This document shows positions 1-64,000 of a DNA stretch of 64,000 nucleotides, piece after piece. The notes below the pieces were generated by a model. It did not search any database and was not told the origin of the DNA. It saw nothing but the letters and a program-made list of their open reading frames with translations. Location: the NCBI GenBank assembly GCA_001303785.1, contig LJUJ01000010.1:1-64000 (forward strand), in the 5' to 3' direction. How positions within the stretch are numbered: the stretch's first letter is position 1; each line of letters opens with the position of its first letter. Position numbers and translations under genes: made by a program. Origin of the DNA: Caldifarciminota bacterium SM23_42. GTDB taxonomy: Bacteria > Hydrothermota > Tepidihabitantia > SM23-42.

Positions 1-222
1 TGTAATCAATGAGGCTCTGCCTCAAGAAATCCGTTGCTCTATCCACACAAGGCAGGGGCTGGTGGCTCGGTGCTGGTGTGTATTATTGTTATACGCCCAC
101 GCGTTGATGCGAGACAGGAGAGCCCGTGGTTCCGTCGAATTCTCACGTTGAGTTCAACACACCGGACGCCGTCTGTCAATCGGCAACAAGCCTGCTCTTT
201 GAGTCAATAGGAGGGAAGGAGG

Positions 223-567
223 ATGACGAAGAAATCCGCAATTGTCTTTGTTGACATATATACGCGGGTGAGTAGAATAGTGTATATGAGCATAAGAGAA
301 ATTAGAAGAAAAATATCTCCGGTTCTTGAGAAATATGGCGTGGTTAAAGCCGCGCTCTTCGGGTCTATCGTGAGTGGTACAGCGACAAAGCGGAGTGATA
401 TAGATTTGTTAGTGAAACTTCCTAACAACGCTAGTCTTCTTGATCTAGCCGGGCTCAAGATCGATTTGGAGGAGAAATTAGGCAAGAAGGTAGATGTATT
501 AACGTATAATTCACTGCATCCGTTACTAAGAGAAACAATTCTAAAAAGTCAAAAGATAATTGTGTGA
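223..567 (+). CDS. mntA: MntA-like nucleotidyltransferase antitoxin
   Basis: Small MNT-type nucleotidyltransferase, about 114 aa. The catalytic signature GSxxxG followed by SDIDLLV is visible in the middle of the protein (ALFGSIVSG...RSDIDLLV). In characterised MntA-HepT modules this antitoxin neutralises the HEPN toxin by adding AMP units to a tyrosine near its active site. The next gene is exactly such a HEPN protein and overlaps by 4 nt (GTGA), so the two are translationally coupled. The start at 223 has AGGAGG at 209-214, 8 nt upstream. A second in-frame ATG at 286 would give the more typical length without the 21-residue extension and cannot be excluded. Function is inferred from family and context. 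Confidence 0.88.
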   Translation: MTKKSAIVFVDIYTRVSRIVYMSIREIRRKISPVLEKYGVVKAALFGSIVSGTATKRSDIDLLVKLPNNASLLDLAGLKIDLEEKLGKKVDVLTYNSLHPLLRETILKSQKIIV

Positions 568-908
568 AAAAGGATCCACTAGTTTTTATATCTCATAGAG
601 TTGAATGCATTGAGATAATCGAAAGATACGTCCGGAATACGAAAAAGAGTTCGTTTATGAAGTCAGTTCAGAAACAGGATGCTGTTATTAGGCGCATCGA
701 AATTATCGGTGAGGCAACCAAACATTTTCCAAAGGAAATTAAGGATAAGTATTCTATTATTCCATGGCAGAAAATCGCTGGTATGAGAGATATGTTGATC
801 CATGAGTATTTTGGTGTCGATCTTGAACTAACATGGAATGTGGCCACAAAGGATATCCCTCGTCTCAAGAAGGAAATCAAAAAGATCAAGCTTGAACTAA
901 TGCAATAG
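564..908 (+). CDS. hepT: HepT-like HEPN ribonuclease toxin
   Basis: 114-aa all-helical DUF86/HepT protein. The motif RDMLIHEY fits the HepT RX4HXY signature, which contains the RNase arginine and histidine and the tyrosine that MntA modifies. In known systems it is an RNA-cleaving toxin held inactive by its cognate nucleotidyltransferase. The start is GTG, overlapping the antitoxin TGA stop. The order antitoxin-toxin with a 4-nt overlap is usual for this family. No third component is visible. Confidence 0.9.
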   Translation: MKKDPLVFISHRVECIEIIERYVRNTKKSSFMKSVQKQDAVIRRIEIIGEATKHFPKEIKDKYSIIPWQKIAGMRDMLIHEYFGVDLELTWNVATKDIPRLKKEIKKIKLELMQ

Positions 909-1227
909 GCAAGACGCTAAATTGTCGTATATTTAGCCGAATTCTGTAAGAGCGAAATCTTGGTACATTATCGATAATGGCATGAGAATTGGATCGGAAA
1001 TCTGCCTCCACTTATTTCTATCAAAATCTTTCATACCATCGAATAGTTTCTTGTTTCCAGCCTGCCCTGCCTGTACTGAGTGAAGCCGAAGTGAGAGATC
1101 GAAGAGTCTGACCCCGTAGTCCCGGTTGACATGCCTTTACTAGATGATATAATCAATCAATAAGGAGAGCAGCGCTAAGAATTGTCAGAGAAGATGTGAC
1201 ACCGCCCCTGGAGTTGAGCAATCAAAG
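909..1227 (+). other. Intergenic stretch with promoter
   Basis: About 320 bp without a convincing gene. It holds the promoter listed at 1126-1153. At 1106-1115 there is a TCTGACCCCG string, the reverse complement of the GGGGTCA-type core that recurs in the dispersed repeats at 1.9, 2.8 and 5.2 kb. Nothing else was recognised. Confidence 0.5.
1126..1153 (+). promoter_or_regulatory. Sigma-70-type promoter for LUD gene
   Basis: TTGACA at 1126-1131 and TATAAT at 1148-1153, spacer 16 bp. Both hexamers match consensus exactly. The leader to the ATG at 1228 would be about 68 nt. Confidence 0.75.
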
Positions 1228-1866
1228 ATGAAAAAGCAAATCAAAAAGCTGATTGAGAAATTCGCCAAAAACAATATCCCGGCTTTTTATGTGAATAACA
1301 GAAAGCAGGCTTTTGAGAAGGTGATGTCCATGATACCGAGGTGTAGCGTAGTCGGATTAGGTGACTCGCTAACGTTGAGACAGATAGGTGTGGTGGATGC
1401 ACTAACTCAAGGTAATTACACTTTTCTGAATCCATGGAAGCCCGGAACCAGTCTTGCAGAAAGTATCGAGCTTAAAAAAAGGGCTTTGACTTCAGATGTA
1501 TTTGTGACAGGTACAAATGCGGTGACGTTAGATGGCAAAATCATCAACGTCGACGGCCATGGGAATCGTGTAGCCGCCATGCTTTTCGGCCCGGACAAGG
1601 TCGTCATTGTAGTGGGAGTTAACAAGATTGTCGAGACTGTCGAGGAAGCATTGAAGAGGATAAGGGAGATAGCTGCTCCGACGAATGTAAAACGCCACAC
1701 AGAATTTGATCCAATGCCGCCATGCGGCATAACAGGTTTATGCAATGATTGTTCCTCACCATGGAGGATCTGCAATAAAACAGTTATCATTGAGAGGCAG
1801 TACGACAACAATAAATACAAGCCAATCATAACACTGATAATAGTCGGTGAAGAATTAGGGTTATAA
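1228..1866 (+). CDS. LUD domain protein (DUF162, LutC-like)
   Basis: 212-aa protein of the LUD/DUF162 family, related to LutC of lactate utilisation operons. The N-terminal half carries the VGLGDSLTLRQ and VFVTGTNAVT segments typical of the fold. The C-terminal part has a cysteine cluster, PCGITGLCNDCSSP then RICN, characteristic of stand-alone LUD proteins, which could bind a metal or cluster. No LutA/LutB partners are next to it, so a lactate role is not supported by context. It appears to be a single-gene transcript from the promoter at 1126. Confidence 0.88.
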   Translation: MKKQIKKLIEKFAKNNIPAFYVNNRKQAFEKVMSMIPRCSVVGLGDSLTLRQIGVVDALTQGNYTFLNPWKPGTSLAESIELKKRALTSDVFVTGTNAVTLDGKIINVDGHGNRVAAMLFGPDKVVIVVGVNKIVETVEEALKRIREIAAPTNVKRHTEFDPMPPCGITGLCNDCSSPWRICNKTVIIERQYDNNKYKPIITLIIVGEELGL

Positions 1867-1895
1867 CCAATTCTTAGCGACAGGCGCAGGGCAGA

Positions 1896-2140
1896 TTGGG
1901 GTCAAATCCCCGCTTTGCTAATTACACAACAGAAATCGAAACGGGACTTTCAGCTAGACATTCTACATTCCCCCACATAACGGACTAATAAACCGCGGGA
2001 CAAAACAATATGGTTGTCTAAAGACTAGTGCCTACAATGTTATCAGGTTGCTTGTTTTTAACTGATGATCGTTGTGCCATCTTTGTGCCTGTTTGTTGTC
2101 TATGACACTCTGACGCGGTTAGTAGGTACTCTGGGTGTAT
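1896..2140. repeat. Dispersed intergenic repeat, copy A
   Basis: About 245 bp that align over most of their length with 5231-5475 (copy B). Shared blocks include GGGGTCAAATCCCC, GAAATCGAAA, GGGACTTTCAGCTA, CGGACTAATAAACCGCGGGA and TTTGTGCCTGTTTGTTG. Shorter relatives occur at 2764-2821 and 7141-7170. The GGGGTCAAATCCCC block is itself a short inverted repeat. No open reading frame is conserved between copies. This copy fills the 346-bp gap between the LUD gene and the next promoter. Confidence 0.8.
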
Positions 2141-2151
2141 GTTTTGGGCTG

Positions 2152-2179
2152 TTGACTTCGATCTAACTGCAAGTATACT
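2152..2179 (+). promoter_or_regulatory. Promoter for SnoaL-like pseudogene
   Basis: TTGACT at 2152-2157 and TATACT at 2174-2179, spacer 16 bp, lying directly after repeat copy A. A strong AAGGAGG Shine-Dalgarno follows before the ATG at 2213. Confidence 0.65.
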
Positions 2180-2212
2180 TTTGTAATTGTAAAGGGAAAA
2201 AAGGAGGATAGA

Positions 2213-2661
2213 ATGAAGCGAAAGAATTTATCTGTGGTCTGCTGCATCATTGTATTATTACTGTTCATCTATAGCTGCAAAAAGCAGGATACAGAAGCTG
2301 ACATCGCTGCAATTAAAGAGGTGTTAAACCAATTTGCTGTCGCTTGCAACACTGGAGATTTCGATCTTTGGATTTCCTTATGGGCAGATGACGGCGTGCA
2401 GATGCCCCCAGACGAAAATTCCGTTATCGGAAAAGAGCAGATACGAGAAGCATCACCAGCGTGGAGGATGTTAAGGTATATGGCGACTTAGGATTAACTC
2501 ATTGTAATTACACATTGGCTGTGACTCCCAAGGCAGGTGGCGAGACAGTTATTGCAGAGCCAGATGGTAAAGCATTGACCCTCTATAAAAGGCAGTCTGA
2601 TGGTTCTTGGAAGATTATATACGATTGCGGTAATTCTAATGTACAACCAACAGTGGAGTAA
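2213..2661 (+). pseudogene. SnoaL/DUF4440-like lipoprotein, frameshifted
   Basis: The first frame encodes a lipoprotein signal (hydrophobic run then IYSC at residues 19-22) and the start of a SnoaL-like/DUF4440 domain up to IGKEQIREAS. The frame then breaks near 2455 and runs into a stop at 2489-2491. In another frame the rest of the domain resumes as SVEDVKVYGDLGLTHCNYTL and ends QSDGSWKIIYDCGNSN, the usual family ending. Compared with intact family members, about 13-16 residues between the two parts are missing, so a short deletion not divisible by three best explains it. Promoter and ribosome binding site are still present. A sequencing or assembly error is the alternative. Confidence 0.75.
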
Positions 2662-2763
2662 CAAACCGAACGGGCTGCAATAGACTAATGCTTCTGTATT
2701 GGCCTTAATTTGGCGGGCGATAGCATTCCTGTTAAACATTTTTTTGGTAGTTTGAGGCGTAGT

Positions 2764-2821
2764 GGGGTCAAATCTCTACATTCAACACATCCCCAAATAA
2801 CGGACTTACCATCCGTTGATC
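2764..2821. repeat. Dispersed intergenic repeat, partial copy C
   Basis: About 58 bp sharing GGGGTCAAATC, TACATTC, ACACATCCCC and ATAACGGACT with copies A and B. It ends in CGGACTTACCATCCG, a short inverted repeat (CGGA/TCCG) that is repeated exactly at 7146-7160. It lies about 40 bp before the SBBP gene promoter. Confidence 0.65.
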
Positions 2822-2863
2822 TTCGATTCATAGCCATTTCTGCAATCCTTGCACTTACAGATG

Positions 2864-2891
2864 TTGACAAGCTAATCTGCCGGATTACAAT
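2864..2891 (+). promoter_or_regulatory. Promoter for SBBP propeller gene
   Basis: TTGACA at 2864-2869 and TACAAT at 2886-2891, spacer 16 bp. A CAAGGAGG Shine-Dalgarno at about 2911-2917 precedes the ATG at 2923. Confidence 0.65.
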
Positions 2892-2922
2892 TCCGAACGA
2901 CGTGTAATATCAAGGAGGAACT

Positions 2923-4464
2923 ATGTATATAGATTTTCGGTATTTTTGTATTATTGCTGTGTCAATTCTGCCAATCTTAGCTCCTGCTCAAGAATGGGTG
3001 GCACGGTATAACGGACCTGGCAATGGCTACGACGCAGCGTCTGCAATTGCGGTTGACAACGCAGGCAATATCTGCGTCACCGGACCTAGTTGCGGTTTAG
3101 GTCCCTGGGAAGACTATGCAACGGTGAAGTATGATTCCCTGGGTGCTGAGATATGGGTGGCGAGATACAATGGGCCATTCAATTACGCTGATATAGCACT
3201 GGCGATCGCGCTTGATACTGCAGGCAATGTCTATGTTACAGGACAGAGTGATGGTTCTAGCACCTGGGAAGACTATGCGACAGTCCAATACGATGCCTCG
3301 GGTGTTGAACAATGGGTGGCGCGTTATAATGGCCCGGGTAATGACTACGATGCGGCATATGCCATAGCAGTCGATGCCGCATGCAATACCTATGTCACAG
3401 GACAGAGTGATGCTTCATACACGTGCGACACATCCGAGGATTATGCAACAGTAAAGTATAATTCCTCTGGTGTTGAACAGTGGGTGGCAAGGTATAACGG
3501 ACCTGGCAATAGCACGGATTGGGCAAGTGCAATTGTTCTCGATGCCGGAGGAAGTATCTACGTCACGGGAGGGAGTACTGGTTCGGGTACCGGTTTCGAT
3601 TATGCCACGGTGAAGTACGAAGCTTCGGGTGTCGAGCAGTGGGTAGCCAGGTATAATGGACCTGTGAATGGCTATGACGTGGCGTATGCGATCGCGGTCG
3701 ACAACGCGGGGTGTATCTATGTGGCGGGATATAGTGTTGGTTCTGGCACCTCCGAGGATTATGCGACGGTGAAATACGATTCTCTAGGTGTTGAGCAGTG
3801 GGTAGCCAGGTATAATGGACCTGGTAATGGCACGGATTGGGCAAGCGCAATCGCGCTTGATGCCGCCGGGAATACGTATATCACAGGAAGGAGTGAAGGC
3901 TCGGGCACTGGCTACGACTATGCGACGGTGAAATATGACCCTTCGGGTGCGGAACAGTGGGTAGCAAGATATAATGGGCCGGGCAGTGATTGGGATCAGG
4001 CAAATGCAATTGCGGTTGATAACGCAGGCAATATTTATGTGACGGGATATAGTGCGGGCTCCGGTACGTCCGAAGATTATGCAACAATAAAGTATGATCC
4101 CCTGGGTGTGGAGCAGTGGGTGATGAGGTATGACGCCGGGGTGGGTGATTTCGCAAACGATCTTGCCATTGACAGTGATGGCAACGCTTTTGTAACCGGA
4201 AGGAGCTGGGGTCCAAGCAATAATGATGACTATGCGACGGTCAAGTATTCAACAACAGGTATCGAAGAAGATGAGCTCATTGTGCAGAACGGAAATGGAA
4301 TTACTACAACCATTTTCCGTGCACCGCTACAATGTCCCGAAGGCAAAAAATGCAGAGTGTTTGACATCACAGGGCGGATTGTGGAACCTGATAAGATCGC
4401 CCCTGGAATATATTTCCTCGAGATAGACAATGAGATCGTTCAGAAAGTAATCAAGATAAGATAA
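2923..4464 (+). CDS. Exported SBBP-repeat beta-propeller protein
   Basis: 513 aa. A signal peptide (residues 1-22, ending APAQ) is followed by eight tandem repeats of about 55-57 residues with the pattern EQWVARYNGPGN...D, A(I/Y)AIAVDNAGNIYVTG, DYATVKYD, typical of SBBP beta-propeller repeats. The last 60 residues form a separate tail beginning after TGIEEDE, with VFDITGR then GIYFLEID and a terminal KVIKIR. The same tail ends many other proteins in this window and resembles a type IX secretion sorting domain. A close paralogue with the same repeat number lies at 8046-9581. The protein is probably displayed on the cell surface or released; ligand unknown. Strong ribosome binding site, ATG start. 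Confidence 0.9.
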   Translation: MYIDFRYFCIIAVSILPILAPAQEWVARYNGPGNGYDAASAIAVDNAGNICVTGPSCGLGPWEDYATVKYDSLGAEIWVARYNGPFNYADIALAIALDTAGNVYVTGQSDGSSTWEDYATVQYDASGVEQWVARYNGPGNDYDAAYAIAVDAACNTYVTGQSDASYTCDTSEDYATVKYNSSGVEQWVARYNGPGNSTDWASAIVLDAGGSIYVTGGSTGSGTGFDYATVKYEASGVEQWVARYNGPVNGYDVAYAIAVDNAGCIYVAGYSVGSGTSEDYATVKYDSLGVEQWVARYNGPGNGTDWASAIALDAAGNTYITGRSEGSGTGYDYATVKYDPSGAEQWVARYNGPGSDWDQANAIAVDNAGNIYVTGYSAGSGTSEDYATIKYDPLGVEQWVMRYDAGVGDFANDLAIDSDGNAFVTGRSWGPSNNDDYATVKYSTTGIEEDELIVQNGNGITTTIFRAPLQCPEGKKCRVFDITGRIVEPDKIAPGIYFLEIDNEIVQKVIKIR

Positions 4465-4617
4465 CAATATCACTTCTTGCTAGGGGGATGTATTAAATAT
4501 ATTTTTGCAGAGACTTGCTGTAGAAGCAGTAGGATGTGGCGGGGTGTGCGTTTTGAGGTGCAAAAGTCGTGTTTCTAACGTTTAGCATTGGACAGACAAG
4601 GAGGTGAGGTAGAAGTG

Positions 4618-5157
4618 ATGGATACACCATGGTATGCGAGGCTGTTCTATGTACCCATATTGAATTTTCTGGTTTCGTGGATTCTTTCCCTTGTTATACA
4701 GGCAAAGAGAATGGGCTTTCCTGAAATGAGTGCTCCTATTAGGATCGCCAATTTGGTGAGTTTTGTTGGAGGTTGCGTATTATTGTGGTTTGTGCCATTC
4801 AGAATAAATGCGGCTTTCTGGATCGGAGTCGGTATTATTGTCGTTGGGCAGGTGATCTTTGGTTTAGGTTACAGCGCTATGAGGGAGCATCCCGAGCAAA
4901 AGAGGATCGTAGTGGATTGGGGGATTTATGGGTTCAGCAGGCATTCTCATATTATTGCCTGTATTATTGTCCTTCTTGGTACAATAATTATGGGTTGGAA
5001 CATAAGATCAACCATGTATCTCATTGTCTGGATATACTTTCTTATGTATATTGTATTCACTCATTATGCTATTCTCTATGAAGAAAAGAGGAATGTGGTA
5101 AAATTCGGGCAAGAATATGAGGATTACATGAAAAGAGTGCTCCGATATTTTTTTTGA
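4618..5157 (+). CDS. Isoprenylcysteine/phospholipid methyltransferase-like membrane protein
   Basis: About 179 aa with four to five hydrophobic segments. The C-terminal half has the features of the ICMT/PEMT integral-membrane methyltransferase family: GIYGFSRHSHIIA in the middle and a terminal LYEEKRNVVKFGQEYEDY motif followed by YMKRV. Such enzymes use S-adenosylmethionine at the membrane; the bacterial substrate is unknown. The reading frame is open from a TTG at 4588, but AAGGAGGTGAGG at 4598-4609 places the likely start at GTG 4615 or ATG 4618. Neighbours give no pathway hint. Confidence 0.8.
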   Translation: MDTPWYARLFYVPILNFLVSWILSLVIQAKRMGFPEMSAPIRIANLVSFVGGCVLLWFVPFRINAAFWIGVGIIVVGQVIFGLGYSAMREHPEQKRIVVDWGIYGFSRHSHIIACIIVLLGTIIMGWNIRSTMYLIVWIYFLMYIVFTHYAILYEEKRNVVKFGQEYEDYMKRVLRYFF

Positions 5158-5230
5158 ATAAAGCGAAACAGTCGCTCTGAGCTTCTGATAAACATTCCAG
5201 TTGTTCATTGATTGCCTGCTTGCAGGACGT

Positions 5231-5475
5231 GGGGGTCAAATCCCCGTTTTGTTAATTACAGAATAGAAATCGAAAGGGGACTTTCAGCTAAACACTTTAC
5301 ATACTCTCAAACAACGGACTAATAAACCGCGGGACATAATGATATATCTGCGTCAAAACACCTAGATACAACGATTTCAGTCTACCTATTTTCTGATGGG
5401 TGGTCGTTGTACCACTTTTGTGCCTGTTTGTTGCCTACAACATCCTGGCGAAGTGGGTTGGGTTTTCTATAGATG
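5231..5475. repeat. Dispersed intergenic repeat, copy B
   Basis: Homologous to copy A (1896-2140) with shared blocks GGGGTCAAATCCCC, AGAAATCGAAA, GGACTTTCAGCTAAACA, GGACTAATAAACCGCGGGACA and TTTGTGCCTGTTTGTTG. It occupies most of the 416-bp gap between two convergent genes, so a promoter role is unlikely here. The remaining 100 bp contain nothing recognised. Confidence 0.8.
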
Positions 5476-5573
5476 TTGAAGGCTCTAGGAAAAAAAGGCT
5501 TGGCTGGGAGAACAGCCAAGAAATATTCAGGAGAAGCATAAGTATAGGATCTCTTGCAGGTTGGTTGTAGGGT

Positions 5574-6827
5574 TTAGCGTGTTTTGTTTCTGATGTATTC
5601 GATAGCGCGTTCCAACTGCGTGTCCTTACCGTCAAGCAATGCCTTTCTGTCCAACCCCACAACAATATCCGGGATCACCCCATGGCCTTCGAGCACCGTG
5701 CCATCCGGCGTCAAGGATTGTGAAATCAGGTACATAAATGAAGCACCATTGGGCAACTTCTTTACATCAGACGGTCCCACCGACCCGGAACTCCTCTCTC
5801 CGATAACAACCGCACGACCGATAGACTGAATGCATCCGGAGAAGCGCTCACTGGCCGATGCATTCATTACATCGATCATTACCACCACGGGACCATCGTA
5901 TGTCTTCTCACCCGGCTGAACGACAACCTTCTCCGTCTTATCCCTATATTTGAAAACCGAGAATAGCGTTTCCTTCTGTAGGAGCTTCGAGACGATGGCT
6001 TCTCCGTCAATGATAAGCCCGCGCATATCGCCCATAGAACCAATCGCCTCGCCGAAGCGCTCATCAACAGGCGGAAGGAATGCGCTGAAGCTGACATACC
6101 CGATGTTGTCGTCCATTCGCTTGGCCTCAAAGTCTACATAGAAAGGCGGTAGGGACTCATCTATCATAGTTTTTTCGGTCCTTTGTTTTCTGACCATCAT
6201 GGTTTCATGCACAACGTCGGATTCATCTCGAAAAGTCATTGATATCGAGGTTCCGGCATCGCCGAAAAAACGTCCGCATATATTGTCAGCAATATCAGAC
6301 AACCTCTTGCGGTCGTTGCAAATTGGAATCTCTCTGGACTCAACTTCGGTAATGATCTGATCAACCGAGACACCGTCGATACTCTCTAATACGTATCCTA
6401 TTTTCAAGCCGGCCTCGGCCGCGGGGAAACCGGCTTTGACCGACGTGACGACAGCCTTGTCATCGAGCAGGCGAATGTCGAGACCGATAGTTCCATCGGA
6501 AATCAGCGGCGACCCGGAAGCGGCCAGTTCCTCAACGTGAAACACTGCATAGTGAGAAAGTTTCAGTTCGGCAAGCATCTTGTTTACTATCTCCATAAAA
6601 CCAGCGTCATCCTTTACATTAGCGACAAGGTCGTAATATCTATCATAAATCTCGTTCCAGTCGAGCCCGCCAAAGGTAGAATCATAGTGGTGCTCATTCA
6701 CAGTCTGCCAGACCGTATCATAACTTACGATCCACACATTGACATCGTCCGGCACCTGGGAGGACGCGATTGAGGTCAAAAAGATGATGCTTATCACACA
6801 GATTACCACCGAAAATGCTTGTAGCAT
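5574..6827 (-). CDS. S41 (tricorn-type) peptidase lacking the RGNGG loop
   Basis: 417 aa with a signal peptide. Tricorn-type S41 features are visible: catalytic-type histidine in LKLSHYAV, a PDZ domain around residues 110-160 (VKAGFPAAEAGLKIGYVLESIDG), nucleophile serine in NASASERF, and glutamate in LEGHGVIPDIVV. After GLIID the family normally has an R-G-N-x-G-G loop that forms the oxyanion hole; here GLIID runs straight into GEAIVSKLL, so about 7-8 residues are missing in frame. The enzyme may be inactive or altered. ATG at 6827 is chosen because AAGGAG lies 6 nt upstream; a TTG at 6833 is less likely. Confidence 0.85.
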   Translation of the reverse strand: MLQAFSVVICVISIIFLTSIASSQVPDDVNVWIVSYDTVWQTVNEHHYDSTFGGLDWNEIYDRYYDLVANVKDDAGFMEIVNKMLAELKLSHYAVFHVEELAASGSPLISDGTIGLDIRLLDDKAVVTSVKAGFPAAEAGLKIGYVLESIDGVSVDQIITEVESREIPICNDRKRLSDIADNICGRFFGDAGTSISMTFRDESDVVHETMMVRKQRTEKTMIDESLPPFYVDFEAKRMDDNIGYVSFSAFLPPVDERFGEAIGSMGDMRGLIIDGEAIVSKLLQKETLFSVFKYRDKTEKVVVQPGEKTYDGPVVVMIDVMNASASERFSGCIQSIGRAVVIGERSSGSVGPSDVKKLPNGASFMYLISQSLTPDGTVLEGHGVIPDIVVGLDRKALLDGKDTQLERAIEYIRNKTR

Positions 6828-6886
6828 TGCCAACTCCTTTCGTTATGTAATGATTTATTGGGAACTACAGAAATTACCACTCGACG

Positions 6887-6915
6887 ATTATATTTTACAA
6901 TCAGTTACTTGTCAA
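6887..6915 (-). promoter_or_regulatory. Promoter for S41 peptidase
   Basis: On the minus strand, TTGACA at 6915-6910 and TATAAT at 6892-6887, spacer 17 bp. The leader to the ATG at 6827 would be about 50 nt. Confidence 0.7.
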
Positions 6916-7184
6916 TATTGGCCTCGCTGTTATTCACTGTTATAATTCCTCTGAACCATGAGTCAGTCACCTATCCGTACTCGTGGTACAGTATGTTGCA
7001 AGATTCAGGTCGTGTAATCAAATCTCAGAACCTTTTTGTGGAAGAGATGGAAGATGGTGCTTGACTTTTTGACACATACTAACTGAAAAAAACAAGTAGA
7101 AAACCATCAACCCCTTACGCCAGATTTGTGTTAATATTAGCATTACGGACTTACCATCCGCAGTTTATAGTAATGTTTCGATGC
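6916..7184. repeat. Intergenic stretch with repeat remnant D
   Basis: This is the middle of a 440-bp gap between divergent genes. At about 7141-7170 it holds ATTACGGACTTACCATCCG, matching the end of repeat copy C. The rest (6916-7140) shows no gene or structure that I recognise. Confidence 0.5.
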
Positions 7185-7212
7185 TTGACATATGGCACAA
7201 TGAAACTATAAT
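7185..7212 (+). promoter_or_regulatory. Promoter for YVTN propeller gene
   Basis: TTGACA at 7185-7190 and TATAAT at 7207-7212, spacer 16 bp, both perfect hexamers. It begins 24 bp after the CGGACTTACCATCCG box at 7146-7160. Confidence 0.75.
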
Positions 7213-7274
7213 AATCAAAGGAATTCAGTAAATTTCAGTACATTCATAAGAATGTACAGGGAGGAGATTATGGT

Positions 7275-8010
7275 ATGAAAACAAAAGTATCTATTAATAA
7301 CAGTCATTATTCTATTATGTTTCCCGCTGCTCGGATCTTCTCAATGGTTAGAGACCACTATCTATGTTCCGGATTCCCTTCATGGAGTTAGTGGGCCTGG
7401 AGCCTTCGCTTATAACCCGGCGAATAATAAAATCTATGTCGGTGGTTATGCAGGTCATTGCGTGATTGTGATTGATGGCGAGACGAACGAAAAGATTGCT
7501 AGAATTCCTGCGGGTTCAAGTATTAGGTCTTTTTGCTATAATGCAACCAACAACAAGGTCTATTGCGCAAATGACAAGACCGATAACGTCGCCGTGATCG
7601 ATGGAGTGACCGATAGCGTAATTACGACCATTACGGTCGGTGATGGTCCCAGTGGTTTTGCCTGGAATCCTATTCAGAACCGTACTTATGTCGCAAATGG
7701 TGGTGCTTCAAGTATTTCGGTGCTTCGTGATTCGGTGACAGGCATCGAAGAGTCAACGCAGAACGCTTCGCCTCTCATTTTGAACCTCCATCCCAACCCT
7801 GCAAAAACAGCGCTTACAATTGATGCGCCCACACCGCTGCTCGGCATTACGGTATACGATATCCTTGGCAGGTTAGTAAGAATAGAAGATATGATAAAAT
7901 TTGAGAGTGGGATTACAATCACGGTAGAACATCTGAGTGCGGGCGTGTATTTTGTGAAAGTGAATACCGAGAATAATGAGTTCATCAGAAAGGTGATAGT
8001 AACCAAATAG
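7275..8010 (+). pseudogene. Exported YVTN beta-propeller protein with 5' frameshift
   Basis: From 7279 to 8010 one frame encodes a hydrophobic signal (YLLITVIILLCFPLLGSSQ), then YVTN-type propeller repeats (NPANNKIYVGG, NNKVYCAND, IQNRTYVANGG) and a C-terminal domain with LHPNPAKTALTI, VYDILGR and GVYFVKV. The well-placed start (ATG 7275, after GGGAGGAG) is in a different frame. The in-frame ATG at 7270 is followed two codons later by TGA (7276-7278), and the next possible start, GTG 7462, would remove the signal. Loss of two A residues after the ATG would explain the defect. Programmed frameshifting or an assembly error are alternatives. Only about four repeats are present, short for a complete propeller. 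Confidence 0.7.
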
Positions 8011-8045
8011 ACCATTGATGCGCGAGTAACAAAGAAGGAGGAAGA

Positions 8046-9581
8046 GTGGTCTATTCTGTTCAGTGCTTATTTGTGGGCTTAGTGCTGATCCTGCCGATGT
8101 TCGGTCCTGCTCAAGAATGGGTGGTACGGTACAATGGGCCGTGTAATGGATATGATTGGGCAAACGCAATTGCGGTTGATGACGCCGGCAACATTTATGT
8201 TACAGGACAGAGTTATGGTGCTGACACTAATTTCGACTATACGACAGTGAAGTACGACGCATCGGGTGTGGAGCAGTGGGTAGTAAGATATGACGGGCCG
8301 ATTAATGACGAAGATGCAGCACTGGCGATCGCGCTTGACAACGTTGGCAATGTCTATGTCACAGGAGCGAGTTGTGGTCCGGGTACCTCTTATGACATTA
8401 CCACACTGAAATATAATGCCTCGGGTGTAGAACAGTGGGTGGCAAGATATGATGGGCCTGGTCATTGGACCGATTGGGCAAGTGCGATCGCGGTTGACAA
8501 TGAAGGTAACATCTACGTCACCGGAGGGAGTTGGGGTAGTGGTACGTACGACGACTATACGACGATAATGTATAATACCTCAGGTGTTGAACAATGGGTG
8601 GCACGATATGATGGTCTGGCCAAAGATACCGACTGTGCGTATGCAATCGCGCTTGATAATGCAGGCAACATCTATGTCACAGGACACAGCTATGGTGGTG
8701 GCACCTTTCGTGACTACGCGACGGTGAAGTATGATGCGTTGGGCGTTGAGCAGTGGGTGGTAAGATATAATGGTATCGGTAATGAGAATGATTGTGCGTA
8801 TGCAATCGCTTTAGACAGCGTCGGAGATGTCTATGTTACGGGTAAGAGTTGGGGTTCGGGCACCTATGAAGACTATGCAACGGTCAAGTATAATGCCTCG
8901 GGTGTCGAGCAGTGGGTTGCACGGTATGATGGTTCAGGTAATGGATATGATCGGGCGTATGCAATCGCAGTGGGCAATGCGGATAATATCTACGTTACGG
9001 GCTGGAGCTGGGGCTCTGGTTCATCGAGTGACTATGCGACGGTCAAGTATGATGCCTCGGGTGTTGAGCAATGGGTGGTAAGATATAACGGGCCCAGTAA
9101 TGAGGCTGATGGTGCAAATGCAGTCGCGCTTGATAATGCAGGCAATATCTATGTCACAGGAGGCAGTGGTTTAGGTGGCCAAGGAGATTTTGCAACGGTA
9201 AAATATGATTCTTGGGGCACAGAACAGTGGGTGGCAAGATATAACGGGCCAGGTAATGGGGATGATGGGGCGAAAGCAATCGCGTTTGATGACGCAGGTA
9301 ACATCTACGTAACGGGACCGAGTTACGGATCAGGCACCTCCGAAGACTATGCAACTATCAAATATTTACCTACAGGTGTCGCAGAGAATACATCCACATT
9401 GGTCGACCAATATAAAATTACGACAACCATCTTTAGCGAACCTCTGCAACTCCCCGAAGGCAAGAAATGCACAATCTTTGACATCACGGGTAGGGTTGTG
9501 GAGCCTGCTGAGATTACCAGGGGGATTTACTTTGTCGAAATAGACGGAAAGGTGGTCCAGAAAGTAATTAAAATAAGGTGA
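8046..9581 (+). CDS. Exported SBBP-repeat beta-propeller protein, paralogue
   Basis: 511 aa, GTG start with AAGGAGG at 8035-8041. A short signal peptide ending GPAQ is followed by eight SBBP repeats (EQWVARYDGPG, NAGNIYVTG, DYATVKYD patterns) and a tail with IFDITGR, GIYFVEID and terminal KVIKIR. Closely related in repeat sequence, repeat number and tail to the protein at 2923-4464, so the two arose by duplication. It follows the damaged YVTN gene by 35 bp and may share its promoter. Surface or extracellular location is inferred from the tail; ligand unknown. Confidence 0.9.
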   Translation: MVYSVQCLFVGLVLILPMFGPAQEWVVRYNGPCNGYDWANAIAVDDAGNIYVTGQSYGADTNFDYTTVKYDASGVEQWVVRYDGPINDEDAALAIALDNVGNVYVTGASCGPGTSYDITTLKYNASGVEQWVARYDGPGHWTDWASAIAVDNEGNIYVTGGSWGSGTYDDYTTIMYNTSGVEQWVARYDGLAKDTDCAYAIALDNAGNIYVTGHSYGGGTFRDYATVKYDALGVEQWVVRYNGIGNENDCAYAIALDSVGDVYVTGKSWGSGTYEDYATVKYNASGVEQWVARYDGSGNGYDRAYAIAVGNADNIYVTGWSWGSGSSSDYATVKYDASGVEQWVVRYNGPSNEADGANAVALDNAGNIYVTGGSGLGGQGDFATVKYDSWGTEQWVARYNGPGNGDDGAKAIAFDDAGNIYVTGPSYGSGTSEDYATIKYLPTGVAENTSTLVDQYKITTTIFSEPLQLPEGKKCTIFDITGRVVEPAEITRGIYFVEIDGKVVQKVIKIR

Positions 9582-9587
9582 TAGTAT

Positions 9588-9622
9588 CGCTGTAATCTAT
9601 TTCTTCATCACTGTAATCGATT
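9588..9622. repeat. Short CTGTAATC repeat
   Basis: TATCGCTGTAATCTATTTC followed by ATCACTGTAATCGAT. A near copy is at 11053-11088 (TATCGCTGTAATCTTTCTG, then TCACCGTAATCGAA). Inverted relatives occur near 45262-45276 and 60835-60867. The two plus-strand copies each lie just after a gene with an exported C-terminal tail. Confidence 0.55.
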
Positions 9623-9632
9623 GCGAAGCAAG

Positions 9633-9692
9633 AGCATCTACTTCATTGAAATTGACGGCGTGGTGACGCAAAAGGTGGTTAAGGTTAGATAG
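9633..9692 (+). pseudogene. Orphan C-terminal sorting-tail remnant
   Basis: Nineteen codons and a TAG stop encode SIYFIEIDGVVTQKVVKVR, the end of the tail found in neighbouring exported proteins (compare GIYFIEIDG...KVVKIR). There is no start codon or preceding protein body in this frame, so this is the stub of a deleted gene or a residue of recombination between tails. Confidence 0.8.
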
Positions 9693-9731
9693 GGCGTAGT
9701 GTTATTAACGTGTGATGGCGAGGGGGTTGGT

Positions 9732-11030
9732 ATGAAGAGTATTGGTCGCTTAGGTATTGCAGTCGCAATACTGATCACATATGGTACTGCACATGCGGCT
9801 ATCTGGTATGTACACCCCGACTCTACACTTAATTCAATTCAAATTGCACTTAATAGTTGTTCTACGAATGACACAGTGCTTGTGGCCACTGGAATCTATT
9901 ACGAGAATTTAATTTGGCCTACGTTAGCGGGAATTAAATTATTGAGTGAATCAGGGCCTGATTCCACTACAATAGACGGGGATTCAACCACAAGGATCAT
10001 TACAATGCCGGGAAGTTTTATAGTAGACTCAAACACAATCGTTGAAGGGTTTACACTTCGGAATGGAGTTTCGAATTCCGGTGGTGCTATCTACTGTTTT
10101 CATGCATCACCAAAGATTATGAACAATCGTATTATAAACAACTGTGCATCAGGTGGAGGTGGGGCTATTTGTTCACACAATGCAAATCTAATTATTGTTG
10201 GCAATACAATTTCAGACAATAATGCTCAATTCGGCGGCGGCATATATCTAACAACAGAAGACAAAGGCACAGAATCATTGACGGTAAATTATAGAATACT
10301 TAGCTTAATATTCAATAATACAATCACAAACAATCAAGCATATCTTGGTGGTGGCATTTTCTGGTACAATGAATGGTTTAGGAATGTTGAAGCTAATATT
10401 ATAACTAACAATCATGCAGCTCATGGCGGAGGCATGTTCTGTATATATGCTGAAGGCTGTACATTGTCTAATAACACAATTACTGATAATTCAGCAGATT
10501 CAATTGGTGGTGGTCTTTATCTGGTAGACTATAATGATAATATAACATGTAATACAATTGCAGGAAACGATGCTGGCGTACTAGCGGGTGGTATCTATAA
10601 AGAATTCTACGGCTATCCCTTGACCATTAGTTACAACAATATTTACAATAACGGATATGCTCTTTTTAATGCCAATTCTTCACAAATACCGATTGATGCG
10701 GAAAATAATTGGTGGGGTGACTCGACTGGTCCGTATCATCCTACAATCAATCCAGGAGGCTTAGGTGATTCGGTGAGTGATTATGTGGATTTCATTCCCT
10801 GGCTATATTGGCCAATTGGTGTTGAGGGGCAGCCAATCGTAAAATCTGTAGAGAAACATTGCAATATGGGCGCAACGGTCTTCAGCGGACCTCTGCAGCT
10901 GCCAAAGGGTCATAAATGCAAAGTCTTTGATATCACGGGAAGACTTGTAGAGCCCAATAGGATACGAGCCGGAATTTATTTCATTGAGATAGATGGGCAA
11001 ATACAGAAGAAAGTTGTAAAAATAAGATAG
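9732..11030 (+). CDS. Exported right-handed beta-helix protein
   Basis: 432 aa. Signal peptide residues 1-22 (ending GTAHA). The body shows parallel beta-helix repeats with NN-rich turns (IMNNRIINNCASGGGGAI, GNTISDNNAQFGGGIYL, NNTITNNQAYLGGGIF), as in NosD/pectate-lyase-like and PbH1 proteins, and the preceding SIQIALNSCSTNDTVLVATGIYYENL segment typical of surface beta-helices. Last 60 residues: sorting tail with VFDITGR, GIYFIEID, KVVKIR. ATG 9732 is chosen over the upstream TTG 9699 because AGGGGG lies 5 nt before it and the signal peptide begins there. Catalytic residues of a lyase are not apparent. Confidence 0.88.
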   Translation: MKSIGRLGIAVAILITYGTAHAAIWYVHPDSTLNSIQIALNSCSTNDTVLVATGIYYENLIWPTLAGIKLLSESGPDSTTIDGDSTTRIITMPGSFIVDSNTIVEGFTLRNGVSNSGGAIYCFHASPKIMNNRIINNCASGGGGAICSHNANLIIVGNTISDNNAQFGGGIYLTTEDKGTESLTVNYRILSLIFNNTITNNQAYLGGGIFWYNEWFRNVEANIITNNHAAHGGGMFCIYAEGCTLSNNTITDNSADSIGGGLYLVDYNDNITCNTIAGNDAGVLAGGIYKEFYGYPLTISYNNIYNNGYALFNANSSQIPIDAENNWWGDSTGPYHPTINPGGLGDSVSDYVDFIPWLYWPIGVEGQPIVKSVEKHCNMGATVFSGPLQLPKGHKCKVFDITGRLVEPNRIRAGIYFIEIDGQIQKKVVKIR

Positions 11031-11052
11031 ATATCGCGGCACTCGTGTCATT

Positions 11053-11088
11053 ATCGCTGTAATCTTTCTGTTGTCACCGTAATCGAAG
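11053..11088. repeat. Short CTGTAATC repeat, second copy
   Basis: TATCGCTGTAATCTTTCTG then TCACCGTAATCGAA, matching 9588-9622. It lies 22 bp after the beta-helix gene stop. Confidence 0.5.
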
Positions 11089-11199
11089 AAGGCGGATCCT
11101 TCGTGAGCGGATTTGTGAGAAAATGTTGAGGGTTTTGCATAATATTGCTTGACTGTCAGTACGGTAGCATTGACATAAACAGAAAAAACAGGAGGAACG

Positions 11200-12626
11200 A
11201 TGTTCAGTGAAGCAAATGTCAAATACCTAAAGAGAATCACGCTGATAGCGTTTGCGTTGCTACTGGTCATTCCCAGTGTGCTTTCTGCCCAATGGGAATC
11301 TGATTATAGGCTAACAACCAACAGTGATTCTTCTTTCACCTCATACAACAATGCCTGGTGTGTTGCAGCACACGCAGATACGGTCCACGTTGCTTGGTAC
11401 GACAATCGTGATGGAAATTACGAAATATACTATAAATGCTCTTCTGATGGCGGCACAACCTGGGGGTCTGACACTAGAATAACTAACGAACCGAGCCCCT
11501 CGTATAATCCGTCAATTGCGTTTACCGGACCAAGTGTACATGTCGTGTGGGAAGATGAACGCAATCAAGATATCGACGTATACCATAAGTGTTCGACAGA
11601 TGGGGGTATTACCTGGGGGCCAGATATATTGGTTACTGATGTATCCGGGCCGCAGGGCATGCCATCGGTTGCAGTTGTCACGGGCTGTGTGCATGTGGCT
11701 TGGGCAGATTTCACTTTGATTGGTAATACCGAGATTTACTATGGCCGTTCAACCGATGGCGGCACGACCTGGCAGGCGCCGGTTCAGATGTCATATGCGC
11801 CTATGTTTTCGGTTTACCCTTCGATTGCAGCACATGAGTCAAACGTGCACGTTGCCTGGCAGGATTCACGGCTTGGATGGTGGAACAATGAGATTTTTTA
11901 CCGACGTTCCACAGATGGTGGCGTAAACTGGGGCGGCGAGCAGCAGCTCACCAGCGATACGACTTTCTCAAACACACCGAGCATTGCGGTATCAGGGAAT
12001 AAGATAACGGTGAGACATGGAGTTCCGATTTTAGGTTGACCAATGATGCTGGCGACTCGCATTATCCCTCAGCGGCTGCGTCAGGTTCAAACCTGCATAT
12101 TACATGGCAGGACAATCGTGATGGTAACGAAGAGATCTATTATAAGGTCTCAAACGATTACGGCATGAGCTGGGATCCTGATGTCAGGCTTACTGATGAC
12201 CAGAGTGTCTCTCAGAATGCGTCCATTGCAGTCTCGGGAGAAAAAGTACATGTGGTATGGACTGACGACAGAGACGGGAACTGGGAGGTATATTACAAGC
12301 GTAATCCAACTGGTAATCCAGGCATAGCTGAATCTCATTATAGTCACCAAACCGCCTTTAGTTTGGTTGCATCACCAAATCCGTTCTCAGAACTAACGAC
12401 ACTTAGCTTTGGCATGGGGCATAACGCAGCGCGCGTGACATTGAAAATCTACGACGCCACAGGTCGTGCAGTCAGACAGTGGGACTATCCGACGATAGGA
12501 CTATCAGACCACGTCAGTTGGGATGGCACCGACCAGGATAATCATAAGCTAGGAAGTGGTGTTTATTTTATGAAATGCACCAATGGTGATTGTATTGCTA
12601 CTGAAAAATTACTTTTAATTAGATAA
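11200..12626 (+). pseudogene. Exported BNR/sialidase-like repeat protein, interrupted
   Basis: The first frame (11200-12039) encodes a signal peptide and BNR-like repeats with the pattern VHVAWYDNRDGNYEIYYK and SSDGGTTWG. It breaks after VSGNKIT and stops at 12037-12039. In another frame the chain resumes as NGETWSSDFRLTNDAGDS, continues with more repeats and ends in a FlgD-like tail (SPNPFSELTTLSFG, IYDATGR, SWDGTDQDN, GSGVYFMK, terminal LLLIR). About 20 codons of one repeat are missing at the joint, consistent with an out-of-frame deletion between imperfect repeats. The downstream part has no ribosome binding site or signal, so it is unlikely to be made alone. Assembly error is the alternative. 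Confidence 0.78.
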
Positions 12627-12959
12627 CCGTTAAATCAGGGAACAGGCATAGCCTATTGGACAACAGAATCGATATGTCGCAGACCTGCCGAAGGCAAGGG
12701 TTATACGTCGTTAGCTTTTGAGGTAGCCGAAAGCCACCTCCTCACCAGGGGTAGAATAGTTTATGCCTGCCTCCGCGCGTGGTTGATTTTGGCGGGTTAG
12801 TCAAGTAATGACGTTATGACTCAATGACATATTGACATGTTATGCATGTCCCTTGACAAGGGCTGATGGATAATTATAGTTTTATGTTGTTGAGTAAACG
12901 TATTCAGTAAGTTTTATATAAAACGATGCAACTGCGTCATGCGGAAAGGAGGTGTGAAA
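12627..12959. other. Intergenic stretch with TGAC array and promoter
   Basis: 333 bp without a gene. 12801-12842 carries a phased array of TGAC units at 8-10 bp spacing (TAATGACGT, TATGACTCA, ATGACATA, TTGACATG). 12841-12851 has TATGCATGTCC, weakly like the ATGTTATGCCTGTCCCC repeat elsewhere. The promoter for the next gene is at 12853-12880. Confidence 0.55.
12853..12880 (+). promoter_or_regulatory. Promoter for exported propeller gene
   Basis: TTGACA at 12853-12858 and TATAGT at 12875-12880, spacer 16 bp, directly after the TGAC array. Confidence 0.65.
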
Positions 12960-14018
12960 ATGTGTAAAAAACCGTTATCGGTTTGCATTATCGCGCTTGC
13001 TGCGATATTCTTTTTGGCAGAGATGGGTAGCGCGGCGGCAGTGACAACACAAGTGAGCACCGAATATGTCCCAACCAGCAGTGCACACAGAGACACGGGT
13101 GATGTGGTTTTTCAGTTCAATTTCAGCGTAGCTGGACTAATAGATGGAATGGCTTGGGATGGTACTAACTTGTGGATTAGTAGTGACGGTGCGGATAGGA
13201 TATACAAATGTGACACTCTAGGTAATCGGCTTGATTCCTTTCCGGCGCCTGACTTTACGGCTACAGGGTTGACCTGGGATGGACAATATCTATGGTGTGC
13301 GGATGGTGGCACCTTCTTTATCTATAAGATGGATCCAGTTACTGGTGCTATACTCGATAGTATTCCGGGTCCTGGTACCGGAGTTTCCTGCGAGGGCTTG
13401 GCTTGGATGAATGACACCATGTGGAATACTAACTGGAATGACAACTGGATATGGCAGCTCGATCCAACCACCGGTACTATCTGGGGTCAATTTCCTACTA
13501 TAGGTACCGGCTCCACGGGGCTTGCGTGGGACTGGATTGACAATTGTCTATGGAATTCAGATCAGACCACGGATTTCATCTATAAACTTGATCCTACTGA
13601 TTGTACGCTAATTACGGCTTTCGCTTGTCCAGATGCAGCGGTCCAAGATCTTGCTTTTGATGGCACCTACCTGTGGACTTGCGGGTGGTATACGGGGAAT
13701 GTATATAAGCTTGATATCGGATACACCGGCGTTGAAGAACATGAGGTAGTAAAGCCATTCACCGTTAGCCTGCAGGTTAGCCCGAATCCGTTCAAGCACA
13801 ATACCGACATCATATGCCAGTTGAGTGATTGCCGTAGTGATGTTCAGCTAAGGATATACGACATTACAGGGCATGAAATAAGGGAATTCACAGGTCAGTC
13901 ATCCGTAACATGGGATGGCACTGACCATGCGAACCGTCGGCTGCCAAGCGGTGTCTACTTCGTGAAATTGAAGGTAGATGGTCAAACTGAGACACAGAAA
14001 CTACTGCTGATAAGATAA
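12960..14018 (+). CDS. Exported beta-propeller protein with FlgD-like tail
   Basis: 352 aa. ATG 12960 follows AAAGGAGG by 8 nt; the upstream in-frame start at 12939 lacks this. Signal peptide of about 25 residues (ending GSAAA). The body contains repeats around LAWDGTNLWISSDGADRIYK, LTWDGQYLWCADGG and LAFDGTYLWTCGWY, a six- or seven-bladed propeller of the glutaminyl-cyclase or Vgb type. The last 90 residues are a FlgD-like tail: VSPNPFKHNTDI, IYDITGH, TWDGTDHANR, PSGVYFVKL, terminal LLLIR. The gene is followed by a strong terminator and so forms a single-gene transcript. No enzymatic motif recognised. Confidence 0.85.
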   Translation: MCKKPLSVCIIALAAIFFLAEMGSAAAVTTQVSTEYVPTSSAHRDTGDVVFQFNFSVAGLIDGMAWDGTNLWISSDGADRIYKCDTLGNRLDSFPAPDFTATGLTWDGQYLWCADGGTFFIYKMDPVTGAILDSIPGPGTGVSCEGLAWMNDTMWNTNWNDNWIWQLDPTTGTIWGQFPTIGTGSTGLAWDWIDNCLWNSDQTTDFIYKLDPTDCTLITAFACPDAAVQDLAFDGTYLWTCGWYTGNVYKLDIGYTGVEEHEVVKPFTVSLQVSPNPFKHNTDIICQLSDCRSDVQLRIYDITGHEIREFTGQSSVTWDGTDHANRRLPSGVYFVKLKVDGQTETQKLLLIR

Positions 14019-14042
14019 AAGCATATCCAAATTAGTATAGAG

Positions 14043-14073
14043 GGAGGCGACTTTCAGTCGCCTCCTTTTTTTT
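14043..14073 (+). terminator. Rho-independent terminator
   Basis: GGAGGCGACT, loop TTC, AGTCGCCTCC, then eight T. A perfect 10-bp GC-rich stem 24 bp after the propeller gene stop. Confidence 0.95.
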
Positions 14074-14084
14074 GTTATCTCTAA

Positions 14085-14124
14085 TGCCAAAAAGTTAAAA
14101 ATGTTATGCCTGTCCCCATGTTTG
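14085..14124. repeat. ATGTTATGCCTGTCCCC repeat, copy 1
   Basis: Contains GTTAAAAATG followed by TTATGCCTGTCCCCATG. The same core of more than 20 bp occurs inverted at 17651-17684 and direct at 17817-17850. Located just after the terminator. The rest of this 273-bp gap (to 14291) shows nothing recognised apart from AAAGGAG before the next start. Confidence 0.8.
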
Positions 14125-14291
14125 CCCAAAGAGCTTGATGTTGTTAACATTTTGCTTATACTTCGTGTCAAATGCTTAGTGTGATTATGCGTCGAAAATG
14201 CAAGTTTATCAGCATAATCAGTGTCTAATTAGGCAATGGGGAATGTAATACAGAATAGGTAGCAGAGGAACCTTGTTGAAAGGAGCATAGG

Positions 14292-16736
14292 GTGATAAGA
14301 ATGGGCAGATATTCTGGACTATTTTTCATTTTGATGCTTACAATAACCAACCAGGGTTATTCGCAAGAACGTCAGGAACGGAGGATTCCGCCAGGAACGA
14401 TCATAGGTCGGGTGGTTGATGCCGAGCTCGGTACTCCGTTGGAGTATGCAAATGCAATTCTATACGAAAAGTCTAGCAAGACTCAGATTACCGGTGGGAT
14501 GACCGATAGCAATGGTGTTTTTCGCTTATTCGCGGTTAAGCCGGGTACCTACACTCTCGAAGTTTCATTCATGGGATACTATCCGAAGGAAATAAAAGAT
14601 GTTGTGATTAGTAATGATCAGGATTTCGCCAGGACAGGCATTATACAATTGGATCGAGCGGTTCTTATGATGGAAGATGTTGATGTGACGAGTGAGAAGC
14701 CGGTAGTGGAGTTTAAGATTGATAAAAAAGTCATTAATGTAAGCAAAGACTTCACAACAATATCCGGTAACGCGGTCGATGTCCTACAGAATGCGCCATC
14801 CGTTACCGTTGACGTTGAAGGCAATGTCAGCCTGCGCGGTAGCACGAATTTCACGCTCTTGATCGATGGCCGGCCAACCGTGCTCGAGCCAAATGACGCA
14901 TTACAGCAGATACCCGCGAGCAATATCGATCAGATCGAGCTTATAACCAATCCTTCGGCTAAATATGATCCGAGCGGCATCGCCGGCATAATTAACATCA
15001 TTATGAAGAAACAGAAAGCACAGGGCACAAACGGCATTGCGAATCTCAATATCGGACTCGACGACAAGTACGGAGCAGATTTCTTGGTGAATCACCGAAC
15101 TGAGAAATTAAGTGTCTTTTTCGGAGCAAACTACAACGATCGTGCGCATCCAGGGACCTTTGTGTTGGAGAATCAGACAACCAGAGGCGATACCACTTCG
15201 TTCATCTCCTCGAGCGGTGATTCCCGATGGGGACGGAAATTCTACGGACTGAGGGGAGGTCTAGATTGGTATCTCAGTGCCAATGATATCTGGAGTTTGG
15301 CGTTCCGATACGGGGTAAGGGATATGGAGATGTCTTCAGAGCGTGATTTCGATGAATGGACTACACCTGGGAATACGCACAACCTCTACATTAGCGAGAC
15401 CAGTGTTGAGCGCGGTGGCAATTTCTATTCGCTTAATATGGATTATGGCCATAACTTCGGTGAAAAAGAACACAAGCTTTCTGGCCATGCTATGTTGAGC
15501 AGGAGGATGGGTGATGAAGAATCCAGCACTGAGCTGCTCGATACGGATAGTGTTGTAACAAGCGGGCAGCGTGCAATAGAAAGAGGTCCCTCAACCCGTA
15601 TGCAATTCAACCTTGATTATGCGCTTCCCATCTGGGGTGTGAACAAGTTTGAGACGGGATACCAGGCCAGTTTAAGGCAAAGTACAGACACCAATGAAGT
15701 GTACGAATACAATCCCCTGACCGATGAATACGAATTCAGGCCAGAATTCAGCAACGTCGTTGAGTATGAAGACAAAATACATTCGCTCTACGCTTTGTAT
15801 AAAGGAGAATGGGGTGATTTCGGATACCAGGGTGGCCTACGCAGCGAGTACCAGTACCGTCGCATCGAACTCATAGGAGAAAATGAGGATTTCACCATTG
15901 ACCAGTGGGATTTTTTCCCGAGCGCGCATGTATCATACAAATTCCCCGGTGAGCATGAGATGATGGCTAGCTATACTCGAAGGATTGAGCGACCTAGAGG
16001 CTGGGAGCTCGAGCCATTTGAAACATGGACGGATGCCTACAATGTCCGCACCGGCAACCCGGCACTCAAGCCCGAATATATCGATTCGTATGAGTTAGGC
16101 TACCAGGAAAACTTAGACCGAAATTCATTTTCGCTTGAGGGTTACTATAGGGTGACTCATAACAAGATCGAGCGCGTGCGTTCGGTATATGACGTAAATA
16201 TCATACTGCACTCGGTGGAAAACGTGGGTACTGACTACTCATACGGTGCGGAGGCGATGATTGAGTGGGATCTATTCAGGTGGTTGAATTTGAATCTAAC
16301 AGGCGATATTTATCAATACCGCGTTGAGGGAGAATTGTATGGTGATGCTTTTTCTCGAGAGAGTTTTAACTGGAACACACGTGTTAATAGTACTTTCAAA
16401 ATCGCGAATTCCACGCGCCTTCAGATAAACGGAATGTACCACAGCCCCTCAGTTTCATCTCAGGGCCGGCGCGAGGGTTTCTACACAACGAATGGTGCTG
16501 TCAGACAGGATTTGTGGAATAAGAAATTAGCGCTTACACTTCAGTTACGTGATATCCTGGGGACGGCTAAACATGAATTCACGAGTGAAGGCAGTGATTT
16601 CCGTTCATACACTGAGTTTTCTCGAAAATCACCCGTTGTGATGCTTACGCTTACGTACAATTTTAATAGGTACAGGCGGGAGCGTCAACCACAAGAAGAA
16701 GGGGAAGAGGAATTTGACGAAGAAGATGTTTTCTAA
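14292..16736 (+). CDS. Outer-membrane beta-barrel receptor (TonB-receptor-like)
   Basis: 814 aa. GTG start with AAAGGAG 7 nt upstream; signal peptide to about residue 25. Residues 35-110 form a carboxypeptidase-regulatory-like domain (IIGRVVDAELGTPLEYANA, GTYTLEVSFMGY). Residues 140-240 are a plug domain (VLQNAPSVTVDVEGNVSLRG, LLIDGRP, IELITNPSAKYDPSGIAG). The rest is a beta-barrel of the outer membrane protein family 3 type with a YTRRIERPRG motif. It probably takes up or exports a substrate across the outer membrane, but no SusD-like partner or transporter is adjacent. The acidic C-terminus (EEGEEEFDEEDVF) is unusual but ends in phenylalanine. Confidence 0.88.
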   Translation: MIRMGRYSGLFFILMLTITNQGYSQERQERRIPPGTIIGRVVDAELGTPLEYANAILYEKSSKTQITGGMTDSNGVFRLFAVKPGTYTLEVSFMGYYPKEIKDVVISNDQDFARTGIIQLDRAVLMMEDVDVTSEKPVVEFKIDKKVINVSKDFTTISGNAVDVLQNAPSVTVDVEGNVSLRGSTNFTLLIDGRPTVLEPNDALQQIPASNIDQIELITNPSAKYDPSGIAGIINIIMKKQKAQGTNGIANLNIGLDDKYGADFLVNHRTEKLSVFFGANYNDRAHPGTFVLENQTTRGDTTSFISSSGDSRWGRKFYGLRGGLDWYLSANDIWSLAFRYGVRDMEMSSERDFDEWTTPGNTHNLYISETSVERGGNFYSLNMDYGHNFGEKEHKLSGHAMLSRRMGDEESSTELLDTDSVVTSGQRAIERGPSTRMQFNLDYALPIWGVNKFETGYQASLRQSTDTNEVYEYNPLTDEYEFRPEFSNVVEYEDKIHSLYALYKGEWGDFGYQGGLRSEYQYRRIELIGENEDFTIDQWDFFPSAHVSYKFPGEHEMMASYTRRIERPRGWELEPFETWTDAYNVRTGNPALKPEYIDSYELGYQENLDRNSFSLEGYYRVTHNKIERVRSVYDVNIILHSVENVGTDYSYGAEAMIEWDLFRWLNLNLTGDIYQYRVEGELYGDAFSRESFNWNTRVNSTFKIANSTRLQINGMYHSPSVSSQGRREGFYTTNGAVRQDLWNKKLALTLQLRDILGTAKHEFTSEGSDFRSYTEFSRKSPVVMLTLTYNFNRYRRERQPQEEGEEEFDEEDVF

Positions 16737-16780
16737 TGCCTGCTGTAAGTGCTTGAACGATTTTTCTTCTTATATTGGCA

Positions 16781-17617
16781 CTACTGCTCTACCAGCTCGA
16801 CACGTCGATTCTTTGCGCGACCTTCCTCGGTTTTGTTTGGCGCAGCCGGGCTCAATGGCCCGACACCGTGAGATTTGAGGCGTTTCTTATCGACACCGTA
16901 TTTTGTGGTGAGAACCTGAAATACCGCTTCGGCGCGACGCTGCGATAAGTCCATGTTAGCATTAAAAGAACCAACATTATCTGTATGCCCTACGATGTAC
17001 AAATTTAGTTTGGGGTTCTGTTCGAGCAGATTGGCGATTTCTTTCAAGGTGGGCTCAGACTCAGGTTTGACATCCGCCTTATTGAAATCAAAGTATATTC
17101 CATAAATAGCAACTTTCCCCATTGTCTTGATGTCTTGAGCCATCGATTTAGCATCTGCGACGATATCCTGCGCCATGCGCTTTACCTCAACGATATTAAG
17201 GTCGTAGCCTGCGCCATCGTTCCATGTGTGGACGTGAATCCAGGTTGTCATGTCTCCCTTTTCCACTCTTAGATAGACATCACTTCGTTCTTCATATATT
17301 TTTGCACCACCGATTTTCTGAATCGCATTTGTGAAGTTACGTAGGATTTGTATTTCACTCGGCGGCTGCGCATCTGAGTTTATGTAGTGGCTTATATAAT
17401 ACCTCTTGCCCTCGACGGTTGTCTCCTCACCTTGTTTGTTGAGGAAATCCATTTGATCGAAATCTCTCATCTCGCAATCCTGAATATAGAATTCAGGCAT
17501 CCTTGTTAGAAGGGGATGATCTACGCACCCCTCCGCATCCTCGTCAGCAAAGACAATGTTTACTAGTAAGATGGATGCGAGACACACACATATTGCCATC
17601 CTGTTTCTATATATCAT
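16781..17617 (-). CDS. OmpA-family peptidoglycan-binding protein
   Basis: 278 aa from ATG 17617, which has AAAGGAGG 8 nt upstream. Signal peptide of about 24 residues ending VFA. The central region is a pseudo-repeated segment (MAQDIVADAKSMAQDIKTMG). The C-terminal 110 residues are a canonical OmpA-like domain: YFDFNKADVKPES, IVGHTDNVGS, LSQRRAEAV, KNRRVEL, with the aspartate and arginine residues that bind diaminopimelate. It likely anchors the outer membrane to peptidoglycan. It converges with the receptor gene, 44 bp apart. Copies of the ATGTTATGCCTGTCCCC repeat lie just upstream. Confidence 0.92.
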   Translation of the reverse strand: MIYRNRMAICVCLASILLVNIVFADEDAEGCVDHPLLTRMPEFYIQDCEMRDFDQMDFLNKQGEETTVEGKRYYISHYINSDAQPPSEIQILRNFTNAIQKIGGAKIYEERSDVYLRVEKGDMTTWIHVHTWNDGAGYDLNIVEVKRMAQDIVADAKSMAQDIKTMGKVAIYGIYFDFNKADVKPESEPTLKEIANLLEQNPKLNLYIVGHTDNVGSFNANMDLSQRRAEAVFQVLTTKYGVDKKRLKSHGVGPLSPAAPNKTEEGRAKNRRVELVEQ

Positions 17618-17650
17618 AGAATATCCTCCTTTTCGATAAACACTTCGTAT

Positions 17651-17684
17651 GGGGGACAGGCATAACATTTTTAACCTTTTGGCA
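17651..17684. repeat. ATGTTATGCCTGTCCCC repeat, inverted copy 2
   Basis: Reverse complement reads TGCCAAAAGGTTAAAAATG then TTATGCCTGTCCCCC. Inverted relative to copies 1 and 3. It sits in the upstream region of the OmpA-family gene. Confidence 0.8.
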
Positions 17685-17816
17685 GAAGATATCTCTCGTG
17701 CGCTTTTTTCTATTGATTAGGAGATGATAAACTGTGTTTCTTTGAAAAATAGAAAAGTCTTTGCTTGTCCCCATGTCCCACGTCCAAAGGTCGGGATACT
17801 CAGTCTAAGGAGCAGA

Positions 17817-17850
17817 AAACGTTAAAAATGTTATGCCTGTCCCCAAGTTT
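17817..17850. repeat. ATGTTATGCCTGTCCCC repeat, copy 3
   Basis: Reads AACGTTAAAAATG then TTATGCCTGTCCCCAAG. With copy 2 it brackets the 130-bp gap between the AbrB-type and OmpA genes. A further fragment, TGCTTGTCCCCATGTCCC, lies between them near 17763. Confidence 0.8.
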
Positions 17851-17852
17851 GT

Positions 17853-18125
17853 TTAGATGATATCCTTTAATATCGGGCCGAGTTTGTCTTTCACCGCATC
17901 AGAAAATTCGTCGGTCCGCACCAAGGTAATGCAACAAATTTTGTTTTCTTTTTTCCAGGGGATGACGAATAGCTTGTCACCCGGGCAGATGCCGGCCGCG
18001 TCGCGTATTTCTTTTGGCAAGACCATCTGCCCTCGCTCGTCAACGGTGACGAGAGATTCGACCTTACAGCAGGTTGATTCTTTTTCAGAACTTCCCTTAT
18101 GCGGTTTAGATTCACTTTTTTTCAT
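17853..18125 (-). CDS. AbrB/SpoVT-type DNA-binding regulator, Cys-rich
   Basis: 90 aa from ATG 18125, with AGGAGG at 18133-18138. The body is a swapped-hairpin AbrB domain: VTVDERGQMVLPKEIRDAAGICPGDKL. Two cysteine pairs flank it (STCCKVE and NKICCITL), and the C-terminus KDKLGPILKDI is conserved. This arrangement matches small AbrB-like proteins often annotated as HgcAB-associated, but no hgcA or hgcB is in the window, so that link is not supported here. The paired cysteines suggest metal or redox sensing. It probably binds the inverted repeat in its own divergent promoter region. Confidence 0.85.
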   Translation of the reverse strand: MKKSESKPHKGSSEKESTCCKVESLVTVDERGQMVLPKEIRDAAGICPGDKLFVIPWKKENKICCITLVRTDEFSDAVKDKLGPILKDII

Positions 18126-18180
18126 GCAAATAACCTCCTTTATGTCCTTCACACGATTCAGATAAATCAGTGTTCTCTGA

Positions 18181-18268
18181 ATAATATATCATATCGTTGA
18201 GTCTGTCAACCCCCTCCCCATGTGCTCGGATTGGGGAGGGTTGACAAGGAGATATGTGCATTTATACT
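18181..18268. promoter_or_regulatory. Divergent promoters inside an inverted repeat
   Basis: Minus strand: TTGACA at 18209-18204 and TATTAT at 18186-18181, spacer 17 bp, for the AbrB-type gene. Plus strand: TTGACA at 18241-18246 and TATACT at 18263-18268, spacer 16 bp, for the gene beginning at 18274. The two -35 boxes are the ends of an inverted repeat: TGTCAAC...CTCCCC on the left, GGGGAGGGTTGACA on the right. A regulator bound between them would control both directions. Confidence 0.75.
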
Positions 18269-18273
18269 AATCT

Positions 18274-19677
18274 ATGGTAGTAGCGTTTGCATTTGCACTG
18301 ATAAGTAGCGATTTCCCGATTAGCACGGCACCTAACTACACCGGGTATCCTTCGGTGTGCTATGCCAATGACCAATTCTACGTTTTTTGGATTGACCAAC
18401 GTTACCTTCCGCTGCGTTCCCTTTTCGGAGCTCGTGTTACTACCGACGGTACAGTGCTCGACCCTGATGGTCGAGAGCTCTACACGGACAGCGCTGGCTA
18501 TAGTTGTGATGCAGCCTTTGACGGGACGAATTTGCTGGCGGTCACGCGTAATCATTGTTGAACCCTGGGCGAGATAATAGGAGTGCGGGTCACTCCGGAT
18601 ATGGATACAATAAACTCGTTCGAAATTTGCCCCAAATTTGAAATTCAAACATATCCGTCAGTTGTCTTTGATGGACAAAACTACATCGTGGTGTGGAGCG
18701 ACAATAATTTCGGCGGCAATTACTACTACGTTGCGGCTGCGCGGGTCACGCCGGGCGGTGTAGTATTGGACACGGGATCCTGCATTACCAGTGGTGTTGG
18801 GTCAAGTGAGTATCGGGCAAAAATCGCTTATGACGGAAACCGTTGCCTGGTAGTTTGGCCAAAGTCAAGCGGGCCGATTTACGGCAGGTTCATTAACAGT
18901 AATTGTCAGCCCGAGGGCGATGTCTTCATCATCGGATATGCTCCGGCTGGCGGGCCGAATATTACCTTTGATGGGTCCAATTATCTTGTCGTCTGGTATA
19001 CGGGAACGTATCCCGGGCTTGAATTATATGGTCATCTGGTTTCCCCTCAAGGCGCGCTTGTAGGCAGCCCGATTAGCATTGCGCATGGAAGCGGCTGTCA
19101 TAGATGGGCTGATATCGCGTTTGATGGTACGAATTACCTGGTGGTTTGGCAGACTGGTGAGAACAATGTTGGCCAGAAGATCTATGGGCAGTTTGTCGGT
19201 ACGGATGGTTCACTCATAGGCGGTGACTTCATGATATGCGATGATAATTACAGCGAACGCTGGTGGCCTGCCGTCGCGGTTTCGGATACTAACTTCCTGA
19301 CGGTCTGGGGTCAAGGATATGCATCTGCATGCAATATCTGGGGGAACGCAGACACACCCGTTACTGCCGTAACAGAGGATCCAGGATACACGATACATGA
19401 TACAGGATTGAACTTAACTGTCCACCCGAACCCATTCTCAACACTGACGACAGTCAGCTTTGGCATAGGGCATGGCACAGAGCGTGTAACATTGAAAATC
19501 TACGATGCCACGGGTCGTTTAGTCAGACAATGGGACTATCCGACGATAAGACTATCAGACTACGTCAGTTGGGATGGGACAGACCAAGATAATCGGCAAC
19601 TGGGTAGTGGTGTTTACTTCCTGAAACTTCAGGTCGGCGATTATGGTGCCACTGAAAAGGTACCTTTAATACGATAA
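18274..19677 (+). pseudogene. Exported NYLVVW-repeat protein with in-frame stop
   Basis: One frame of 467 codons runs from ATG 18274 to TAA, broken by a single TGA at 18559-18561 (LLAVTRNHC, stop, TLGEIIGVRVTP). Both sides belong to the same repeat architecture: FDGTNYLVVW / ARVTPGGVVLD repeats, about seven copies. The end is a FlgD-like tail (VHPNPFSTLTTVSFG, IYDATGR, WDGTDQDNRQ, GSGVYFLKL). The N-terminus lacks a normal positively charged signal peptide, and an in-frame TAA lies just upstream, so the 5' end may also be lost. The ATG lies only 6 bp after the -10 box, so any transcript would be leaderless. A readthrough product or a sequence error are alternatives. Confidence 0.75.
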
Positions 19678-20108
19678 TACAGATAGTTACATAATATAAT
19701 AATTCAGAAGTAGTAAGTAACATCTGAAACTCAATAAGAATGTAGATGGGAAGTTGGCAGTTGCCGAAATATATCTCAGGGCGAGTATAACCTTTAGACT
19801 TTCGATCGTTGAGTCGCTTTTAGCCACCGCAAGAGTTAACAAAGTATTGCCCTCCCAAGAGGATCTACGACAGGTTGGGTCTGTTAGAAGGCTTTGTGTT
19901 CTTCGATAACACCGATGACAAACTGATTACACTGATGCTTTTTGGCTGCTTTTTCTGTCTTCTGATATTCTGCCTAGTGGTCTTCCGATGTCCTGATATG
20001 TGGTCTTTTAATGACACAACGACATAGTGACATAATGGATGCAAACTGACATGTATCGTGGATAATTAGATGGAGAGTAAGGATCTTTCTGTAATTAGAT
20101 AGCTGTGC
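19678..20108. other. Intergenic stretch with three repeat types
   Basis: 431 bp without a gene. 19834-19887 is a 54-bp repeat shared with 45402-45455. 19958-20000 is a CTGATAT-type phased array (TCTGATATTC, CCGATGTCCTGATATG). 20008-20054 is a TGAC array (AATGACACAACGACATAG, TGACATAATGG, TGACATG). No coding potential seen. Confidence 0.65.
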
Positions 20109-20738
20109 CTACTCGCGCCGCCAGGTTACACGGAAGTCTCGTGATGCGTCCTCGACTAGGGCGTTTACGAGTTTGCCATAGGCTCGTTCTGGATCCTCTG
20201 CATCAAAACCAAAGCCTCCGCCTTCCCAGATAGTAACATTACCGATCTCGCGCGTTTTGCTCACCGATGTGCTCCAAAGGGACGCCCCGGATTCGGTTTC
20301 AACCATTTGTGCTTCAAGCGTCGCGTCGACTTCAGCTGAGACCGACATGCCGGCAACAAACAGCAGCGCAATCGAGATATCCGGCCTCACGTCGGAAATA
20401 AACAAATCACCGGTGAAGACAGTTGCCACATCGTATTCTTCGCCAATTGCCTGAAAAGCGGCTTTGCTCAACTTATCGTGTCCAATTTCCCTAAGTACCT
20501 CAGCCACCGTACCCAGGCTAATGATTCTTATCATCTCTTGGTCCCGACGAATTGCCTCAGTGAATTTCCTTGTTGTAAAGGGAGCAAGGTCACCTTTTTT
20601 ATCGCATTCAAAGTCGATGATGCCTACTACTTCATGCTGCTTCAGGTCGATCCTGGGCGGTACCATCACCTTACGGCCACAACTGACAAATGTAGCTATC
20701 ACAACTATAGTGGTCACTACCGAAATTGCTCTTCTCAC
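20109..20738 (-). CDS. Lipoprotein, CsgG/LpoB-like fold suspected
   Basis: 209 aa, GTG start after GGGAGG. Lipoprotein signal with lipobox TFVSC at residues 16-20. The body has the pattern VGIIDFECDKKGDLAPFTTRKF, then VAEVLREIGHDKL, EEYDVATVFTGDLFISDV and LEAQMVETESGASLWS, resembling CsgG, TolB N-terminal or LpoB-like lipoproteins that assemble at the outer membrane. I could not assign a named family with certainty. No curli-like or penicillin-binding-protein partner is nearby. It has its own promoter. Confidence 0.7.
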   Translation of the reverse strand: MRRAISVVTTIVVIATFVSCGRKVMVPPRIDLKQHEVVGIIDFECDKKGDLAPFTTRKFTEAIRRDQEMIRIISLGTVAEVLREIGHDKLSKAAFQAIGEEYDVATVFTGDLFISDVRPDISIALLFVAGMSVSAEVDATLEAQMVETESGASLWSTSVSKTREIGNVTIWEGGGFGFDAEDPERAYGKLVNALVEDASRDFRVTWRRE

Positions 20739-20761
20739 ATTCGCCTCCCTTGTTTGTCTAT

Positions 20762-20790
20762 ACTATATAGTGGAAGATTGGAGAAGTCAA
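20762..20790 (-). promoter_or_regulatory. Promoter for lipoprotein gene
   Basis: Minus strand: TTGACT at 20790-20785 and TATAGT at 20767-20762, spacer 17 bp. Confidence 0.6.
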
Positions 20791-20816
20791 GACCTGTGCC
20801 TGATACACGATTCGTG

Positions 20817-20870
20817 ATGCCAGAAAGGATATCAGGGTATCAGAATAGCAGAATACCAGGGAAGAAGCGT
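20817..20870. repeat. Phased ATCAG array
   Basis: GATATCAGGGTATCAGAATA then GCAGAATACCAGGG: units of 8-10 bp of the family at 19958 and 52901-53130. It is followed by GCGTGCAGCGTAGTGCG, which resembles the TACGCT-type units at 27645 and 52855. Confidence 0.55.
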
Positions 20871-20998
20871 GCAGCGTAGTGCGTTTGGCGGTTTGCAAAA
20901 GCGATTCGTTGTGGACATTCGGTTTCGTAGCTCTACGCTGCGTTTGTCGAAAACGTAAAACGAAACCTTATCGTTTTTCGAAACCGATCAACGGGAAT

Positions 20999-21352
20999 TT
21001 AGGTGTTGAGGGTTTTTCTTATGTTTTCAAGGCGTTCTTTTGCTTCGGCGGAGCTGATTATACCCCAGAGTTTCTCGAGTTTGGCACAGGCAAATTCGTC
21101 ACAATGAGCGCAGTTTTCTACTTTTTTCTCTAAGCCGCAGGCGCGCACCTCGCACTCGTTACAGAAATTTAGCAGCCGTTTGCCGACGGTGAGACAACCG
21201 TCGCAATTAATGTCCTCTATTTTTAACGGGTATTGTTCGGATGACCATTTCTCTACAACTTTTTGCCTTTCCGCATCATCATCTTTCTGGGTAGCGATGA
21301 ATGCTGGACAACCGGTACAAACCAATCCACAGTAAGCAATCATTTCCTGCAT
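20999..21352 (-). CDS. DUF3795 cysteine-rich protein
   Basis: 117 aa from ATG 21352 with GGGAGG about 8 nt upstream. The sequence begins MIAYCGLVCTGCPAF and contains further pairs (NCDGC, FCNECEVRACG, NCAHCDEFAC), the spacing of DUF3795 proteins, which are predicted to bind zinc or an iron-sulfur cluster. Function unknown. It sits 31 bp downstream of the esterase gene stop and is probably the last gene of the minus-strand run. Confidence 0.82.
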   Translation of the reverse strand: MQEMIAYCGLVCTGCPAFIATQKDDDAERQKVVEKWSSEQYPLKIEDINCDGCLTVGKRLLNFCNECEVRACGLEKKVENCAHCDEFACAKLEKLWGIISSAEAKERLENIRKTLNT

Positions 21353-21383
21353 TTCAATCCTCCCTTCTCTGTTCCACTGTCTG

Positions 21384-22418
21384 CTACTCAATTATACCAA
21401 CTTGGCGGATGTGGTCAATAGCCCCGTCGATTTTCTCGTCTAGATCTTCTGGATACCAATGGCCGATATTGGGTGTAACGATGAACTGGTGCGGTAGCCC
21501 TTCAGCCTTGAAGGTCTCAACCATCTTCTCGTGTAAAGGCAAACGTTCATCCATTTCAGTGGTTATAAGGGTACCCCGTATGCCGCGATTCTTCGTGTCC
21601 CTGATTCTTTCAGCAGTAAAACTCTCTGGCCAATCAGGGCATAAAACGACGAAACCGCGTGCTGGTATTGTGTTAGATAGGAGAACATCTAGAGCCGCTA
21701 CTCCACCCGAAGAAAAGCCACCGATTATGACATTTTCTGTATCCACCGGGTATTCATTGACTACTTTCTGATACGCACTGGCGATCTCCCTCTTGGCAAG
21801 TTCAATGTCTCCATGCCACCAAAATCCATTCATTGAAATGACCTGAGAAGATTGGGGATATGCGACAATGAATTCTTTCCGCATTTGTTGCGAATTCCAG
21901 CGGTCTTTAAATAGCTCGATATTTTCACCGCCGCCGTGAAGCGTAATGAAGAGCGGATAGGTTTTTTTTGGTTCAAAGTCTTCCGGCGTCACAACGAGGA
22001 GATCGGGTTTAGCTTTTTTCTGTGCTTCCTGCTTTAGAGCTTCACACTGGTCCCGGATATCCTGAAAACCTTTTTTCTCTCTGAGGGGCGCCCAAGGTTC
22101 AGGTTCGAAAGCCAACAGAGAGAACCACAAGCCGCGATCCAGGGCGTACTGTAAAGCATCAATACCTTTGTCGTATTGACCCAAACGCACATACAGCAAA
22201 GCCAGATTATATGAGTTATTAAACAGGTAATCGGGAAATTTCTCGCGTGCCCACAGCAACAGGTCGACGGCTTCCTCATATTTTTCCTTCTCGTAGAGTT
22301 CACCAAGATGTTTTCGCATATCCTGATAAGTAGTGAAAGACTTGTCATATTCTTGCGTGGAATATGCGATACCCACAAGGCACGCGATACATAGGAAAAG
22401 CGATGTGTTCATGCTCAT
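21384..22418 (-). CDS. Secreted alpha/beta-hydrolase esterase with TPR-like N-terminus
   Basis: 344 aa. Signal peptide residues 1-20. Residues 30-130 are helical TPR-like (YEKEKYEEAVDLLLWAREKF, LGQYDKGIDALQYAL). Residues 140-340 are an alpha/beta hydrolase: LHGGGENIELF oxyanion region, nucleophile elbow GGFSSGGVA, aspartate near TEMDERLP and histidine in NIGHWYPED, similar to polyhydroxybutyrate depolymerase or phospholipase/carboxylesterase enzymes. The start overlaps the preceding gene stop by 4 nt (ATGA), so the two are translationally coupled. Substrate unknown. Confidence 0.85.
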   Translation of the reverse strand: MSMNTSLFLCIACLVGIAYSTQEYDKSFTTYQDMRKHLGELYEKEKYEEAVDLLLWAREKFPDYLFNNSYNLALLYVRLGQYDKGIDALQYALDRGLWFSLLAFEPEPWAPLREKKGFQDIRDQCEALKQEAQKKAKPDLLVVTPEDFEPKKTYPLFITLHGGGENIELFKDRWNSQQMRKEFIVAYPQSSQVISMNGFWWHGDIELAKREIASAYQKVVNEYPVDTENVIIGGFSSGGVAALDVLLSNTIPARGFVVLCPDWPESFTAERIRDTKNRGIRGTLITTEMDERLPLHEKMVETFKAEGLPHQFIVTPNIGHWYPEDLDEKIDGAIDHIRQVGIIE

Positions 22419-24295
22419 TTCTCTCCTAGGTTATACGCCATTACTCTGTTATCGAAAAAAGTTGGAATGATGAGAAGGTCTCTGTCTGTGATATATTCGA
22501 AATCTGCACAATAGATACCAGGAACTGATAGATCGAGAATCTTCGTAACGTCGCCAGAGGGTGTGATTCTAAATACTCTTCCCTGCCAATGTGAGACTAG
22601 ATAATTGCCGTCTTTATTGATTTTAATGCCATCGATGAAGCCTGGCCCCAGATTGGCAATCTTGCGGACTTCTTTTGTGGCCAAGTCGACGGATTTAAGG
22701 CAGTAATCACCGCTGTTACCGAAGATGAGCATATTGCCTTGAATGAGTATGGCGTTTGGATCATTCACATCTTCGCCGACAAACCATTCCTCAGACTGAT
22801 CATCAAATACTCTATAGATAACATTCTTACGTGAGTCAGAGACGTAAATGCCGCCTTCACGATCAACGGCGATGTCGTTAAGCAGCCCGGATTGGGGAAT
22901 AGGGTGTCGATTTGTTATTGTACCAACTTCTAAGTCGATTTCTACAACTCCTCCTCGTTCGACTACGAGAAGCTTGTCTTCGTGAATTATCATGCCAAGC
23001 GGATTCTTCAACCCGGCAACCCAGTCTGCATTTCTTATCTTACCATCCATGGAGACCCGTGAGATCGACTGCTGTCCTTCGTGTCTGTCGAAATTGTAGA
23101 TATCGTAGTTTGATACGTAGAGCATGTCTCTGACCGAATCATACACAACAGATTCAGGTATCTTGAAGTCCACGGTTGATTCCCAGGCTTTTTCCACGCC
23201 TTCGTATTCAAAAACTGCGTCACCGTCCTGAACCATGAAACCCCAACCGCCGAAGGCTTCGGCAACTAGCAAGAGTATTTCGTTCTCGCCTTTTTCTAGC
23301 GGCAAGTACAAATTATCAAAGAAGCCAACGATACCCGCAAAGGATGGATCGCGTGATTGATAAGCGCTGTTACCGATGAAATAAGGCTCGCCATTGAGGA
23401 AAATGCTCACCGCATCGCTGTATCCGAACCTGAAATCCAGTATTCTTTCTTTGCCTGTGATAACAGTCGTTCTTGCCAGGATACAATCTGGTTGTCGACC
23501 AAGCCTTCCTGTGTAGCGGGCTACATCAACGAGACCGGATGGGTCACTACTGACATCCTGCCATTCGATTTGCGAAAGGAGTTCTTTGTCTGGATATTGC
23601 TCCAAATCGATGTCGTTGAGTTTGAATGGCTGTGATATTTGCCATTCGGTCATTATACCTGGTACGGTATCGACCAAAGGGGGCGGATCGAAATCCAGGT
23701 CATCGGTGATTTCATATTTGAAATTCGAAAAATAGGCAGTGCCATCAGCCATGAGTCCGATTGTACCTTTGCGCTGTCCGTGCCTGAGTTCGTGGATGAC
23801 TAATGTGGGCTGTTCTGTATTGTCCACATACACACGGGCTTGTTGCCCAAGAATCTCCATCTTGATGTGTACCCATTGGTTCGGTGGGAAATCTACTGCA
23901 GCGGTGAAGCCCTCACCGTTGTACAACTGCCAACTTGTAATACCGTTACTGACTGGCGTATATTGAAGAGCGTCCGGATATAGACTCGCTCGGTGTGAAC
24001 GTATGTAGAATCTTTCAAAGTTTTCCTCAGACTGCATCCGGAACACGATGCCTGGATAGGAGCGCACTTTGTGACCGGTCACTGCAATATCGATTTCGAT
24101 TATGCCATTCTCAAACTCTATGTCTTTGAGATAAGCATATCCGACAAAACTCTTTCTGCCGAGGTGCTCGGTTACTTGGCCATTTTGAATAACCCATTGG
24201 TCAGATTCGAAATCGAAGATGTCATCTTGAGCAGATGCGTTCGTTGTGAGAATCAATGAACCCAGAAAGATTACTGTGATTGTTTTCTCTCTCAT
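22415..24295 (-). CDS. Secreted LamG-like plus SMP-30-like propeller protein
   Basis: 626 aa with a signal peptide of 22 residues. Residues 25-200 are a concanavalin-like domain of the DUF1080/LamG type (GIVFRMQSEENFERFYIRSH, WVHIKMEILGQQARVYVDN). Residues 215-370 form a beta-sandwich with FLNGEPYFIGNSAY, like PA14 or sialidase linker modules. Residues 380-626 are NHL/SMP-30-like propeller blades (ESVVYDSVRDMLYVSN, NDIAVDREGGIYVSDS, IDGIKINKDGNYLVSHWQG). It has no C-terminal sorting tail, so it is probably periplasmic or conventionally secreted. Coupled to the downstream esterase. Confidence 0.78.
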   Translation of the reverse strand: MREKTITVIFLGSLILTTNASAQDDIFDFESDQWVIQNGQVTEHLGRKSFVGYAYLKDIEFENGIIEIDIAVTGHKVRSYPGIVFRMQSEENFERFYIRSHRASLYPDALQYTPVSNGITSWQLYNGEGFTAAVDFPPNQWVHIKMEILGQQARVYVDNTEQPTLVIHELRHGQRKGTIGLMADGTAYFSNFKYEITDDLDFDPPPLVDTVPGIMTEWQISQPFKLNDIDLEQYPDKELLSQIEWQDVSSDPSGLVDVARYTGRLGRQPDCILARTTVITGKERILDFRFGYSDAVSIFLNGEPYFIGNSAYQSRDPSFAGIVGFFDNLYLPLEKGENEILLLVAEAFGGWGFMVQDGDAVFEYEGVEKAWESTVDFKIPESVVYDSVRDMLYVSNYDIYNFDRHEGQQSISRVSMDGKIRNADWVAGLKNPLGMIIHEDKLLVVERGGVVEIDLEVGTITNRHPIPQSGLLNDIAVDREGGIYVSDSRKNVIYRVFDDQSEEWFVGEDVNDPNAILIQGNMLIFGNSGDYCLKSVDLATKEVRKIANLGPGFIDGIKINKDGNYLVSHWQGRVFRITPSGDVTKILDLSVPGIYCADFEYITDRDLLIIPTFFDNRVMAYNLGEK

Positions 24296-24325
24296 GAAAG
24301 CGTCTCCTATGATGAAGGGACTGGC

Positions 24326-26284
24326 TTATTCGATTGTAGTTATCTTACTATCTGCAAAAAGAAATCTGTCGCCTTTACTCGTAGCATAGGTGATCTGCGT
24401 TGTGTAACCCTTCGTGGCGGCTTCTTCGGCAAATTCCCTGTACCGGTACGTTGCATCTCGGGCATGCATGGGTAGGACAATGGTTGGATTTAGTTTTTCG
24501 ATCGCATAGTGCACACCCAGTTGTACTGATTCGGGCGTGCCTAGTCGGCATCCGACGATCGGAAAGAAGGCGAGGTCGATTTTCATGTTTTTGTCGGCCA
24601 GTGCATCGATTTCTGGCGTATAGGTGCCGGACATGTCCATAAACCCATTAGCGTGATCGCCTGCGTGGAATATTACCAATCCATCAACTTCAACCAAAAA
24701 TCCTACACCAGTGTCGTTTGACCTAATTGTTGTAACTTTCATATCATCGAGCGCCCGTTCGGTATGTGGCCCGATTAAAGTATACTCATTATCAATCTGA
24801 CTTGGTTGAAAGCCGAGAACGTATTCGATTTTGGGTAAGTCATTCTGCCATTCAAATATTGTTGGATCGTAATGATCGGTGTGATGATGTGTGACGAAGA
24901 CTGTTACATTCTCGTCCTTGATGGCGTCGGGAACGATGTAGCCACTGGCTAGTGAAGCATCAGTTGGTAATGGACCGTTTCGATCGGTGAAATAATCGAA
25001 AATCAACAGGTGATGCTGTGTTTTTATCGCCCATCCGCTGTGCCCCAGGTGCCAGATTATTGCTTCTTTGTCATTGAGTTCTTTCTTAAGATGTGTTGAG
25101 GTTGATTTGGAAATGTCCCTGCTTTTCTTGGTTGCGCCATGCGCAATTAGGAAAGATGTAATAGAATCGAATCCATGATGCAGCGTGTGATCAAGCGAAG
25201 TCTTACCTTCAATATCCTGTGCGTTTACGTCAGCGCCCTTGTTGACCAGGAGTTCTACGATGTCATCGTACCCATTGATCGCGGCGGTGTGCAGTTCGGT
25301 CCGTCCCCAATGATTCTCCTTAATGTTCAGTTGGGCATTTTGCGATAGCAGATATTCGGTTATTGCGGAATTGCCGTCACTGACCGCAATATGCAGAGGC
25401 GTCATTTCATCATTATCAGTAATATTGATCACGGCGCCATTTTCTACTAGTAACCTCACTATATTCAGGCTATCGCGTCTGACTGCACAATGCAGCGGTG
25501 TCTGGTATTCGGCGTGGCACGTGCAGGCTTCTTTCTGTTCGATTCTATGAGGATTAACTTTGGCTCCCCGGGATATCAAGAATTGTGTAATTTCGGCATT
25601 GCGGAACGCGGCATTGGATAGCGGTGTCCAGCCAAAATCGTTCATGGCATTTATGTCTAAACCATGGGCAAGAAGCAGCTCGGCAGTCTCGACAGAGCCA
25701 GCCCCAGCGATCATGTGAAGCGGCGTGCTATTGTTGTCGTTCCTAATATCGACCCGAGCACCGTTTTCGATAAGAAGTTCTGCGATTTCTGGCGTGCTGG
25801 CCAAGAAAAGGGGTGTCATACCGACAGCATTGCGGGAATTGACGTCTGCGTCGTTTTCCAGTAAATATCTCACCATATCAAGACGTCTTCGTGCGGTCGC
25901 GAAACTCAGCGGCGTGGCTCCGTTGTCGTCCTTGTCATTGATACTTGCGCCCTTTTTGCGTAACAATTGAACAATCTCTATGCTACCGTTGATTGCCGCA
26001 CAATGGATGGGTTGACTCCCGTCGATATCGCCGATACTGAGATCCGCACCTCTTTCCAACAATTCGTTAACGATTTCTGTATTTCCATTGAACACCGCGA
26101 TGTTCAGCGGTGTCATCCATTGATCGTCTTGGGCATTCAGTGATGACGGATTTTCTTTGAGTAACTCCTTCACCCTTTTAATGTCGTTATCATTCACAGC
26201 GTCATGGATTTCTGCCGCATCTGGTAATGTACTACCGAGCAACAGAAATACTACGATGACCAATAATTTCCTGGTATCGTGCAC
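24326..26284 (-). CDS. Secreted ankyrin-repeat plus metallo-beta-lactamase fusion
   Basis: 652 aa; GTG start after AAGGAGGT. Signal peptide residues 1-24. About eleven ankyrin repeats fill residues 25-395 (TPLHIAVSDGNSAITEYLL, TPLNIAVFNGNTEIVNELL); one repeat is stretched by a CTCH insertion near residue 260. Residues 410-652 are a UlaG-like metallo-beta-lactamase fold: WHLGHSGWAIKT, zinc motif THHHTDHYD, FHAGDHANG, LPMHARDA. All expected metal ligands appear present. The ankyrin array may recruit a protein substrate or partner. It lies 10 bp downstream of an exported propeller gene, so it shares the operon. Confidence 0.9.
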   Translation of the reverse strand: MHDTRKLLVIVVFLLLGSTLPDAAEIHDAVNDNDIKRVKELLKENPSSLNAQDDQWMTPLNIAVFNGNTEIVNELLERGADLSIGDIDGSQPIHCAAINGSIEIVQLLRKKGASINDKDDNGATPLSFATARRRLDMVRYLLENDADVNSRNAVGMTPLFLASTPEIAELLIENGARVDIRNDNNSTPLHMIAGAGSVETAELLLAHGLDINAMNDFGWTPLSNAAFRNAEITQFLISRGAKVNPHRIEQKEACTCHAEYQTPLHCAVRRDSLNIVRLLVENGAVINITDNDEMTPLHIAVSDGNSAITEYLLSQNAQLNIKENHWGRTELHTAAINGYDDIVELLVNKGADVNAQDIEGKTSLDHTLHHGFDSITSFLIAHGATKKSRDISKSTSTHLKKELNDKEAIIWHLGHSGWAIKTQHHLLIFDYFTDRNGPLPTDASLASGYIVPDAIKDENVTVFVTHHHTDHYDPTIFEWQNDLPKIEYVLGFQPSQIDNEYTLIGPHTERALDDMKVTTIRSNDTGVGFLVEVDGLVIFHAGDHANGFMDMSGTYTPEIDALADKNMKIDLAFFPIVGCRLGTPESVQLGVHYAIEKLNPTIVLPMHARDATYRYREFAEEAATKGYTTQITYATSKGDRFLFADSKITTIE

Positions 26285-26294
26285 AAATACCTCC

Positions 26295-27713
26295 TTATTG
26301 CACCTTTACTACTTTCCCAACAATTGCACCCTGGGTTTCAATAAAGTAAATCCCGGGTGTAAGATGATTGCGGTTGACGATTCTACCCGTAATGTCGTAA
26401 ATTCTGTACTGCTCTTTTCCTGGAAATCCCAATTGACCACTGATGATTTCAGTGTAGAACTCGGATTTGTTAACATCACCATGGCTATTTTCTGTAACTC
26501 CGACATCGGGTTCAGTTTTGATTAGCCAGAAATCGTTAGCCCCGCTGCCGAATGAAGTGGTATGACCGCCAATGATGTACCCGCCGTCGGCATTCACGTA
26601 GAGCGCGAGTGCTGCATCGTGGTTTGCCCCGCCGTAGCGTTGTGTCCAAACCGTGTCACCGAACGAGTTTGTACGCAATAGCCAAACGTCTTCGTAGCCT
26701 TGGCCGGCAATTATGTATCCATTATCTGGCGTCTGGTATACGTCGAACCCGAAATCCTGGTAGACCCCACCATAGACTTTTGTCCAGAGTGTGTCACCTG
26801 CAGAATCTGTTTTGAGTAGCCATACATCACCGGCATTCCACGGAGGAGTACCGTTGATGTATCCGGCGACGACATATCCATTATCAGTTGTTACATCTAC
26901 TCCGTACCCCACATCGTCTAGACTACCACCGTAGGTTTTGGTCCACACCGTGTCACCGTCGGCTTCGATTTTCACAAGCCAGATATCCTTACCGCCCATA
27001 CCAAAAGAACTCGTAGTCCCAGTAATAATATAGCCGCCATCCGATGTTGGGTGAATCGATATGCCGTAATCTTCGCCGGTCGCGCCGTATTCCTTTGTCC
27101 AAATTGTATCAAGCGTTGCATCGGTTTTCAGGATCCACAGGTCGCCTTTGATCCAGCCAGAAGGGCCATCCTTGTAGCCGACAAAAATGTATCCGCTGTC
27201 AGATGCTTCACAGAAGGCATATGCAACATCTTGCATGGGCGTAGCATAAACGGCGGTGTGCTCGGCAATGCCGTCCGCATCAGTTTTTATGAGGTATACG
27301 TTTTTGCCACCGCCACCAAATGTCTCGGTGTACGCGGCGATTACGTAACCGCTATCCGACGTCTGGCGTACGAAATGGGCGCCGTCCATTGACGCGCCCC
27401 CAAACGTTCTGGTCCATACGGTATCACCATTCGCGTCGACCTTGATGAGATAGGCGTCTTGCAGACCGGCCCCGTAAGAGAAAGTGTAGCCGGTGGCGAC
27501 GTAACCGCCGTCGAACGTTTCGCATACTGAATATGCTACATCAACATCGACCCCGCCATAGGTGCGTGACCAGAGGGTGTCGGGAGGGTTTCCATGGAGC
27601 AGGAATTGAGAAGTGGGAAGTAAGAAGCAAAGCAACAAAAGGGGCACGAAGCGTAGTATGAGCTCCGTAGTACGAGCTCTGTAGTGCGTAGTAAGGTAAA
27701 TCATGTAACGCAT
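26295..27713 (-). CDS. Exported TYGG-repeat propeller with sorting tail
   Basis: 472 aa. The start ATG 27713 has AAGGAG 6 nt upstream. The N-terminus is unusually long and basic before the signal (THYRARTTELILRF, then LLLLCFLLP), because a tandem repeat of about 15 bp lies in this part of the gene. Eight repeats of about 50 residues follow: GDTVWTKTYGG, DNGYVVAGY, DIWLVKIEADG, a Kelch/WD-like propeller common in exported proteins. The tail has IYDITGR, GIYFIETQG and ends VGKVVKVQ. Probably surface displayed. 13 bp downstream of the next FG-GAP gene. Confidence 0.87.
   Translation of the reverse strand: MRYMIYLTTHYRARTTELILRFVPLLLLCFLLPTSQFLLHGNPPDTLWSRTYGGVDVDVAYSVCETFDGGYVATGYTFSYGAGLQDAYLIKVDANGDTVWTRTFGGASMDGAHFVRQTSDSGYVIAAYTETFGGGGKNVYLIKTDADGIAEHTAVYATPMQDVAYAFCEASDSGYIFVGYKDGPSGWIKGDLWILKTDATLDTIWTKEYGATGEDYGISIHPTSDGGYIITGTTSSFGMGGKDIWLVKIEADGDTVWTKTYGGSLDDVGYGVDVTTDNGYVVAGYINGTPPWNAGDVWLLKTDSAGDTLWTKVYGGVYQDFGFDVYQTPDNGYIIAGQGYEDVWLLRTNSFGDTVWTQRYGGANHDAALALYVNADGGYIIGGHTTSFGSGANDFWLIKTEPDVGVTENSHGDVNKSEFYTEIISGQLGFPGKEQYRIYDITGRIVNRNHLTPGIYFIETQGAIVGKVVKVQ
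27645..27700. repeat. Tandem 14-15 bp repeat within signal-peptide coding region
   Basis: CGTAGTATGAGCTC, CGTAGTACGAGCTC, TGTAGTGCGTAG lie in direct succession. Similar GTAGTGCG/ACGCTACA units appear in non-coding arrays at 20866 and 52855. Confidence 0.6.
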
Positions 27714-27726
27714 CGATGTCTCCTTA

Positions 27727-29058
27727 TCATTGTACTTTGACTATCTTCTGGATTATTTCATCAGTGGTTTTCAGAAAATAGACGCCGGGCGAGGGATTGA
27801 TTGACTTAATTTCTCGACCCGCGATATCGTAAAGCTGAAAGCTCTGAGCACCGGGAAATCGTAAGGGGCCGTGTACTATTGTTGGGGTGATACTCTGAAT
27901 CGGCATCGTGTTGTTATCATCTTCTTCAACCCCGACCAGGTCACTTTCGTACCAGTATATGGTATTCGTGTTGGTTGCCGCTGCGACGACGTCAACGTCA
28001 CCGTCGCCATCGATATCCTCTGCATATACCGGCCATGCACCATCGCAATTTCCATCGATTACGTGTTCGGTCCAGGATATTGGTATGCTGCCGTCGTTGC
28101 TCCACCATGCAACGTCGTCGAGTATGTCTGAGGTGCCCAGGACATCGATGTGACCATCATTATTGATATCCCTGCAAAAAACACCGAGCGCGCCGTAAAA
28201 CGATCCGTCAATGGTTTGCTGTGTCCAATTAATCGGGCTGCCTCCGTCGTTGCGCCACCATGTTATATCATTCGCATTATAAGCGGCGGCAGCGACATCG
28301 GTATCACCATCGGTGTCAATATCGCAGGCACAGACCATATGTGCTCCGACAAAGTTCTGGTTGATCGGATACTCGGTCCATGTCGAGTCTCCATTGTTAC
28401 GCCACCAAGTAACAGCATTGGCTAGCAAGGCAGCGCCCACTACGTCAATCAGGCTGTCACCGTCGAAGTCGGCTGCCCTGATCGAACGGGCACCGTCGAA
28501 GTTGTCGTCGATCGTGTGTCGTGTCCAGCCTATCGGGACCAGACCATCGTTTTCGAACCATGCGATCTCATCAATGGCTGCGGCGGCACCCAATACGTCT
28601 ATATCTTCGTCACCATCCATATCAGCGGCAGATATTTCGTGGGCATTGGAAAAACCGGTCGCTATGGTGTATTTTGTCCATTGGATGGGGTCGCCGCCGC
28701 CGTTTTCCCACCAAGCCAATTCATTACCGTGCCAGGCACTCGACAGCACGTCGATATCGCCATCACCATCGATGTCTTCGGCAGAGACAAAACATGCGCC
28801 GAGGAAACTCATCTGTACTAATTCATATGTCCAGGATATGGGGTCGCCGCCGTCATTTAACCAGGAACAAACACGACTAGCATCAAATCCCGTACCCAGG
28901 ACATCGACATTATCGTCTCCATTAATGTCTTGGGCATGCACGGAACAGGCACCGCTCAGGTTGCCAGTGATGGTGTGCCGGGTCCAGCCTATTTGGGCGA
29001 GTAACATAGTTGGTACAAAAACCGTTATAAGCATGAAACCCACGAGTGTTCTTTTCAT
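27727..29058 (-). CDS. Exported FG-GAP/VCBS-repeat protein
   Basis: 443 aa from ATG 29058, where GGGAG precedes and a signal peptide (MKRTLVGFMLITVFVP...LLAQ) begins; the open frame extends further upstream but without either. About eight repeats of 45 residues with calcium-binding loops (DIDGDGDIDVLSSA, DMDGDEDIDVLGAA) and WWxNDG / WTRHTI segments, typical of FG-GAP/VCBS propellers. The tail carries LYDIAGR, PGVYFLKT and ends KIVKVQ. Member of the exported-protein operon. Confidence 0.87.
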   Translation of the reverse strand: MKRTLVGFMLITVFVPTMLLAQIGWTRHTITGNLSGACSVHAQDINGDDNVDVLGTGFDASRVCSWLNDGGDPISWTYELVQMSFLGACFVSAEDIDGDGDIDVLSSAWHGNELAWWENGGGDPIQWTKYTIATGFSNAHEISAADMDGDEDIDVLGAAAAIDEIAWFENDGLVPIGWTRHTIDDNFDGARSIRAADFDGDSLIDVVGAALLANAVTWWRNNGDSTWTEYPINQNFVGAHMVCACDIDTDGDTDVAAAAYNANDITWWRNDGGSPINWTQQTIDGSFYGALGVFCRDINNDGHIDVLGTSDILDDVAWWSNDGSIPISWTEHVIDGNCDGAWPVYAEDIDGDGDVDVVAAATNTNTIYWYESDLVGVEEDDNNTMPIQSITPTIVHGPLRFPGAQSFQLYDIAGREIKSINPSPGVYFLKTTDEIIQKIVKVQ

Positions 29059-29078
29059 GATTCTTCTCCCTGTTTTGT

Positions 29079-30350
29079 TTATCTGGCTTTCACCACTTTT
29101 CTTAAGTCTTCTTCGATTTTGACAAAATAGATACCAGGTTTGAGATTCACTGGAGAAACGGTCCGGCCTGCAATATCGTATACATAGCACTGTTTTCCTG
29201 AGGGGAGTCTGAGGTGTCCGTTGATGACGGTCGGACCAAAGTCAAAATGATTCACTGATGCATTACCACCTTCGTCGACACCGACGAAGTCGCTCTCCCA
29301 CCAGGCGATTTCATCAATCTGAAGCGCCGAACCTAATACATCCTTGTCACTATCACCATCAACGTCGATTGCAAAAACCGAATGGGCATAGTTGAATGTA
29401 TTCGTTATTACACCGCTAGCACTACCCCAGTGGGCAATCGAGTTGGCATACCACGCAGCGCCCAGTATTTCCATACTACCATCATTGTCCAGGTCTGCGG
29501 CATGAACAGCACCGGCGCCTGCAAAGCTGTTGGTCACGGTGTGCTGTGTGAAGCTCTCGTTACCATCATTCTCCCACCAAGCTATCGTATTTGCATTGTA
29601 AGCAGCGCCGATGACATCAGTATCGTTGTCATTATCGAGGTCAGCAGCGTATACTGCAGTGGCGCCATTGAAGTTGCCGTTGATGACGTGCAGGCCGAAA
29701 TTTTCATTACCGTCATTTTCCCACCAGGCGATGTCGTCACCAATGCCGGCGGCGCCCAGGACATCAACGTCGCCATCACTGTCCACATCGGTGGCAAACA
29801 CCGAACTCGCATCTTGAAAGATATCAATAATGATGTGCTGTGTGAAGACCTGGTTCCCGTCGTTTTCCCACCAGGCGATGGTGTTTGCCGTCCGCGCCGC
29901 GCCGAGCACATCGACATCACCGTCTTGATCGAGGTCGGTGGCATAAACAGAGTAGGCACCGCCAAAAGTGCTGGAAATTATGTGCTGTGAGAATCCGCTC
30001 GCCGTGTTTTCCCACCATGCGATTGTATTCGCGTGGTATGCGGCACCGAGCACATCGCCATCACCATCGTCGTCTAAATCAACGGCATACACACAAGCAG
30101 CGCCAGTAAAGGAATTCGATAATGTGTGCTCAGTGAAATTTTCATTGCCGTCGTTCTCCCACCAGGCTATCGCGTTGGCTTCCCATGCCGCGCCGACAAC
30201 GTCGATGTCGGTGTCAGTATCAAAATCGGCGGCGTGTGCCCAGAGTGCGCCGTCGAAGTCATCGGTAATGGTGTGTTTGGTCCAGTTAATTTGCCCGAAG
30301 GCGGGTGTGACCAGGAAAAGGAATAATGGTATACATATGATTCGATTCAT
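29079..30350 (-). CDS. Exported FG-GAP/VCBS-repeat protein
   Basis: 423 aa, ATG with GAGGAG upstream. Signal peptide ending AFGQ, then INWTKHTITDDFDGALWAHA, the same opening as its neighbours. Repeats have the form DLDNDNDTDVIGAAYNANTI, AWWENDGNESFTQHTV, with D-x-D-x-D metal loops. Tail: VYDIAGR, PGIYFVKIEED, ends RKVVKAR. Closely related to the genes at 27727, 33778 and 35085, indicating local duplication. Gap of 20 bp to the next gene. Confidence 0.88.
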   Translation of the reverse strand: MNRIICIPLFLFLVTPAFGQINWTKHTITDDFDGALWAHAADFDTDTDIDVVGAAWEANAIAWWENDGNENFTEHTLSNSFTGAACVYAVDLDDDGDGDVLGAAYHANTIAWWENTASGFSQHIISSTFGGAYSVYATDLDQDGDVDVLGAARTANTIAWWENDGNQVFTQHIIIDIFQDASSVFATDVDSDGDVDVLGAAGIGDDIAWWENDGNENFGLHVINGNFNGATAVYAADLDNDNDTDVIGAAYNANTIAWWENDGNESFTQHTVTNSFAGAGAVHAADLDNDGSMEILGAAWYANSIAHWGSASGVITNTFNYAHSVFAIDVDGDSDKDVLGSALQIDEIAWWESDFVGVDEGGNASVNHFDFGPTVINGHLRLPSGKQCYVYDIAGRTVSPVNLKPGIYFVKIEEDLRKVVKAR

Positions 30351-30364
30351 CCTATCTCCTCTCG

Positions 30365-31933
30365 CTATTTTATCTTAACGATTTTTCGTGATACTCGATT
30401 TCCTAACTTTATGAAATATATGCCAGGTTCGATATGCTCAGCTCGCACTTCCCGGCCAGATATGTCATAGATCTTGTACTCCGTGCTTCTTGGCAGAGAT
30501 GATCCACCTGTGATGATCGTAGGCCCGCAATAGCTATCTTGCGGGAGGTGTGTTTCGTCCTCGGATATTGCTGTGATGTGTTGATTATCGAAAAGCATTG
30601 CCCTGGAACCGGTCACCGCAAGGTCGAGATCTTGTGAATACGTGTAGTTCACTGTGAGCGTGTCATCAGTAGCCGGTGCCGTAGCGAGTGATATCCAACC
30701 CTGTGAAAAATCGTGACAGTATTCTTGTAACGCCACGGGTGTTCCGTTGATGTATAGCGACGATATTTCGTGAACGGGTTTCCTTTCTAAATAGAAGATT
30801 CTTTTGTCGCCATCACCGAGAAATGCTTCAGACGTGACGACTAATCCGTCTTCGTCAAAATCACCCCAGGCGATCTGCTGAAGCCAGCCGCCACCAGTGT
30901 ATGACCAGACGTATGAATCACTGAGCACGCCACCGTTGTTTTCAAAAATGCCTACCGGCGCATACCAGGCACCGCCTGCCAGGTCAAAATCGCCGTCGTC
31001 ATCGACATCGGCCCACGCCACACACGAAGGCTGGGTATAGTTTGAACAGGACCAGAAAGGTACGGTATCGAGGTGACCGCCCAGATTTTCAAAAAGAAAG
31101 AAATCCTCTGCGATACCGGCGACGGCAAGGTCCAGATCACCATCACCGTCAACGTCGCCAAAATCCATCTGGCGAGCGCCGATGATGGCATGGGTTTGCC
31201 AGGAGGGCGTGGTCTCGAGGATTCCCGCGTCATTGTAGAATATAGATACGTAGGCATTACGTCCACCGAGTGCAAAGTCATGATCTCCATCGAAGTCAAT
31301 ATCGACAAAGAAAGCCTCGACACCGTAATAAGAGCTGTCACTTTGCCAGTAGGGTAAGGTGTCGATTACACCGTCGTTGTTGCGATATATCACCGCCTTC
31401 TGCAAATGGCCGGTAAGGTAATCCCCCTGAGCAAACGCGATGTCATGATCGCCATCACCATCCGGGTCACCTACAGCACATGAAAATGAATTTCCTGGCT
31501 GCGAATACCACGTGGGCGATGGTGAAAGCCCGCCATCGTTTTGATAGATAACGTGCGGTAGTGGGGGGCACCCGGTTGGTGTGTAGCCGAGGTTGGCGAC
31601 AACAAGGTCCAGATCGCCGTCGTGATCGAGATCGACTATTGCGATATTATCCGAAGGTTCCTGATCGGCGCTTACCCATCCAGGGGATGTCGGGATCATG
31701 CTACCGTTATTGAAATACACGTGATTCGGCACGAATGCCGCGTCGCAACCGTTGGTTATCACCAGGTCATGCCATCCATTGCCATCTATATCGCCCCAGC
31801 CTACCCCGGTCGGTATATTGCCGTAATCTGCCTGCCACATGGGACTCGATGGCATGCTCACGTCGGCGACGACGAACGTGATGATTGATGACAGCACGAC
31901 GATAATGCGCGCTCTATTGATACGCAGCTTCAT
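30365..31933 (-). CDS. Exported FG-GAP-repeat protein
   Basis: 522 aa. ATG directly follows the upstream stop (TAAATG), with CGGAGG 9 nt before. Signal peptide to about residue 24. Repeats carry longer metal loops (VDIDFDGDHDFALGGRN, GDVDGDGDLDLAVAG, WGDIDGNGWHDLVIT). A non-repeat segment of about 70 residues (SSLYINGTPVALQEYCHDF, WISLATAPATDD) precedes the tail, which has IYDISGR, PGIYFIKLGN and ends KIVKIK. More divergent than the other FG-GAP proteins here. Confidence 0.87.
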   Translation of the reverse strand: MKLRINRARIIVVLSSIITFVVADVSMPSSPMWQADYGNIPTGVGWGDIDGNGWHDLVITNGCDAAFVPNHVYFNNGSMIPTSPGWVSADQEPSDNIAIVDLDHDGDLDLVVANLGYTPTGCPPLPHVIYQNDGGLSPSPTWYSQPGNSFSCAVGDPDGDGDHDIAFAQGDYLTGHLQKAVIYRNNDGVIDTLPYWQSDSSYYGVEAFFVDIDFDGDHDFALGGRNAYVSIFYNDAGILETTPSWQTHAIIGARQMDFGDVDGDGDLDLAVAGIAEDFFLFENLGGHLDTVPFWSCSNYTQPSCVAWADVDDDGDFDLAGGAWYAPVGIFENNGGVLSDSYVWSYTGGGWLQQIAWGDFDEDGLVVTSEAFLGDGDKRIFYLERKPVHEISSLYINGTPVALQEYCHDFSQGWISLATAPATDDTLTVNYTYSQDLDLAVTGSRAMLFDNQHITAISEDETHLPQDSYCGPTIITGGSSLPRSTEYKIYDISGREVRAEHIEPGIYFIKLGNRVSRKIVKIK

Positions 31934-33763
31934 TTATTTTCCTCCGTTGTTGATAAAGATTATGCTCTTCCTTTCGACAGAATGGTCATCTTCCAATTGG
32001 CATAAATAGATGCCACTCTTGATATGTCTGCCCTGGTTATCACGACCATCCCAACTTATCGATGATGCATGACTCAAGATGCATGATTCAAGATTAAAGG
32101 ATTTTACCAGTCGACCGAGCACATCGAATATTCGGAGTTGGATTTCACCCGGAACCGGATGATGAAATGAAATTTCTGTTTTTTCACTGAAAGGATTGGG
32201 GCAGCTGTGCAATACCATTCCCCTGCTTGCCGGATGCTTTTCAGTCTCTGAGATACCAGTGGTACCGATGAACACCGTGTCCCGTTTTGAGTGGTCGACA
32301 TTGGCTTTGATTATAACTGTATCATGTTGGTACACGCCTACACAGTTGTGCAGATCATTACTCGTCGTATCGATATATGCAGTGCCGTGATACATGCCTG
32401 TTGCGGTGTCGGTTTCGATGAGTGCTACGCCAATACCGTACGTATCTTTGTTGCTACATATGATCACCAGCGCTGGATCTACAAAAGCGTTGTTCCAGTT
32501 TGTTCCCTGTAATTCAATGAAAAGCGTATCGCCATAGGATAAGACGCCGGTCTGGGGTGTGGTATACGTGCTGTCCGACATGACGGCCACCGAACTTACA
32601 GTCAAGGGTTCGCCGGGTGCATCGCTGTCAGGTGTGCTGAGGAAAGGAGTGAAATTGACCTGTCCGAATATCAATGAATCTATTGCTGAAGAGTCATTTG
32701 TCCACCAGAAGTTAGATGTCATGTCCAAGTTATAGGATGTATTATTTATGACTTCATATCCGCCTTGCTGATAAGAGTTGTAATAGATATTATTATGATT
32801 TGCGGTCATGGCGCCCGAAGTCTCAGTCAGATACAGCCCGTCCACATTATCAATAATGGCATTCATGTAGAGCTCGGCGGCTGAATTGCCAAGCGTTCTG
32901 GTGCCTCCACCGTATTGGCCAGCGTTCCTTGCTATTGTATTATTGTATATAACCGGTATGCAGGAGTAGCAGCAGGCAATGCCGGCGCCGTTTTGCATGC
33001 AAGTATTATCGATGATGACATTTGCGACTATCGCAGGAGACGAGGTCATATAGCAATCTATGCCGCCGCCCGTTTCCAGAGCGTGATTTTTTCTTACCAG
33101 GTTACGCTTGATGAGCGGGGCTGAATGGTCGTTGAATATTCCACCCCCATATCTCGCGGTGTTGTGCGCAACTGTGTTGCCTTCAATAATAGAGCCTGAG
33201 TAGTAGCAGTAAATACCACCGCCCATATAAGACAGCGCCGTGTTTTCGGTGATAAGGTTATCTATTATACTGCTGTTGTCGTAATCGCAATAGATGCCAC
33301 CACCACAGCCGACATAGCCGGTAGCGGCGTTGCCTTTGATTATGTTGTCGCTTATCTTCATGAATGAATTGTTGCAGTAGATACCGCCCGCGTCGAAGGC
33401 GCTGCCGCCGGTAATCGTAAACCCGTGGATGACGGTAGTGCTATCGAGTGCCTGACAATCAAACACTCGGTCGCTTGCGTTTGCGTCGATCGTGGTTGCC
33501 GATGGTCCCGATTGACTGATCAGGACAACACCATTCTGCATATTTATTGGAAATACTTCGCCGGATGCGGTATTGTAAGTTCCGGCCGCAACCATCACCG
33601 TGTCACCATAACCTGCCGAGTCTTCCACTGCCGTCTTTAGCGTGGGAATATCAGCAGGGACATGCCAGGTTATAGCCTGTAACACTGGGTTGATTCCCAG
33701 CGCGGAAAAAATACACATGGAGATAACAAGGCGTCGTTGGTTACCACGTTGCATGTCGTTCAT
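31934..33763 (-). CDS. Exported right-handed beta-helix protein
   Basis: 609 aa, ATG with GGAGGT upstream, signal peptide ending LQA. Opens with ITWHVPADIPTLKTAVEDSAGYGDTVMVAAGTYNT, the usual start of surface beta-helix proteins. Residues 95-330 are PbH1-type repeats (GGGIYCDYDNSSIIDNLIT, YGGGIFNDHSAPLIKRNLV). Then a beta-sandwich (SSVAVMSDSTYTTPQTGVL) and a FlgD-like tail (CPNPFSEKTEISF, IFDVLGRLV, SWDGRDNQGRH, KSGIYLCQL). This tail class differs from that of the flanking operon genes. No lyase active site recognised. Confidence 0.86.
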   Translation of the reverse strand: MNDMQRGNQRRLVISMCIFSALGINPVLQAITWHVPADIPTLKTAVEDSAGYGDTVMVAAGTYNTASGEVFPINMQNGVVLISQSGPSATTIDANASDRVFDCQALDSTTVIHGFTITGGSAFDAGGIYCNNSFMKISDNIIKGNAATGYVGCGGGIYCDYDNSSIIDNLITENTALSYMGGGIYCYYSGSIIEGNTVAHNTARYGGGIFNDHSAPLIKRNLVRKNHALETGGGIDCYMTSSPAIVANVIIDNTCMQNGAGIACCYSCIPVIYNNTIARNAGQYGGGTRTLGNSAAELYMNAIIDNVDGLYLTETSGAMTANHNNIYYNSYQQGGYEVINNTSYNLDMTSNFWWTNDSSAIDSLIFGQVNFTPFLSTPDSDAPGEPLTVSSVAVMSDSTYTTPQTGVLSYGDTLFIELQGTNWNNAFVDPALVIICSNKDTYGIGVALIETDTATGMYHGTAYIDTTSNDLHNCVGVYQHDTVIIKANVDHSKRDTVFIGTTGISETEKHPASRGMVLHSCPNPFSEKTEISFHHPVPGEIQLRIFDVLGRLVKSFNLESCILSHASSISWDGRDNQGRHIKSGIYLCQLEDDHSVERKSIIFINNGGK

Positions 33764-33777
33764 AATACCTCCACAGA

Positions 33778-35076
33778 CTATCTTATCTTCACAAACTTTC
33801 TCACGATCCGTGTATCGTACTCAATGAAATAGATTCCGGGCGTCAGGTGTTCTGATTCAACCTTCTTGCCTGTGATGTCATAAATGTTATATAATTTCTG
33901 CTTGGGTAGACTGAACGGACCGCTTATTATTGTCGGTAGGTACTGAATTTCTTTCACGATATTGGTATCATTTTCTTCCACCCCAATCAGCTGATTCTCC
34001 CACCAGGTAACCTTGTCGGCGCCCATTGCTGCTCCAACAACATCGCAGTCGCCGTCATCGTCTAGATCCTCTACGCAAACGTGATTTGCGCCCAGGAAAC
34101 CATCGACTATGGAGTACTGCGTGAAGGTCTGGTTTCCATCATTCTGGTACCACCTTATTGCATGACTCATTTTTGCCGCACCGACTATATCAACATAGCC
34201 GTCGGCATTGAGGTCTATTGCGCGAACGCTACGCGCCTGGTAGAAGTTGGGATCGATTATGTGTCTTGTGAAACTCTGATCTCCTGCATTCTCGAACCAA
34301 GCGATCTGCCCGGCACATGAAGCCGCCGCAATGTCGGTGTCGCCGTCGTTGTCAATGTCTTCGGCAGCCAGAAAATTAGGATATCCCCAACCAGCGCTGA
34401 CAATGTGTTCGGTGAAAGATTGGCTGCCATTGTTTTCGAACCACAGTATCATAGTGGAACCGGGGCCAGCTCCAATAACGTCAATATCGGTGTCTCCATC
34501 TATATCTACTGGGATAAGGCATGCAGCACCCTGCAGGTACGGTTTGATGGTGCGTTCGGTGAATGATTGATTCCCGTCATTCTCAAACCAAACCATCTTG
34601 CCTGCTTGGCAGGACGTGACGAGCAGATCCATGTCATTATCAAGGTCTAAATCAGTAGGAAACACATAATTCGGCGGCCCCCAGTTGGCAACAATGGTGT
34701 GATGGCTAGAGAAATTCTGATTCCCATCATTCTCCCACCATGCTAAGGTGTCGCAGAGGAAGCCAGCACATACTACATCTATGTCGGTATCGCCATCAAG
34801 ATCGACCCCGCAGATGCCCTTCGGTCCCAAGAAATTGTCACAAATTGTGTGTGCAGTGAAATTCTGACTGCCATCATTTTCCCACCAGGATACGCAATGG
34901 CCATCATAAGCGGAACCGAGTATATCGAAATCATCATCACCATCCAGGTCGATTGGTAATGCATACCATGCACCATTGAAGCTATCCGACACCATATGCT
35001 CTACCCAGTTCAGTTGAGCGGGCAGAGACACCGGTAAAAGTAAGCTTTGGATAAGCAGCCAAGGCAGGCTTTTTAT
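33778..35076 (-). CDS. Exported FG-GAP-repeat protein, apparent ATA start
   Basis: About 432 aa. AGGAGG overlaps the stop of the upstream gene and is followed 4 nt later by ATA (35076-35074), then KSLPWLLIQSLLLPVSLPAQ, a complete signal peptide if ATA is read as the start. No ATG, GTG or TTG occurs at a usable distance; the first upstream one (35208) would lie 120 bp inside the preceding gene. The body has eight FG-GAP repeats (DLDGDTDIDVVCAGF, AWWENDGNQNFSSH). Tail: IYDITGK, PGIYFIEYDT, ends KFVKIR. Probably an ATG to ATA change; expression may be reduced or lost. Confidence 0.8.
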   Translation of the reverse strand: MKSLPWLLIQSLLLPVSLPAQLNWVEHMVSDSFNGAWYALPIDLDGDDDFDILGSAYDGHCVSWWENDGSQNFTAHTICDNFLGPKGICGVDLDGDTDIDVVCAGFLCDTLAWWENDGNQNFSSHHTIVANWGPPNYVFPTDLDLDNDMDLLVTSCQAGKMVWFENDGNQSFTERTIKPYLQGAACLIPVDIDGDTDIDVIGAGPGSTMILWFENNGSQSFTEHIVSAGWGYPNFLAAEDIDNDGDTDIAAASCAGQIAWFENAGDQSFTRHIIDPNFYQARSVRAIDLNADGYVDIVGAAKMSHAIRWYQNDGNQTFTQYSIVDGFLGANHVCVEDLDDDGDCDVVGAAMGADKVTWWENQLIGVEENDTNIVKEIQYLPTIISGPFSLPKQKLYNIYDITGKKVESEHLTPGIYFIEYDTRIVRKFVKIR

Positions 35077-35084
35077 GATTCCTC

Positions 35085-36485
35085 CTAACGTATAACAAAG
35101 AATTTCTGCGTTTGCTTGCGGTCTCCGGCAGTCAAGTGCAAAAAATATACTCCAGATGGTAACTGTGAAGCGTCGACCGAAAGCATGTAGGTGCCAGCTT
35201 GACACCATTGGTCAGCGAGTTGTCGCGTTCGCTGTCCGCTTCCATTGAAGATCGACAAACAAACATCAGTATCAAAAGGGATTTCGTATGTAACGGAGAA
35301 TGAGTGTAGGCGGTTGTGATTGACCGATAGGTGAAACGATGTGGGTGTTTCATCTTTGAGTTCACTCGCTCCGGGAATGAGATCATTCTCCCACCAGGAT
35401 ATGCGGCTGCCAAACTGGGCTGCTCCCAGTACGTCGATGTCTCCGTCAGATTCCATGTCGATGGTCTGTATACCGGTGGCGCCGACAAAGTTGTTGTGTA
35501 TGGTATGTTTTACCCATTGAATTGGAGTACCGCCAGTATTCTCCCACCAGGCAATCTCGTTACTGTTTATTGCGGCAGCCAGGACATCAACATCTGCATC
35601 ATCGTCAAAATCTGCAGTACGAACCGCGTGCGGTCTGAAGAAATTCGAGCCAATTAGATGTTGTGTGAAGTTCTCGTCACCGTCATTTTCAAACCACAGG
35701 ACTTGGTTTATGTAACATACGGTCGCGAGCACATCCATATCACCATCAGAGTCTACATCGTCGACGTATGCAGAACTGGGACGTGCTGATGTACTTAGAA
35801 TCACATGTTTGGTGAAGTTTTGATTGCCGTCGTTCTCAAACCAGGCGACCTCTCCGGCGTAACTGGCAGTGCCAATCAAGTCAATGTCTCCATCAGAGTC
35901 GAGATCGGCGCCGCAAACGCTGTTTGCGTGATCCCAGGTGTCGGTCACTATATGGTCGGTAAAAACAAGACCACCTTGATTTTCAACCCAGCCTATTCGG
36001 TTCATGCCACCTTCGCAACAGGCGACTAGCACGTCGGTATCCTCGTCTGTATCGACATCAGCGACAGATATATAGCTGGCGTACGGCCAGGCAGCGATGA
36101 TGTGCCGGACAAATGTCTGATCTCCCTGATTTTGCCAAAGCTCGACGCCGTTCGTCTGTGAGGCGCACAGGATGTCGACGTGGCTATCTTCATCGATGTC
36201 AAGCGCATGAACCACCATGGCGTAATATGAGATGCTGGAGATGTCGTGTTGCTGATACGTGAAATTGCCCGTATTTTCCCACCATGTGACGGTGTGTCCT
36301 AGGCGGCCCGAACCGATGACATCGATGTCGGTATCGCCGTCAACATCGATTCCGAACGCGCTCCATGGATTGTAGTAATTCTGTGCGACGAGATGCTCTG
36401 TGAAAGTGATGTCGGCGATACCCAAGCTAACGAGGTAAATCACGCCACATATGAATTTGCAAATACTATTAATTGATAGCTGTAC
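35085..36485 (-). CDS. Exported FG-GAP-repeat protein, non-standard start
   Basis: About 466 aa. AAGGAGG at 36497-36491 is followed by CGGTC and then GTA; no ATG, GTG or TTG lies at normal distance, and the TTG at 36536 is inside the upstream gene without a signal peptide. From GTA the protein begins VQLSINSICKFICGVIYLVSLGIAD, a plausible export signal. Eight FG-GAP repeats follow (GIDVDGDTDIDVIGSG, VDDVDSDGDMDVLATV, WFENDGDENFTQHLI). The tail is of the longer class: SVNHNRLHSFSVTYEIP, IFNGSGQ, PSGVYFLHL, ends FFVIR. The start is uncertain. Confidence 0.75.
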   Translation of the reverse strand, partial: VQLSINSICKFICGVIYLVSLGIADITFTEHLVAQNYYNPWSAFGIDVDGDTDIDVIGSGRLGHTVTWWENTGNFTYQQHDISSISYYAMVVHALDIDEDSHVDILCASQTNGVELWQNQGDQTFVRHIIAAWPYASYISVADVDTDEDTDVLVACCEGGMNRIGWVENQGGLVFTDHIVTDTWDHANSVCGADLDSDGDIDLIGTASYAGEVAWFENDGNQNFTKHVILSTSARPSSAYVDDVDSDGDMDVLATVCYINQVLWFENDGDENFTQHLIGSNFFRPHAVRTADFDDDADVDVLAAAINSNEIAWWENTGGTPIQWVKHTIHNNFVGATGIQTIDMESDGDIDVLGAAQFGSRISWWENDLIPGASELKDETPTSFHLSVNHNRLHSFSVTYEIPFDTDVCLSIFNGSGQRTRQLADQWCQAGTYMLSVDASQLPSGVYFLHLTAGDRKQTQKFFVIR

Positions 36486-36498
36486 GACCGCCTCCTTG

Positions 36499-38634
36499 TT
36501 AGAAGTAGATAAGATACTTGACTTTGATTGCTGCAATCGTGTATACAGGTTCTAACTTGTCTCCAAAACGTTCTCGGAAATCATTGAGTGCTACATAAAG
36601 CCAACTCTTGGGTCGAAAGTTCCAGGAAAAGAGAAAACCGAATCGATTATTGATGAACTCTGTCTCACCGATACGGGTTTCTGGTGTCTGCAGAAGAATG
36701 TCATTGAAAATTGCCAGGCTCTTGTCGGCGCTGAAGCGGATATCGAGTCTTGGTCTGATCCGAGGGTGCATCGCGATGATGGTGTTAGTGGTGTCCCATT
36801 CGACCCACAGATTGCCGGATAACACGATGCTCATGGGCGGTATTATTGAATAGCCGAAGAAGAACCAATGGGATCCCTGGTAAGCCAAGAAGTTCCGCAG
36901 GTAATTCCAGCTGTAGTTGTAATTGCAGCCAAAATTGATGTTATTGCCCTTGATTAGACCCCACATCGAGAAATCAAGGCTGCGGTAGGTGTAATTCGTG
37001 TCGGCTTCATAGTACTTGCCGGCGTATAGGTCCAGGGAAAGACCCCAACGGTTGCGAAAAGCAGGGTTGATCTGCAAGCCGGCGATCTTCGACCAATTTG
37101 TGTCACCGGGTTCCTGAAGGATGTGAATACCCGGAGCAATATAAAACCACCGCAGGAATCCTTCCTGGAAAACTTTCGAAGGCCCGGTGAAAAAGTACAA
37201 TCGTTTCCTGCCTGCCCAGGGTACAAATCCGATATCACTGACGTCAAACGAATCCCGCACAATTTCGACGGCGGCTTTGGTGAAGAAGTTGCCTATGAAA
37301 CCACGGTAACCGGATGAGACTGCCCAATCCTGCTTACCGCTGTGGTCGCTGAAGGCACCCTGAACGATGACTTGATCGGGTCCGCTTCTGTAGACTCCCT
37401 CCAGTCCGAGTGCGTAGTTGTAATTGTCTCGGTCGACGGTTGTTCCGCTGAAGTGCAGTCCGATGTCCGAGTTATCCATGAACCGGCGCTGGGCGCGGAA
37501 GACACCGAACCATCGATTCGGTTCATAGAGCGTATCTTGCTCTGTCGTATCTGCAAATTCATCGGTGTAGGCACCCAGTAAGCCAATATTCCATTTTTGT
37601 GCATTGTTCGTCACCTTCAATCCGCCAAGAATAGGAACCACCTCGCCATCGAGTGATTTACCCAACTTGCGTGAATAGAAGATCTCCAATGGGTAGAAAA
37701 AGACGGGGCCATCTTGACCCAAGTCTGACATCCGGAAGATGTCCCTGCCTTCCAGAAAGAAAGGTCTTCGTTCGTCCAGATATGTCGGGTAACGCGACAA
37801 ATTCACCGTGAACGGATCAGACTCAATTTGCGCAAAGTCCGGCAAGATAGTGGCGTTTATGGTTGTTTGGGGTGTGACGTCCCACTTGAGGTTGAGGCTG
37901 AGATTCGGTTTGAATTCTTCAGAAACCGAATCCCTGGCCACGTAGTATCGTTTGTCAAATCGTACATATCCTTCAGGATATAGCTCGAAATAGTAGCCGG
38001 TGGCCTGAGGATCTATGTTTTTAAGGATTCCCCAGCGCGACACCATGTCACCCTCGCCTTGCAACACCTCGGTCCAGTAATCGTCTTCCCGGTTATATGC
38101 GATGTGACGCATAAACTGAATACGCCATTCGTTCAAACCTTTTTTGTAGCGAATAGATTTGAAGGGGATCTTGATTTCTATGTCCAGGCGATCGTCGTAG
38201 ACCTTCACGCCGCGAAACCAAACGCCTTCCCAGGTGTCGTCGAATATGCGGCCGTCATCGAAAATCCAACCGTCCCAGAAAAGCTGACTGGCGAAAACAA
38301 GAAAGTAGTACCCCGTTGTTTTGCTGCCAAACGGATCAATGCTCACCCGAACATAGTCTTCATCGGTCGTGAAGCAAGCAATGGGCTTGTGGTTTTCAGC
38401 GTAGCAACGGAATGCGACATAGAGGTTATTTTTGTCCTGAAGGACGTATACCACGGTGCTCTCCGTGGGTTCGGTCCTTTCGTAAGGTATGTGCTGCACG
38501 AAGTTGTACGCAGAATCAGACTGCTGCCATACTTCTTCGATCACGCCGTCAATGTGCGGCGCGGTCTCAGTGAATCTCACCTCGACGGTTTTTTCATTTG
38601 CCATTAGCACAACAAGTAATAATGCAACGTGCAT
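36499..38634 (-). CDS. CBM9-like/DUF5916 outer-membrane protein
   Basis: 711 aa, ATG with GGGAGG upstream. Short signal peptide. Residues 18-200 are a CBM9-like domain (APHIDGVIEEVWQQSDSAYNF, NNLYVAFRCYAE). Residues 215-711 are a DUF5916-type beta-barrel (LPDFAQIESDPFTVNLSRYP, ERRPFFLEGRDIF, FYSRKLG) ending in an aromatic residue. Proteins of this type are outer-membrane components often linked to peptidases, transporters or glycan use. It is the first gene of the exported-protein run, 13 bp before the next coding start, so it may provide the outer-membrane part of the system. Confidence 0.88.
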   Translation of the reverse strand: MHVALLLVVLMANEKTVEVRFTETAPHIDGVIEEVWQQSDSAYNFVQHIPYERTEPTESTVVYVLQDKNNLYVAFRCYAENHKPIACFTTDEDYVRVSIDPFGSKTTGYYFLVFASQLFWDGWIFDDGRIFDDTWEGVWFRGVKVYDDRLDIEIKIPFKSIRYKKGLNEWRIQFMRHIAYNREDDYWTEVLQGEGDMVSRWGILKNIDPQATGYYFELYPEGYVRFDKRYYVARDSVSEEFKPNLSLNLKWDVTPQTTINATILPDFAQIESDPFTVNLSRYPTYLDERRPFFLEGRDIFRMSDLGQDGPVFFYPLEIFYSRKLGKSLDGEVVPILGGLKVTNNAQKWNIGLLGAYTDEFADTTEQDTLYEPNRWFGVFRAQRRFMDNSDIGLHFSGTTVDRDNYNYALGLEGVYRSGPDQVIVQGAFSDHSGKQDWAVSSGYRGFIGNFFTKAAVEIVRDSFDVSDIGFVPWAGRKRLYFFTGPSKVFQEGFLRWFYIAPGIHILQEPGDTNWSKIAGLQINPAFRNRWGLSLDLYAGKYYEADTNYTYRSLDFSMWGLIKGNNINFGCNYNYSWNYLRNFLAYQGSHWFFFGYSIIPPMSIVLSGNLWVEWDTTNTIIAMHPRIRPRLDIRFSADKSLAIFNDILLQTPETRIGETEFINNRFGFLFSWNFRPKSWLYVALNDFRERFGDKLEPVYTIAAIKVKYLIYF

Positions 38635-38683
38635 TCAACCTCCCTGGTTTATTACTTAAATAGAAGAAAATTTTTCATTATTA

Positions 38684-39271
38684 CTATAACGAATCAACTA
38701 GATGTTTGCCGGCATCGAAGGCTTGTTTCAAATACTCTGGTTTACTCGTAATGGCATCTTGATCCATTAATTCGGCGAAGAATAGCATATCTAAGATGTC
38801 GATACCGAGCGAACGCATGCACCGCTTATAGAACTCGACGAGCACTTGTGCTTCATAATCAGTATCCTTCTCGCCTAATGTAGTGATGATTACAGCCTTC
38901 TTACCGGCAATCAGATGATTGTTTTCCTTGTGATGAAAGAAATAAAGTCGGTCAATAAATGTCTTCAAGAGACCGGTTATCTCACACCAATAAATGGGGG
39001 AAGCAAAAACGAGGATGTCCGATTTCGTGATTGCATCACGCAAATCGGACATATCGTCCTGAAAGTGACAGGTTTTTTCTCTCAGGCACTGACAACAGCC
39101 AATACAATTGTGTATTACCAGATTCCGCAGCATGGCATTGCGTACCGCCAAACCTGAAGCAGAAACGCCCCGTATGAATGAACTCAAAATGGCATCCGTG
39201 TTACCGTTTTCGCGTGTCGATCCATTGATAATGAGAACACGTCTAGCCAGACTTCCCCCTTTGTTCTTCAT
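38684..39271 (-). CDS. NADPH-dependent FMN reductase family protein
   Basis: About 195 aa flavodoxin-fold protein: phosphate loop INGSTRENGNTDA, FASPIYWCEITGLLKTFIDR, and a cysteine-rich insert (CIGCCQCLREKTCHF) typical of iron-sulfur-flavoprotein-like or multimeric flavodoxin reductases. It binds FMN and reduces small acceptors. The start is uncertain: ATG 39271 is used, but AAAGGGGG nearer the fold suggests initiation close to CTG 39253. It lies 49 bp upstream of the outer-membrane gene on the same strand, so it may be co-transcribed. Confidence 0.85.
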   Translation of the reverse strand: MKNKGGSLARRVLIINGSTRENGNTDAILSSFIRGVSASGLAVRNAMLRNLVIHNCIGCCQCLREKTCHFQDDMSDLRDAITKSDILVFASPIYWCEITGLLKTFIDRLYFFHHKENNHLIAGKKAVIITTLGEKDTDYEAQVLVEFYKRCMRSLGIDILDMLFFAELMDQDAITSKPEYLKQAFDAGKHLVDSL

Positions 39272-39676
39272 TAGACATTGAAAGGACAATGCTGGCGAGC
39301 TGAAGAGAGCCTTGCGTGGCTTCCTTGTACATATGTCTAAATTCTTTAGTTCGTTTTGGAAACGACATATAATATTGTAACCAATCGGCGCTGGATGTCA
39401 AGGCCCCAACTCTCTTGACAGCCTTCGAGCTGGGTGCTTCGCCTGGTCTTATTCTTAACATATCAGAGATACAGTTTGGTGAGAAGCGGGGCGCCGACCG
39501 TGCCCCGGCAATCAGGATTGGTATCACTAGTCAGGTCGTACGCATATGTCGCTCGGGTTATCATCATAAATTCTTGGCTGGGTGGTGCTTGGGCATGTAG
39601 AGAAGAGCCTGCCATTGTGAGTTTTGAACTGTGGATGGTAGGCGAGCGATAATCCATGACAGGCTCCTCTTTACTG
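39272..39676. other. Intergenic stretch, nothing recognised
   Basis: About 400 bp between the MMPL transporter stop and the FMN reductase. Open frames of 60-94 codons exist on both strands but have no signal, motif or clear ribosome binding site. No terminator or repeat from this window was found in it. Confidence 0.5.
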
Positions 39677-42388
39677 TTACTGGCCTTGGGTGTTAGCATT
39701 GATTTTCCCTTTGGTCGCTAGCCCGATAATGGATGGGAGGAAGAGAATGGTAGTCATAAAGCATGCACCAACTCCAGTAACAAGCAGGGCGCCGAAGCCC
39801 ACCCAGCCACGATACGAGGCGGTCATCAAGGAGCCAAAGCCCGCCATTGTCGTCAGGGAGGTGAGTAAGACAGCCTTGCCCGTGCTCTTTAAAACAATAG
39901 GTGTTTTGCGCAAGCCTTCAAACATGTAGCGATGAAGAATGTGTACACCATCGTCGATGCCGATACCCACGATCATGGGAATCGCCATTACATTGACTAC
40001 ATTGAGCATAAGCCCACATGTCTTCATGAGTCCCAGCATCCAGATACCACCAGTGATCAATGGTATCACACCCAGTATCGCAAATCGGAAACTACGAAAA
40101 TCCAGCCAGAGCAGCAGGATGACGATGATGACTGTGAGTATGGTCGCATTCAGTCCATCTCGACCAATCAGCCTGATGAGGTGTAGAAATATGGGTGGGG
40201 TTCCGGTTATCTTCGGGCTGACGGTTTCGAGCTGTTTGTCGAAACGGGTGAGTGCTTCGTAATTCCAGATCGTTTCCTTAGGGTAGATAGTGACGAGGTA
40301 CTTGTCGCCTGCTTCGTTGATATACTGGTTCTTAATGTGCTCTGGAACTTGTTCAAGGGTGATCAATTCGGGGTTGGCCATATCATTGATCTTCTGCCGA
40401 AGATTTGGGAAGTAGTAATTCTGGAAATTGTTCAGTTGTTCAACCGCGAACTGGGGGTTGTGTCGAATCTTCTCGACAAGATTGAGTATGAAGCTCTCGG
40501 GATCTTCCTGTTCCGGGTCGCCGATAATACTCTTACATTTCTCATCGACTTTGTCTTGGCCGCCGATGAATGCGAGCTGGGAGAGTTCGTATATATTCAT
40601 GTCGAGTCTTTCTAATTCGGTGATGAGTTCTTCTATTTTGTGCGTTGTCAAGTGGTTTACCGTTTTGTTTTGCTGTAATACCCGCCGGATATCCTCTACA
40701 TATGGACGCCTCTCGAGTTGCTTTTCTTCGGGTGGCACATAATCGGCAATATTCTCGACCATGCTTATCAATGGCATTTCTTTAAGTCTCTCCGCCATTG
40801 CGTATGATTCTTCAACCGAACCGGTTGTCACCATGGCAAAATCTGGGCTCAGGTCAAAAGCCTCGATGATCGTATCCTGCAATTCAACGGTGGCTAATCC
40901 TTTGGGCTCGATGTTGAGCATGTTGTAGTCGAATCTAATATTCAAAGCCTGATATAAAAGGAATCCGGTAATCGCTGCCGCGACTAAAAGGTAGACAAGG
41001 GGTCGGGTTACGATACTGCGCCCGAGACTGCCGAGTACCTTGAATTCCACGTGCGGCTGTTTAAAGGGTCTCTTGCTTACCCTTTTGAGAAAACGTTCAC
41101 GGGCGACGAGTATCGAAGGAAGACTTGTCAGCGTCGTCAACATGGCGCAGACGATGCCAATACCGAGCACGATACCCATTTCCTTGATGCCCTGTGTCAC
41201 CGAGATGGCGAGTGCAAAGAAGGCGGCGGCCGTGGTCAAGGCACCAGTGATAATTCCGGGGCCTGATCTTATTAGCGTTTCTTGCATTGCGCTCACGGAA
41301 TCTTTGTCGATGTTTCTTCTCTCGCCGTAGACCGATATGATGTGAATGGAATAGTCGACGCCCAGACCGATCAATATTACGGCAAACATCGAAGTCATCA
41401 TGTTTAGTCTACCCAACAGGAGGCCGACGATACCGGCCGCGATTATGATCGAGAGAATTAAGTTCAATCCAGCAAGGATCGGTGCGCTCCACATCCGGAA
41501 GGTCAAAATAAAAAGAAGTAGCACCAAGACTAGAGCGAGTATAGCGCTGAGTTGCATATCCTTAGTGGTGTGCTCCATTTCATCCTTCTGAAGCGGGATC
41601 ATGCCGGAGATACCTGCCTTCACATTTGGAAAATCTGGCAAGGTCCGATCGATAATTGCCTGCACGCTATCCGTGGAGGAAATATCCTTATCGATGTCCA
41701 TAGCCGTGAAATTTGGCTTAAGATTCATAAGTAGGACACGCTTGTCTTGAGATATGAAATAAGGATCGCCGTATAGAAAACGCTCGACCGCTGAATCAGC
41801 AAGATCCGGAGTTGCTGATTGTGGATCAGAGATAAACGCATTCATTGCTTTCAACCAATAATGAAAGCCATCAAGCGTACGCACCGCGTCAGTTTCTTTT
41901 TCCTTGGTACTCAGTGCTTCCTCATCACCAATATATTCTTCTTCGAAGTTATCATTTATATTGTTTAATAGAGGAACAAGATTCAGGTCTTCGAACATAT
42001 CGGCGCCTGTTTCCAGATCTTTTGCCTCGGCGAGCATGAATCCATGTTTGGAAAAAAAGTCCTTGTCAATTTTGTAGTCAATTCGATCGAAAAATTGTGT
42101 GAGTTCTTTTATCTGGGGGGTTATCGCATCGGCGAATTGCTTTATCTGCTGTTCTTCTCCGCGTACGACGACGAGGAAAGTCGATGCGCTCTTGTAATCG
42201 GTTATTATTTTGTCGAACTCGCGCGCCTTGGGGTCGTTCATGGGGAGCATGTCTGACCAGCGCATGTCCATTCTGATGCGCGATGCCGATATCGCGGCGA
42301 ACACAGTTACTATCAACAGGCCAATTATTACACGCCACGGATGCGTTGCTGCGAAGCGTGCCCAATTTCTAAGCAATCTTTCTCTCAT
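39677..42388 (-). CDS. MMPL/RND-superfamily exporter
   Basis: 903 aa, ATG with CGGAGG upstream. Two homologous halves, each with one TM segment, a large periplasmic domain and a five-TM bundle; second-half TMs near residues 735-890. Motifs: VILIGLGVDYSIHI in the first half and MIVGIGIDDGVHILHR in the second, the aspartate-bearing proton-relay segments of COG1033-type MMPL exporters. These move lipids, hopanoids or hydrophobic compounds to the outer membrane. It ends the operon tetR, lolA-like, barrel, MMPL, which supports a lipid-trafficking role. Confidence 0.9.
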   Translation of the reverse strand: MRERLLRNWARFAATHPWRVIIGLLIVTVFAAISASRIRMDMRWSDMLPMNDPKAREFDKIITDYKSASTFLVVVRGEEQQIKQFADAITPQIKELTQFFDRIDYKIDKDFFSKHGFMLAEAKDLETGADMFEDLNLVPLLNNINDNFEEEYIGDEEALSTKEKETDAVRTLDGFHYWLKAMNAFISDPQSATPDLADSAVERFLYGDPYFISQDKRVLLMNLKPNFTAMDIDKDISSTDSVQAIIDRTLPDFPNVKAGISGMIPLQKDEMEHTTKDMQLSAILALVLVLLLFILTFRMWSAPILAGLNLILSIIIAAGIVGLLLGRLNMMTSMFAVILIGLGVDYSIHIISVYGERRNIDKDSVSAMQETLIRSGPGIITGALTTAAAFFALAISVTQGIKEMGIVLGIGIVCAMLTTLTSLPSILVARERFLKRVSKRPFKQPHVEFKVLGSLGRSIVTRPLVYLLVAAAITGFLLYQALNIRFDYNMLNIEPKGLATVELQDTIIEAFDLSPDFAMVTTGSVEESYAMAERLKEMPLISMVENIADYVPPEEKQLERRPYVEDIRRVLQQNKTVNHLTTHKIEELITELERLDMNIYELSQLAFIGGQDKVDEKCKSIIGDPEQEDPESFILNLVEKIRHNPQFAVEQLNNFQNYYFPNLRQKINDMANPELITLEQVPEHIKNQYINEAGDKYLVTIYPKETIWNYEALTRFDKQLETVSPKITGTPPIFLHLIRLIGRDGLNATILTVIIVILLLWLDFRSFRFAILGVIPLITGGIWMLGLMKTCGLMLNVVNVMAIPMIVGIGIDDGVHILHRYMFEGLRKTPIVLKSTGKAVLLTSLTTMAGFGSLMTASYRGWVGFGALLVTGVGACFMTTILFLPSIIGLATKGKINANTQGQ

Positions 42389-42405
42389 GTCTCATTCCTC
42401 CGGTT

Positions 42406-43575
42406 TTAGTAATACACGCTTGCACGTAATAGAAAACCGTTACCCAAAGTTCTGCTGTATGCCGTTCCTTCTTCGCCGGTATAGATATTGCCCATCAAGA
42501 GTAGTTCGATGTTTTCGAACAGACTGTACTGTATCATGGGAACGATCGCGGTGCTGTAATCGGAGAGGCTGAAGACTAGAGAACCACCTAATAAAAGCAG
42601 ATCGGTCAGGGGATATGTTATGAGTCCGTAGATCTGGTCGCGGGAAACGGTCTTGGTTTCGCCGGTGAAGAAACGCATCCAGTCGTTGAGGTCGAAATTC
42701 TCATGATCTGATTTGGCCTGTGAATTATGGTGGTACTCGAGCATCGTATAGAGACCCGATTCGAATGTATAGTCAGTACCGGCCAGGAATTCGTAAAAAT
42801 CGTCATTGTCTTCTTCAAGGAATGTGTAAAGACCTTCGGCCCATACTCCTAAGCCGATTAGTTCGCCAACAACGTCACCACCAAAAGAACGACGTGTCTG
42901 TTCGGATAATTCGAAGGTGTAGAAATCGGTTAGTTTGTAGGGCATTTCGATTCCCATTACACTGAAGTCAAAGTGTCCTAATCCTATCTTGGCGCGCAGC
43001 AACTTACCCGAGGTCTTCCAATCCATTTCGATCGGTGAAAAGAGAGTCATCAGGCTTAGCCTTGAGCCGAGGAGAAAATCCATGCGCAAGCCATGGTGAC
43101 CGGGCTGTTCATATGTCGGGTCCAGGGCATCCTTGATATTGAAGACATCAGTCGGATTGGCAAAGTAGCCGGCTCCCAATGATATTTGCTGCTTGCCTGC
43201 GGTGATTGCGAAGCGGTTCAAGCCGAAACGTACGTATACGTTGTCGAGATAGAATGTGTCTTGATAGGTGAATTGATACAGCGGTCGCATCTCGGGCGGA
43301 ACCGTGGATGCGATGTCCTGGGGAAGAAAATCGATGACATTCCAGTCGGGTTTACCGTAGTAGAGCAGGAATATGGCATTTGCACCGAACTCGGTATTCT
43401 TGACGACCGTGCTCTTGATGTCAACGCGTAGCTTGTTGTAGAGGAGCTGACAGTAATTATCTCTATGATAGATACCCGCATACTCCGGTTCGAAATAGCC
43501 GAAAACATCGGCTTGAGCATGGACCAACGTAACGGGCAGGGCAAATAGTGTAATTGCGTATGCGAAAGTTCTCAT
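42406..43575 (-). CDS. Outer-membrane beta-barrel protein of lipid-export operon
   Basis: 389 aa with a 20-residue signal peptide (ending VHA). Alternating beta-strand pattern throughout, aromatic residues at strand ends and a C-terminus ending LLRASVYY indicate an outer-membrane barrel, comparable to porin-like DUF1302-type proteins that accompany MMPL exporters. ITAGKQQISLGAGYF and NPTDVFN occur near residues 120-145. It overlaps the LolA-like gene by 4 nt (ATGA) and precedes the exporter by 17 bp. Presumed outer-membrane acceptor or channel; the exact family was not identified. Confidence 0.78.
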   Translation of the reverse strand: MRTFAYAITLFALPVTLVHAQADVFGYFEPEYAGIYHRDNYCQLLYNKLRVDIKSTVVKNTEFGANAIFLLYYGKPDWNVIDFLPQDIASTVPPEMRPLYQFTYQDTFYLDNVYVRFGLNRFAITAGKQQISLGAGYFANPTDVFNIKDALDPTYEQPGHHGLRMDFLLGSRLSLMTLFSPIEMDWKTSGKLLRAKIGLGHFDFSVMGIEMPYKLTDFYTFELSEQTRRSFGGDVVGELIGLGVWAEGLYTFLEEDNDDFYEFLAGTDYTFESGLYTMLEYHHNSQAKSDHENFDLNDWMRFFTGETKTVSRDQIYGLITYPLTDLLLLGGSLVFSLSDYSTAIVPMIQYSLFENIELLLMGNIYTGEEGTAYSRTLGNGFLLRASVYY

Positions 43576-44363
43576 CGTTGCATCCCCATTTCAGTGAACA
43601 GATCATCCGCTAGATCGACATCATATTCGACCTCGATTAATTCCATACTGGTCTGTGTGTTGTCGAGCTTGTTGTACATGACGCACTTAATTGGCGTATA
43701 AATTCCGTCGATGAGTTGGACGTCGCTACAGATTAGTTGTTTTTCGCAGAGCTCAGGGTCGTCGTCATGATAGTAGTCAATCACAAGCGGCACGAATTGT
43801 TCGATGTCCACCCATATTATGAGACGCGAGTAGCCCGCTGTGCTCTCCGGTTTGCGGGTCAGTTCCAGTTTGTAGCACTGTCGCCCTTCTTTCTTTTCGT
43901 CTTTCAAGCGCAGGGCCTTGTACTCTTCGATGAATGTGTTCGATGCGCCCATGTCCTCATAGGAGAAATCGCTGCCTTCGACCTTTTGCCTTTTGGCATG
44001 CGTGGCCAGCTTACGAATGCGCTTGGTCCGCGGGAAATAGGTCCAGATGTCGTTGGCGTCGTTGAGCATGAGTATGGTCTGGTCCTTCACACGCTGCGGT
44101 TTCAGATATTTCATCAGGCTTTTCTCACCCTTATTCTTGGAAAATGTCTCGTATTCAAAAGTACGTTCTTGCCCGGAGCTCGTCACGATGGTCATGGAGA
44201 TTATCCCTTGTGATTGCTCAGGATTCATGGTTTCAGTCAAAGTTTCAAGAATCATGTCCGCAGTCAAACCCTCTTGAGCGTACAGCTGCGCAGCGGGATG
44301 ACTTAGTGCAAGGAACACGCACAGTAGTGTTAACACACTGGGCGTTTTTGCATTCCTTATCAT
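43572..44363 (-). CDS. Outer-membrane lipoprotein-sorting (LolA-like) protein
   Basis: 263 aa periplasmic protein with a signal peptide. Pattern of the COG2834 LolA-like family: ADMILETLTETMNPEQSQGIISMTIV, KSLMKYLKPQRVKDQTILML, WTYFPRTKRIRKLATHAKR, GSDFSYEDMG. The fold is an open beta-barrel that carries lipids across the periplasm. Both ends overlap neighbours by 4 nt. It likely moves the exporter's substrate between membranes. Confidence 0.87.
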   Translation of the reverse strand: MIRNAKTPSVLTLLCVFLALSHPAAQLYAQEGLTADMILETLTETMNPEQSQGIISMTIVTSSGQERTFEYETFSKNKGEKSLMKYLKPQRVKDQTILMLNDANDIWTYFPRTKRIRKLATHAKRQKVEGSDFSYEDMGASNTFIEEYKALRLKDEKKEGRQCYKLELTRKPESTAGYSRLIIWVDIEQFVPLVIDYYHDDDPELCEKQLICSDVQLIDGIYTPIKCVMYNKLDNTQTSMELIEVEYDVDLADDLFTEMGMQR

Positions 44364-45007
44364 TCTTCCTCCTTGTTTTCTTTTTTCTTTCTACCCATAT
44401 AGCCATAGAGGAACAGATCAGCTAATGCATCTGCATACCTTTCGTAGAATGCATCATTCAGTTGCGCAACATACTCCTTGAACTGCGGATATTGTTCGGC
44501 TGCATACTTGCCCTGGAAATGATTAAGAATTACCGCAACGAAGACATTGGGACCTAAACTCTCCTGAAGTACGTCACGAGAGTCTACTCCCAATTTCTTG
44601 CGAAAATTTTCCATGCCTTCGCGAATGCCAGTAACCCATTTTACCTTTAGTCCCATCACTTCCGGAATGTCAAGCGGTATGACATCAAAGGCGACAATGG
44701 CTAGCTCGGTGTTTTTCCGGAAAAAGTTGACACCGGTCCGGATCATCTTTCGGATATGTTCATCAACCGGGAGATCCTCGTCGCCGACTGGTTTGATTGT
44801 TTTGAAGTATCGGTCGTAGCATTCATTGATGATTGCTTTGAGAATACCTGCCTTCTCGCCGAAATAGTAGTTGATCATAGAAATGTTGACGTGTGCCTTC
44901 TTGGCGATTTCCCGAACGCCAACAGCAGCATAACCCTTACGGGCGAAAAGGGCGAGCGCGGCTTCGAATATCCTCTGCTTAGCGCGTTTATTTTGTGCGG
45001 TCCTCAT
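44360..45007 (-). CDS. TetR/AcrR-family regulator
   Basis: 215 aa. N-terminal TetR helix-turn-helix: IFEAALALFARKGYAAVGVREIAKKA, then HVNISMINYYFGEKAGIL. The C-terminal half is a ligand-binding helical domain without recognisable specificity. It is the first gene of the operon and overlaps the LolA-like gene by 4 nt. A candidate operator overlaps its transcription start, so it probably represses the whole operon and itself, perhaps relieved by a lipid or acyl-CoA ligand. Confidence 0.92.
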   Translation of the reverse strand: MRTAQNKRAKQRIFEAALALFARKGYAAVGVREIAKKAHVNISMINYYFGEKAGILKAIINECYDRYFKTIKPVGDEDLPVDEHIRKMIRTGVNFFRKNTELAIVAFDVIPLDIPEVMGLKVKWVTGIREGMENFRKKLGVDSRDVLQESLGPNVFVAVILNHFQGKYAAEQYPQFKEYVAQLNDAFYERYADALADLFLYGYMGRKKKENKEEE

Positions 45008-45162
45008 GCTTGCCTCCTTAAGGATTGAACGACCGTTTCAAACAATCATTTGTATGCCATATGCTAATCACCTCAGTCAAATACCGCTCACAGGATTGCT
45101 CACAACAGCCAAGGTACGCTGCGTCTTCGATTGATAGGTTCATATTTCCCCCATTTATCTGT

Positions 45163-45222
45163 CAAACGTTTGTTTTAATCAATCGTTCGTTTACATTATA
45201 ATGAAAAACCTTTCTTTGTCAA
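45163..45222 (-). promoter_or_regulatory. tetR operon promoter and operator
   Basis: Minus strand: TTGACA at 45222-45217 and TATAAT at 45200-45195, spacer 16 bp. Directly downstream, AAACGAACGATT (45193-45182) and CAAACGTTTG (45172-45163, a perfect palindrome) would cover the start point. A further near-palindrome, CAAACAATCATTTG, lies at 45038-45051. An 8-bp hairpin (AAGAGGGC-TTC-GCCCTCTT, 45221-45239) overlaps the -35 box. Confidence 0.78.
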
Positions 45223-45507
45223 GAGGGCTTCGCCCTCTTCGATGTCGCTGAGAACTGACTGATTACAGCGATATCTGTTGCCATTTGCGGGGACAGGCAC
45301 ATACCTTTGCACTTTTTGTTATGACGCGACAGCAGATAATTGCAGAATTCAAGTGAATATGTTTTTGGCTGGGTTTGCGACAGGTTGGCTTTGTTGGCAA
45401 AAGTCAACAAAGTATAGCCCTTCCAGGAGGATCTACGACAGGTTGGATCTGTTAATAAATGACTCAGTGACGCAATGACATAATGACCATAGTCTCTAGT
45501 GTTGTGG
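45223..45507. other. Intergenic stretch with shared repeats
   Basis: Part of a 550-bp gap between divergent genes. 45262-45276 has GATTACAGCGATAT, an inverted relative of the CTGTAATC repeat. 45284-45295 has GCGGGGACAGGC, a fragment of the TGTCCCC family. 45402-45455 is the second copy of the 54-bp repeat. 45457-45490 is a TGAC array (TGACTCAG, TGACGCAA, TGACATAA, TGACC). Confidence 0.6.
45402..45455. repeat. 54-bp dispersed repeat, second copy
   Basis: Shares AACAAAGTAT, GCCCT, AGAGGATCTACGACAGGTTG (here GGAGGATCTACGACAGGTTG) and TCTGTTA with 19834-19887; roughly eight differences over 54 positions. No coding content. Confidence 0.75.
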
Positions 45508-45535
45508 TTGACAAGGCGTGGCGGTTTATTATAAT
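45508..45535 (+). promoter_or_regulatory. Promoter for GNAT gene
   Basis: TTGACA at 45508-45513 and TATAAT at 45530-45535, spacer 16 bp. The start codon GTG 45560 is about 18 nt after the expected start point, and only a weak ribosome binding site is visible. Confidence 0.75.
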
Positions 45536-45559
45536 GCCTAAACACACAACGGTTGATTA

Positions 45560-46294
45560 GTGATTCAAAGATTCGAAGAAATATCAATGAACGCATGGCC
45601 GGCGTTGCAGACATCGCTCTACGACGGGTGGGTTCTTAGATTTGCCAACGGTTATACCCGAAGAGCGAATTCAATCAATCCGATTTATTCTTCAACTATT
45701 GATGTGAAGGAAAAGATCAAATACTGCCGTAGACTATATGATTCCAGGAAGTTGCCGACGATGTTCAAGCTAACTAAAGCAGTCTATCCTACAGATTTGG
45801 ACCATATTCTTGAGGCGAATGGGTTTTCCTTCGCAGCCGAAACATCAGTGCAGATAATTGACTTGGGTCGGGTCGATGCCAGAAAAGATAGCTTGATTGA
45901 GACGAGTCACGCTGTTGACGACAGGTGGCTTGATAGCTTCTTCCGTATGAGCAAAGCGGAGATAAGACACAAGGATACATTGAGGTCAATGCTCGAGAAT
46001 ATCATCCAACCGCGGTGCCTTGCTAGTATCGAGAATGGGGATTCAATGGTTGCTTGCGGTTTAGGGGTCATACAAGAAAAAACAGTAGGTCTTTTTGACA
46101 TAATCGTTGATGAAGACTTCCGAGGTAAAGGGTTGGGTAGAAGAATTCTTGATGGTCTATTGTCCTGGGCAAAAATTAATGGTGCAGAATCGGCATACTT
46201 ACAAGTGATGGTCGATAACAAGGATGCATTTGCGCTATATCAAAAATTGGGTTTCACCGAGCTTTACCGGTACTGGTACCGCGTGAAGGAATAA
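45560..46294 (+). CDS. GNAT-family N-acetyltransferase
   Basis: 244 aa. The N-terminal third (EISMNAWPALQTSLYDGWVLRFANGYTRRANSI) is the conserved opening of a family of two-part GNAT proteins. The C-terminal half carries the acetyl-CoA loop VDEDFRGKGLGRRILDGL and the end motif ALYQKLGFTELYRYWYR. It transfers an acetyl group to an unknown amine. GTG start with weak ribosome binding site. It converges with a radical SAM gene 4 bp away. Confidence 0.87.
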   Translation: MIQRFEEISMNAWPALQTSLYDGWVLRFANGYTRRANSINPIYSSTIDVKEKIKYCRRLYDSRKLPTMFKLTKAVYPTDLDHILEANGFSFAAETSVQIIDLGRVDARKDSLIETSHAVDDRWLDSFFRMSKAEIRHKDTLRSMLENIIQPRCLASIENGDSMVACGLGVIQEKTVGLFDIIVDEDFRGKGLGRRILDGLLSWAKINGAESAYLQVMVDNKDAFALYQKLGFTELYRYWYRVKE

Positions 46295-46298
46295 TATT

Positions 46299-47423
46299 TT
46301 ACCCGCGGAGTAGTTTTTCGTACTGAGCACAAGTACCTGTCCAGATAATTTCCCTTATCACGCGCTCCGTTGTTTTACCTACACCCTTGATATCCCGGAT
46401 GTTTTTCACGGTGGAGATAGACGACTTGAGTTTGCTGATCGAATAGGCCGCGTAGCCGTAAGGAGACTTGGCACCTTTTAGCCGGAGAAGGTAATCCAGC
46501 TGTTCTAGAATAACAATTACCAGATCGTTTTCGTCCAAGATATCATGGAACAGAGATACCGGAATGCGTTTTGGTATTCTATACTGAGTAGCAACTTCGT
46601 CGAATATCCGGGATATTGATTTGTAATAATCAGAAACGGCCTGGCCCCATTTGTCCGCCTGATAGATCATTGCGTATTCGGGAGGCAATTGCGGATAGTG
46701 TTTTTTAAGGACTTTTAGGAAATAATCTTGTTGACGCCCTTGCTTTAATGTCATACCTCCGAAAATTACGAAATCAACACCAAGCTCCCTTGCTTTTTTA
46801 ACAACATCCTCGATTAGAGTATGAGTGTCGGTCACAAAGGGAATAACCGGGAGCAGAAATATTCCGCAAGCAATGCCTTTTTCTTTGAAAAAAGCGAGGG
46901 TGTTCAAGCGGCTGCTCGGCGGCGGTACGCGGGGTTCAAAAATGCCGCTTATTTCGTCGTCGATCGAGGATATGCTGAAACTGACAATCGCCCGTCTTCT
47001 ATCATTGACCCGCTGTATTAAATCGATATCTCTCTCTACTAATACTGATTTCGTGAGGATGTGTACGGGAAACCCATGATTGTGTATTACCATGAGTGCC
47101 TGCCGAGTCAATCCGTATTTCTTTTCGACGGGCTGATAGCTGTCACCCACGCCACCACCGAGCATGATAAAACCCTGCTTTGGGTTTTTGCGTTTTCCTT
47201 TCGGATCTAGCTCGCGACGCAGGAGGTCAATTGCATTGATTTTCACGACAATGTCTCTACCAAACTCGCCATCAACATAGTATCCTTCGGCGCGGCCGTC
47301 GCAATAGACGCAGTTATGAGTGCAACCCCGGTACAGGTTCATGCCGTATTGCGACACGAACCAGGAATCGACTTTCCTATGCTTACGGAGCAGGGTTTTG
47401 GCTTCGATCTCTCTGACAGACAT
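46299..47423 (-). CDS. SPL-family radical SAM protein with HhH end
   Basis: 374 aa. Radical SAM cluster motif CTHNCVYCDGR near residue 34, GGGVGDSYQPVEKKY, LTKSVLVERDIDL and FSISSIDDEISGIFEPRVP match the spore-photoproduct-lyase-like (Rv2578c-type) family. The C-terminal 40 residues form a helix-hairpin-helix (IRDIKGVGKTTERVIREI), suggesting nucleic-acid binding. The ligating residues are present. Substrate unknown; DNA or RNA repair is a reasonable inference. 12 bp downstream of the acetyltransferase gene and probably co-transcribed. Confidence 0.88.
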   Translation of the reverse strand: MSVREIEAKTLLRKHRKVDSWFVSQYGMNLYRGCTHNCVYCDGRAEGYYVDGEFGRDIVVKINAIDLLRRELDPKGKRKNPKQGFIMLGGGVGDSYQPVEKKYGLTRQALMVIHNHGFPVHILTKSVLVERDIDLIQRVNDRRRAIVSFSISSIDDEISGIFEPRVPPPSSRLNTLAFFKEKGIACGIFLLPVIPFVTDTHTLIEDVVKKARELGVDFVIFGGMTLKQGRQQDYFLKVLKKHYPQLPPEYAMIYQADKWGQAVSDYYKSISRIFDEVATQYRIPKRIPVSLFHDILDENDLVIVILEQLDYLLRLKGAKSPYGYAAYSISKLKSSISTVKNIRDIKGVGKTTERVIREIIWTGTCAQYEKLLRG

Positions 47424-47435
47424 TCCTGTTGTGGC

Positions 47436-47990
47436 TTATTGGTTCAGTGTTACATTCTCTACGGAGTTGCCCTGACGCTTGTCCCGTGCTTTCGTATCCT
47501 CATAATAGATCTTCTGCATCAGATGCACGTCTAACAAACGACCGAATTTGCGCCCCACTTCTCGCATCACACCAATATGCTGGAAGCCTAATGATTTGTG
47601 AAGATGGACGCTGATCTCATTACCCTCGGCGATGCGTGCGACTATTGTGTGGAGACCGACTTCCTTGCCCTTTTCAACAAGATACTCAAGAAGTCTTCTG
47701 CCAATGCCTCGTCCTTGATGTTCTTCCTTTACGTACAAAGAGACCTCTGCAGCATCCGCGTAGGCGCAACGTTCAGACCATTCACTGAGTGCCGCCCACC
47801 CCACTATGACGTCTTTCTCTTCAGCAACTATTATGGGATTCTTTGCCCCGTGTCGCATGAACCATGTTTCTTGCTCCGCCAGTGTCTTAGGTTCGGTATC
47901 GAATGTTGCCAGGGTTTTCAAAATTGCTTCATTATATATATCGGTGATTCCTGGCAAATCATCGAGAGTAGCTTCTCCAATTTTTATCAT
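47436..47990 (-). CDS. GNAT acetyltransferase, phosphinothricin-type
   Basis: 184 aa of the Pat/Bar branch of GNAT: DIYNEAILKTLATFDTEPKT, VGWAALSEWSERCAYADAAEVSLYV, EHQGRGIGRRLLEYL, KSLGFQHIGVMREVG. It likely acetylates a small amine such as methionine sulfoximine-like compounds. An extension of about 20 residues (KARDKRQGNSVENVTLNQ) follows the domain. First gene of a two-gene transcript. Confidence 0.88.
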   Translation of the reverse strand: MIKIGEATLDDLPGITDIYNEAILKTLATFDTEPKTLAEQETWFMRHGAKNPIIVAEEKDVIVGWAALSEWSERCAYADAAEVSLYVKEEHQGRGIGRRLLEYLVEKGKEVGLHTIVARIAEGNEISVHLHKSLGFQHIGVMREVGRKFGRLLDVHLMQKIYYEDTKARDKRQGNSVENVTLNQ

Positions 47991-48049
47991 TTCTCAATGC
48001 ACCAGCAACCATAATGAATCATGATCGGTCCTGTTTTGTTCACGGGTAA

Positions 48050-48077
48050 AATATATGCCACAGAGGTTTTTTGTCAA
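48050..48077 (-). promoter_or_regulatory. Promoter for acetyltransferase and radical SAM genes
   Basis: Minus strand: TTGACA at 48077-48072 and TATATT at 48055-48050, spacer 16 bp. Confidence 0.65.
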
Positions 48078-48156
48078 TAGTAGTACCTACTGCGACGTTT
48101 TTCGTGTGGCGGTTTCGAAGCACATTACGATTTCGTATACTGTGTCGATGAAATCA

Positions 48157-48184
48157 TTGACACGTGGCTAATTAATCCTATAAT
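48157..48184 (+). promoter_or_regulatory. Promoter for exported propeller
   Basis: TTGACA at 48157-48162 and TATAAT at 48179-48184, spacer 16 bp, followed by AGGAGGTGA before GTG 48233. Confidence 0.75.
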
Positions 48185-48232
48185 GAGCAAACGATAAATT
48201 TCGATTTTCAATGATCCACCAGGAGGTGAAAG

Positions 48233-49735
48233 GTGCGGAGAATTATATGTTGTATCGCTGTAGTAGTGATTTCTCTACTTAGTGCCCAGACCACCATCTG
48301 GTCTTATCACGCGACGGGCAGCACCTATAGCCATATCAGATCAATAAAGACCCTTCCCGACGTTGATGATGATTTGCATGAGGACGTAATTGCGGTCTCC
48401 GAGAATGATACGCTTTATTGCTTGTCGGGTACCTCGGGCATACCGATATGGCGCTTCGCGGCGGACCCTTGTTTTGCAGAACGCGGTCTTATCTCTGTGC
48501 CTGACCTGAATGGCGACTCGCTTGCCGACGTGATACTTGGAACCATATGGGGTACCCGTTCGGTTTTTGCCATCTCCGGCGCTGACGGCAGCGTACTCTG
48601 GCAGTATGACACACATGAGTACGGAGATGGAGGTTGGATATACGAAGTGGCGGAAATGCCCGACGTGAATGGTGATTCGGTAGTCGACATACTGGCATCG
48701 TCCGGCGGCCCCGACGCACTGCGTGCCTATCTCTTCGATGGTGTAACCGGTAGCAAAATATGGGAATACAATACAGGATACGCTTGTTTTGCGGTGCGTG
48801 CGATTGGAGATATTTCCGGGGATACGATACAGGATGTTGCGGTGTCAACTGGTGATAGCGATCCAAGTACCAACCGGGTATTCTTCATTGATGGCGCGAC
48901 TGGTTTCTTGATACGTGATATATTGTTACCTTCAACCGGTGTGAGCGTTGTGCCAATCGGCGATATTTCAGGTGATGCGATACCGGACATCGCCTGTGGG
49001 ACGGCAAATTATGTAATCCTCGGTCTATCCGGATCAGGTGATTCAGTGTTGTGGACGTGCAACGTGGGCGGCACGGTTGTTGACTTGAACGTTTTGCCTG
49101 ATGTCGATGCTAACGGGTATATGGAATTACTACCTTCAGGTACCAACATGTATAATTTCTATTGTATTGATGCTCTTGGTGGCAACACTAACTGGGCCAC
49201 TCCAGCCGTCGATCAGATCTTCGTGAACGTTGCAATTCCAGACATCAGCGGCGACAGTATCTGGGATGTCGTTGGCGGTACCGGCTTTGGTAATGGAGTA
49301 TTGTATACACTGGATGGTAGTTCCGGAACAATATTCTGGCAGCTTGCAATGGCCAGCCCCGTGGAATCTGCATTTTGGATTGAGGATGTCAGTGGTAATG
49401 ATATCCCTGATATCCTCGTGGGTTTGCGGAACGGCTGGATATATGCTATCAGTGATGGCGATGTCGGTCTTCACGAAGGCAACGTTACAACCGTGGGTTT
49501 CAAGTCGCTGATGAGTCGTTTCGGGCGCTTGGAGCTGATACATAACCTGTCGAGCGGCTCAAAAATGCGGGTTGAAATTTATTCGACTCTCGGCCAGAAA
49601 GTAATGGACGTTTCCCTCGTGGCAGATAGAAACCTAATTTCCGTTGATGCACGGAGTTTACCTTCCGGGGTCTATTTCGGCAGAATTTCTAGTGAGGAAT
49701 CCGGGGAAAATGTTAAGTTTGTAATACTCAACTGA
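48233..49735 (+). CDS. Exported PQQ/FG-GAP-like propeller protein
   Basis: 500 aa, GTG start with AGGAGGTGA upstream, signal peptide to about residue 20 (ending LSAQ). Seven or eight blades combine an FG-GAP loop (VPDLNGDSLADVILGT, MPDVNGDSVVDILASS, IGDISGDTIQDVAVS) with a PQQ-like turn (GADGSVLWQYD, GVTGSKIWEYN). Tail of the longer class: LELIHNLSSGSKMRVEIYSTLGQ, PSGVYFGRI, ends VKFVILN. Probably exported by the same route as the proteins in the first 38 kb, but it is separate from the large operon. Confidence 0.85.
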   Translation: MRRIICCIAVVVISLLSAQTTIWSYHATGSTYSHIRSIKTLPDVDDDLHEDVIAVSENDTLYCLSGTSGIPIWRFAADPCFAERGLISVPDLNGDSLADVILGTIWGTRSVFAISGADGSVLWQYDTHEYGDGGWIYEVAEMPDVNGDSVVDILASSGGPDALRAYLFDGVTGSKIWEYNTGYACFAVRAIGDISGDTIQDVAVSTGDSDPSTNRVFFIDGATGFLIRDILLPSTGVSVVPIGDISGDAIPDIACGTANYVILGLSGSGDSVLWTCNVGGTVVDLNVLPDVDANGYMELLPSGTNMYNFYCIDALGGNTNWATPAVDQIFVNVAIPDISGDSIWDVVGGTGFGNGVLYTLDGSSGTIFWQLAMASPVESAFWIEDVSGNDIPDILVGLRNGWIYAISDGDVGLHEGNVTTVGFKSLMSRFGRLELIHNLSSGSKMRVEIYSTLGQKVMDVSLVADRNLISVDARSLPSGVYFGRISSEESGENVKFVILN

Positions 49736-49788
49736 TCTGGAGTTTTTGTTTGGTCGATCAGCAGTATTCCTGAGTAATTGGAGGATTC

Positions 49789-51015
49789 ATGCGAAGGTCG
49801 ATTTTCATTGTCATTATTCTGACCGCGTCATTTATCTGGGCAGATGTTTTTACCGAATTGAATACCGCCCGCATCGCCTATTTCAACGAGCAGGATTACG
49901 AACGCGCACGCGCGGCATGTTTGCGGGGAATTGAATTGGCGGCGGGCCATTTTGAGTTGCATGTGATACTCGGTGGTTCAGAGATGGGCCTGGCGAATTG
50001 GCAGGCCGCAGCCTCAGCTTTCGAAAAGGCTTTTGAAATCGACACCTCTAAGACGATAGAATGGATTGTCAATCAAAAAGAAGGGGGTATGTATTATTTC
50101 CAGGCCTTCTACTTCTCTGCACGCGAGCTGTTTGAACAGGCTGAATATGCTGAAGCCCTGAACTATCTGAATTACGACCAGTTGTTTGACATTGAAGACA
50201 TCAACATTCATGTTCTGAAGGGAGCAATTTTGTGTAGGTTGGAAAGATTCGAAGAGTCGAACAATGAATATATGAAGGTTCTCAAGCTTGCTCCGGATGA
50301 CCCTGACGTCAATTTTCTGATCGGAAAGGCACGTTTTGATGGAGGAGACTTTGAGGGCTGTCAAGCCTTTTTTTCAACGGCGATAAAATACTACAAGATT
50401 AAGTATGACCGATTGGGTAGAATCATTTTTCAGAACATGTTTGAGGTTGATAGTCTATTGGCACAGCAGGTTGTGGTTTTGTGGGTGCGCGGAGAAATGG
50501 AAGAGTTGGATCGATTGTTCAAGGGAACGCTGGGTTTCCACGAAGGCCTGGCCGTACAGAAGGCAAACGTTGAGAAATTTACAGCGGCGGCAGATGATTT
50601 AGGACGCGCTTACTACTATTCCGCCGTTACGCAATATAACTCTGGGAACGACACACTTGCCCTAGAAGATATGATTCTTAGCGTGAGGTACAAACCAGAT
50701 GATCTCGATGCCTTATATTACGCCGGTGAGATTAGTGTGAAACTCAAGCAATATGATGCTGCAGTAACTTATTTAGAAAGATTAACCGAACAGAGCCCAG
50801 CCGATAAGTACGCATTGTTTCACCTCGGGGTTTGCTACACCGAAACAGGGCGGTACAGTAAAGCAATAGAAGTCTATGAGAATAGAATACTCAAGATCGA
50901 TCCGGATAATGTTGATGTGATGAACAATCTAGCATATGTTTACCGAGAGATTGGCGATAGTGACAAGGCGCTATTCTGGCTAATGCGTGTCGAAGAGGTG
51001 CAGAAGAAAAATTGA
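49789..51015 (+). CDS. Secreted or periplasmic TPR protein
   Basis: 408 aa; ATG with TTGGAGG upstream. Signal peptide of 19 residues ending IWA. The body is built from TPR-type helical pairs: ARIAYFNEQDYERARAACLRG, WQAAASAFEKAFEID, ESNNEYMKVLKLAPDDPDV, YDAAVTYLERLTEQSPADKY, YSKAIEVYENRILKIDPDN. A protein-protein interaction scaffold in the periplasm is likely. It follows the propeller gene by 53 bp and may be co-transcribed. No enzymatic domain. Confidence 0.83.
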   Translation: MRRSIFIVIILTASFIWADVFTELNTARIAYFNEQDYERARAACLRGIELAAGHFELHVILGGSEMGLANWQAAASAFEKAFEIDTSKTIEWIVNQKEGGMYYFQAFYFSARELFEQAEYAEALNYLNYDQLFDIEDINIHVLKGAILCRLERFEESNNEYMKVLKLAPDDPDVNFLIGKARFDGGDFEGCQAFFSTAIKYYKIKYDRLGRIIFQNMFEVDSLLAQQVVVLWVRGEMEELDRLFKGTLGFHEGLAVQKANVEKFTAAADDLGRAYYYSAVTQYNSGNDTLALEDMILSVRYKPDDLDALYYAGEISVKLKQYDAAVTYLERLTEQSPADKYALFHLGVCYTETGRYSKAIEVYENRILKIDPDNVDVMNNLAYVYREIGDSDKALFWLMRVEEVQKKN

Positions 51016-51020
51016 CCCGA

Positions 51021-52682
51021 CTATTGATTTTCGAATCGGAAATTCTTATCTCTGAATAACTTCAGACAAACATCGACGACGTCGGCGTCATAAATGACGC
51101 CTTTGTTTTTGGAAATTTCCTCCAGCGTATATTCAAGACTGTAGGCAGGTCGATAAGGGCGATGGGAAGAGATTGCTTCAACAACATCGGCCACGGCCAG
51201 TAGTCTTGCGGCCAGTAAGATATTCTTTTCGCTTAAGCCTTGAGGGTAGCCCGAGCCGTCAATCCGCTCGTGATGCTGGAGTACGATTTCCGCAATCGGC
51301 CAGGGGAACTCAATGGTTTTCAGGATATCGCTCGCAACGCGCGGGTGGGTTTTGATGATCGTAAATTCGGCATCACTGAGGCGAGTCGGTTTGCTGAGGA
51401 TTTCTGATGGCACGGCCAGTTTTCCTATGTCGTGGAGCATGCCGGCTAACCTTATGCCGTTGATCTGTTCCTCAGTCAGTCCCATTTCCTTGGCGATTGT
51501 GCAGGCGAGCATTGTGACGCGGCGTTGATGATCGGTCGTATACGGGTCTCGCTTGCCAACCGCCGAGGCGAGGGCATTGACTGTTTGCTCAAATATCTTG
51601 CGTAGCTTCTTGTAGCTACGCTGTACTTCTTCCGCAGCCTTTTTCCCCTGGGCACGCGTGTGTAACGAAATAATACCGTATGCCAGGTCATCAGCGAGTT
51701 CCTTGAGCAGCTTGACTTCTTCCGCATCGAAAACATCAGGTTCGTCTGAATAGATGTTCAAGGAACCGAATACGCGGCTATCTTCACTGAGCGGTAGTGC
51801 AATCAGAGCGGCATAGCCGCGCTTGATAGCTTCTCCCTGCCACGGTCCCGTGGCCGATGCATTGGAGAGATTCTTGATTATCGATGGTTTACCCGATAGT
51901 ATGGCTTGGCTTACTGGTTCACGTTCTTTTTTCGACAGATTTATCTTTATGACATCAAGGTATCCTCGCTCATAGCCCGCGTAGGCAGCCGGGCGTATGT
52001 TCTTATCCTTGTCTTGAGGTACGAGTCCTACCCAGGCAAATTTATAGCCGCCAAGATTCACGATTATCTGACATATATCTAACAGAAGCTTCGTTTCCTC
52101 AGTGGCCCGCACGAGTATCTGGTCACACTCTCTGACCACTTTAAGGGCACGATTCAGCTTGTTCAAGAGCTCTTCGGCTTTCTTACGCTCGGTGATATCC
52201 CTGATGATGCCCAAGGTGCCCAGAAATCTCTTGTCTGCTTCATCAATTTCCTTATCGTAATGGCCTGTTGAACTAACATCACCAAAGGCAATAACGGTAC
52301 CGATTCTTTCATCCATGTCCTTCTTTTTTCTCTTGAGTAACAGTCTTATTTCGAGGTCCTTGGTTTTCCGAATGCCCGTTCTTCTTTCATCGAAGAGCTT
52401 GGGTGCATTGTCATCACCGGTAATCTTTCCCCTGTACCTGGGTAGAATGAAGTTGCGGGCAAAGAGCTTGACATCATCCGGGTGTACGATTTTGCTGAAA
52501 TGTTTCCCGATGAGTTCCTCTGGTTCGTAACCTAGACTGCGTACCGAATCGTTGACGAACGTAAAAACCCCATCCGGGTCAATGCGGTACACAATATCGG
52601 GCAATGCCTTGATTATTGCGACGTAGCGCTCGGTCTCTTCTCTTGTTGTGTTCTTGTGATTAGGTTTGTTTTTTTCATTCAT
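51021..52682 (-). CDS. PAS-GAF-HD-GYP signalling protein
   Basis: 553 aa cytoplasmic protein. PAS domain residues 20-80 (YRIDPDGVFTFVNDSV, GYEPEELIGKHFSKIVHPDDV), a second short PAS-associated region, a GAF domain about 200-350 (IAL-type core ALIALPLSEDSRVFGSLNIY), then HD-GYP 370-545: MLHDIGKLAVPSEIL and QHHERIDGSGYPQGL, with metal and GYP residues intact. Expected to degrade cyclic di-GMP in response to a signal. Its HD-GYP half closely resembles that of the protein at 61695. Confidence 0.9.
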   Translation of the reverse strand: MNEKNKPNHKNTTREETERYVAIIKALPDIVYRIDPDGVFTFVNDSVRSLGYEPEELIGKHFSKIVHPDDVKLFARNFILPRYRGKITGDDNAPKLFDERRTGIRKTKDLEIRLLLKRKKKDMDERIGTVIAFGDVSSTGHYDKEIDEADKRFLGTLGIIRDITERKKAEELLNKLNRALKVVRECDQILVRATEETKLLLDICQIIVNLGGYKFAWVGLVPQDKDKNIRPAAYAGYERGYLDVIKINLSKKEREPVSQAILSGKPSIIKNLSNASATGPWQGEAIKRGYAALIALPLSEDSRVFGSLNIYSDEPDVFDAEEVKLLKELADDLAYGIISLHTRAQGKKAAEEVQRSYKKLRKIFEQTVNALASAVGKRDPYTTDHQRRVTMLACTIAKEMGLTEEQINGIRLAGMLHDIGKLAVPSEILSKPTRLSDAEFTIIKTHPRVASDILKTIEFPWPIAEIVLQHHERIDGSGYPQGLSEKNILLAARLLAVADVVEAISSHRPYRPAYSLEYTLEEISKNKGVIYDADVVDVCLKLFRDKNFRFENQ

Positions 52683-52821
52683 TTCTCGACCTTACTCATT
52701 CATAATGCTTTTTTGTGAATTCAGCCTGTCAAAGGCCGCCAGTGTCGACAGAGGATTCGCATTTGAATTGTGATTTGAATGCGGCTGCAGATTCTTCTTA
52801 ATCCTCAGCATGTTTAGGAAA

Positions 52822-52849
52822 AGTATACACACTTAACAAATGTTGTCAA
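52822..52849 (-). promoter_or_regulatory. Promoter for HD-GYP gene
   Basis: Minus strand: TTGACA at 52849-52844 and TATACT at 52827-52822, spacer 16 bp; leader about 130 nt to ATG 52682. Confidence 0.65.
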
Positions 52850-52854
52850 GAACA

Positions 52855-53130
52855 CGCTTGACGCCCTACGCTCAACGCTACATGCCCCACGTGTTTTTCC
52901 TGGTATTCTGATACTCTAATATTCTACTGACTGTTTTTTTGGCATCCTGATCAACTGCCCTCAAGGGCAGCATATCAGTAAATCAGGATACCAGCATGCA
53001 GGATATCAGCACACCAGCGTATCAGGGCATGCTCTACGCATGAAGTCTTACGCTTTTTGTCTGATAGTCTGATGTCCTGATGCTCTGCCCGCTGATCTTC
53101 TGATATTCCGATCCGCTGTATCGTATCAGT
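52855..53130. repeat. Phased CTGAT/ATCAG array with central hairpin
   Basis: Most of a 500-bp gap. 52858-52890 has CCTACGCTCAACGCTACATG units. 52901-52950 has TGGTATTCTGATACTCTAAT-type units on one strand. CTGCCCT-CA-AGGGCAG (52955-52970) is a perfect 7-bp hairpin. 52971-53030 carries ATCAG units on the other strand (ATATCAGTAAATCAGGATAC, GGATATCAGCACACC). 53058-53130 returns to CTGAT units. The arms therefore form a large imperfect inverted repeat. No coding content. Confidence 0.7.
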
Positions 53131-53144
53131 AGGTACTGGCTTTC

Positions 53145-53172
53145 TTGACATGCAGTATAAATAATCTATAAT
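53145..53172 (+). promoter_or_regulatory. Promoter for GYD gene
   Basis: TTGACA at 53145-53150 and TATAAT at 53167-53172, spacer 16 bp; perfect hexamers. Confidence 0.75.
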
Positions 53173-53189
53173 TATGTATAGGAGGCATG

Positions 53190-53486
53190 ATGGCGACATA
53201 TATCTTGGTCACGAAGCTTTCTCCAGAGTTGACTAAGGATCTTAAGAGACGAGCCGAGATTGGCCGCAAGTGGATGGAGCGTGTAAAAAAGGATTGTCCC
53301 AAGGTAAAATTCCTGGGTCACTATGCGCTCCTGGGTCCCTACGACTTCCTAGATATCTATGAAGCTCCCGATGAAGAGACGGCAGCCAGGGTTTCGATGA
53401 TCAGCCTGTCCGGCGGTGCAACATCCGCTGAGTCTTGGACTGCGATTCCATACAAGAAATTTCTAGAATTGATTAAGGACCTGTAG
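53190..53486 (+). CDS. GYD-domain protein
   Basis: 98 aa. Matches the GYD superfamily: ATYILVTKLSPEL start, LGHYALLGPYDFLDIYEAPD with the GxYD core, and a conserved TAIPYKKF end. Function unknown; these small ferredoxin-like-fold proteins are thought to be ligand-binding dimers. Two ATGs lie in tandem; AGGAGG at 53180-53185 leaves 4 nt before the second (53190) and only 1 before the first (53187), so the second is used. Confidence 0.88.
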   Translation: MATYILVTKLSPELTKDLKRRAEIGRKWMERVKKDCPKVKFLGHYALLGPYDFLDIYEAPDEETAARVSMISLSGGATSAESWTAIPYKKFLELIKDL

Positions 53487-53500
53487 CATCTGTATTTGCG

Positions 53501-53514
53501 TACAGACGTCTGTA
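53501..53514. repeat. Perfect 14-bp palindrome
   Basis: TACAGACGTCTGTA between two convergent genes. It could be a weak bidirectional transcription stop or a protein site; no T-run follows. Confidence 0.4.
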
Positions 53515-53530
53515 TCTGGAGTTATGGGGG

Positions 53531-54172
53531 CTATGGTTTTTTGAATAGCTTGGAGAACCAACCGTCCTCTTTTGGTCCTACTCCTCTGTCGGGTTTTGGC
53601 GCTTCTTTTTTTGCTTCTGTTTTCTCTGCTACTCGGGATACAACTTTGACAAGTCCCGAGGAGATCATACCGTAGAAAACCTTCGCGGTCTCAAATTCAG
53701 GAATATTAGATTTTTGAGCAATCTGTTTGATAGTTGAAGTGCCGTCGACAAAAGATAGCACTTTCCATTCGCGGGGATTCAATTGTATCTTCTCGACCCC
53801 GGTTTGGGGAACTTCCATTATTTCAACGATGACATCAAAGGAAGGAATCAGCTTCTGAATTCTTTTGAGCTCATCTATGCGGCGCGCGGCTTCTAATATT
53901 ACCTGTTGAATCGGCAAATCGACGGTACGCTGATCCGTTTCCTCACCGGGATTGAATGTGAACTTACCCTTCTTCCAGCCGAGTATGGTATCGATGGCAG
54001 GTTCGCCTTGAATCGTGTTCGTTTGAGCGTGGGCCACCATGCCATTCTTGAAATATACGATCCCGACATCATCTGCAGTCTGCAGTCTCAATATGCCGTC
54101 TTTCTGCCCCAGCTGTATTAACTGGAAAACGTCGGTTATTTCAAAATCTTGGAGATCGCCGGCGAGCGACAT
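53531..54172 (-). CDS. DUF4388 (PATAN-type) protein
   Basis: 213 aa. Residues 1-100 match DUF4388: MSLAGDLQDFEITDVFQLIQ, KDGILRLQ, GIVYFKNGMVAHA, GWKKGKFTFNPGE. Residues 130-185 form a winged-helix-like segment (NPREWKVLSFVDGTSTIKQI). A basic, low-complexity linker leads to GWFSKLFKKP. Such proteins act in response regulator or MglA/MglB polarity circuits. ATG overlaps the accA stop by one base (TAATG), so it is co-translated with accA. Role here unknown. Confidence 0.85.
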   Translation of the reverse strand: MSLAGDLQDFEITDVFQLIQLGQKDGILRLQTADDVGIVYFKNGMVAHAQTNTIQGEPAIDTILGWKKGKFTFNPGEETDQRTVDLPIQQVILEAARRIDELKRIQKLIPSFDVIVEIMEVPQTGVEKIQLNPREWKVLSFVDGTSTIKQIAQKSNIPEFETAKVFYGMISSGLVKVVSRVAEKTEAKKEAPKPDRGVGPKEDGWFSKLFKKP

Positions 54173-55113
54173 TAGCTCTTATAGACCCCCATGGCTCTGA
54201 ATTTCTGAATGCGTGCGTCGATTAGTTCAGAAATCGGCACGGCCACGAGTTCGTCCATATTCTTCATAATTGCAGATTTGATATTCCGGGCGGTCGTTTC
54301 ATAGTCCATGTGTGCACCACCGACTGGCTCGGGGATAATTCCATCAACGATTTGCATTTGCTGCATGTCCTGAGCCGTTATCCTTAGTGCTTCGGCTGCC
54401 TCCTTGTTTCTCGTCGCATCGCGCCAGAGAATCGACGCACAGCCCTCAGGCGTGATTACTGAATATGTCGCATTTTCCATTATCAGAATACGGTCGCCTA
54501 TGGCTATGGCCAGAGCCCCACCTGAACCACCTTCACCGAGGATTATAACGAGAATCGGCGTGGGCAGCGTGGAACATTCAAATAGATTGGTGGCGATCGC
54601 CTCGGCCTGTCCTCTTTCCTCGGCACCTACCCCAGGATATGCACCGGGCGTATCGACCATGGTCACGACCGGCAGGCCAAACTTTGCAGCTAGTTTCATG
54701 ACTCTCAGAGCCTTACGGTAACCCTCAGGATGGGGCATGCCAAAATTCCGCTTGATTTTTTCTTTAGTATCCCGACCTTTCTGATGGCCAACGATTGCTA
54801 AACGGTGTTGTTCAATTTTGCAGATGCCCGAGACGATTGCGTAGTCATCTGCGAAGCGTCGGTCGCCGTGTAGTTCAACAAAATCCTCGGTGATGAGTTC
54901 TATGATGTCCAGAGGGTAAGGTCTTCTCGGATGGCGCGCGAGTTGGACGCGTTGCCATCGCGTCAGGTTTGAGTAAATACTCTTTTTCAGCTTTTCTGCT
55001 TGGGCCTTGAGGCGTTTGATCTCTTCGTCGACACCCTTCAAGCCTTTTAGTTCACCGATTTTCTTTTCGAGTTCGACAATCGGTCTTTCGAAATCAAGCC
55101 AGATTCCGTTCAC
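54172..55113 (-). CDS. accA: Acetyl-CoA carboxylase carboxyltransferase subunit alpha
   Basis: 313 aa, normal length for AccA. Coiled N-terminus (LEKKIGELKGLKGVDEEI), then RPYPLDIIELI, HGDRRFADDYAIVSG, MPHPEGYRKALRVM, DTPGAYPGVGAEERGQAEAIA and GEGGSGGALAIA, ending with the EPVGGAHMD segment. With AccD it transfers carboxyl from carboxybiotin to acetyl-CoA, the first step of fatty acid synthesis. accD is not in the window. It overlaps its neighbours by one base on each side. Confidence 0.96.
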   Translation of the reverse strand: MNGIWLDFERPIVELEKKIGELKGLKGVDEEIKRLKAQAEKLKKSIYSNLTRWQRVQLARHPRRPYPLDIIELITEDFVELHGDRRFADDYAIVSGICKIEQHRLAIVGHQKGRDTKEKIKRNFGMPHPEGYRKALRVMKLAAKFGLPVVTMVDTPGAYPGVGAEERGQAEAIATNLFECSTLPTPILVIILGEGGSGGALAIAIGDRILIMENATYSVITPEGCASILWRDATRNKEAAEALRITAQDMQQMQIVDGIIPEPVGGAHMDYETTARNIKSAIMKNMDELVAVPISELIDARIQKFRAMGVYKS

Positions 55114-55946
55114 TAAAGTCCTATGCCTACGCTGATATTGTTAACCATACCGAGGTTCTTGGGGAAGAATGAACCGCCATATTTCACTTCTAACGCACCA
55201 GCATCGATCGTTAGACCAAAACCAGGATATAATTCGTCTCGATAGTTGACCGCAGCGCTCAGTGATATACGCTGGTGAATAGGTAACGTTGCCCCAACGG
55301 CGAACTCGAAAGCCGAATCATTAACCAAATAATGCAAGTCGCCGCTTATTGTTAGTTTTCTGATTAGATGAAGACCGCCGATGCTCAAACGGGAGGGCAG
55401 ATTCACCCGGTCGTTATTAATGGTCATACTGGTTCCGAAATTGCTGGCTCCGAGGGTTACGCCGCTTGTTCCATTTCTATAGACAACCGCAATGTCAACG
55501 GCAAGTGCATAGTCTGAGTAGACGTAGATGTTTTCGGTCACGTACTTAAGGTTGATTCCTATCCTACCTTGTGAAGTAACGTTCACTGCGGCACCTAGGA
55601 TGAGAGAAAAATCGTATGCGCTGTAATTGATTAAGGGATCTTCGGTTGGATAATCCGGGCGCCATTCTATTTCGCCGTAATCGAAATTGACGATACCGAT
55701 GCCAAAGTCGACCCCTTTCATTTTTTTGCCAAGGGACAGTGACACACTCTGCATACCAAGATAAAAACGATTATATGAACATTGGAAGGTGAGGTTATCA
55801 CGCGCACTGAAATTTGACGGATTGTAGAATATCGCCTCTTCGTTGCTTGCGGTTGCAAAGCTTGTTATAACGCCAACCGGGGATGGAGGCATCAGCAGCG
55901 ATTTCACTCCCGCAGCGGCCATCATGATAATTAATAATGTACTCAT
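55113..55946 (-). CDS. PorV/PorQ-like outer-membrane protein
   Basis: 277 aa. Signal-like N-terminus (MSTLLIIMMAAAGV), then SFATASNEEAIFYNPSNFSA, the opening typical of the UPF0164/PorV-PorQ branch of FadL-like barrels, followed by alternating strands (LGKKMKGVDFGIGIVNFDYGE style) and C-terminal VKYGGSFFPKNLGM. PorV and PorQ shuttle or anchor type IX cargo at the outer membrane. If correct, this is the only visible part of the export machinery for the tailed proteins in this window. Directly follows the 55947 gene (TAAATG) and overlaps accA by one base. Confidence 0.7.
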   Translation of the reverse strand: MSTLLIIMMAAAGVKSLLMPPSPVGVITSFATASNEEAIFYNPSNFSARDNLTFQCSYNRFYLGMQSVSLSLGKKMKGVDFGIGIVNFDYGEIEWRPDYPTEDPLINYSAYDFSLILGAAVNVTSQGRIGINLKYVTENIYVYSDYALAVDIAVVYRNGTSGVTLGASNFGTSMTINNDRVNLPSRLSIGGLHLIRKLTISGDLHYLVNDSAFEFAVGATLPIHQRISLSAAVNYRDELYPGFGLTIDAGALEVKYGGSFFPKNLGMVNNISVGIGL

Positions 55947-57074
55947 TTATTCCTCGATTATTTCAACGTTAGCCCTAGGTAGGGTAACTTTCCTCTTATC
56001 TTCGAGTTCCACATCCAAAACGCGAACCTTCGCCTCGGTTTCCACCTTAGCTAATTCAACCGGGAGGCCAATGACTTTACCGATGAGGCCGAAGTATGGT
56101 TCCCTGATGATTCTAACCTTCATGCCGGTCTCGAGCCCGGTGCCCGCAGATAAATCCGCTGTCTTCTTGGTCGATGCTTTCTTTTCCGCTGGCACGATCA
56201 ATTCCGGTCTCATAACACCAGCCCTTATCTGAGTAGCCCCGTTCATTGATGTCTTTTTACCACTCAATGACTTGAGTAATTCGAAGGTTCTGTGAGCCAT
56301 CCTTAATTTACCGAATCCTTCGGTCGCGATCAAGGTGATACCAACCTTTTCGGAACCGGTTATCGCAACGCCGATATCGTAGCCCATAAACCGCTTGAGA
56401 TCCTGGTCTTCAATGCCACCCACGACGACGCCTTTGGCACCAACATCCCGGGCCTTTTCCAATGCAGCATATTCAGCCATGGACCCGCCGATGATGACCT
56501 TATCCTCGAACGATTTGTCAATACTGCTAGGAGTGAGTACTTCGGCGGGGTCGTCGGTGGCCATTGCAATATGGCCGATCGTTTCGCCCCCGATGCCGAA
56601 AATCCCTTGTATGAAACTACCTACTGTTCTGATCTCGACCCCTTCATTCTTTATTATGTCGATGACCTCGCCGTCTATATAGGCAATGACCTCGACCGGG
56701 ATGGGTGGCTCGCGCAGGATGACTTGCCCCGTGATTTTGGAGATGCTTTCTATTTCACCTTCGATGGGGCTTTTCACCTGTGATTTAAAAAGTCCGAAGA
56801 ATCCTTTACTCTCAGCGCAGACTTCATCCTTGCAACATTTATTGCCACATTTTTTCATCATAACATCATCAATTTCCGCTGGTAATATGCCCAAGAGTCC
56901 AGCAACATTCAAGGTCTGAACATTACCGGGCAGATTTGTACGCGCGACGACCTGTTCCGCCGATATCTCGTCACCTTTCTTGACGACAATTTCGCCGGGC
57001 AGCGGAAGACGACGTTGCTTTGTCAAAACTGTATATTCGAGAACTTTAAGCCCCGGAGTATATGCATGTGCCAA
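55947..57074 (-). CDS. Conserved protein with barrel-sandwich and KOW-like segments
   Basis: 375 aa, TTG start with AAGGAGG 7 nt upstream. Residues 20-60 (RRLPLPGEIVVKKGDEISAEQVVA) and 95-150 (VKSPIEGEIESISKITGQVILRE) look like a barrel-sandwich hybrid fold as in biotinyl-lipoyl domains, without a modification lysine I can identify. Between them is a cysteine cluster (MMKKCGNKCCKDEVCAE). A central Rossmann-like part (VIIGGSMAEYAALEKA, GAKGVVVGGI) follows, then a C-terminal KOW-like domain (GMKVRIIREPYFGLIGKVIGLP). I do not recognise a named family. First gene of the accA operon. Confidence 0.7.
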   Translation of the reverse strand: MAHAYTPGLKVLEYTVLTKQRRLPLPGEIVVKKGDEISAEQVVARTNLPGNVQTLNVAGLLGILPAEIDDVMMKKCGNKCCKDEVCAESKGFFGLFKSQVKSPIEGEIESISKITGQVILREPPIPVEVIAYIDGEVIDIIKNEGVEIRTVGSFIQGIFGIGGETIGHIAMATDDPAEVLTPSSIDKSFEDKVIIGGSMAEYAALEKARDVGAKGVVVGGIEDQDLKRFMGYDIGVAITGSEKVGITLIATEGFGKLRMAHRTFELLKSLSGKKTSMNGATQIRAGVMRPELIVPAEKKASTKKTADLSAGTGLETGMKVRIIREPYFGLIGKVIGLPVELAKVETEAKVRVLDVELEDKRKVTLPRANVEIIEE

Positions 57075-57102
57075 TGTGTGCCTCCTTCATAATCGTATAT
57101 TT

Positions 57103-57130
57103 ATGATAACCATATTTTCATATAGGTCAA
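57103..57130 (-). promoter_or_regulatory. Promoter for the accA operon
   Basis: Minus strand: TTGACC at 57130-57125 and TATCAT at 57108-57103, spacer 16 bp. The -35 box overlaps the last codons of nfo. Confidence 0.6.
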
Positions 57131-57975
57131 GGGGACAGAGAAGTCTGCGCGAGCAGCTGTCTGACCTTCATCATATTTATCAAGTCCTCCTTTAAGTTGG
57201 TTCTCGGTGTTTCCATGATGAATGGCAGATGCTGTAATTGTGTGCAGTGCAGGATGTGGAACATACCTTGGCCGATTTGGCCTTGACCAATATGCCAGTG
57301 CCGGTCACTATGTGAGCCGTATGCTGTTTTTGAATCGTTGAGATGGACAAGATGCAGTCTTTCGAGGCCGATCGTCCGGTCAAATTCGGCAAGGGATTCT
57401 AGCACCGCAGTCTCGGTTCGTAGATCGTATCCTGCTTGGAAGGCATGTGCCGTATCGAGTACCACACCCATTCTCTCCTTATCCTCAACGTGATCGATGA
57501 TGTCACGCAGTTGCTTGAATGTGTGACCGAGTTCCGCGCCGCTGCCGGCAGTGTTTTCGAGGAGAAGGTGGACATTATTTTGAATTCGTGATAACGCCTG
57601 GTTGATGCCCTCGCTGATTTTCTGTAATCCATTGGTTTTATCCGACGCGGAGCCGACATGCATTATGAGAAAGTGAGCTCCGATGATTGCACTTCTCTTC
57701 AAGTCTTCGATCAGGGAATCGAGCGAGCGGTGCCATAGCTCGTCGCTAGTTGAGGCCAGGTTCGCAAGGTAGGGCATATGGACAAAAACCGGCCAGATGC
57801 CTTTTTCTCTTATCTGCTTCTTGAAAATTGAGATATCTTCGATATCCAGGGATCGGTATTTCCAGCCCCTCGGGTTACGGGAAAAGAGTTGGATTGTCTC
57901 GGATTGTCTTTCCTGGGCACGGGGCACAACCTTCTTGAAGCCTCCCGCGATCGAAACATGAAAGCCGAGTCTCAT
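57127..57975 (-). CDS. nfo: Endonuclease IV
   Basis: 282 aa, close to the usual 280-285 aa. Cleaves abasic sites in DNA during base excision repair. Metal-ligand motifs are all visible: MRLGFHVSIAGG, VHMPYLANLA, LIMHVGSAS, LLENTAGSG, VVLDTAHAFQAGYD, HLNDSK, DRHWHIGQGQIG and FIMETPR. Downstream of it on the same strand the accA operon has its own promoter. No clear -35/-10 pair was found upstream, where a repeat array lies. Confidence 0.96.
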   Translation of the reverse strand: MRLGFHVSIAGGFKKVVPRAQERQSETIQLFSRNPRGWKYRSLDIEDISIFKKQIREKGIWPVFVHMPYLANLASTSDELWHRSLDSLIEDLKRSAIIGAHFLIMHVGSASDKTNGLQKISEGINQALSRIQNNVHLLLENTAGSGAELGHTFKQLRDIIDHVEDKERMGVVLDTAHAFQAGYDLRTETAVLESLAEFDRTIGLERLHLVHLNDSKTAYGSHSDRHWHIGQGQIGQGMFHILHCTQLQHLPFIMETPRTNLKEDLINMMKVRQLLAQTSLSP

Positions 57976-57987
57976 CCTGAAAGAGGT

Positions 57988-58060
57988 AATTTGGTCATTA
58001 TGTCACTGGGTCATTGAGTCGTTCGGTCATTATGTCATTACGTCATCAGATCATTGGGCC
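57988..58060. repeat. Phased GTCATT array
   Basis: Seven or eight units of 8-10 bp (GGTCATTAT, GTCACTGG, GTCATTGA, GTCGTTC, GGTCATTAT, GTCATTAC, GTCATCAG, ATCATTGG). It is the inverse strand of the TGAC arrays at 12801, 20008 and 45457, and is the longest copy. It lies just upstream of nfo. Confidence 0.75.
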
Positions 58061-58091
58061 GAGAAGAAATATAGACACTGGTTGGGGTTTC

Positions 58092-58640
58092 TTAGTTTTT
58101 CTTAAATATTGACAGAGAATCGGGATCTGTGGTCAGGTAGCGGTCCGTTCCGAAATACAAGATCGGGTTTACCTTGTTTACATCCACGAGTTCTCTTTCA
58201 TGCAGAACGTGTTGGTCGAAATGGATCAGCAGAACGCGGCCTACCAAGAGAAAATGATCACCATACTCGTGCAGATGGCATTTTTCGCATTCATACGCAG
58301 CATAGCTTGTGGATAGTATTGGAGCAGTCACCTTTTCGGCGGGATACGTGGCTATTTTGAAGTGGGTCAGCTTGTCGATATCGCGTCCCGAAGTACTTCC
58401 AAGCTTCGCAACAAGAGGTGCGTTTTCGTGCATCACGAAGTTCACCGCGAATCCCTTCTCTTTCCTTAAGAGTTCGTATGTATAACGTTTAGGCGATATG
58501 AGGGCGCCATAGAGAGGTGGTTTTGCAGAAATCGGTGTATGCCACGCGGCGGGCATTAGATTTCGAGCGACGCTAATCAACACTACGGACTGAGGAAATA
58601 AATAATAGAACTTCTCGAAATCTGCAGTCGTATGCATCAT
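58092..58640 (-). CDS. Flavin reductase-like FMN-binding split-barrel protein
   Basis: 182 aa of the flavin reductase family: FPQSVVLISVARNLMPAAWHT, PPLYGALISPKRYTYELL, FAVNFVMHENAPLVAKLG, and the histidine-rich GDHFLLVGRVLLIHFD segment. It binds FMN and probably reduces or uses flavin with a partner oxidase. Its start overlaps the topA stop by 4 nt (ATGA), an unusual partnership that probably reflects simple co-transcription. Confidence 0.85.
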   Translation of the reverse strand: MMHTTADFEKFYYLFPQSVVLISVARNLMPAAWHTPISAKPPLYGALISPKRYTYELLRKEKGFAVNFVMHENAPLVAKLGSTSGRDIDKLTHFKIATYPAEKVTAPILSTSYAAYECEKCHLHEYGDHFLLVGRVLLIHFDQHVLHERELVDVNKVNPILYFGTDRYLTTDPDSLSIFKKN

Positions 58641-60790
58641 TTTTTGCTTTTCGATTTATGACAGTCCGGGCAATGATTCTTGCCCCGTTTTACAACCATA
58701 CGCTTGCCACAAGTTGGACACTTCTCTTCGACTGGCGGGTAGAAGCTTGAAGATTCACATTTTTTACATTTGTATATTTTGCCACGCCGCGTCGAGATAA
58801 TGATTACCTCACCTTCGCATATTCGACATGGTACTTCGTGGACCAGGTTCTCGGTGTGTCGGCATTCAGGATAACCTGAGCAAGCAATGAACTTGCCAAA
58901 TTTACCGTGACGGATGATAAGATCACGGCCGCATTCGGGACACTTCTTATTGCTTTTTTCAACGATGATGTTTTCCGAATACTTACATTCAGGAAATCCG
59001 GAACAGGCTAGGAACTTTCCGTACTTTCCCCATCTAACTACCAGAGGACGCTGACACTTAGGGCACTCCTTTTCAACTTTTTCTACAATTTCTTCCTTGA
59101 TCTTACCCGCATCCTTCTTCATGTTGTTTAGGTCAACGACAAACGGGTCATAGAATTCGCGGACCACGCGTTGCCATGATTTCTTACCATTCTCAACCTG
59201 ATCAAATTCCTTTTCCATCTTTGCCGTGAAGGAAACCGCGAAGACATCAGGGAAACGGGGAATGATTATCTTGTAAACCTGCCTGCCCAGTTCGGTGGGC
59301 GTGATGCGGCCGGCATTCTTTAACACATATCGACGCTCGAAAAGCGTTTGAATGATGTGAGCGTAGGTTGAAGGACGACCGATACCATTCTCCTCGAGTT
59401 TTTTTATAAGCCCGGCTTCGGTATAGCGCGGCGTAGGTTCGGTCTTCTTCTCTTCGAATTTGATGTCGATGAGAGTGGCTTTGTTACCGACTTTAATTTT
59501 TGGTATCATCCCGCGCTCGATGACATCACCACTTATGAGTTGGTATCCTGGGAATACAGGTTTCATTTCTTCGGCTCGAAAGTCGACTTCCATGTAGTTC
59601 AATATCACCTCTCTCATACGGTAGCGTGCTGGCGCCATTTGCGAGGCAAGGTAGCGATTGTATATCAGTTTGTAAAGCTTGTACTGCTCAGGAGTCAGGT
59701 GTTCTTTTATGTGATCGGGTTCGAGTTCAATCTTGGTTGGTCTTATTGCTTCGTGTCCAGACTGCGCTCCCTTGCGGTCCTTGAATTTTCTAATCTCCTT
59801 GTGCAGATATTCTTCTCCATATTTAGCCGCGATGTATTCACGGAGAGTACCTAACGCCGCAGCATTGACCCTAATCGAATCGGTTCTCATGTAAGTGATG
59901 AGCCCTATGCTGCCTTGGGGTAGCCTAATACCTTCATAAAGAGACTGGGCGACGCGTATTGTTTTGCGCGCGGACATTCCAAAACGTTTAGAAGATTCCT
60001 GCTCGAGGGTTGAGGTTATGAACGGGGGAGGCGGGAGTCGTGTGGGATTAGTTGCCCGGTAGGACGTCACGGTGAATTCTGAATTTTTCTTGAGTAAGTC
60101 TTGTAGACGATTCAGTTCACCCTTATTGGATATCTTACGACGTTCACCATCGATACGCCAGAGTGTGGCATTGAAATTCTGCTTTTTCTCAGTTTCGAAT
60201 GTGGCATCCGCGGTCCAATAAGGGGTTGATACGAATGCCTCGATTTCTTCTTCCCTTTCGCAGATCAAGCGCAGGGCAACACTCTGTACCCTGCCTGCCG
60301 AGAGTCCTCTCTTGATGATTGTCCATAATATGGGACTCGTGTAATAACCTACAATGCGGTCGAGCACGCGACGCGCCTTATGGGCATCGACCAGATTGGA
60401 ATTGATGGCGGTGGGGTTCTCCAAGGCTTGTTTGACGTGTTCGGGAGTTATTTCATAGAATAGAGCGCGCTTGACATCAGCGGCATTGGAATTCAACTCT
60501 TCGGCCAGATGCTGCGCTATGGCCTCACCTTCGCGATCCGGATCAGGCGCCAGGAAAATTACAGAGGAATTTTTGCAGGCTTTCTTGATCTCATTGATGA
60601 TCTTCGCCTTGCCTCTGATCTTAATATATTGGGGTGCAAAATTATTTTCCACATCCACACCCAACTTGGATTTGGGCAAATCCTTGATATGACCCTTCGA
60701 AGATAGTAAAACATATTGGGAACCAAGAAAACTCTTGATCGTCTTCGACTTGGTCGGTGACTCGACAATGATGACTTTCTTTTTTGCCAC
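58637..60790 (-). CDS. topA: DNA topoisomerase I
   Basis: 717 aa type IA topoisomerase that relaxes negative supercoils. Toprim: KKKVIIVESPTKSKTIKSFL and LAPDPDREGEAIAQHLAEEL. Catalytic tyrosine in SIGLITYMRTDSIRV. Four C4 zinc motifs fill residues about 575-715 (CPKCQRP...CSGFPEC, CPECGRD...CSGYPEC, CRICEGE...CKKC, CPTCGKR...CPDC). The start is GTG 60790. The -10 box ends 5 bp before it and no ribosome binding site is present, so the mRNA is probably leaderless. Confidence 0.96.
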   Translation of the reverse strand: MAKKKVIIVESPTKSKTIKSFLGSQYVLLSSKGHIKDLPKSKLGVDVENNFAPQYIKIRGKAKIINEIKKACKNSSVIFLAPDPDREGEAIAQHLAEELNSNAADVKRALFYEITPEHVKQALENPTAINSNLVDAHKARRVLDRIVGYYTSPILWTIIKRGLSAGRVQSVALRLICEREEEIEAFVSTPYWTADATFETEKKQNFNATLWRIDGERRKISNKGELNRLQDLLKKNSEFTVTSYRATNPTRLPPPPFITSTLEQESSKRFGMSARKTIRVAQSLYEGIRLPQGSIGLITYMRTDSIRVNAAALGTLREYIAAKYGEEYLHKEIRKFKDRKGAQSGHEAIRPTKIELEPDHIKEHLTPEQYKLYKLIYNRYLASQMAPARYRMREVILNYMEVDFRAEEMKPVFPGYQLISGDVIERGMIPKIKVGNKATLIDIKFEEKKTEPTPRYTEAGLIKKLEENGIGRPSTYAHIIQTLFERRYVLKNAGRITPTELGRQVYKIIIPRFPDVFAVSFTAKMEKEFDQVENGKKSWQRVVREFYDPFVVDLNNMKKDAGKIKEEIVEKVEKECPKCQRPLVVRWGKYGKFLACSGFPECKYSENIIVEKSNKKCPECGRDLIIRHGKFGKFIACSGYPECRHTENLVHEVPCRICEGEVIIISTRRGKIYKCKKCESSSFYPPVEEKCPTCGKRMVVKRGKNHCPDCHKSKSKK

Positions 60791-60795
60791 GATTA

Positions 60796-60823
60796 ATTAT
60801 ATAGCATTTGCAGGTCTCGTCAA
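60796..60823 (-). promoter_or_regulatory. topA promoter
   Basis: Minus strand: TTGACG at 60823-60818 and TATAAT at 60801-60796, spacer 16 bp. The expected start point coincides with the GTG start codon at 60790. Confidence 0.75.
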
Positions 60824-60829
60824 GAACCA

Positions 60830-61123
60830 GGCATGATTACAGAGATATACAATAGATTACAGTGATGTTGACAGTTGTGGGGTGCACGTTAGCTGCACCC
60901 GTAGTACTGTTTAAGAAGTAAATATTCGATATACAAGAAGAAGATTCTTACCTTTGTCTTGACATCGAAATGTCGGTAGTTATAATTGTGTAAAATAATG
61001 GACTGAGGCAAAGCGGTGGGTGCTAAAGGAGAGGCGCAATGCATCTTACAACAACCATAAGCTACTACACAGACGTGAAGAGCGTTCGCTAATGATGCAA
61101 ATGGTGTTGATGGCCATTTCTCT
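60830..61123. other. Intergenic stretch with hairpin and promoter
   Basis: Holds GATTACAGAGATAT and GATTACAGTGATG (60835-60867), inverted CTGTAATC repeats; a hairpin GGGTGCA, loop CGTTAGC, TGCACCC (60880-60900) without a T-run; and the promoter below. The region after the promoter (60990-61123) has no clear ribosome binding site before GTG 61124. Confidence 0.55.
60959..60986 (+). promoter_or_regulatory. Promoter for sensor and HD-GYP genes
   Basis: TTGACA at 60959-60964 and TATAAT at 60981-60986, spacer 16 bp; perfect hexamers. The leader is about 130 nt. Confidence 0.75.
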
Positions 61124-61720
61124 GTGATTACCAGAGCCGAATTTCAAGACATCATCAAGCTCGAAGGCCAGGCTCGAGGATCAACGCTGAACACGGATGC
61201 CGCCTACGTCGAGAGCCAGGAAGGAAAAGAAGGGTTACATAAGGTGGAGGCCGCGTTTCGCCAACTGGGCTATCCGGTGGAGTACAAACATATAAAAGAT
61301 ATGGGTTGGTATCCTATTTGTCTGCGTGTACTGTCGCTGCGGGTGATACAGGACGTGTTCGGTCTTAAACCCATGGATCTTAGAACAATGGGTGATACGG
61401 CTCCTAAGTTCTCATTTCTAGTTAAGGTTTTCATGAAATTCACAGGCGTGTCTGAGCTTGCGGCGCGCCGGGTTCCTGGATATTGGCGGATGCATTACAG
61501 CGTGGGGGATATGTGTGCCAGTGAAGTGAATGGCCAAGCCGGATATGTGATTGTCCAGCTGACCGATTTCAAGACGCATCAGATTCTGTGTAGATATTTC
61601 GAAGGCTATTTTCGCAGGCTGCTACAATTCAGCTTCGTTGATCAGGATGTAGAGATTAGGGAAACAAAATGTATGTTCAAGGGTGACCCCCATCATGAAT
61701 ACCGCATCACCTGGAAATAA
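61124..61720 (+). CDS. Possible V4R/heme-NO-binding-like sensor protein
   Basis: 198 aa without signal peptide or TM segment. N-terminal half is helical (GKEGLHKVEAAFRQLGYPVEYKHI, RVIQDVFGLKPMDLRTMGDTAPK). The C-terminal half ends KTHQILCRYFEGYFRRLLQF, then ETKCMFKGDPHHEYRITWK, a pattern seen at the end of V4R- or DUF2378-like small-molecule sensor domains, where the Cys and His positions are conserved. The family assignment is tentative. It overlaps the next gene by 26 bp or more, so it probably works with that HD-GYP protein. GTG start, no clear ribosome binding site. Confidence 0.6.
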   Translation: MITRAEFQDIIKLEGQARGSTLNTDAAYVESQEGKEGLHKVEAAFRQLGYPVEYKHIKDMGWYPICLRVLSLRVIQDVFGLKPMDLRTMGDTAPKFSFLVKVFMKFTGVSELAARRVPGYWRMHYSVGDMCASEVNGQAGYVIVQLTDFKTHQILCRYFEGYFRRLLQFSFVDQDVEIRETKCMFKGDPHHEYRITWK

Positions 61721-63593
61721 CAAGACTGCAAAAGAGACACAGCGTCTCATGCACTTGGAGCATGATCTTTTTGCCTTAGAGCGGTACATCAATGATATTT
61801 GGCGGTTTCTGCCGGTTCCTGTGGCATACTTGAATCCCCTGGGGATTATTTTGGATGTCAGTCATTCATTTGAGGGTCTGCTAGGCCACAAGAAAGAAGA
61901 GCTGGTGGGTGGTACGTTACTCGGCTTGTTTGCTGAAAAGGAAAGAATTAAGCAGATACAGGACATTACTCTGAAGAAGAGCCGCGTCTGTGATCACGAG
62001 TGTGTCGTTCGGAATAAAGCCGGCGAGACGATTCCGGTCAACGTGTCAACCCTGATCAGAAAAGACGAAAGGAATGATACAATTGGCTATTTCGTCGCAC
62101 TGGTTGATATTTCACAGCGGGTATCTGCCGAGCAAGCGCTCGATGTTTCAGAATCGCAGTACCGGGCTACTCTCGATTCGATTGGTGATGGTATTCACGT
62201 TGTCGATAAGAATCTACACATCGTCATGGTCAATGAAGCATTGCGCAGGCGTCTAAGGGATTTGGGTGTCGACATCGAGCCGGTGGGTAAATCAATCAGA
62301 GACGTCTTTCGGCTGTCGTCCCCAGAGGCGACCTCGGATTATCAAAGTGTTTTCGAGAACGGCGAGTTGTTGGTAAGTGAAGAGAGTGTGAAGGTTGGTA
62401 ATCGGGAATTCATTTGCGAGGTACGTAAGATCCCGATATTTGATGGCCCCGATGTGCGGCAGGTGGTTACGGTTATTCATGATATTACAGCCCGGAAGAG
62501 AGAGGAGCAGATAAAGACCGTGCTCTACAAAATCTCAAGCGAAGTGAATACCGTTAAGGATTTGCATGAGCTGTTCGAGTTAATTAGAAAACATCTGGGA
62601 GCAATCATCGACACAACGAATTTCTTCATTGCCCTGCGTAATAAAGCGGACCGAGCAGTATCACTCGCTTATTCTGTTGATGAGAGAGGCGATTCGGAAT
62701 CACTGCCTCAGGGAAGAACACTCACCTCTTACGTAATCGAGAATAACCGCTCGCTCCTGGTCACCGAAAACGATATTAGACAAATGAAGCGCTCGGGAGA
62801 AATAGAAAGCATTGATGTGCCTTTTAAGGTGTGGTTAGGAGTACCCCTGCGCGCAAAAGATGAGGTAATCGGGGCGTTGGTCGTTAGCAACAATCATGAC
62901 CCTACTGTATACACGAGAAAGGATATGGAAATTCTCGAGTTCGTTTCTGAACAGGTTGCCGCGGCTGTTGAGCGAAAAAGGGCGGATGATGAAGTGCAGC
63001 AGACATTACGAAGATTGAAGAATACCTCAACGAGCATTATCTTCACCATGGCCAAAATCTTAGAACTGCGCGACCCATATACTGCAGGTCATCAGCAACG
63101 TGTGGCACGGTTGGCGTGCGCGATTGCACGTGAGCTGGGACTCACCGAGGAGCAGGTGGATGGCATATTCATGGCGGCCTTGATTCATGACATTGGCAAG
63201 ATTTACGTCCCTGCAGAGATTCTTAATCGCCCCGCGCGGCTGAACGAGACAGAAATGGATTTGGTAAAAACACATCCCAGTATTGGCTATGACATCGTGA
63301 AGGAGATTGATTTCGCGCAACCAGTGGACCGTATCGTTGTGCAGCACCACGAGCGTATCGATGGTTCAGGTTATCCGAATGGTATTGATGGCAGCAGCAT
63401 AATACTCGAGGCGAGAATCTTAGCGGTGGCAGATGTGGTTGAGGCGATGGCTTCACATCGACCATATCGGCCTGCCTTGAGCATTGACGAGGCTTTGAGC
63501 GAAATAGAAAAGTATCGGAATACGTTGTATGATACGCGTGTCGTGGATGCTTGCCTGAAGATTTTCAGGGACAATAATTTCAAGTTAGATTGA
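61695..63593 (+). CDS. PAS-PAS-GAF-HD-GYP signalling protein
   Basis: About 632 aa. PAS 1 residues 25-140 (PVAYLNPLGIILDVSHSFEG), PAS 2 145-270 (GDGIHVVDKNLHIVMVNEAL), GAF 290-430 (FFIALRNKADRAVSLAYSVD, VWLGVPLRAKDEVIGALVV), then HD-GYP 445-625 with ALIHDIGKIYVPAEIL and QHHERIDGSGYPNGI. Metal-binding and GYP residues are intact, so cyclic di-GMP hydrolysis is expected. The start is probably ATG 61695 (AAGGGTGA 9 nt upstream); GTG 61683 is an alternative. Overlaps the putative sensor gene, suggesting coupled translation. Confidence 0.9.
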   Translation: MNTASPGNNKTAKETQRLMHLEHDLFALERYINDIWRFLPVPVAYLNPLGIILDVSHSFEGLLGHKKEELVGGTLLGLFAEKERIKQIQDITLKKSRVCDHECVVRNKAGETIPVNVSTLIRKDERNDTIGYFVALVDISQRVSAEQALDVSESQYRATLDSIGDGIHVVDKNLHIVMVNEALRRRLRDLGVDIEPVGKSIRDVFRLSSPEATSDYQSVFENGELLVSEESVKVGNREFICEVRKIPIFDGPDVRQVVTVIHDITARKREEQIKTVLYKISSEVNTVKDLHELFELIRKHLGAIIDTTNFFIALRNKADRAVSLAYSVDERGDSESLPQGRTLTSYVIENNRSLLVTENDIRQMKRSGEIESIDVPFKVWLGVPLRAKDEVIGALVVSNNHDPTVYTRKDMEILEFVSEQVAAAVERKRADDEVQQTLRRLKNTSTSIIFTMAKILELRDPYTAGHQQRVARLACAIARELGLTEEQVDGIFMAALIHDIGKIYVPAEILNRPARLNETEMDLVKTHPSIGYDIVKEIDFAQPVDRIVVQHHERIDGSGYPNGIDGSSIILEARILAVADVVEAMASHRPYRPALSIDEALSEIEKYRNTLYDTRVVDACLKIFRDNNFKLD

Positions 63594-63721
63594 TTCGATC
63601 CCCGGATTAGAACCTCTACGGTTTCAGACAGCATTGGTGAGATAAGATCGTGTGGTGATGCTCGACTGCTTTAGTATACCATCGTATGAGGAAAGGCAAG
63701 AGTGATTCGCATGTGCGGGCG

Positions 63722-63749
63722 TTGATTTTGCTGGGGAAATATATATAAT
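63722..63749 (+). promoter_or_regulatory. Promoter for radical SAM gene
   Basis: TTGATT at 63722-63727 and TATAAT at 63744-63749, spacer 16 bp. GGGAG at 63754-63758 is nearly at the expected start point, leaving a very short leader to GTG 63765. Confidence 0.6.
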
Positions 63750-63764
63750 TTCTGGGAGACGTCG

Positions 63765-64000
63765 GTGAGCCTATTACCCCTGCAGAAGGGAATACTATAC
63801 GGTCCCATTGATTCCCGGCGTTTGGGCAAATCGCTCGGAATTAATCTCATGCCAGCCGAGTACAAATTGTGTAGCTTCAATTGTGTGTATTGTCATTACG
63901 GCTGGACAAAGGTACACGCATTCGATGTCCTTCCGCACCAAAAAGATATTCCACGCTTGGATGATGTTGTTCGAGCAATAAAGGGGGCATTGATGTCCGG
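63765..64000 (+). CDS. Radical SAM protein (COG0731-like), 3' end beyond window
   Basis: The first 78 codons are present and the window ends inside the gene. GTG start, then LLPLQKGILYGPIDSRRLGKSLGINLMP and the cluster motif CSFNCVYCHYG (C-x3-C-x2-C) around residues 43-50. The SRRLGxSLGINLMP opening is characteristic of COG0731-type Fe-S oxidoreductases related to wyosine-synthesis enzymes. Substrate unknown. Not co-transcribed with the preceding gene, because it has its own promoter. Confidence 0.85.
   Translation, partial: MSLLPLQKGILYGPIDSRRLGKSLGINLMPAEYKLCSFNCVYCHYGWTKVHAFDVLPHQKDIPRLDDVVRAIKGALMS

Follow-up and report, generated by a model that had tools for sequence, protein, structure and literature searches.

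The 64,000-nucleotide window, by which we mean the whole stretch of DNA that was analysed, carries on its minus strand a run of eleven open reading frames between 21384 and 38634, and our ORF check found every one of them at the position first reported, which bears out the preliminary description of eleven minus-strand genes at this place. Families were assigned by Pfam and NCBIfam profile searches of the translated genes (Table 1), and the earlier domain calls were correct with one exception, as the protein called Kelch-like has no Kelch match and is a propeller of the delta-60/SBBP type. The run probably begins one gene earlier than first thought, with an FMN reductase, which would give twelve genes in total; the reductase gene also adjoins the barrel gene in five relatives (G002, G003, G004, G007 and G010). 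The genome carrying the run is 2.53 Mb in size and 97% complete.

Table 1 Features of the probable operon, listed in the direction of the minus strand
Feature	Coordinates	Strand	Evidence
Candidate operon promoter, sigma-70-like TTGACA-16-TACAAT	39374..39401	-	11/12 consensus matches, upstream of FMN reductase
FMN reductase/flavodoxin-fold	38684..39289	-	Pfam FMN_red E 1.4e-22; 49 bp upstream of barrel gene
DUF5916 outer-membrane barrel with N-terminal CBM9-like domain	36499..38634	-	DUF5916 56.2 bits
FG-GAP propeller group A (FG35085), long canonical T9SS tail	35085..36536	-	FG-GAP_3 3.2e-39; TIGR04183 28.2 bits (cut-off 23)
FG-GAP propeller group B (FG33778), short tail	33778..35208	-	FG-GAP_3 8.5e-39
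Right-handed beta-helix, long canonical T9SS tail	31934..33763	-	Beta_helix 7.6e-17; TIGR04183 27.3 bits (cut-off 23)
FG-GAP propeller group C (FG30365), short tail	30365..31933	-	FG-GAP_3 2.9e-27
FG-GAP seven-bladed propeller group D (FG29079), short tail	29079..30350	-	FG-GAP_3 8.4e-41; structure model
FG-GAP propeller group E (FG27727), short tail	27727..29190	-	FG-GAP_3 2.3e-32
Delta-60/SBBP-type propeller, short tail (101 bits)	26295..27713	-	NCBIfam delta_60_rpt and Lepto_SBBP_lipo, both below cut-off
Signal peptide, ankyrin repeats and metallo-beta-lactamase-fold hydrolase, no tail	24326..26284	-	Ank 1.7e-70; Lactamase_B_3 6.2e-10
Signal peptide, LamG-like 3-keto-disaccharide-hydrolase domain and SMP-30/gluconolactonase-like propeller, no tail	22415..24295	-	PF06439 8.7e-7; SGL 1.5e-11
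Signal peptide, TPR and alpha/beta hydrolase (esterase/depolymerase-like), no tail	21384..22418	-	Abhydrolase_2 8.8e-6; NF050058 43 bits, cut-off 150 not reached

After correction of the start sites, the gaps from the reductase to the hydrolase are 49, about 25, 8, 14, 0, 14, 20, 13, 10, 30 and -4 bp; within the eleven genes they thus range from -4 to about 30 bp, with starts supported by Shine-Dalgarno sequences or, for two genes, ATA or ATT. The tight packing first described as mostly gaps or overlaps of 0-30 bp stands, but two large overlaps do not, since the apparent overlaps of 100 bp came from over-long ORFs. The true start of FG27727 is probably the ATG at 29058, which has a GGGAG box and is followed by a signal peptide, that of FG33778 is probably the ATA at 35076, after AGGAGG, and that of FG35085 is probably an ATT near 36473. 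Most genes of the run have their own ribosome-binding site. Because two tailed genes have no ATG, GTG or TTG at the ribosome-binding site, their expression in this genome may be low, or the genes may be decaying. The TTGACA-16-TACAAT site upstream of the reductase could be the operon promoter. Inside the run, where the preliminary description named internal promoters and terminators as a possible objection, we counted 35 promoter-like sites against 30.5 in shuffles and 15 terminator-like sites against 18.0; as neither count is better than the shuffles, the scans neither split nor prove a single transcript. A single transcript over the run would be expected from the spacing and the conserved gene order.

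All seven repeat proteins end in a C-terminal sorting tail, which is found neither on the barrel nor on the three enzymes. Two of the tails, those of the beta-helix and FG35085, are canonical type A tails of the type IX secretion system (T9SS) and score above the TIGR04183 cut-off of 23 bits, and the other five are a homologous short form of about 57 residues. Like type A cargo (TIGR04183/PF18962), the short-tailed proteins carry the signal at the C-terminus, with the G-x-Y-F and terminal K motifs and the YDxxGR core; unlike it, they are without about 22 central residues, the NPF motif and the WDG strand region. In a profile-profile comparison the two forms matched with an E-value of 2.9e-13, with the missing residues between GR-x-V and PGIYF. 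The consensus of the short tail is TII-x-G-x-L-x-LP...YDI-x-GR-x-V...PGIYF...DG...KVVK-x-R, and its match stops two residues or fewer from the C-terminus in 57 of 57 examples. When the five short-tailed operon proteins were scanned at full length, no Pfam or NCBIfam model matched the tail; scanned alone, 23 of 25 short tails matched TIGR04183 (best E 1.8e-5), the member shown lying below the cut-off. The possibility that the short tail is an already named domain was rejected, because no model passes in the full proteins and the matches of the isolated tails are to TIGR04183/PF18962.

In Bacteroidota and some other FCB phyla, the C-terminal domain that T9SS substrates are said to need has seven strands and 70-100 residues (PMC12618676, PMC11285876). 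The two long-tailed members fit this length, and the short tails depart from the seven-stranded Ig-like form, that of FG29079 being modelled as about five strands with a pLDDT near 80. Because of their roughly 57 residues and five strands, we classed the short tails as a variant rather than as standard type A. In RgpB, a deletion in the beta3-beta4 region prevented secretion, and an architecture of seven strands is regarded as essential (PMC11285876); for that reason a C-terminal domain of about five strands may not function as such. One could go further and regard the short tail as a decayed or repurposed Ig-like domain that is no export signal, as the loss of the NPF motif and the WDG region and the scores below library cut-offs in full proteins would allow, but we consider this very improbable in view of how strongly the extreme C-terminus is conserved on passengers unrelated to one another, of the near-invariant terminal lysine, G-x-Y-F and D-x-x-G-R, and of the two orthologous pairs in which short and long tails have been exchanged.

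This natural exchange is, in our view, the strongest evidence that both tails would do the same job. FG35085 and the beta-helix have long tails here and short tails in their orthologues from the same genus and from the genus of G010, with bodies that are 58-63% and 54-57% identical, respectively, and in both pairs the change falls at the border between body and tail. Because the bodies are conserved while the tail switches between long and short, the comparison argues that the two forms are interchangeable. As the short form is the one present in the outgroup genus, the long tails here are most simply seen as replacements.

The genome also encodes core proteins of the T9SS, namely SprA (377.6 bits, cut-off 200), PorU (449, cut-off 420) and PorV (199, cut-off 90), so that translocon, sortase and carrier are all present. 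Most of the 26 relatives examined encode the same three proteins, and in 14 control genomes no match rose above cut-off. Both the sorting tails and these core genes were missing from the preliminary description, whose reading of the operon is extended in this respect. The motor and ring models GldM and GldN gave no match in the 26 relatives, and no positive control gave a match either. The T9SS has been stated to be exclusive to Bacteroidota (PMC12618676) or to occur possibly in other FCB phyla, among which WOR-3 is not named (PMC11285876), and our literature search found no paper covering both T9SS and WOR-3. The present host differs from that of known type A cargo in belonging to candidate division WOR-3, outside Bacteroidota; the barrel is 80% identical to that of CP070705.1, a WOR-3 bin, and the nearest named genomes are such bins.

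Near-full-length copies of the short tail are present at about 25 places in this genome. Its passengers include FG-GAP, SBBP and lactonase-type propellers, NosD-type helices, and serine beta-lactamase-family, M23-like and cleaved-adhesin proteins. Among 150 relatives, strong matches (E below 1e-20) were limited to this family and to G025, G027 and G096, and several T9SS-bearing relatives have no strong short tails. Judged from these sequences, the short tail would be a new variant, a clearly shorter T9SS type A-like tail carried by dozens of proteins in a different phylum. That it is a distinct minimal T9SS signal of about five strands, confined to a single WOR-3 family with a few neighbours and freely exchanged with the canonical form, in a T9SS which may lack the known motor and ring, is a tentative proposal to which we would give somewhat less than an even chance.

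The propellers themselves belong to a familiar fold. The FG-GAP proteins contain PF13517 repeats (FG-GAP_3 E 1e-27 to 1e-41), and the model of FG29079 (pLDDT 87.6) has 28 propeller strands arranged in seven blades, followed by a low-confidence linker at residues 355-371 and then the tail. Foldseek matched it to other propellers, among them integrin alpha and two GlcNAc lectins, PVL (20% identity) and AANL (17%), whose sequence identities are the highest in the list. As in other FG-GAP/VCBS propellers such as integrin alpha and the PVL lectin, there are seven blades and calcium-type D-x3-D-x3-D loops, of which each FG-GAP protein has five to seven; unlike these, the operon's propellers carry a sorting tail, and they share about 10-20% identity with solved structures.

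The barrel matches DUF5916 (PF19313) with 56.2 bits against a gathering cut-off of 22.6, and its model (pLDDT 85) has about 22-24 strands. Residues 16-205 or so form a CBM9-like domain, for which Foldseek returned 1i82 with a TMt of 0.76; CBM9_1 was found in 19 of 19 barrel N-termini, and the sequence match to solved CBM9 is weak (E 0.025). An invariant ERRPFF segment lies in a low-confidence region near residues 288-293. Our PDB sequence search with the barrel found no close solved relative, and our literature search found no DUF5916 paper.

These features bring to mind a polysaccharide-utilisation-like uptake system, close to the polymer binding and processing first proposed, in which a glycan is bound by the propellers, oligomers are taken in through the CBM9 barrel and periplasmic enzymes complete the breakdown. 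The CBM9-like domain, the lectins among the propeller matches and the signal peptides of the tail-less LamG/SMP-30 and hydrolase proteins fit this picture, and the unit resembles a Bacteroidota polysaccharide utilisation locus in its co-directional surface binders, outer-membrane protein and periplasmic hydrolases. However, Pfam searches of the operon genes gave no SusC/SusD pair, no CAZymes such as a glycoside hydrolase and no TonB-dependent receptor, the binders here are FG-GAP propellers with T9SS-type tails, the CBM9 domain is only a weak sequence match, and the best Foldseek matches of the barrel are assorted large barrels with low TM-scores. We thus regard an uptake system of this kind as rather unlikely. 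The CBM9-like domain and the lectin-like fold hint at a glycan as the target, and polymer processing is a plausible guess.

The barrel could instead be a dedicated carrier or anchor for the short-tail proteins, in the way that PorP/SprF-like barrels serve the type B substrates of Flavobacterium. Cargo genes beside a cognate barrel have a precedent (PMC12618676, PMC9143113), exported repeat proteins next to an outer-membrane barrel are known from type B cargo in Flavobacterium and Porphyromonas, and short-tail genes lie next to a DUF5916 barrel in at least three different settings (the orthologous locus, G012 and G009). In contrast to the type B pair, the tails here match TIGR04183 and not TIGR04131, the barrel, with its CBM9-like domain and 22-24 strands, matches DUF5916 only, and no PorP-like structure was among the top 50 Foldseek matches of the barrel. 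PorV is the known carrier for type A tails, which the short tail resembles. Moreover, DUF5916 barrels are found in 117 of the 150 relatives, often away from cargo genes, and also in G015, which has no short tails, whereas strong short tails are limited to few lineages and many short-tail clusters have no barrel nearby. A dedicated carrier is therefore quite improbable.

Comparison with relatives was proposed in the preliminary description as a test of the unit, and the gene order passed it, as G002, G003, G004, G007, G010 and G012 share the neighbourhood. The propellers were assigned to groups A to E by tree; E'' is a separate tree group whose nearest window protein is FG27727, and some members from G012, which the tree resolves weakly, were assigned by their best match. 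The order is barrel-A-C-B-D-E-E''-delta60-(BPL_N-like)-... in G002 and G003, where the orthologues of FG30365 are 68% identical, barrel-helix-A-E-E''-delta60-BPL_N-M28-Ank/MBL-LamG-hydrolase in G004 and barrel-helix-A-B in G007. In G010, from another genus, barrel-A-helix lies at 1.05 Mb and a second block, E-D-E''-delta60-Ank/MBL-BPL_N-LamG-hydrolase, lies at 0.93 Mb, 110 kb from the barrel, and G012 has barrel-A-C-barrel-E-delta60-D-beta-lactamase-Ank/MBL. Four species of the genus thus retain part of the order and content, and two further genera have them in a changed arrangement; this recurrence of the same families in six relatives is more than chance. The unit is real, conserved and co-directional, and its first description as a tightly packed unit of exported proteins with paralogous propellers is supported, with conservation beyond the species.

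The claim that the barrel leads the propellers as a functional pair is not supported as stated. G005, from the same genus, has the barrel and no propellers, the two blocks are far apart in G010, and of 33 barrel homologues 23 have no short-tail gene within 4 kb; among the ten that do, several represent one orthologous locus. The barrel as an obligatory partner of the propellers was rejected as a general rule on these grounds, a dedicated barrel-propeller machine is not supported by the gene orders, and the unit is modular, with a separable barrel. Similarly, the earlier idea of paralogous variable binders stands as far as the paralogues are concerned, but not as a hypervariable array, because the groups are old, separately conserved orthologous groups that were gained, lost and reordered. 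A recent tandem expansion of the propellers was rejected, since the groups are common to several genera. The set acts like a stock of old paralogues from which each species draws its own selection, in its own order.

Another reading is that the genes share no job and form a cargo island, in which duplication in tandem, exchange of tails and reshuffling have brought T9SS-tailed paralogues together, with the barrel and enzymes as neighbours and not as partners. The isolated barrel of G005, the 110 kb in G010, the 23 of 33 homologues, the differing accessory enzymes (M28 peptidase, serine beta-lactamase family, BPL_N-like) and the existence of other short-tail clusters without a barrel are all in keeping with this. 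Yet the core order of propellers, delta-60, Ank/MBL, LamG and hydrolase recurs in the genus of G010 and partly in G012, the rare LamG gene, present in 4 of 61 genomes, lies beside the Ank-MBL and hydrolase genes wherever its surroundings were read, and the gaps are tiny, with most genes keeping their own ribosome-binding site. We hold a cargo island of this kind to be about half as likely as the cargo operon described next.

We consider it likely that the run is a T9SS cargo operon of a candidate division WOR-3 host for surface binding, with periplasmic enzymes, the export being predicted. One transcript from near 39374 would encode the FMN reductase, the DUF5916 barrel, the seven tailed repeat proteins and the three enzymes, and all products except the reductase would reach the periplasm by Sec, as their signal-peptide-like N-termini, judged by eye, suggest. 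The seven tailed proteins would be recognised there by their C-terminal domains, pass through SprA with the help of a PorV-type carrier, be processed by PorU and come to lie on the cell surface or outside, which is consistent with the homology of the tails and with SprA, PorU and PorV being encoded in the genome. Five of the seven would use the shortened type A-like tail of about 57 residues interchangeably with the long one, as the swapped orthologues indicate. In the weakest step of the scheme, the FG-GAP propellers with their calcium loops would be the surface binders, and the CBM9-like barrel and the tail-less ankyrin-metallohydrolase, LamG/SMP-30 and alpha/beta hydrolase proteins, all three of them presumably periplasmic, would process the bound material. 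Export and surface display of the propellers and the helix by the T9SS are, as predictions, fairly well supported, and the action of the barrel and the tail-less enzymes on bound material is weakly supported.

What is new is the shortened, exchangeable tail and its host; the composition of the operon is not the surprise, and the use of propellers is ordinary. The swap between short and long tails, which happened twice in this operon, is a natural test of which part of the signal is needed, and surface display is suggested as a concrete role for the many propeller proteins of uncultured bacteria that otherwise lack annotation.

Neither of the first two propeller genes of the operon has an ATG, GTG or TTG at the expected start: the first carries a good AAGGAGG box followed by ATT (window 36473), and the second a good AGGAGG box followed by ATA (35076), and ATG is present in the orthologues of both. 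The tree branch of the first propeller is long (0.6 vs about 0.1), hinting at relaxed constraint on it in the host genome.

Directly upstream lies a conserved TetR, LolA-like, outer-membrane protein and MMPL transporter unit, and at locus L094 the MMPL, outer-membrane protein and LolA genes likewise adjoin a barrel homologue. The corresponding locus of the relative G005 is without this unit and without propellers. In the relative G001, a single-contig bin, the barrel orthologue is in two pieces 155 kb apart, which is a rearrangement or misassembly. A BPL_N/glutamine-amidotransferase-like protein recurs in relatives' clusters and is missing from the window's copy. The host genome has a second DUF5916 barrel, adjoining a divergently oriented FG-GAP gene with the short type A-like tail.

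The window also holds a second set of short-tail proteins, namely two SBBP propellers and one protein without a Pfam match, and long-tail proteins lie among them.

Features beyond the operon, in the host genome (G000) and in relatives
Feature	Coordinates	Note
Short-tail proteins	window 2923-4464, 8046-9581, 9699-11030	+ strand
Long-tail proteins	window 7462-8010, 12036-12626, 12939-14018	
TetR-LolA-OMP-MMPL unit	window 39677-45007	
Second barrel	L123:3-2066	-; G000 contig C57
FG-GAP gene	L123:3238-4542	+
Split barrel	G001:C1:451156-452004, 607255-607890	L112, L115
BPL_N-like	L062:9737-10540	Pfam-confirmed
BPL_N-like	L141:10337-11164	Pfam-confirmed
BPL_N-like	L064:11842-12645	
BPL_N-like	L066:7330-8133	
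SprA	G000:C5:35323-39456	
PorU	G000:C31:26277-29462	
PorV	G000:C24:60966-61904	

The translocon SprA, sortase PorU and carrier PorV were found in most of 26 WOR-3 genomes; the GldM and GldN models gave zero matches across the 26, and no positive control rang. The type IX system of these genomes possibly has another kind of motor and ring, or ones that have diverged strongly.
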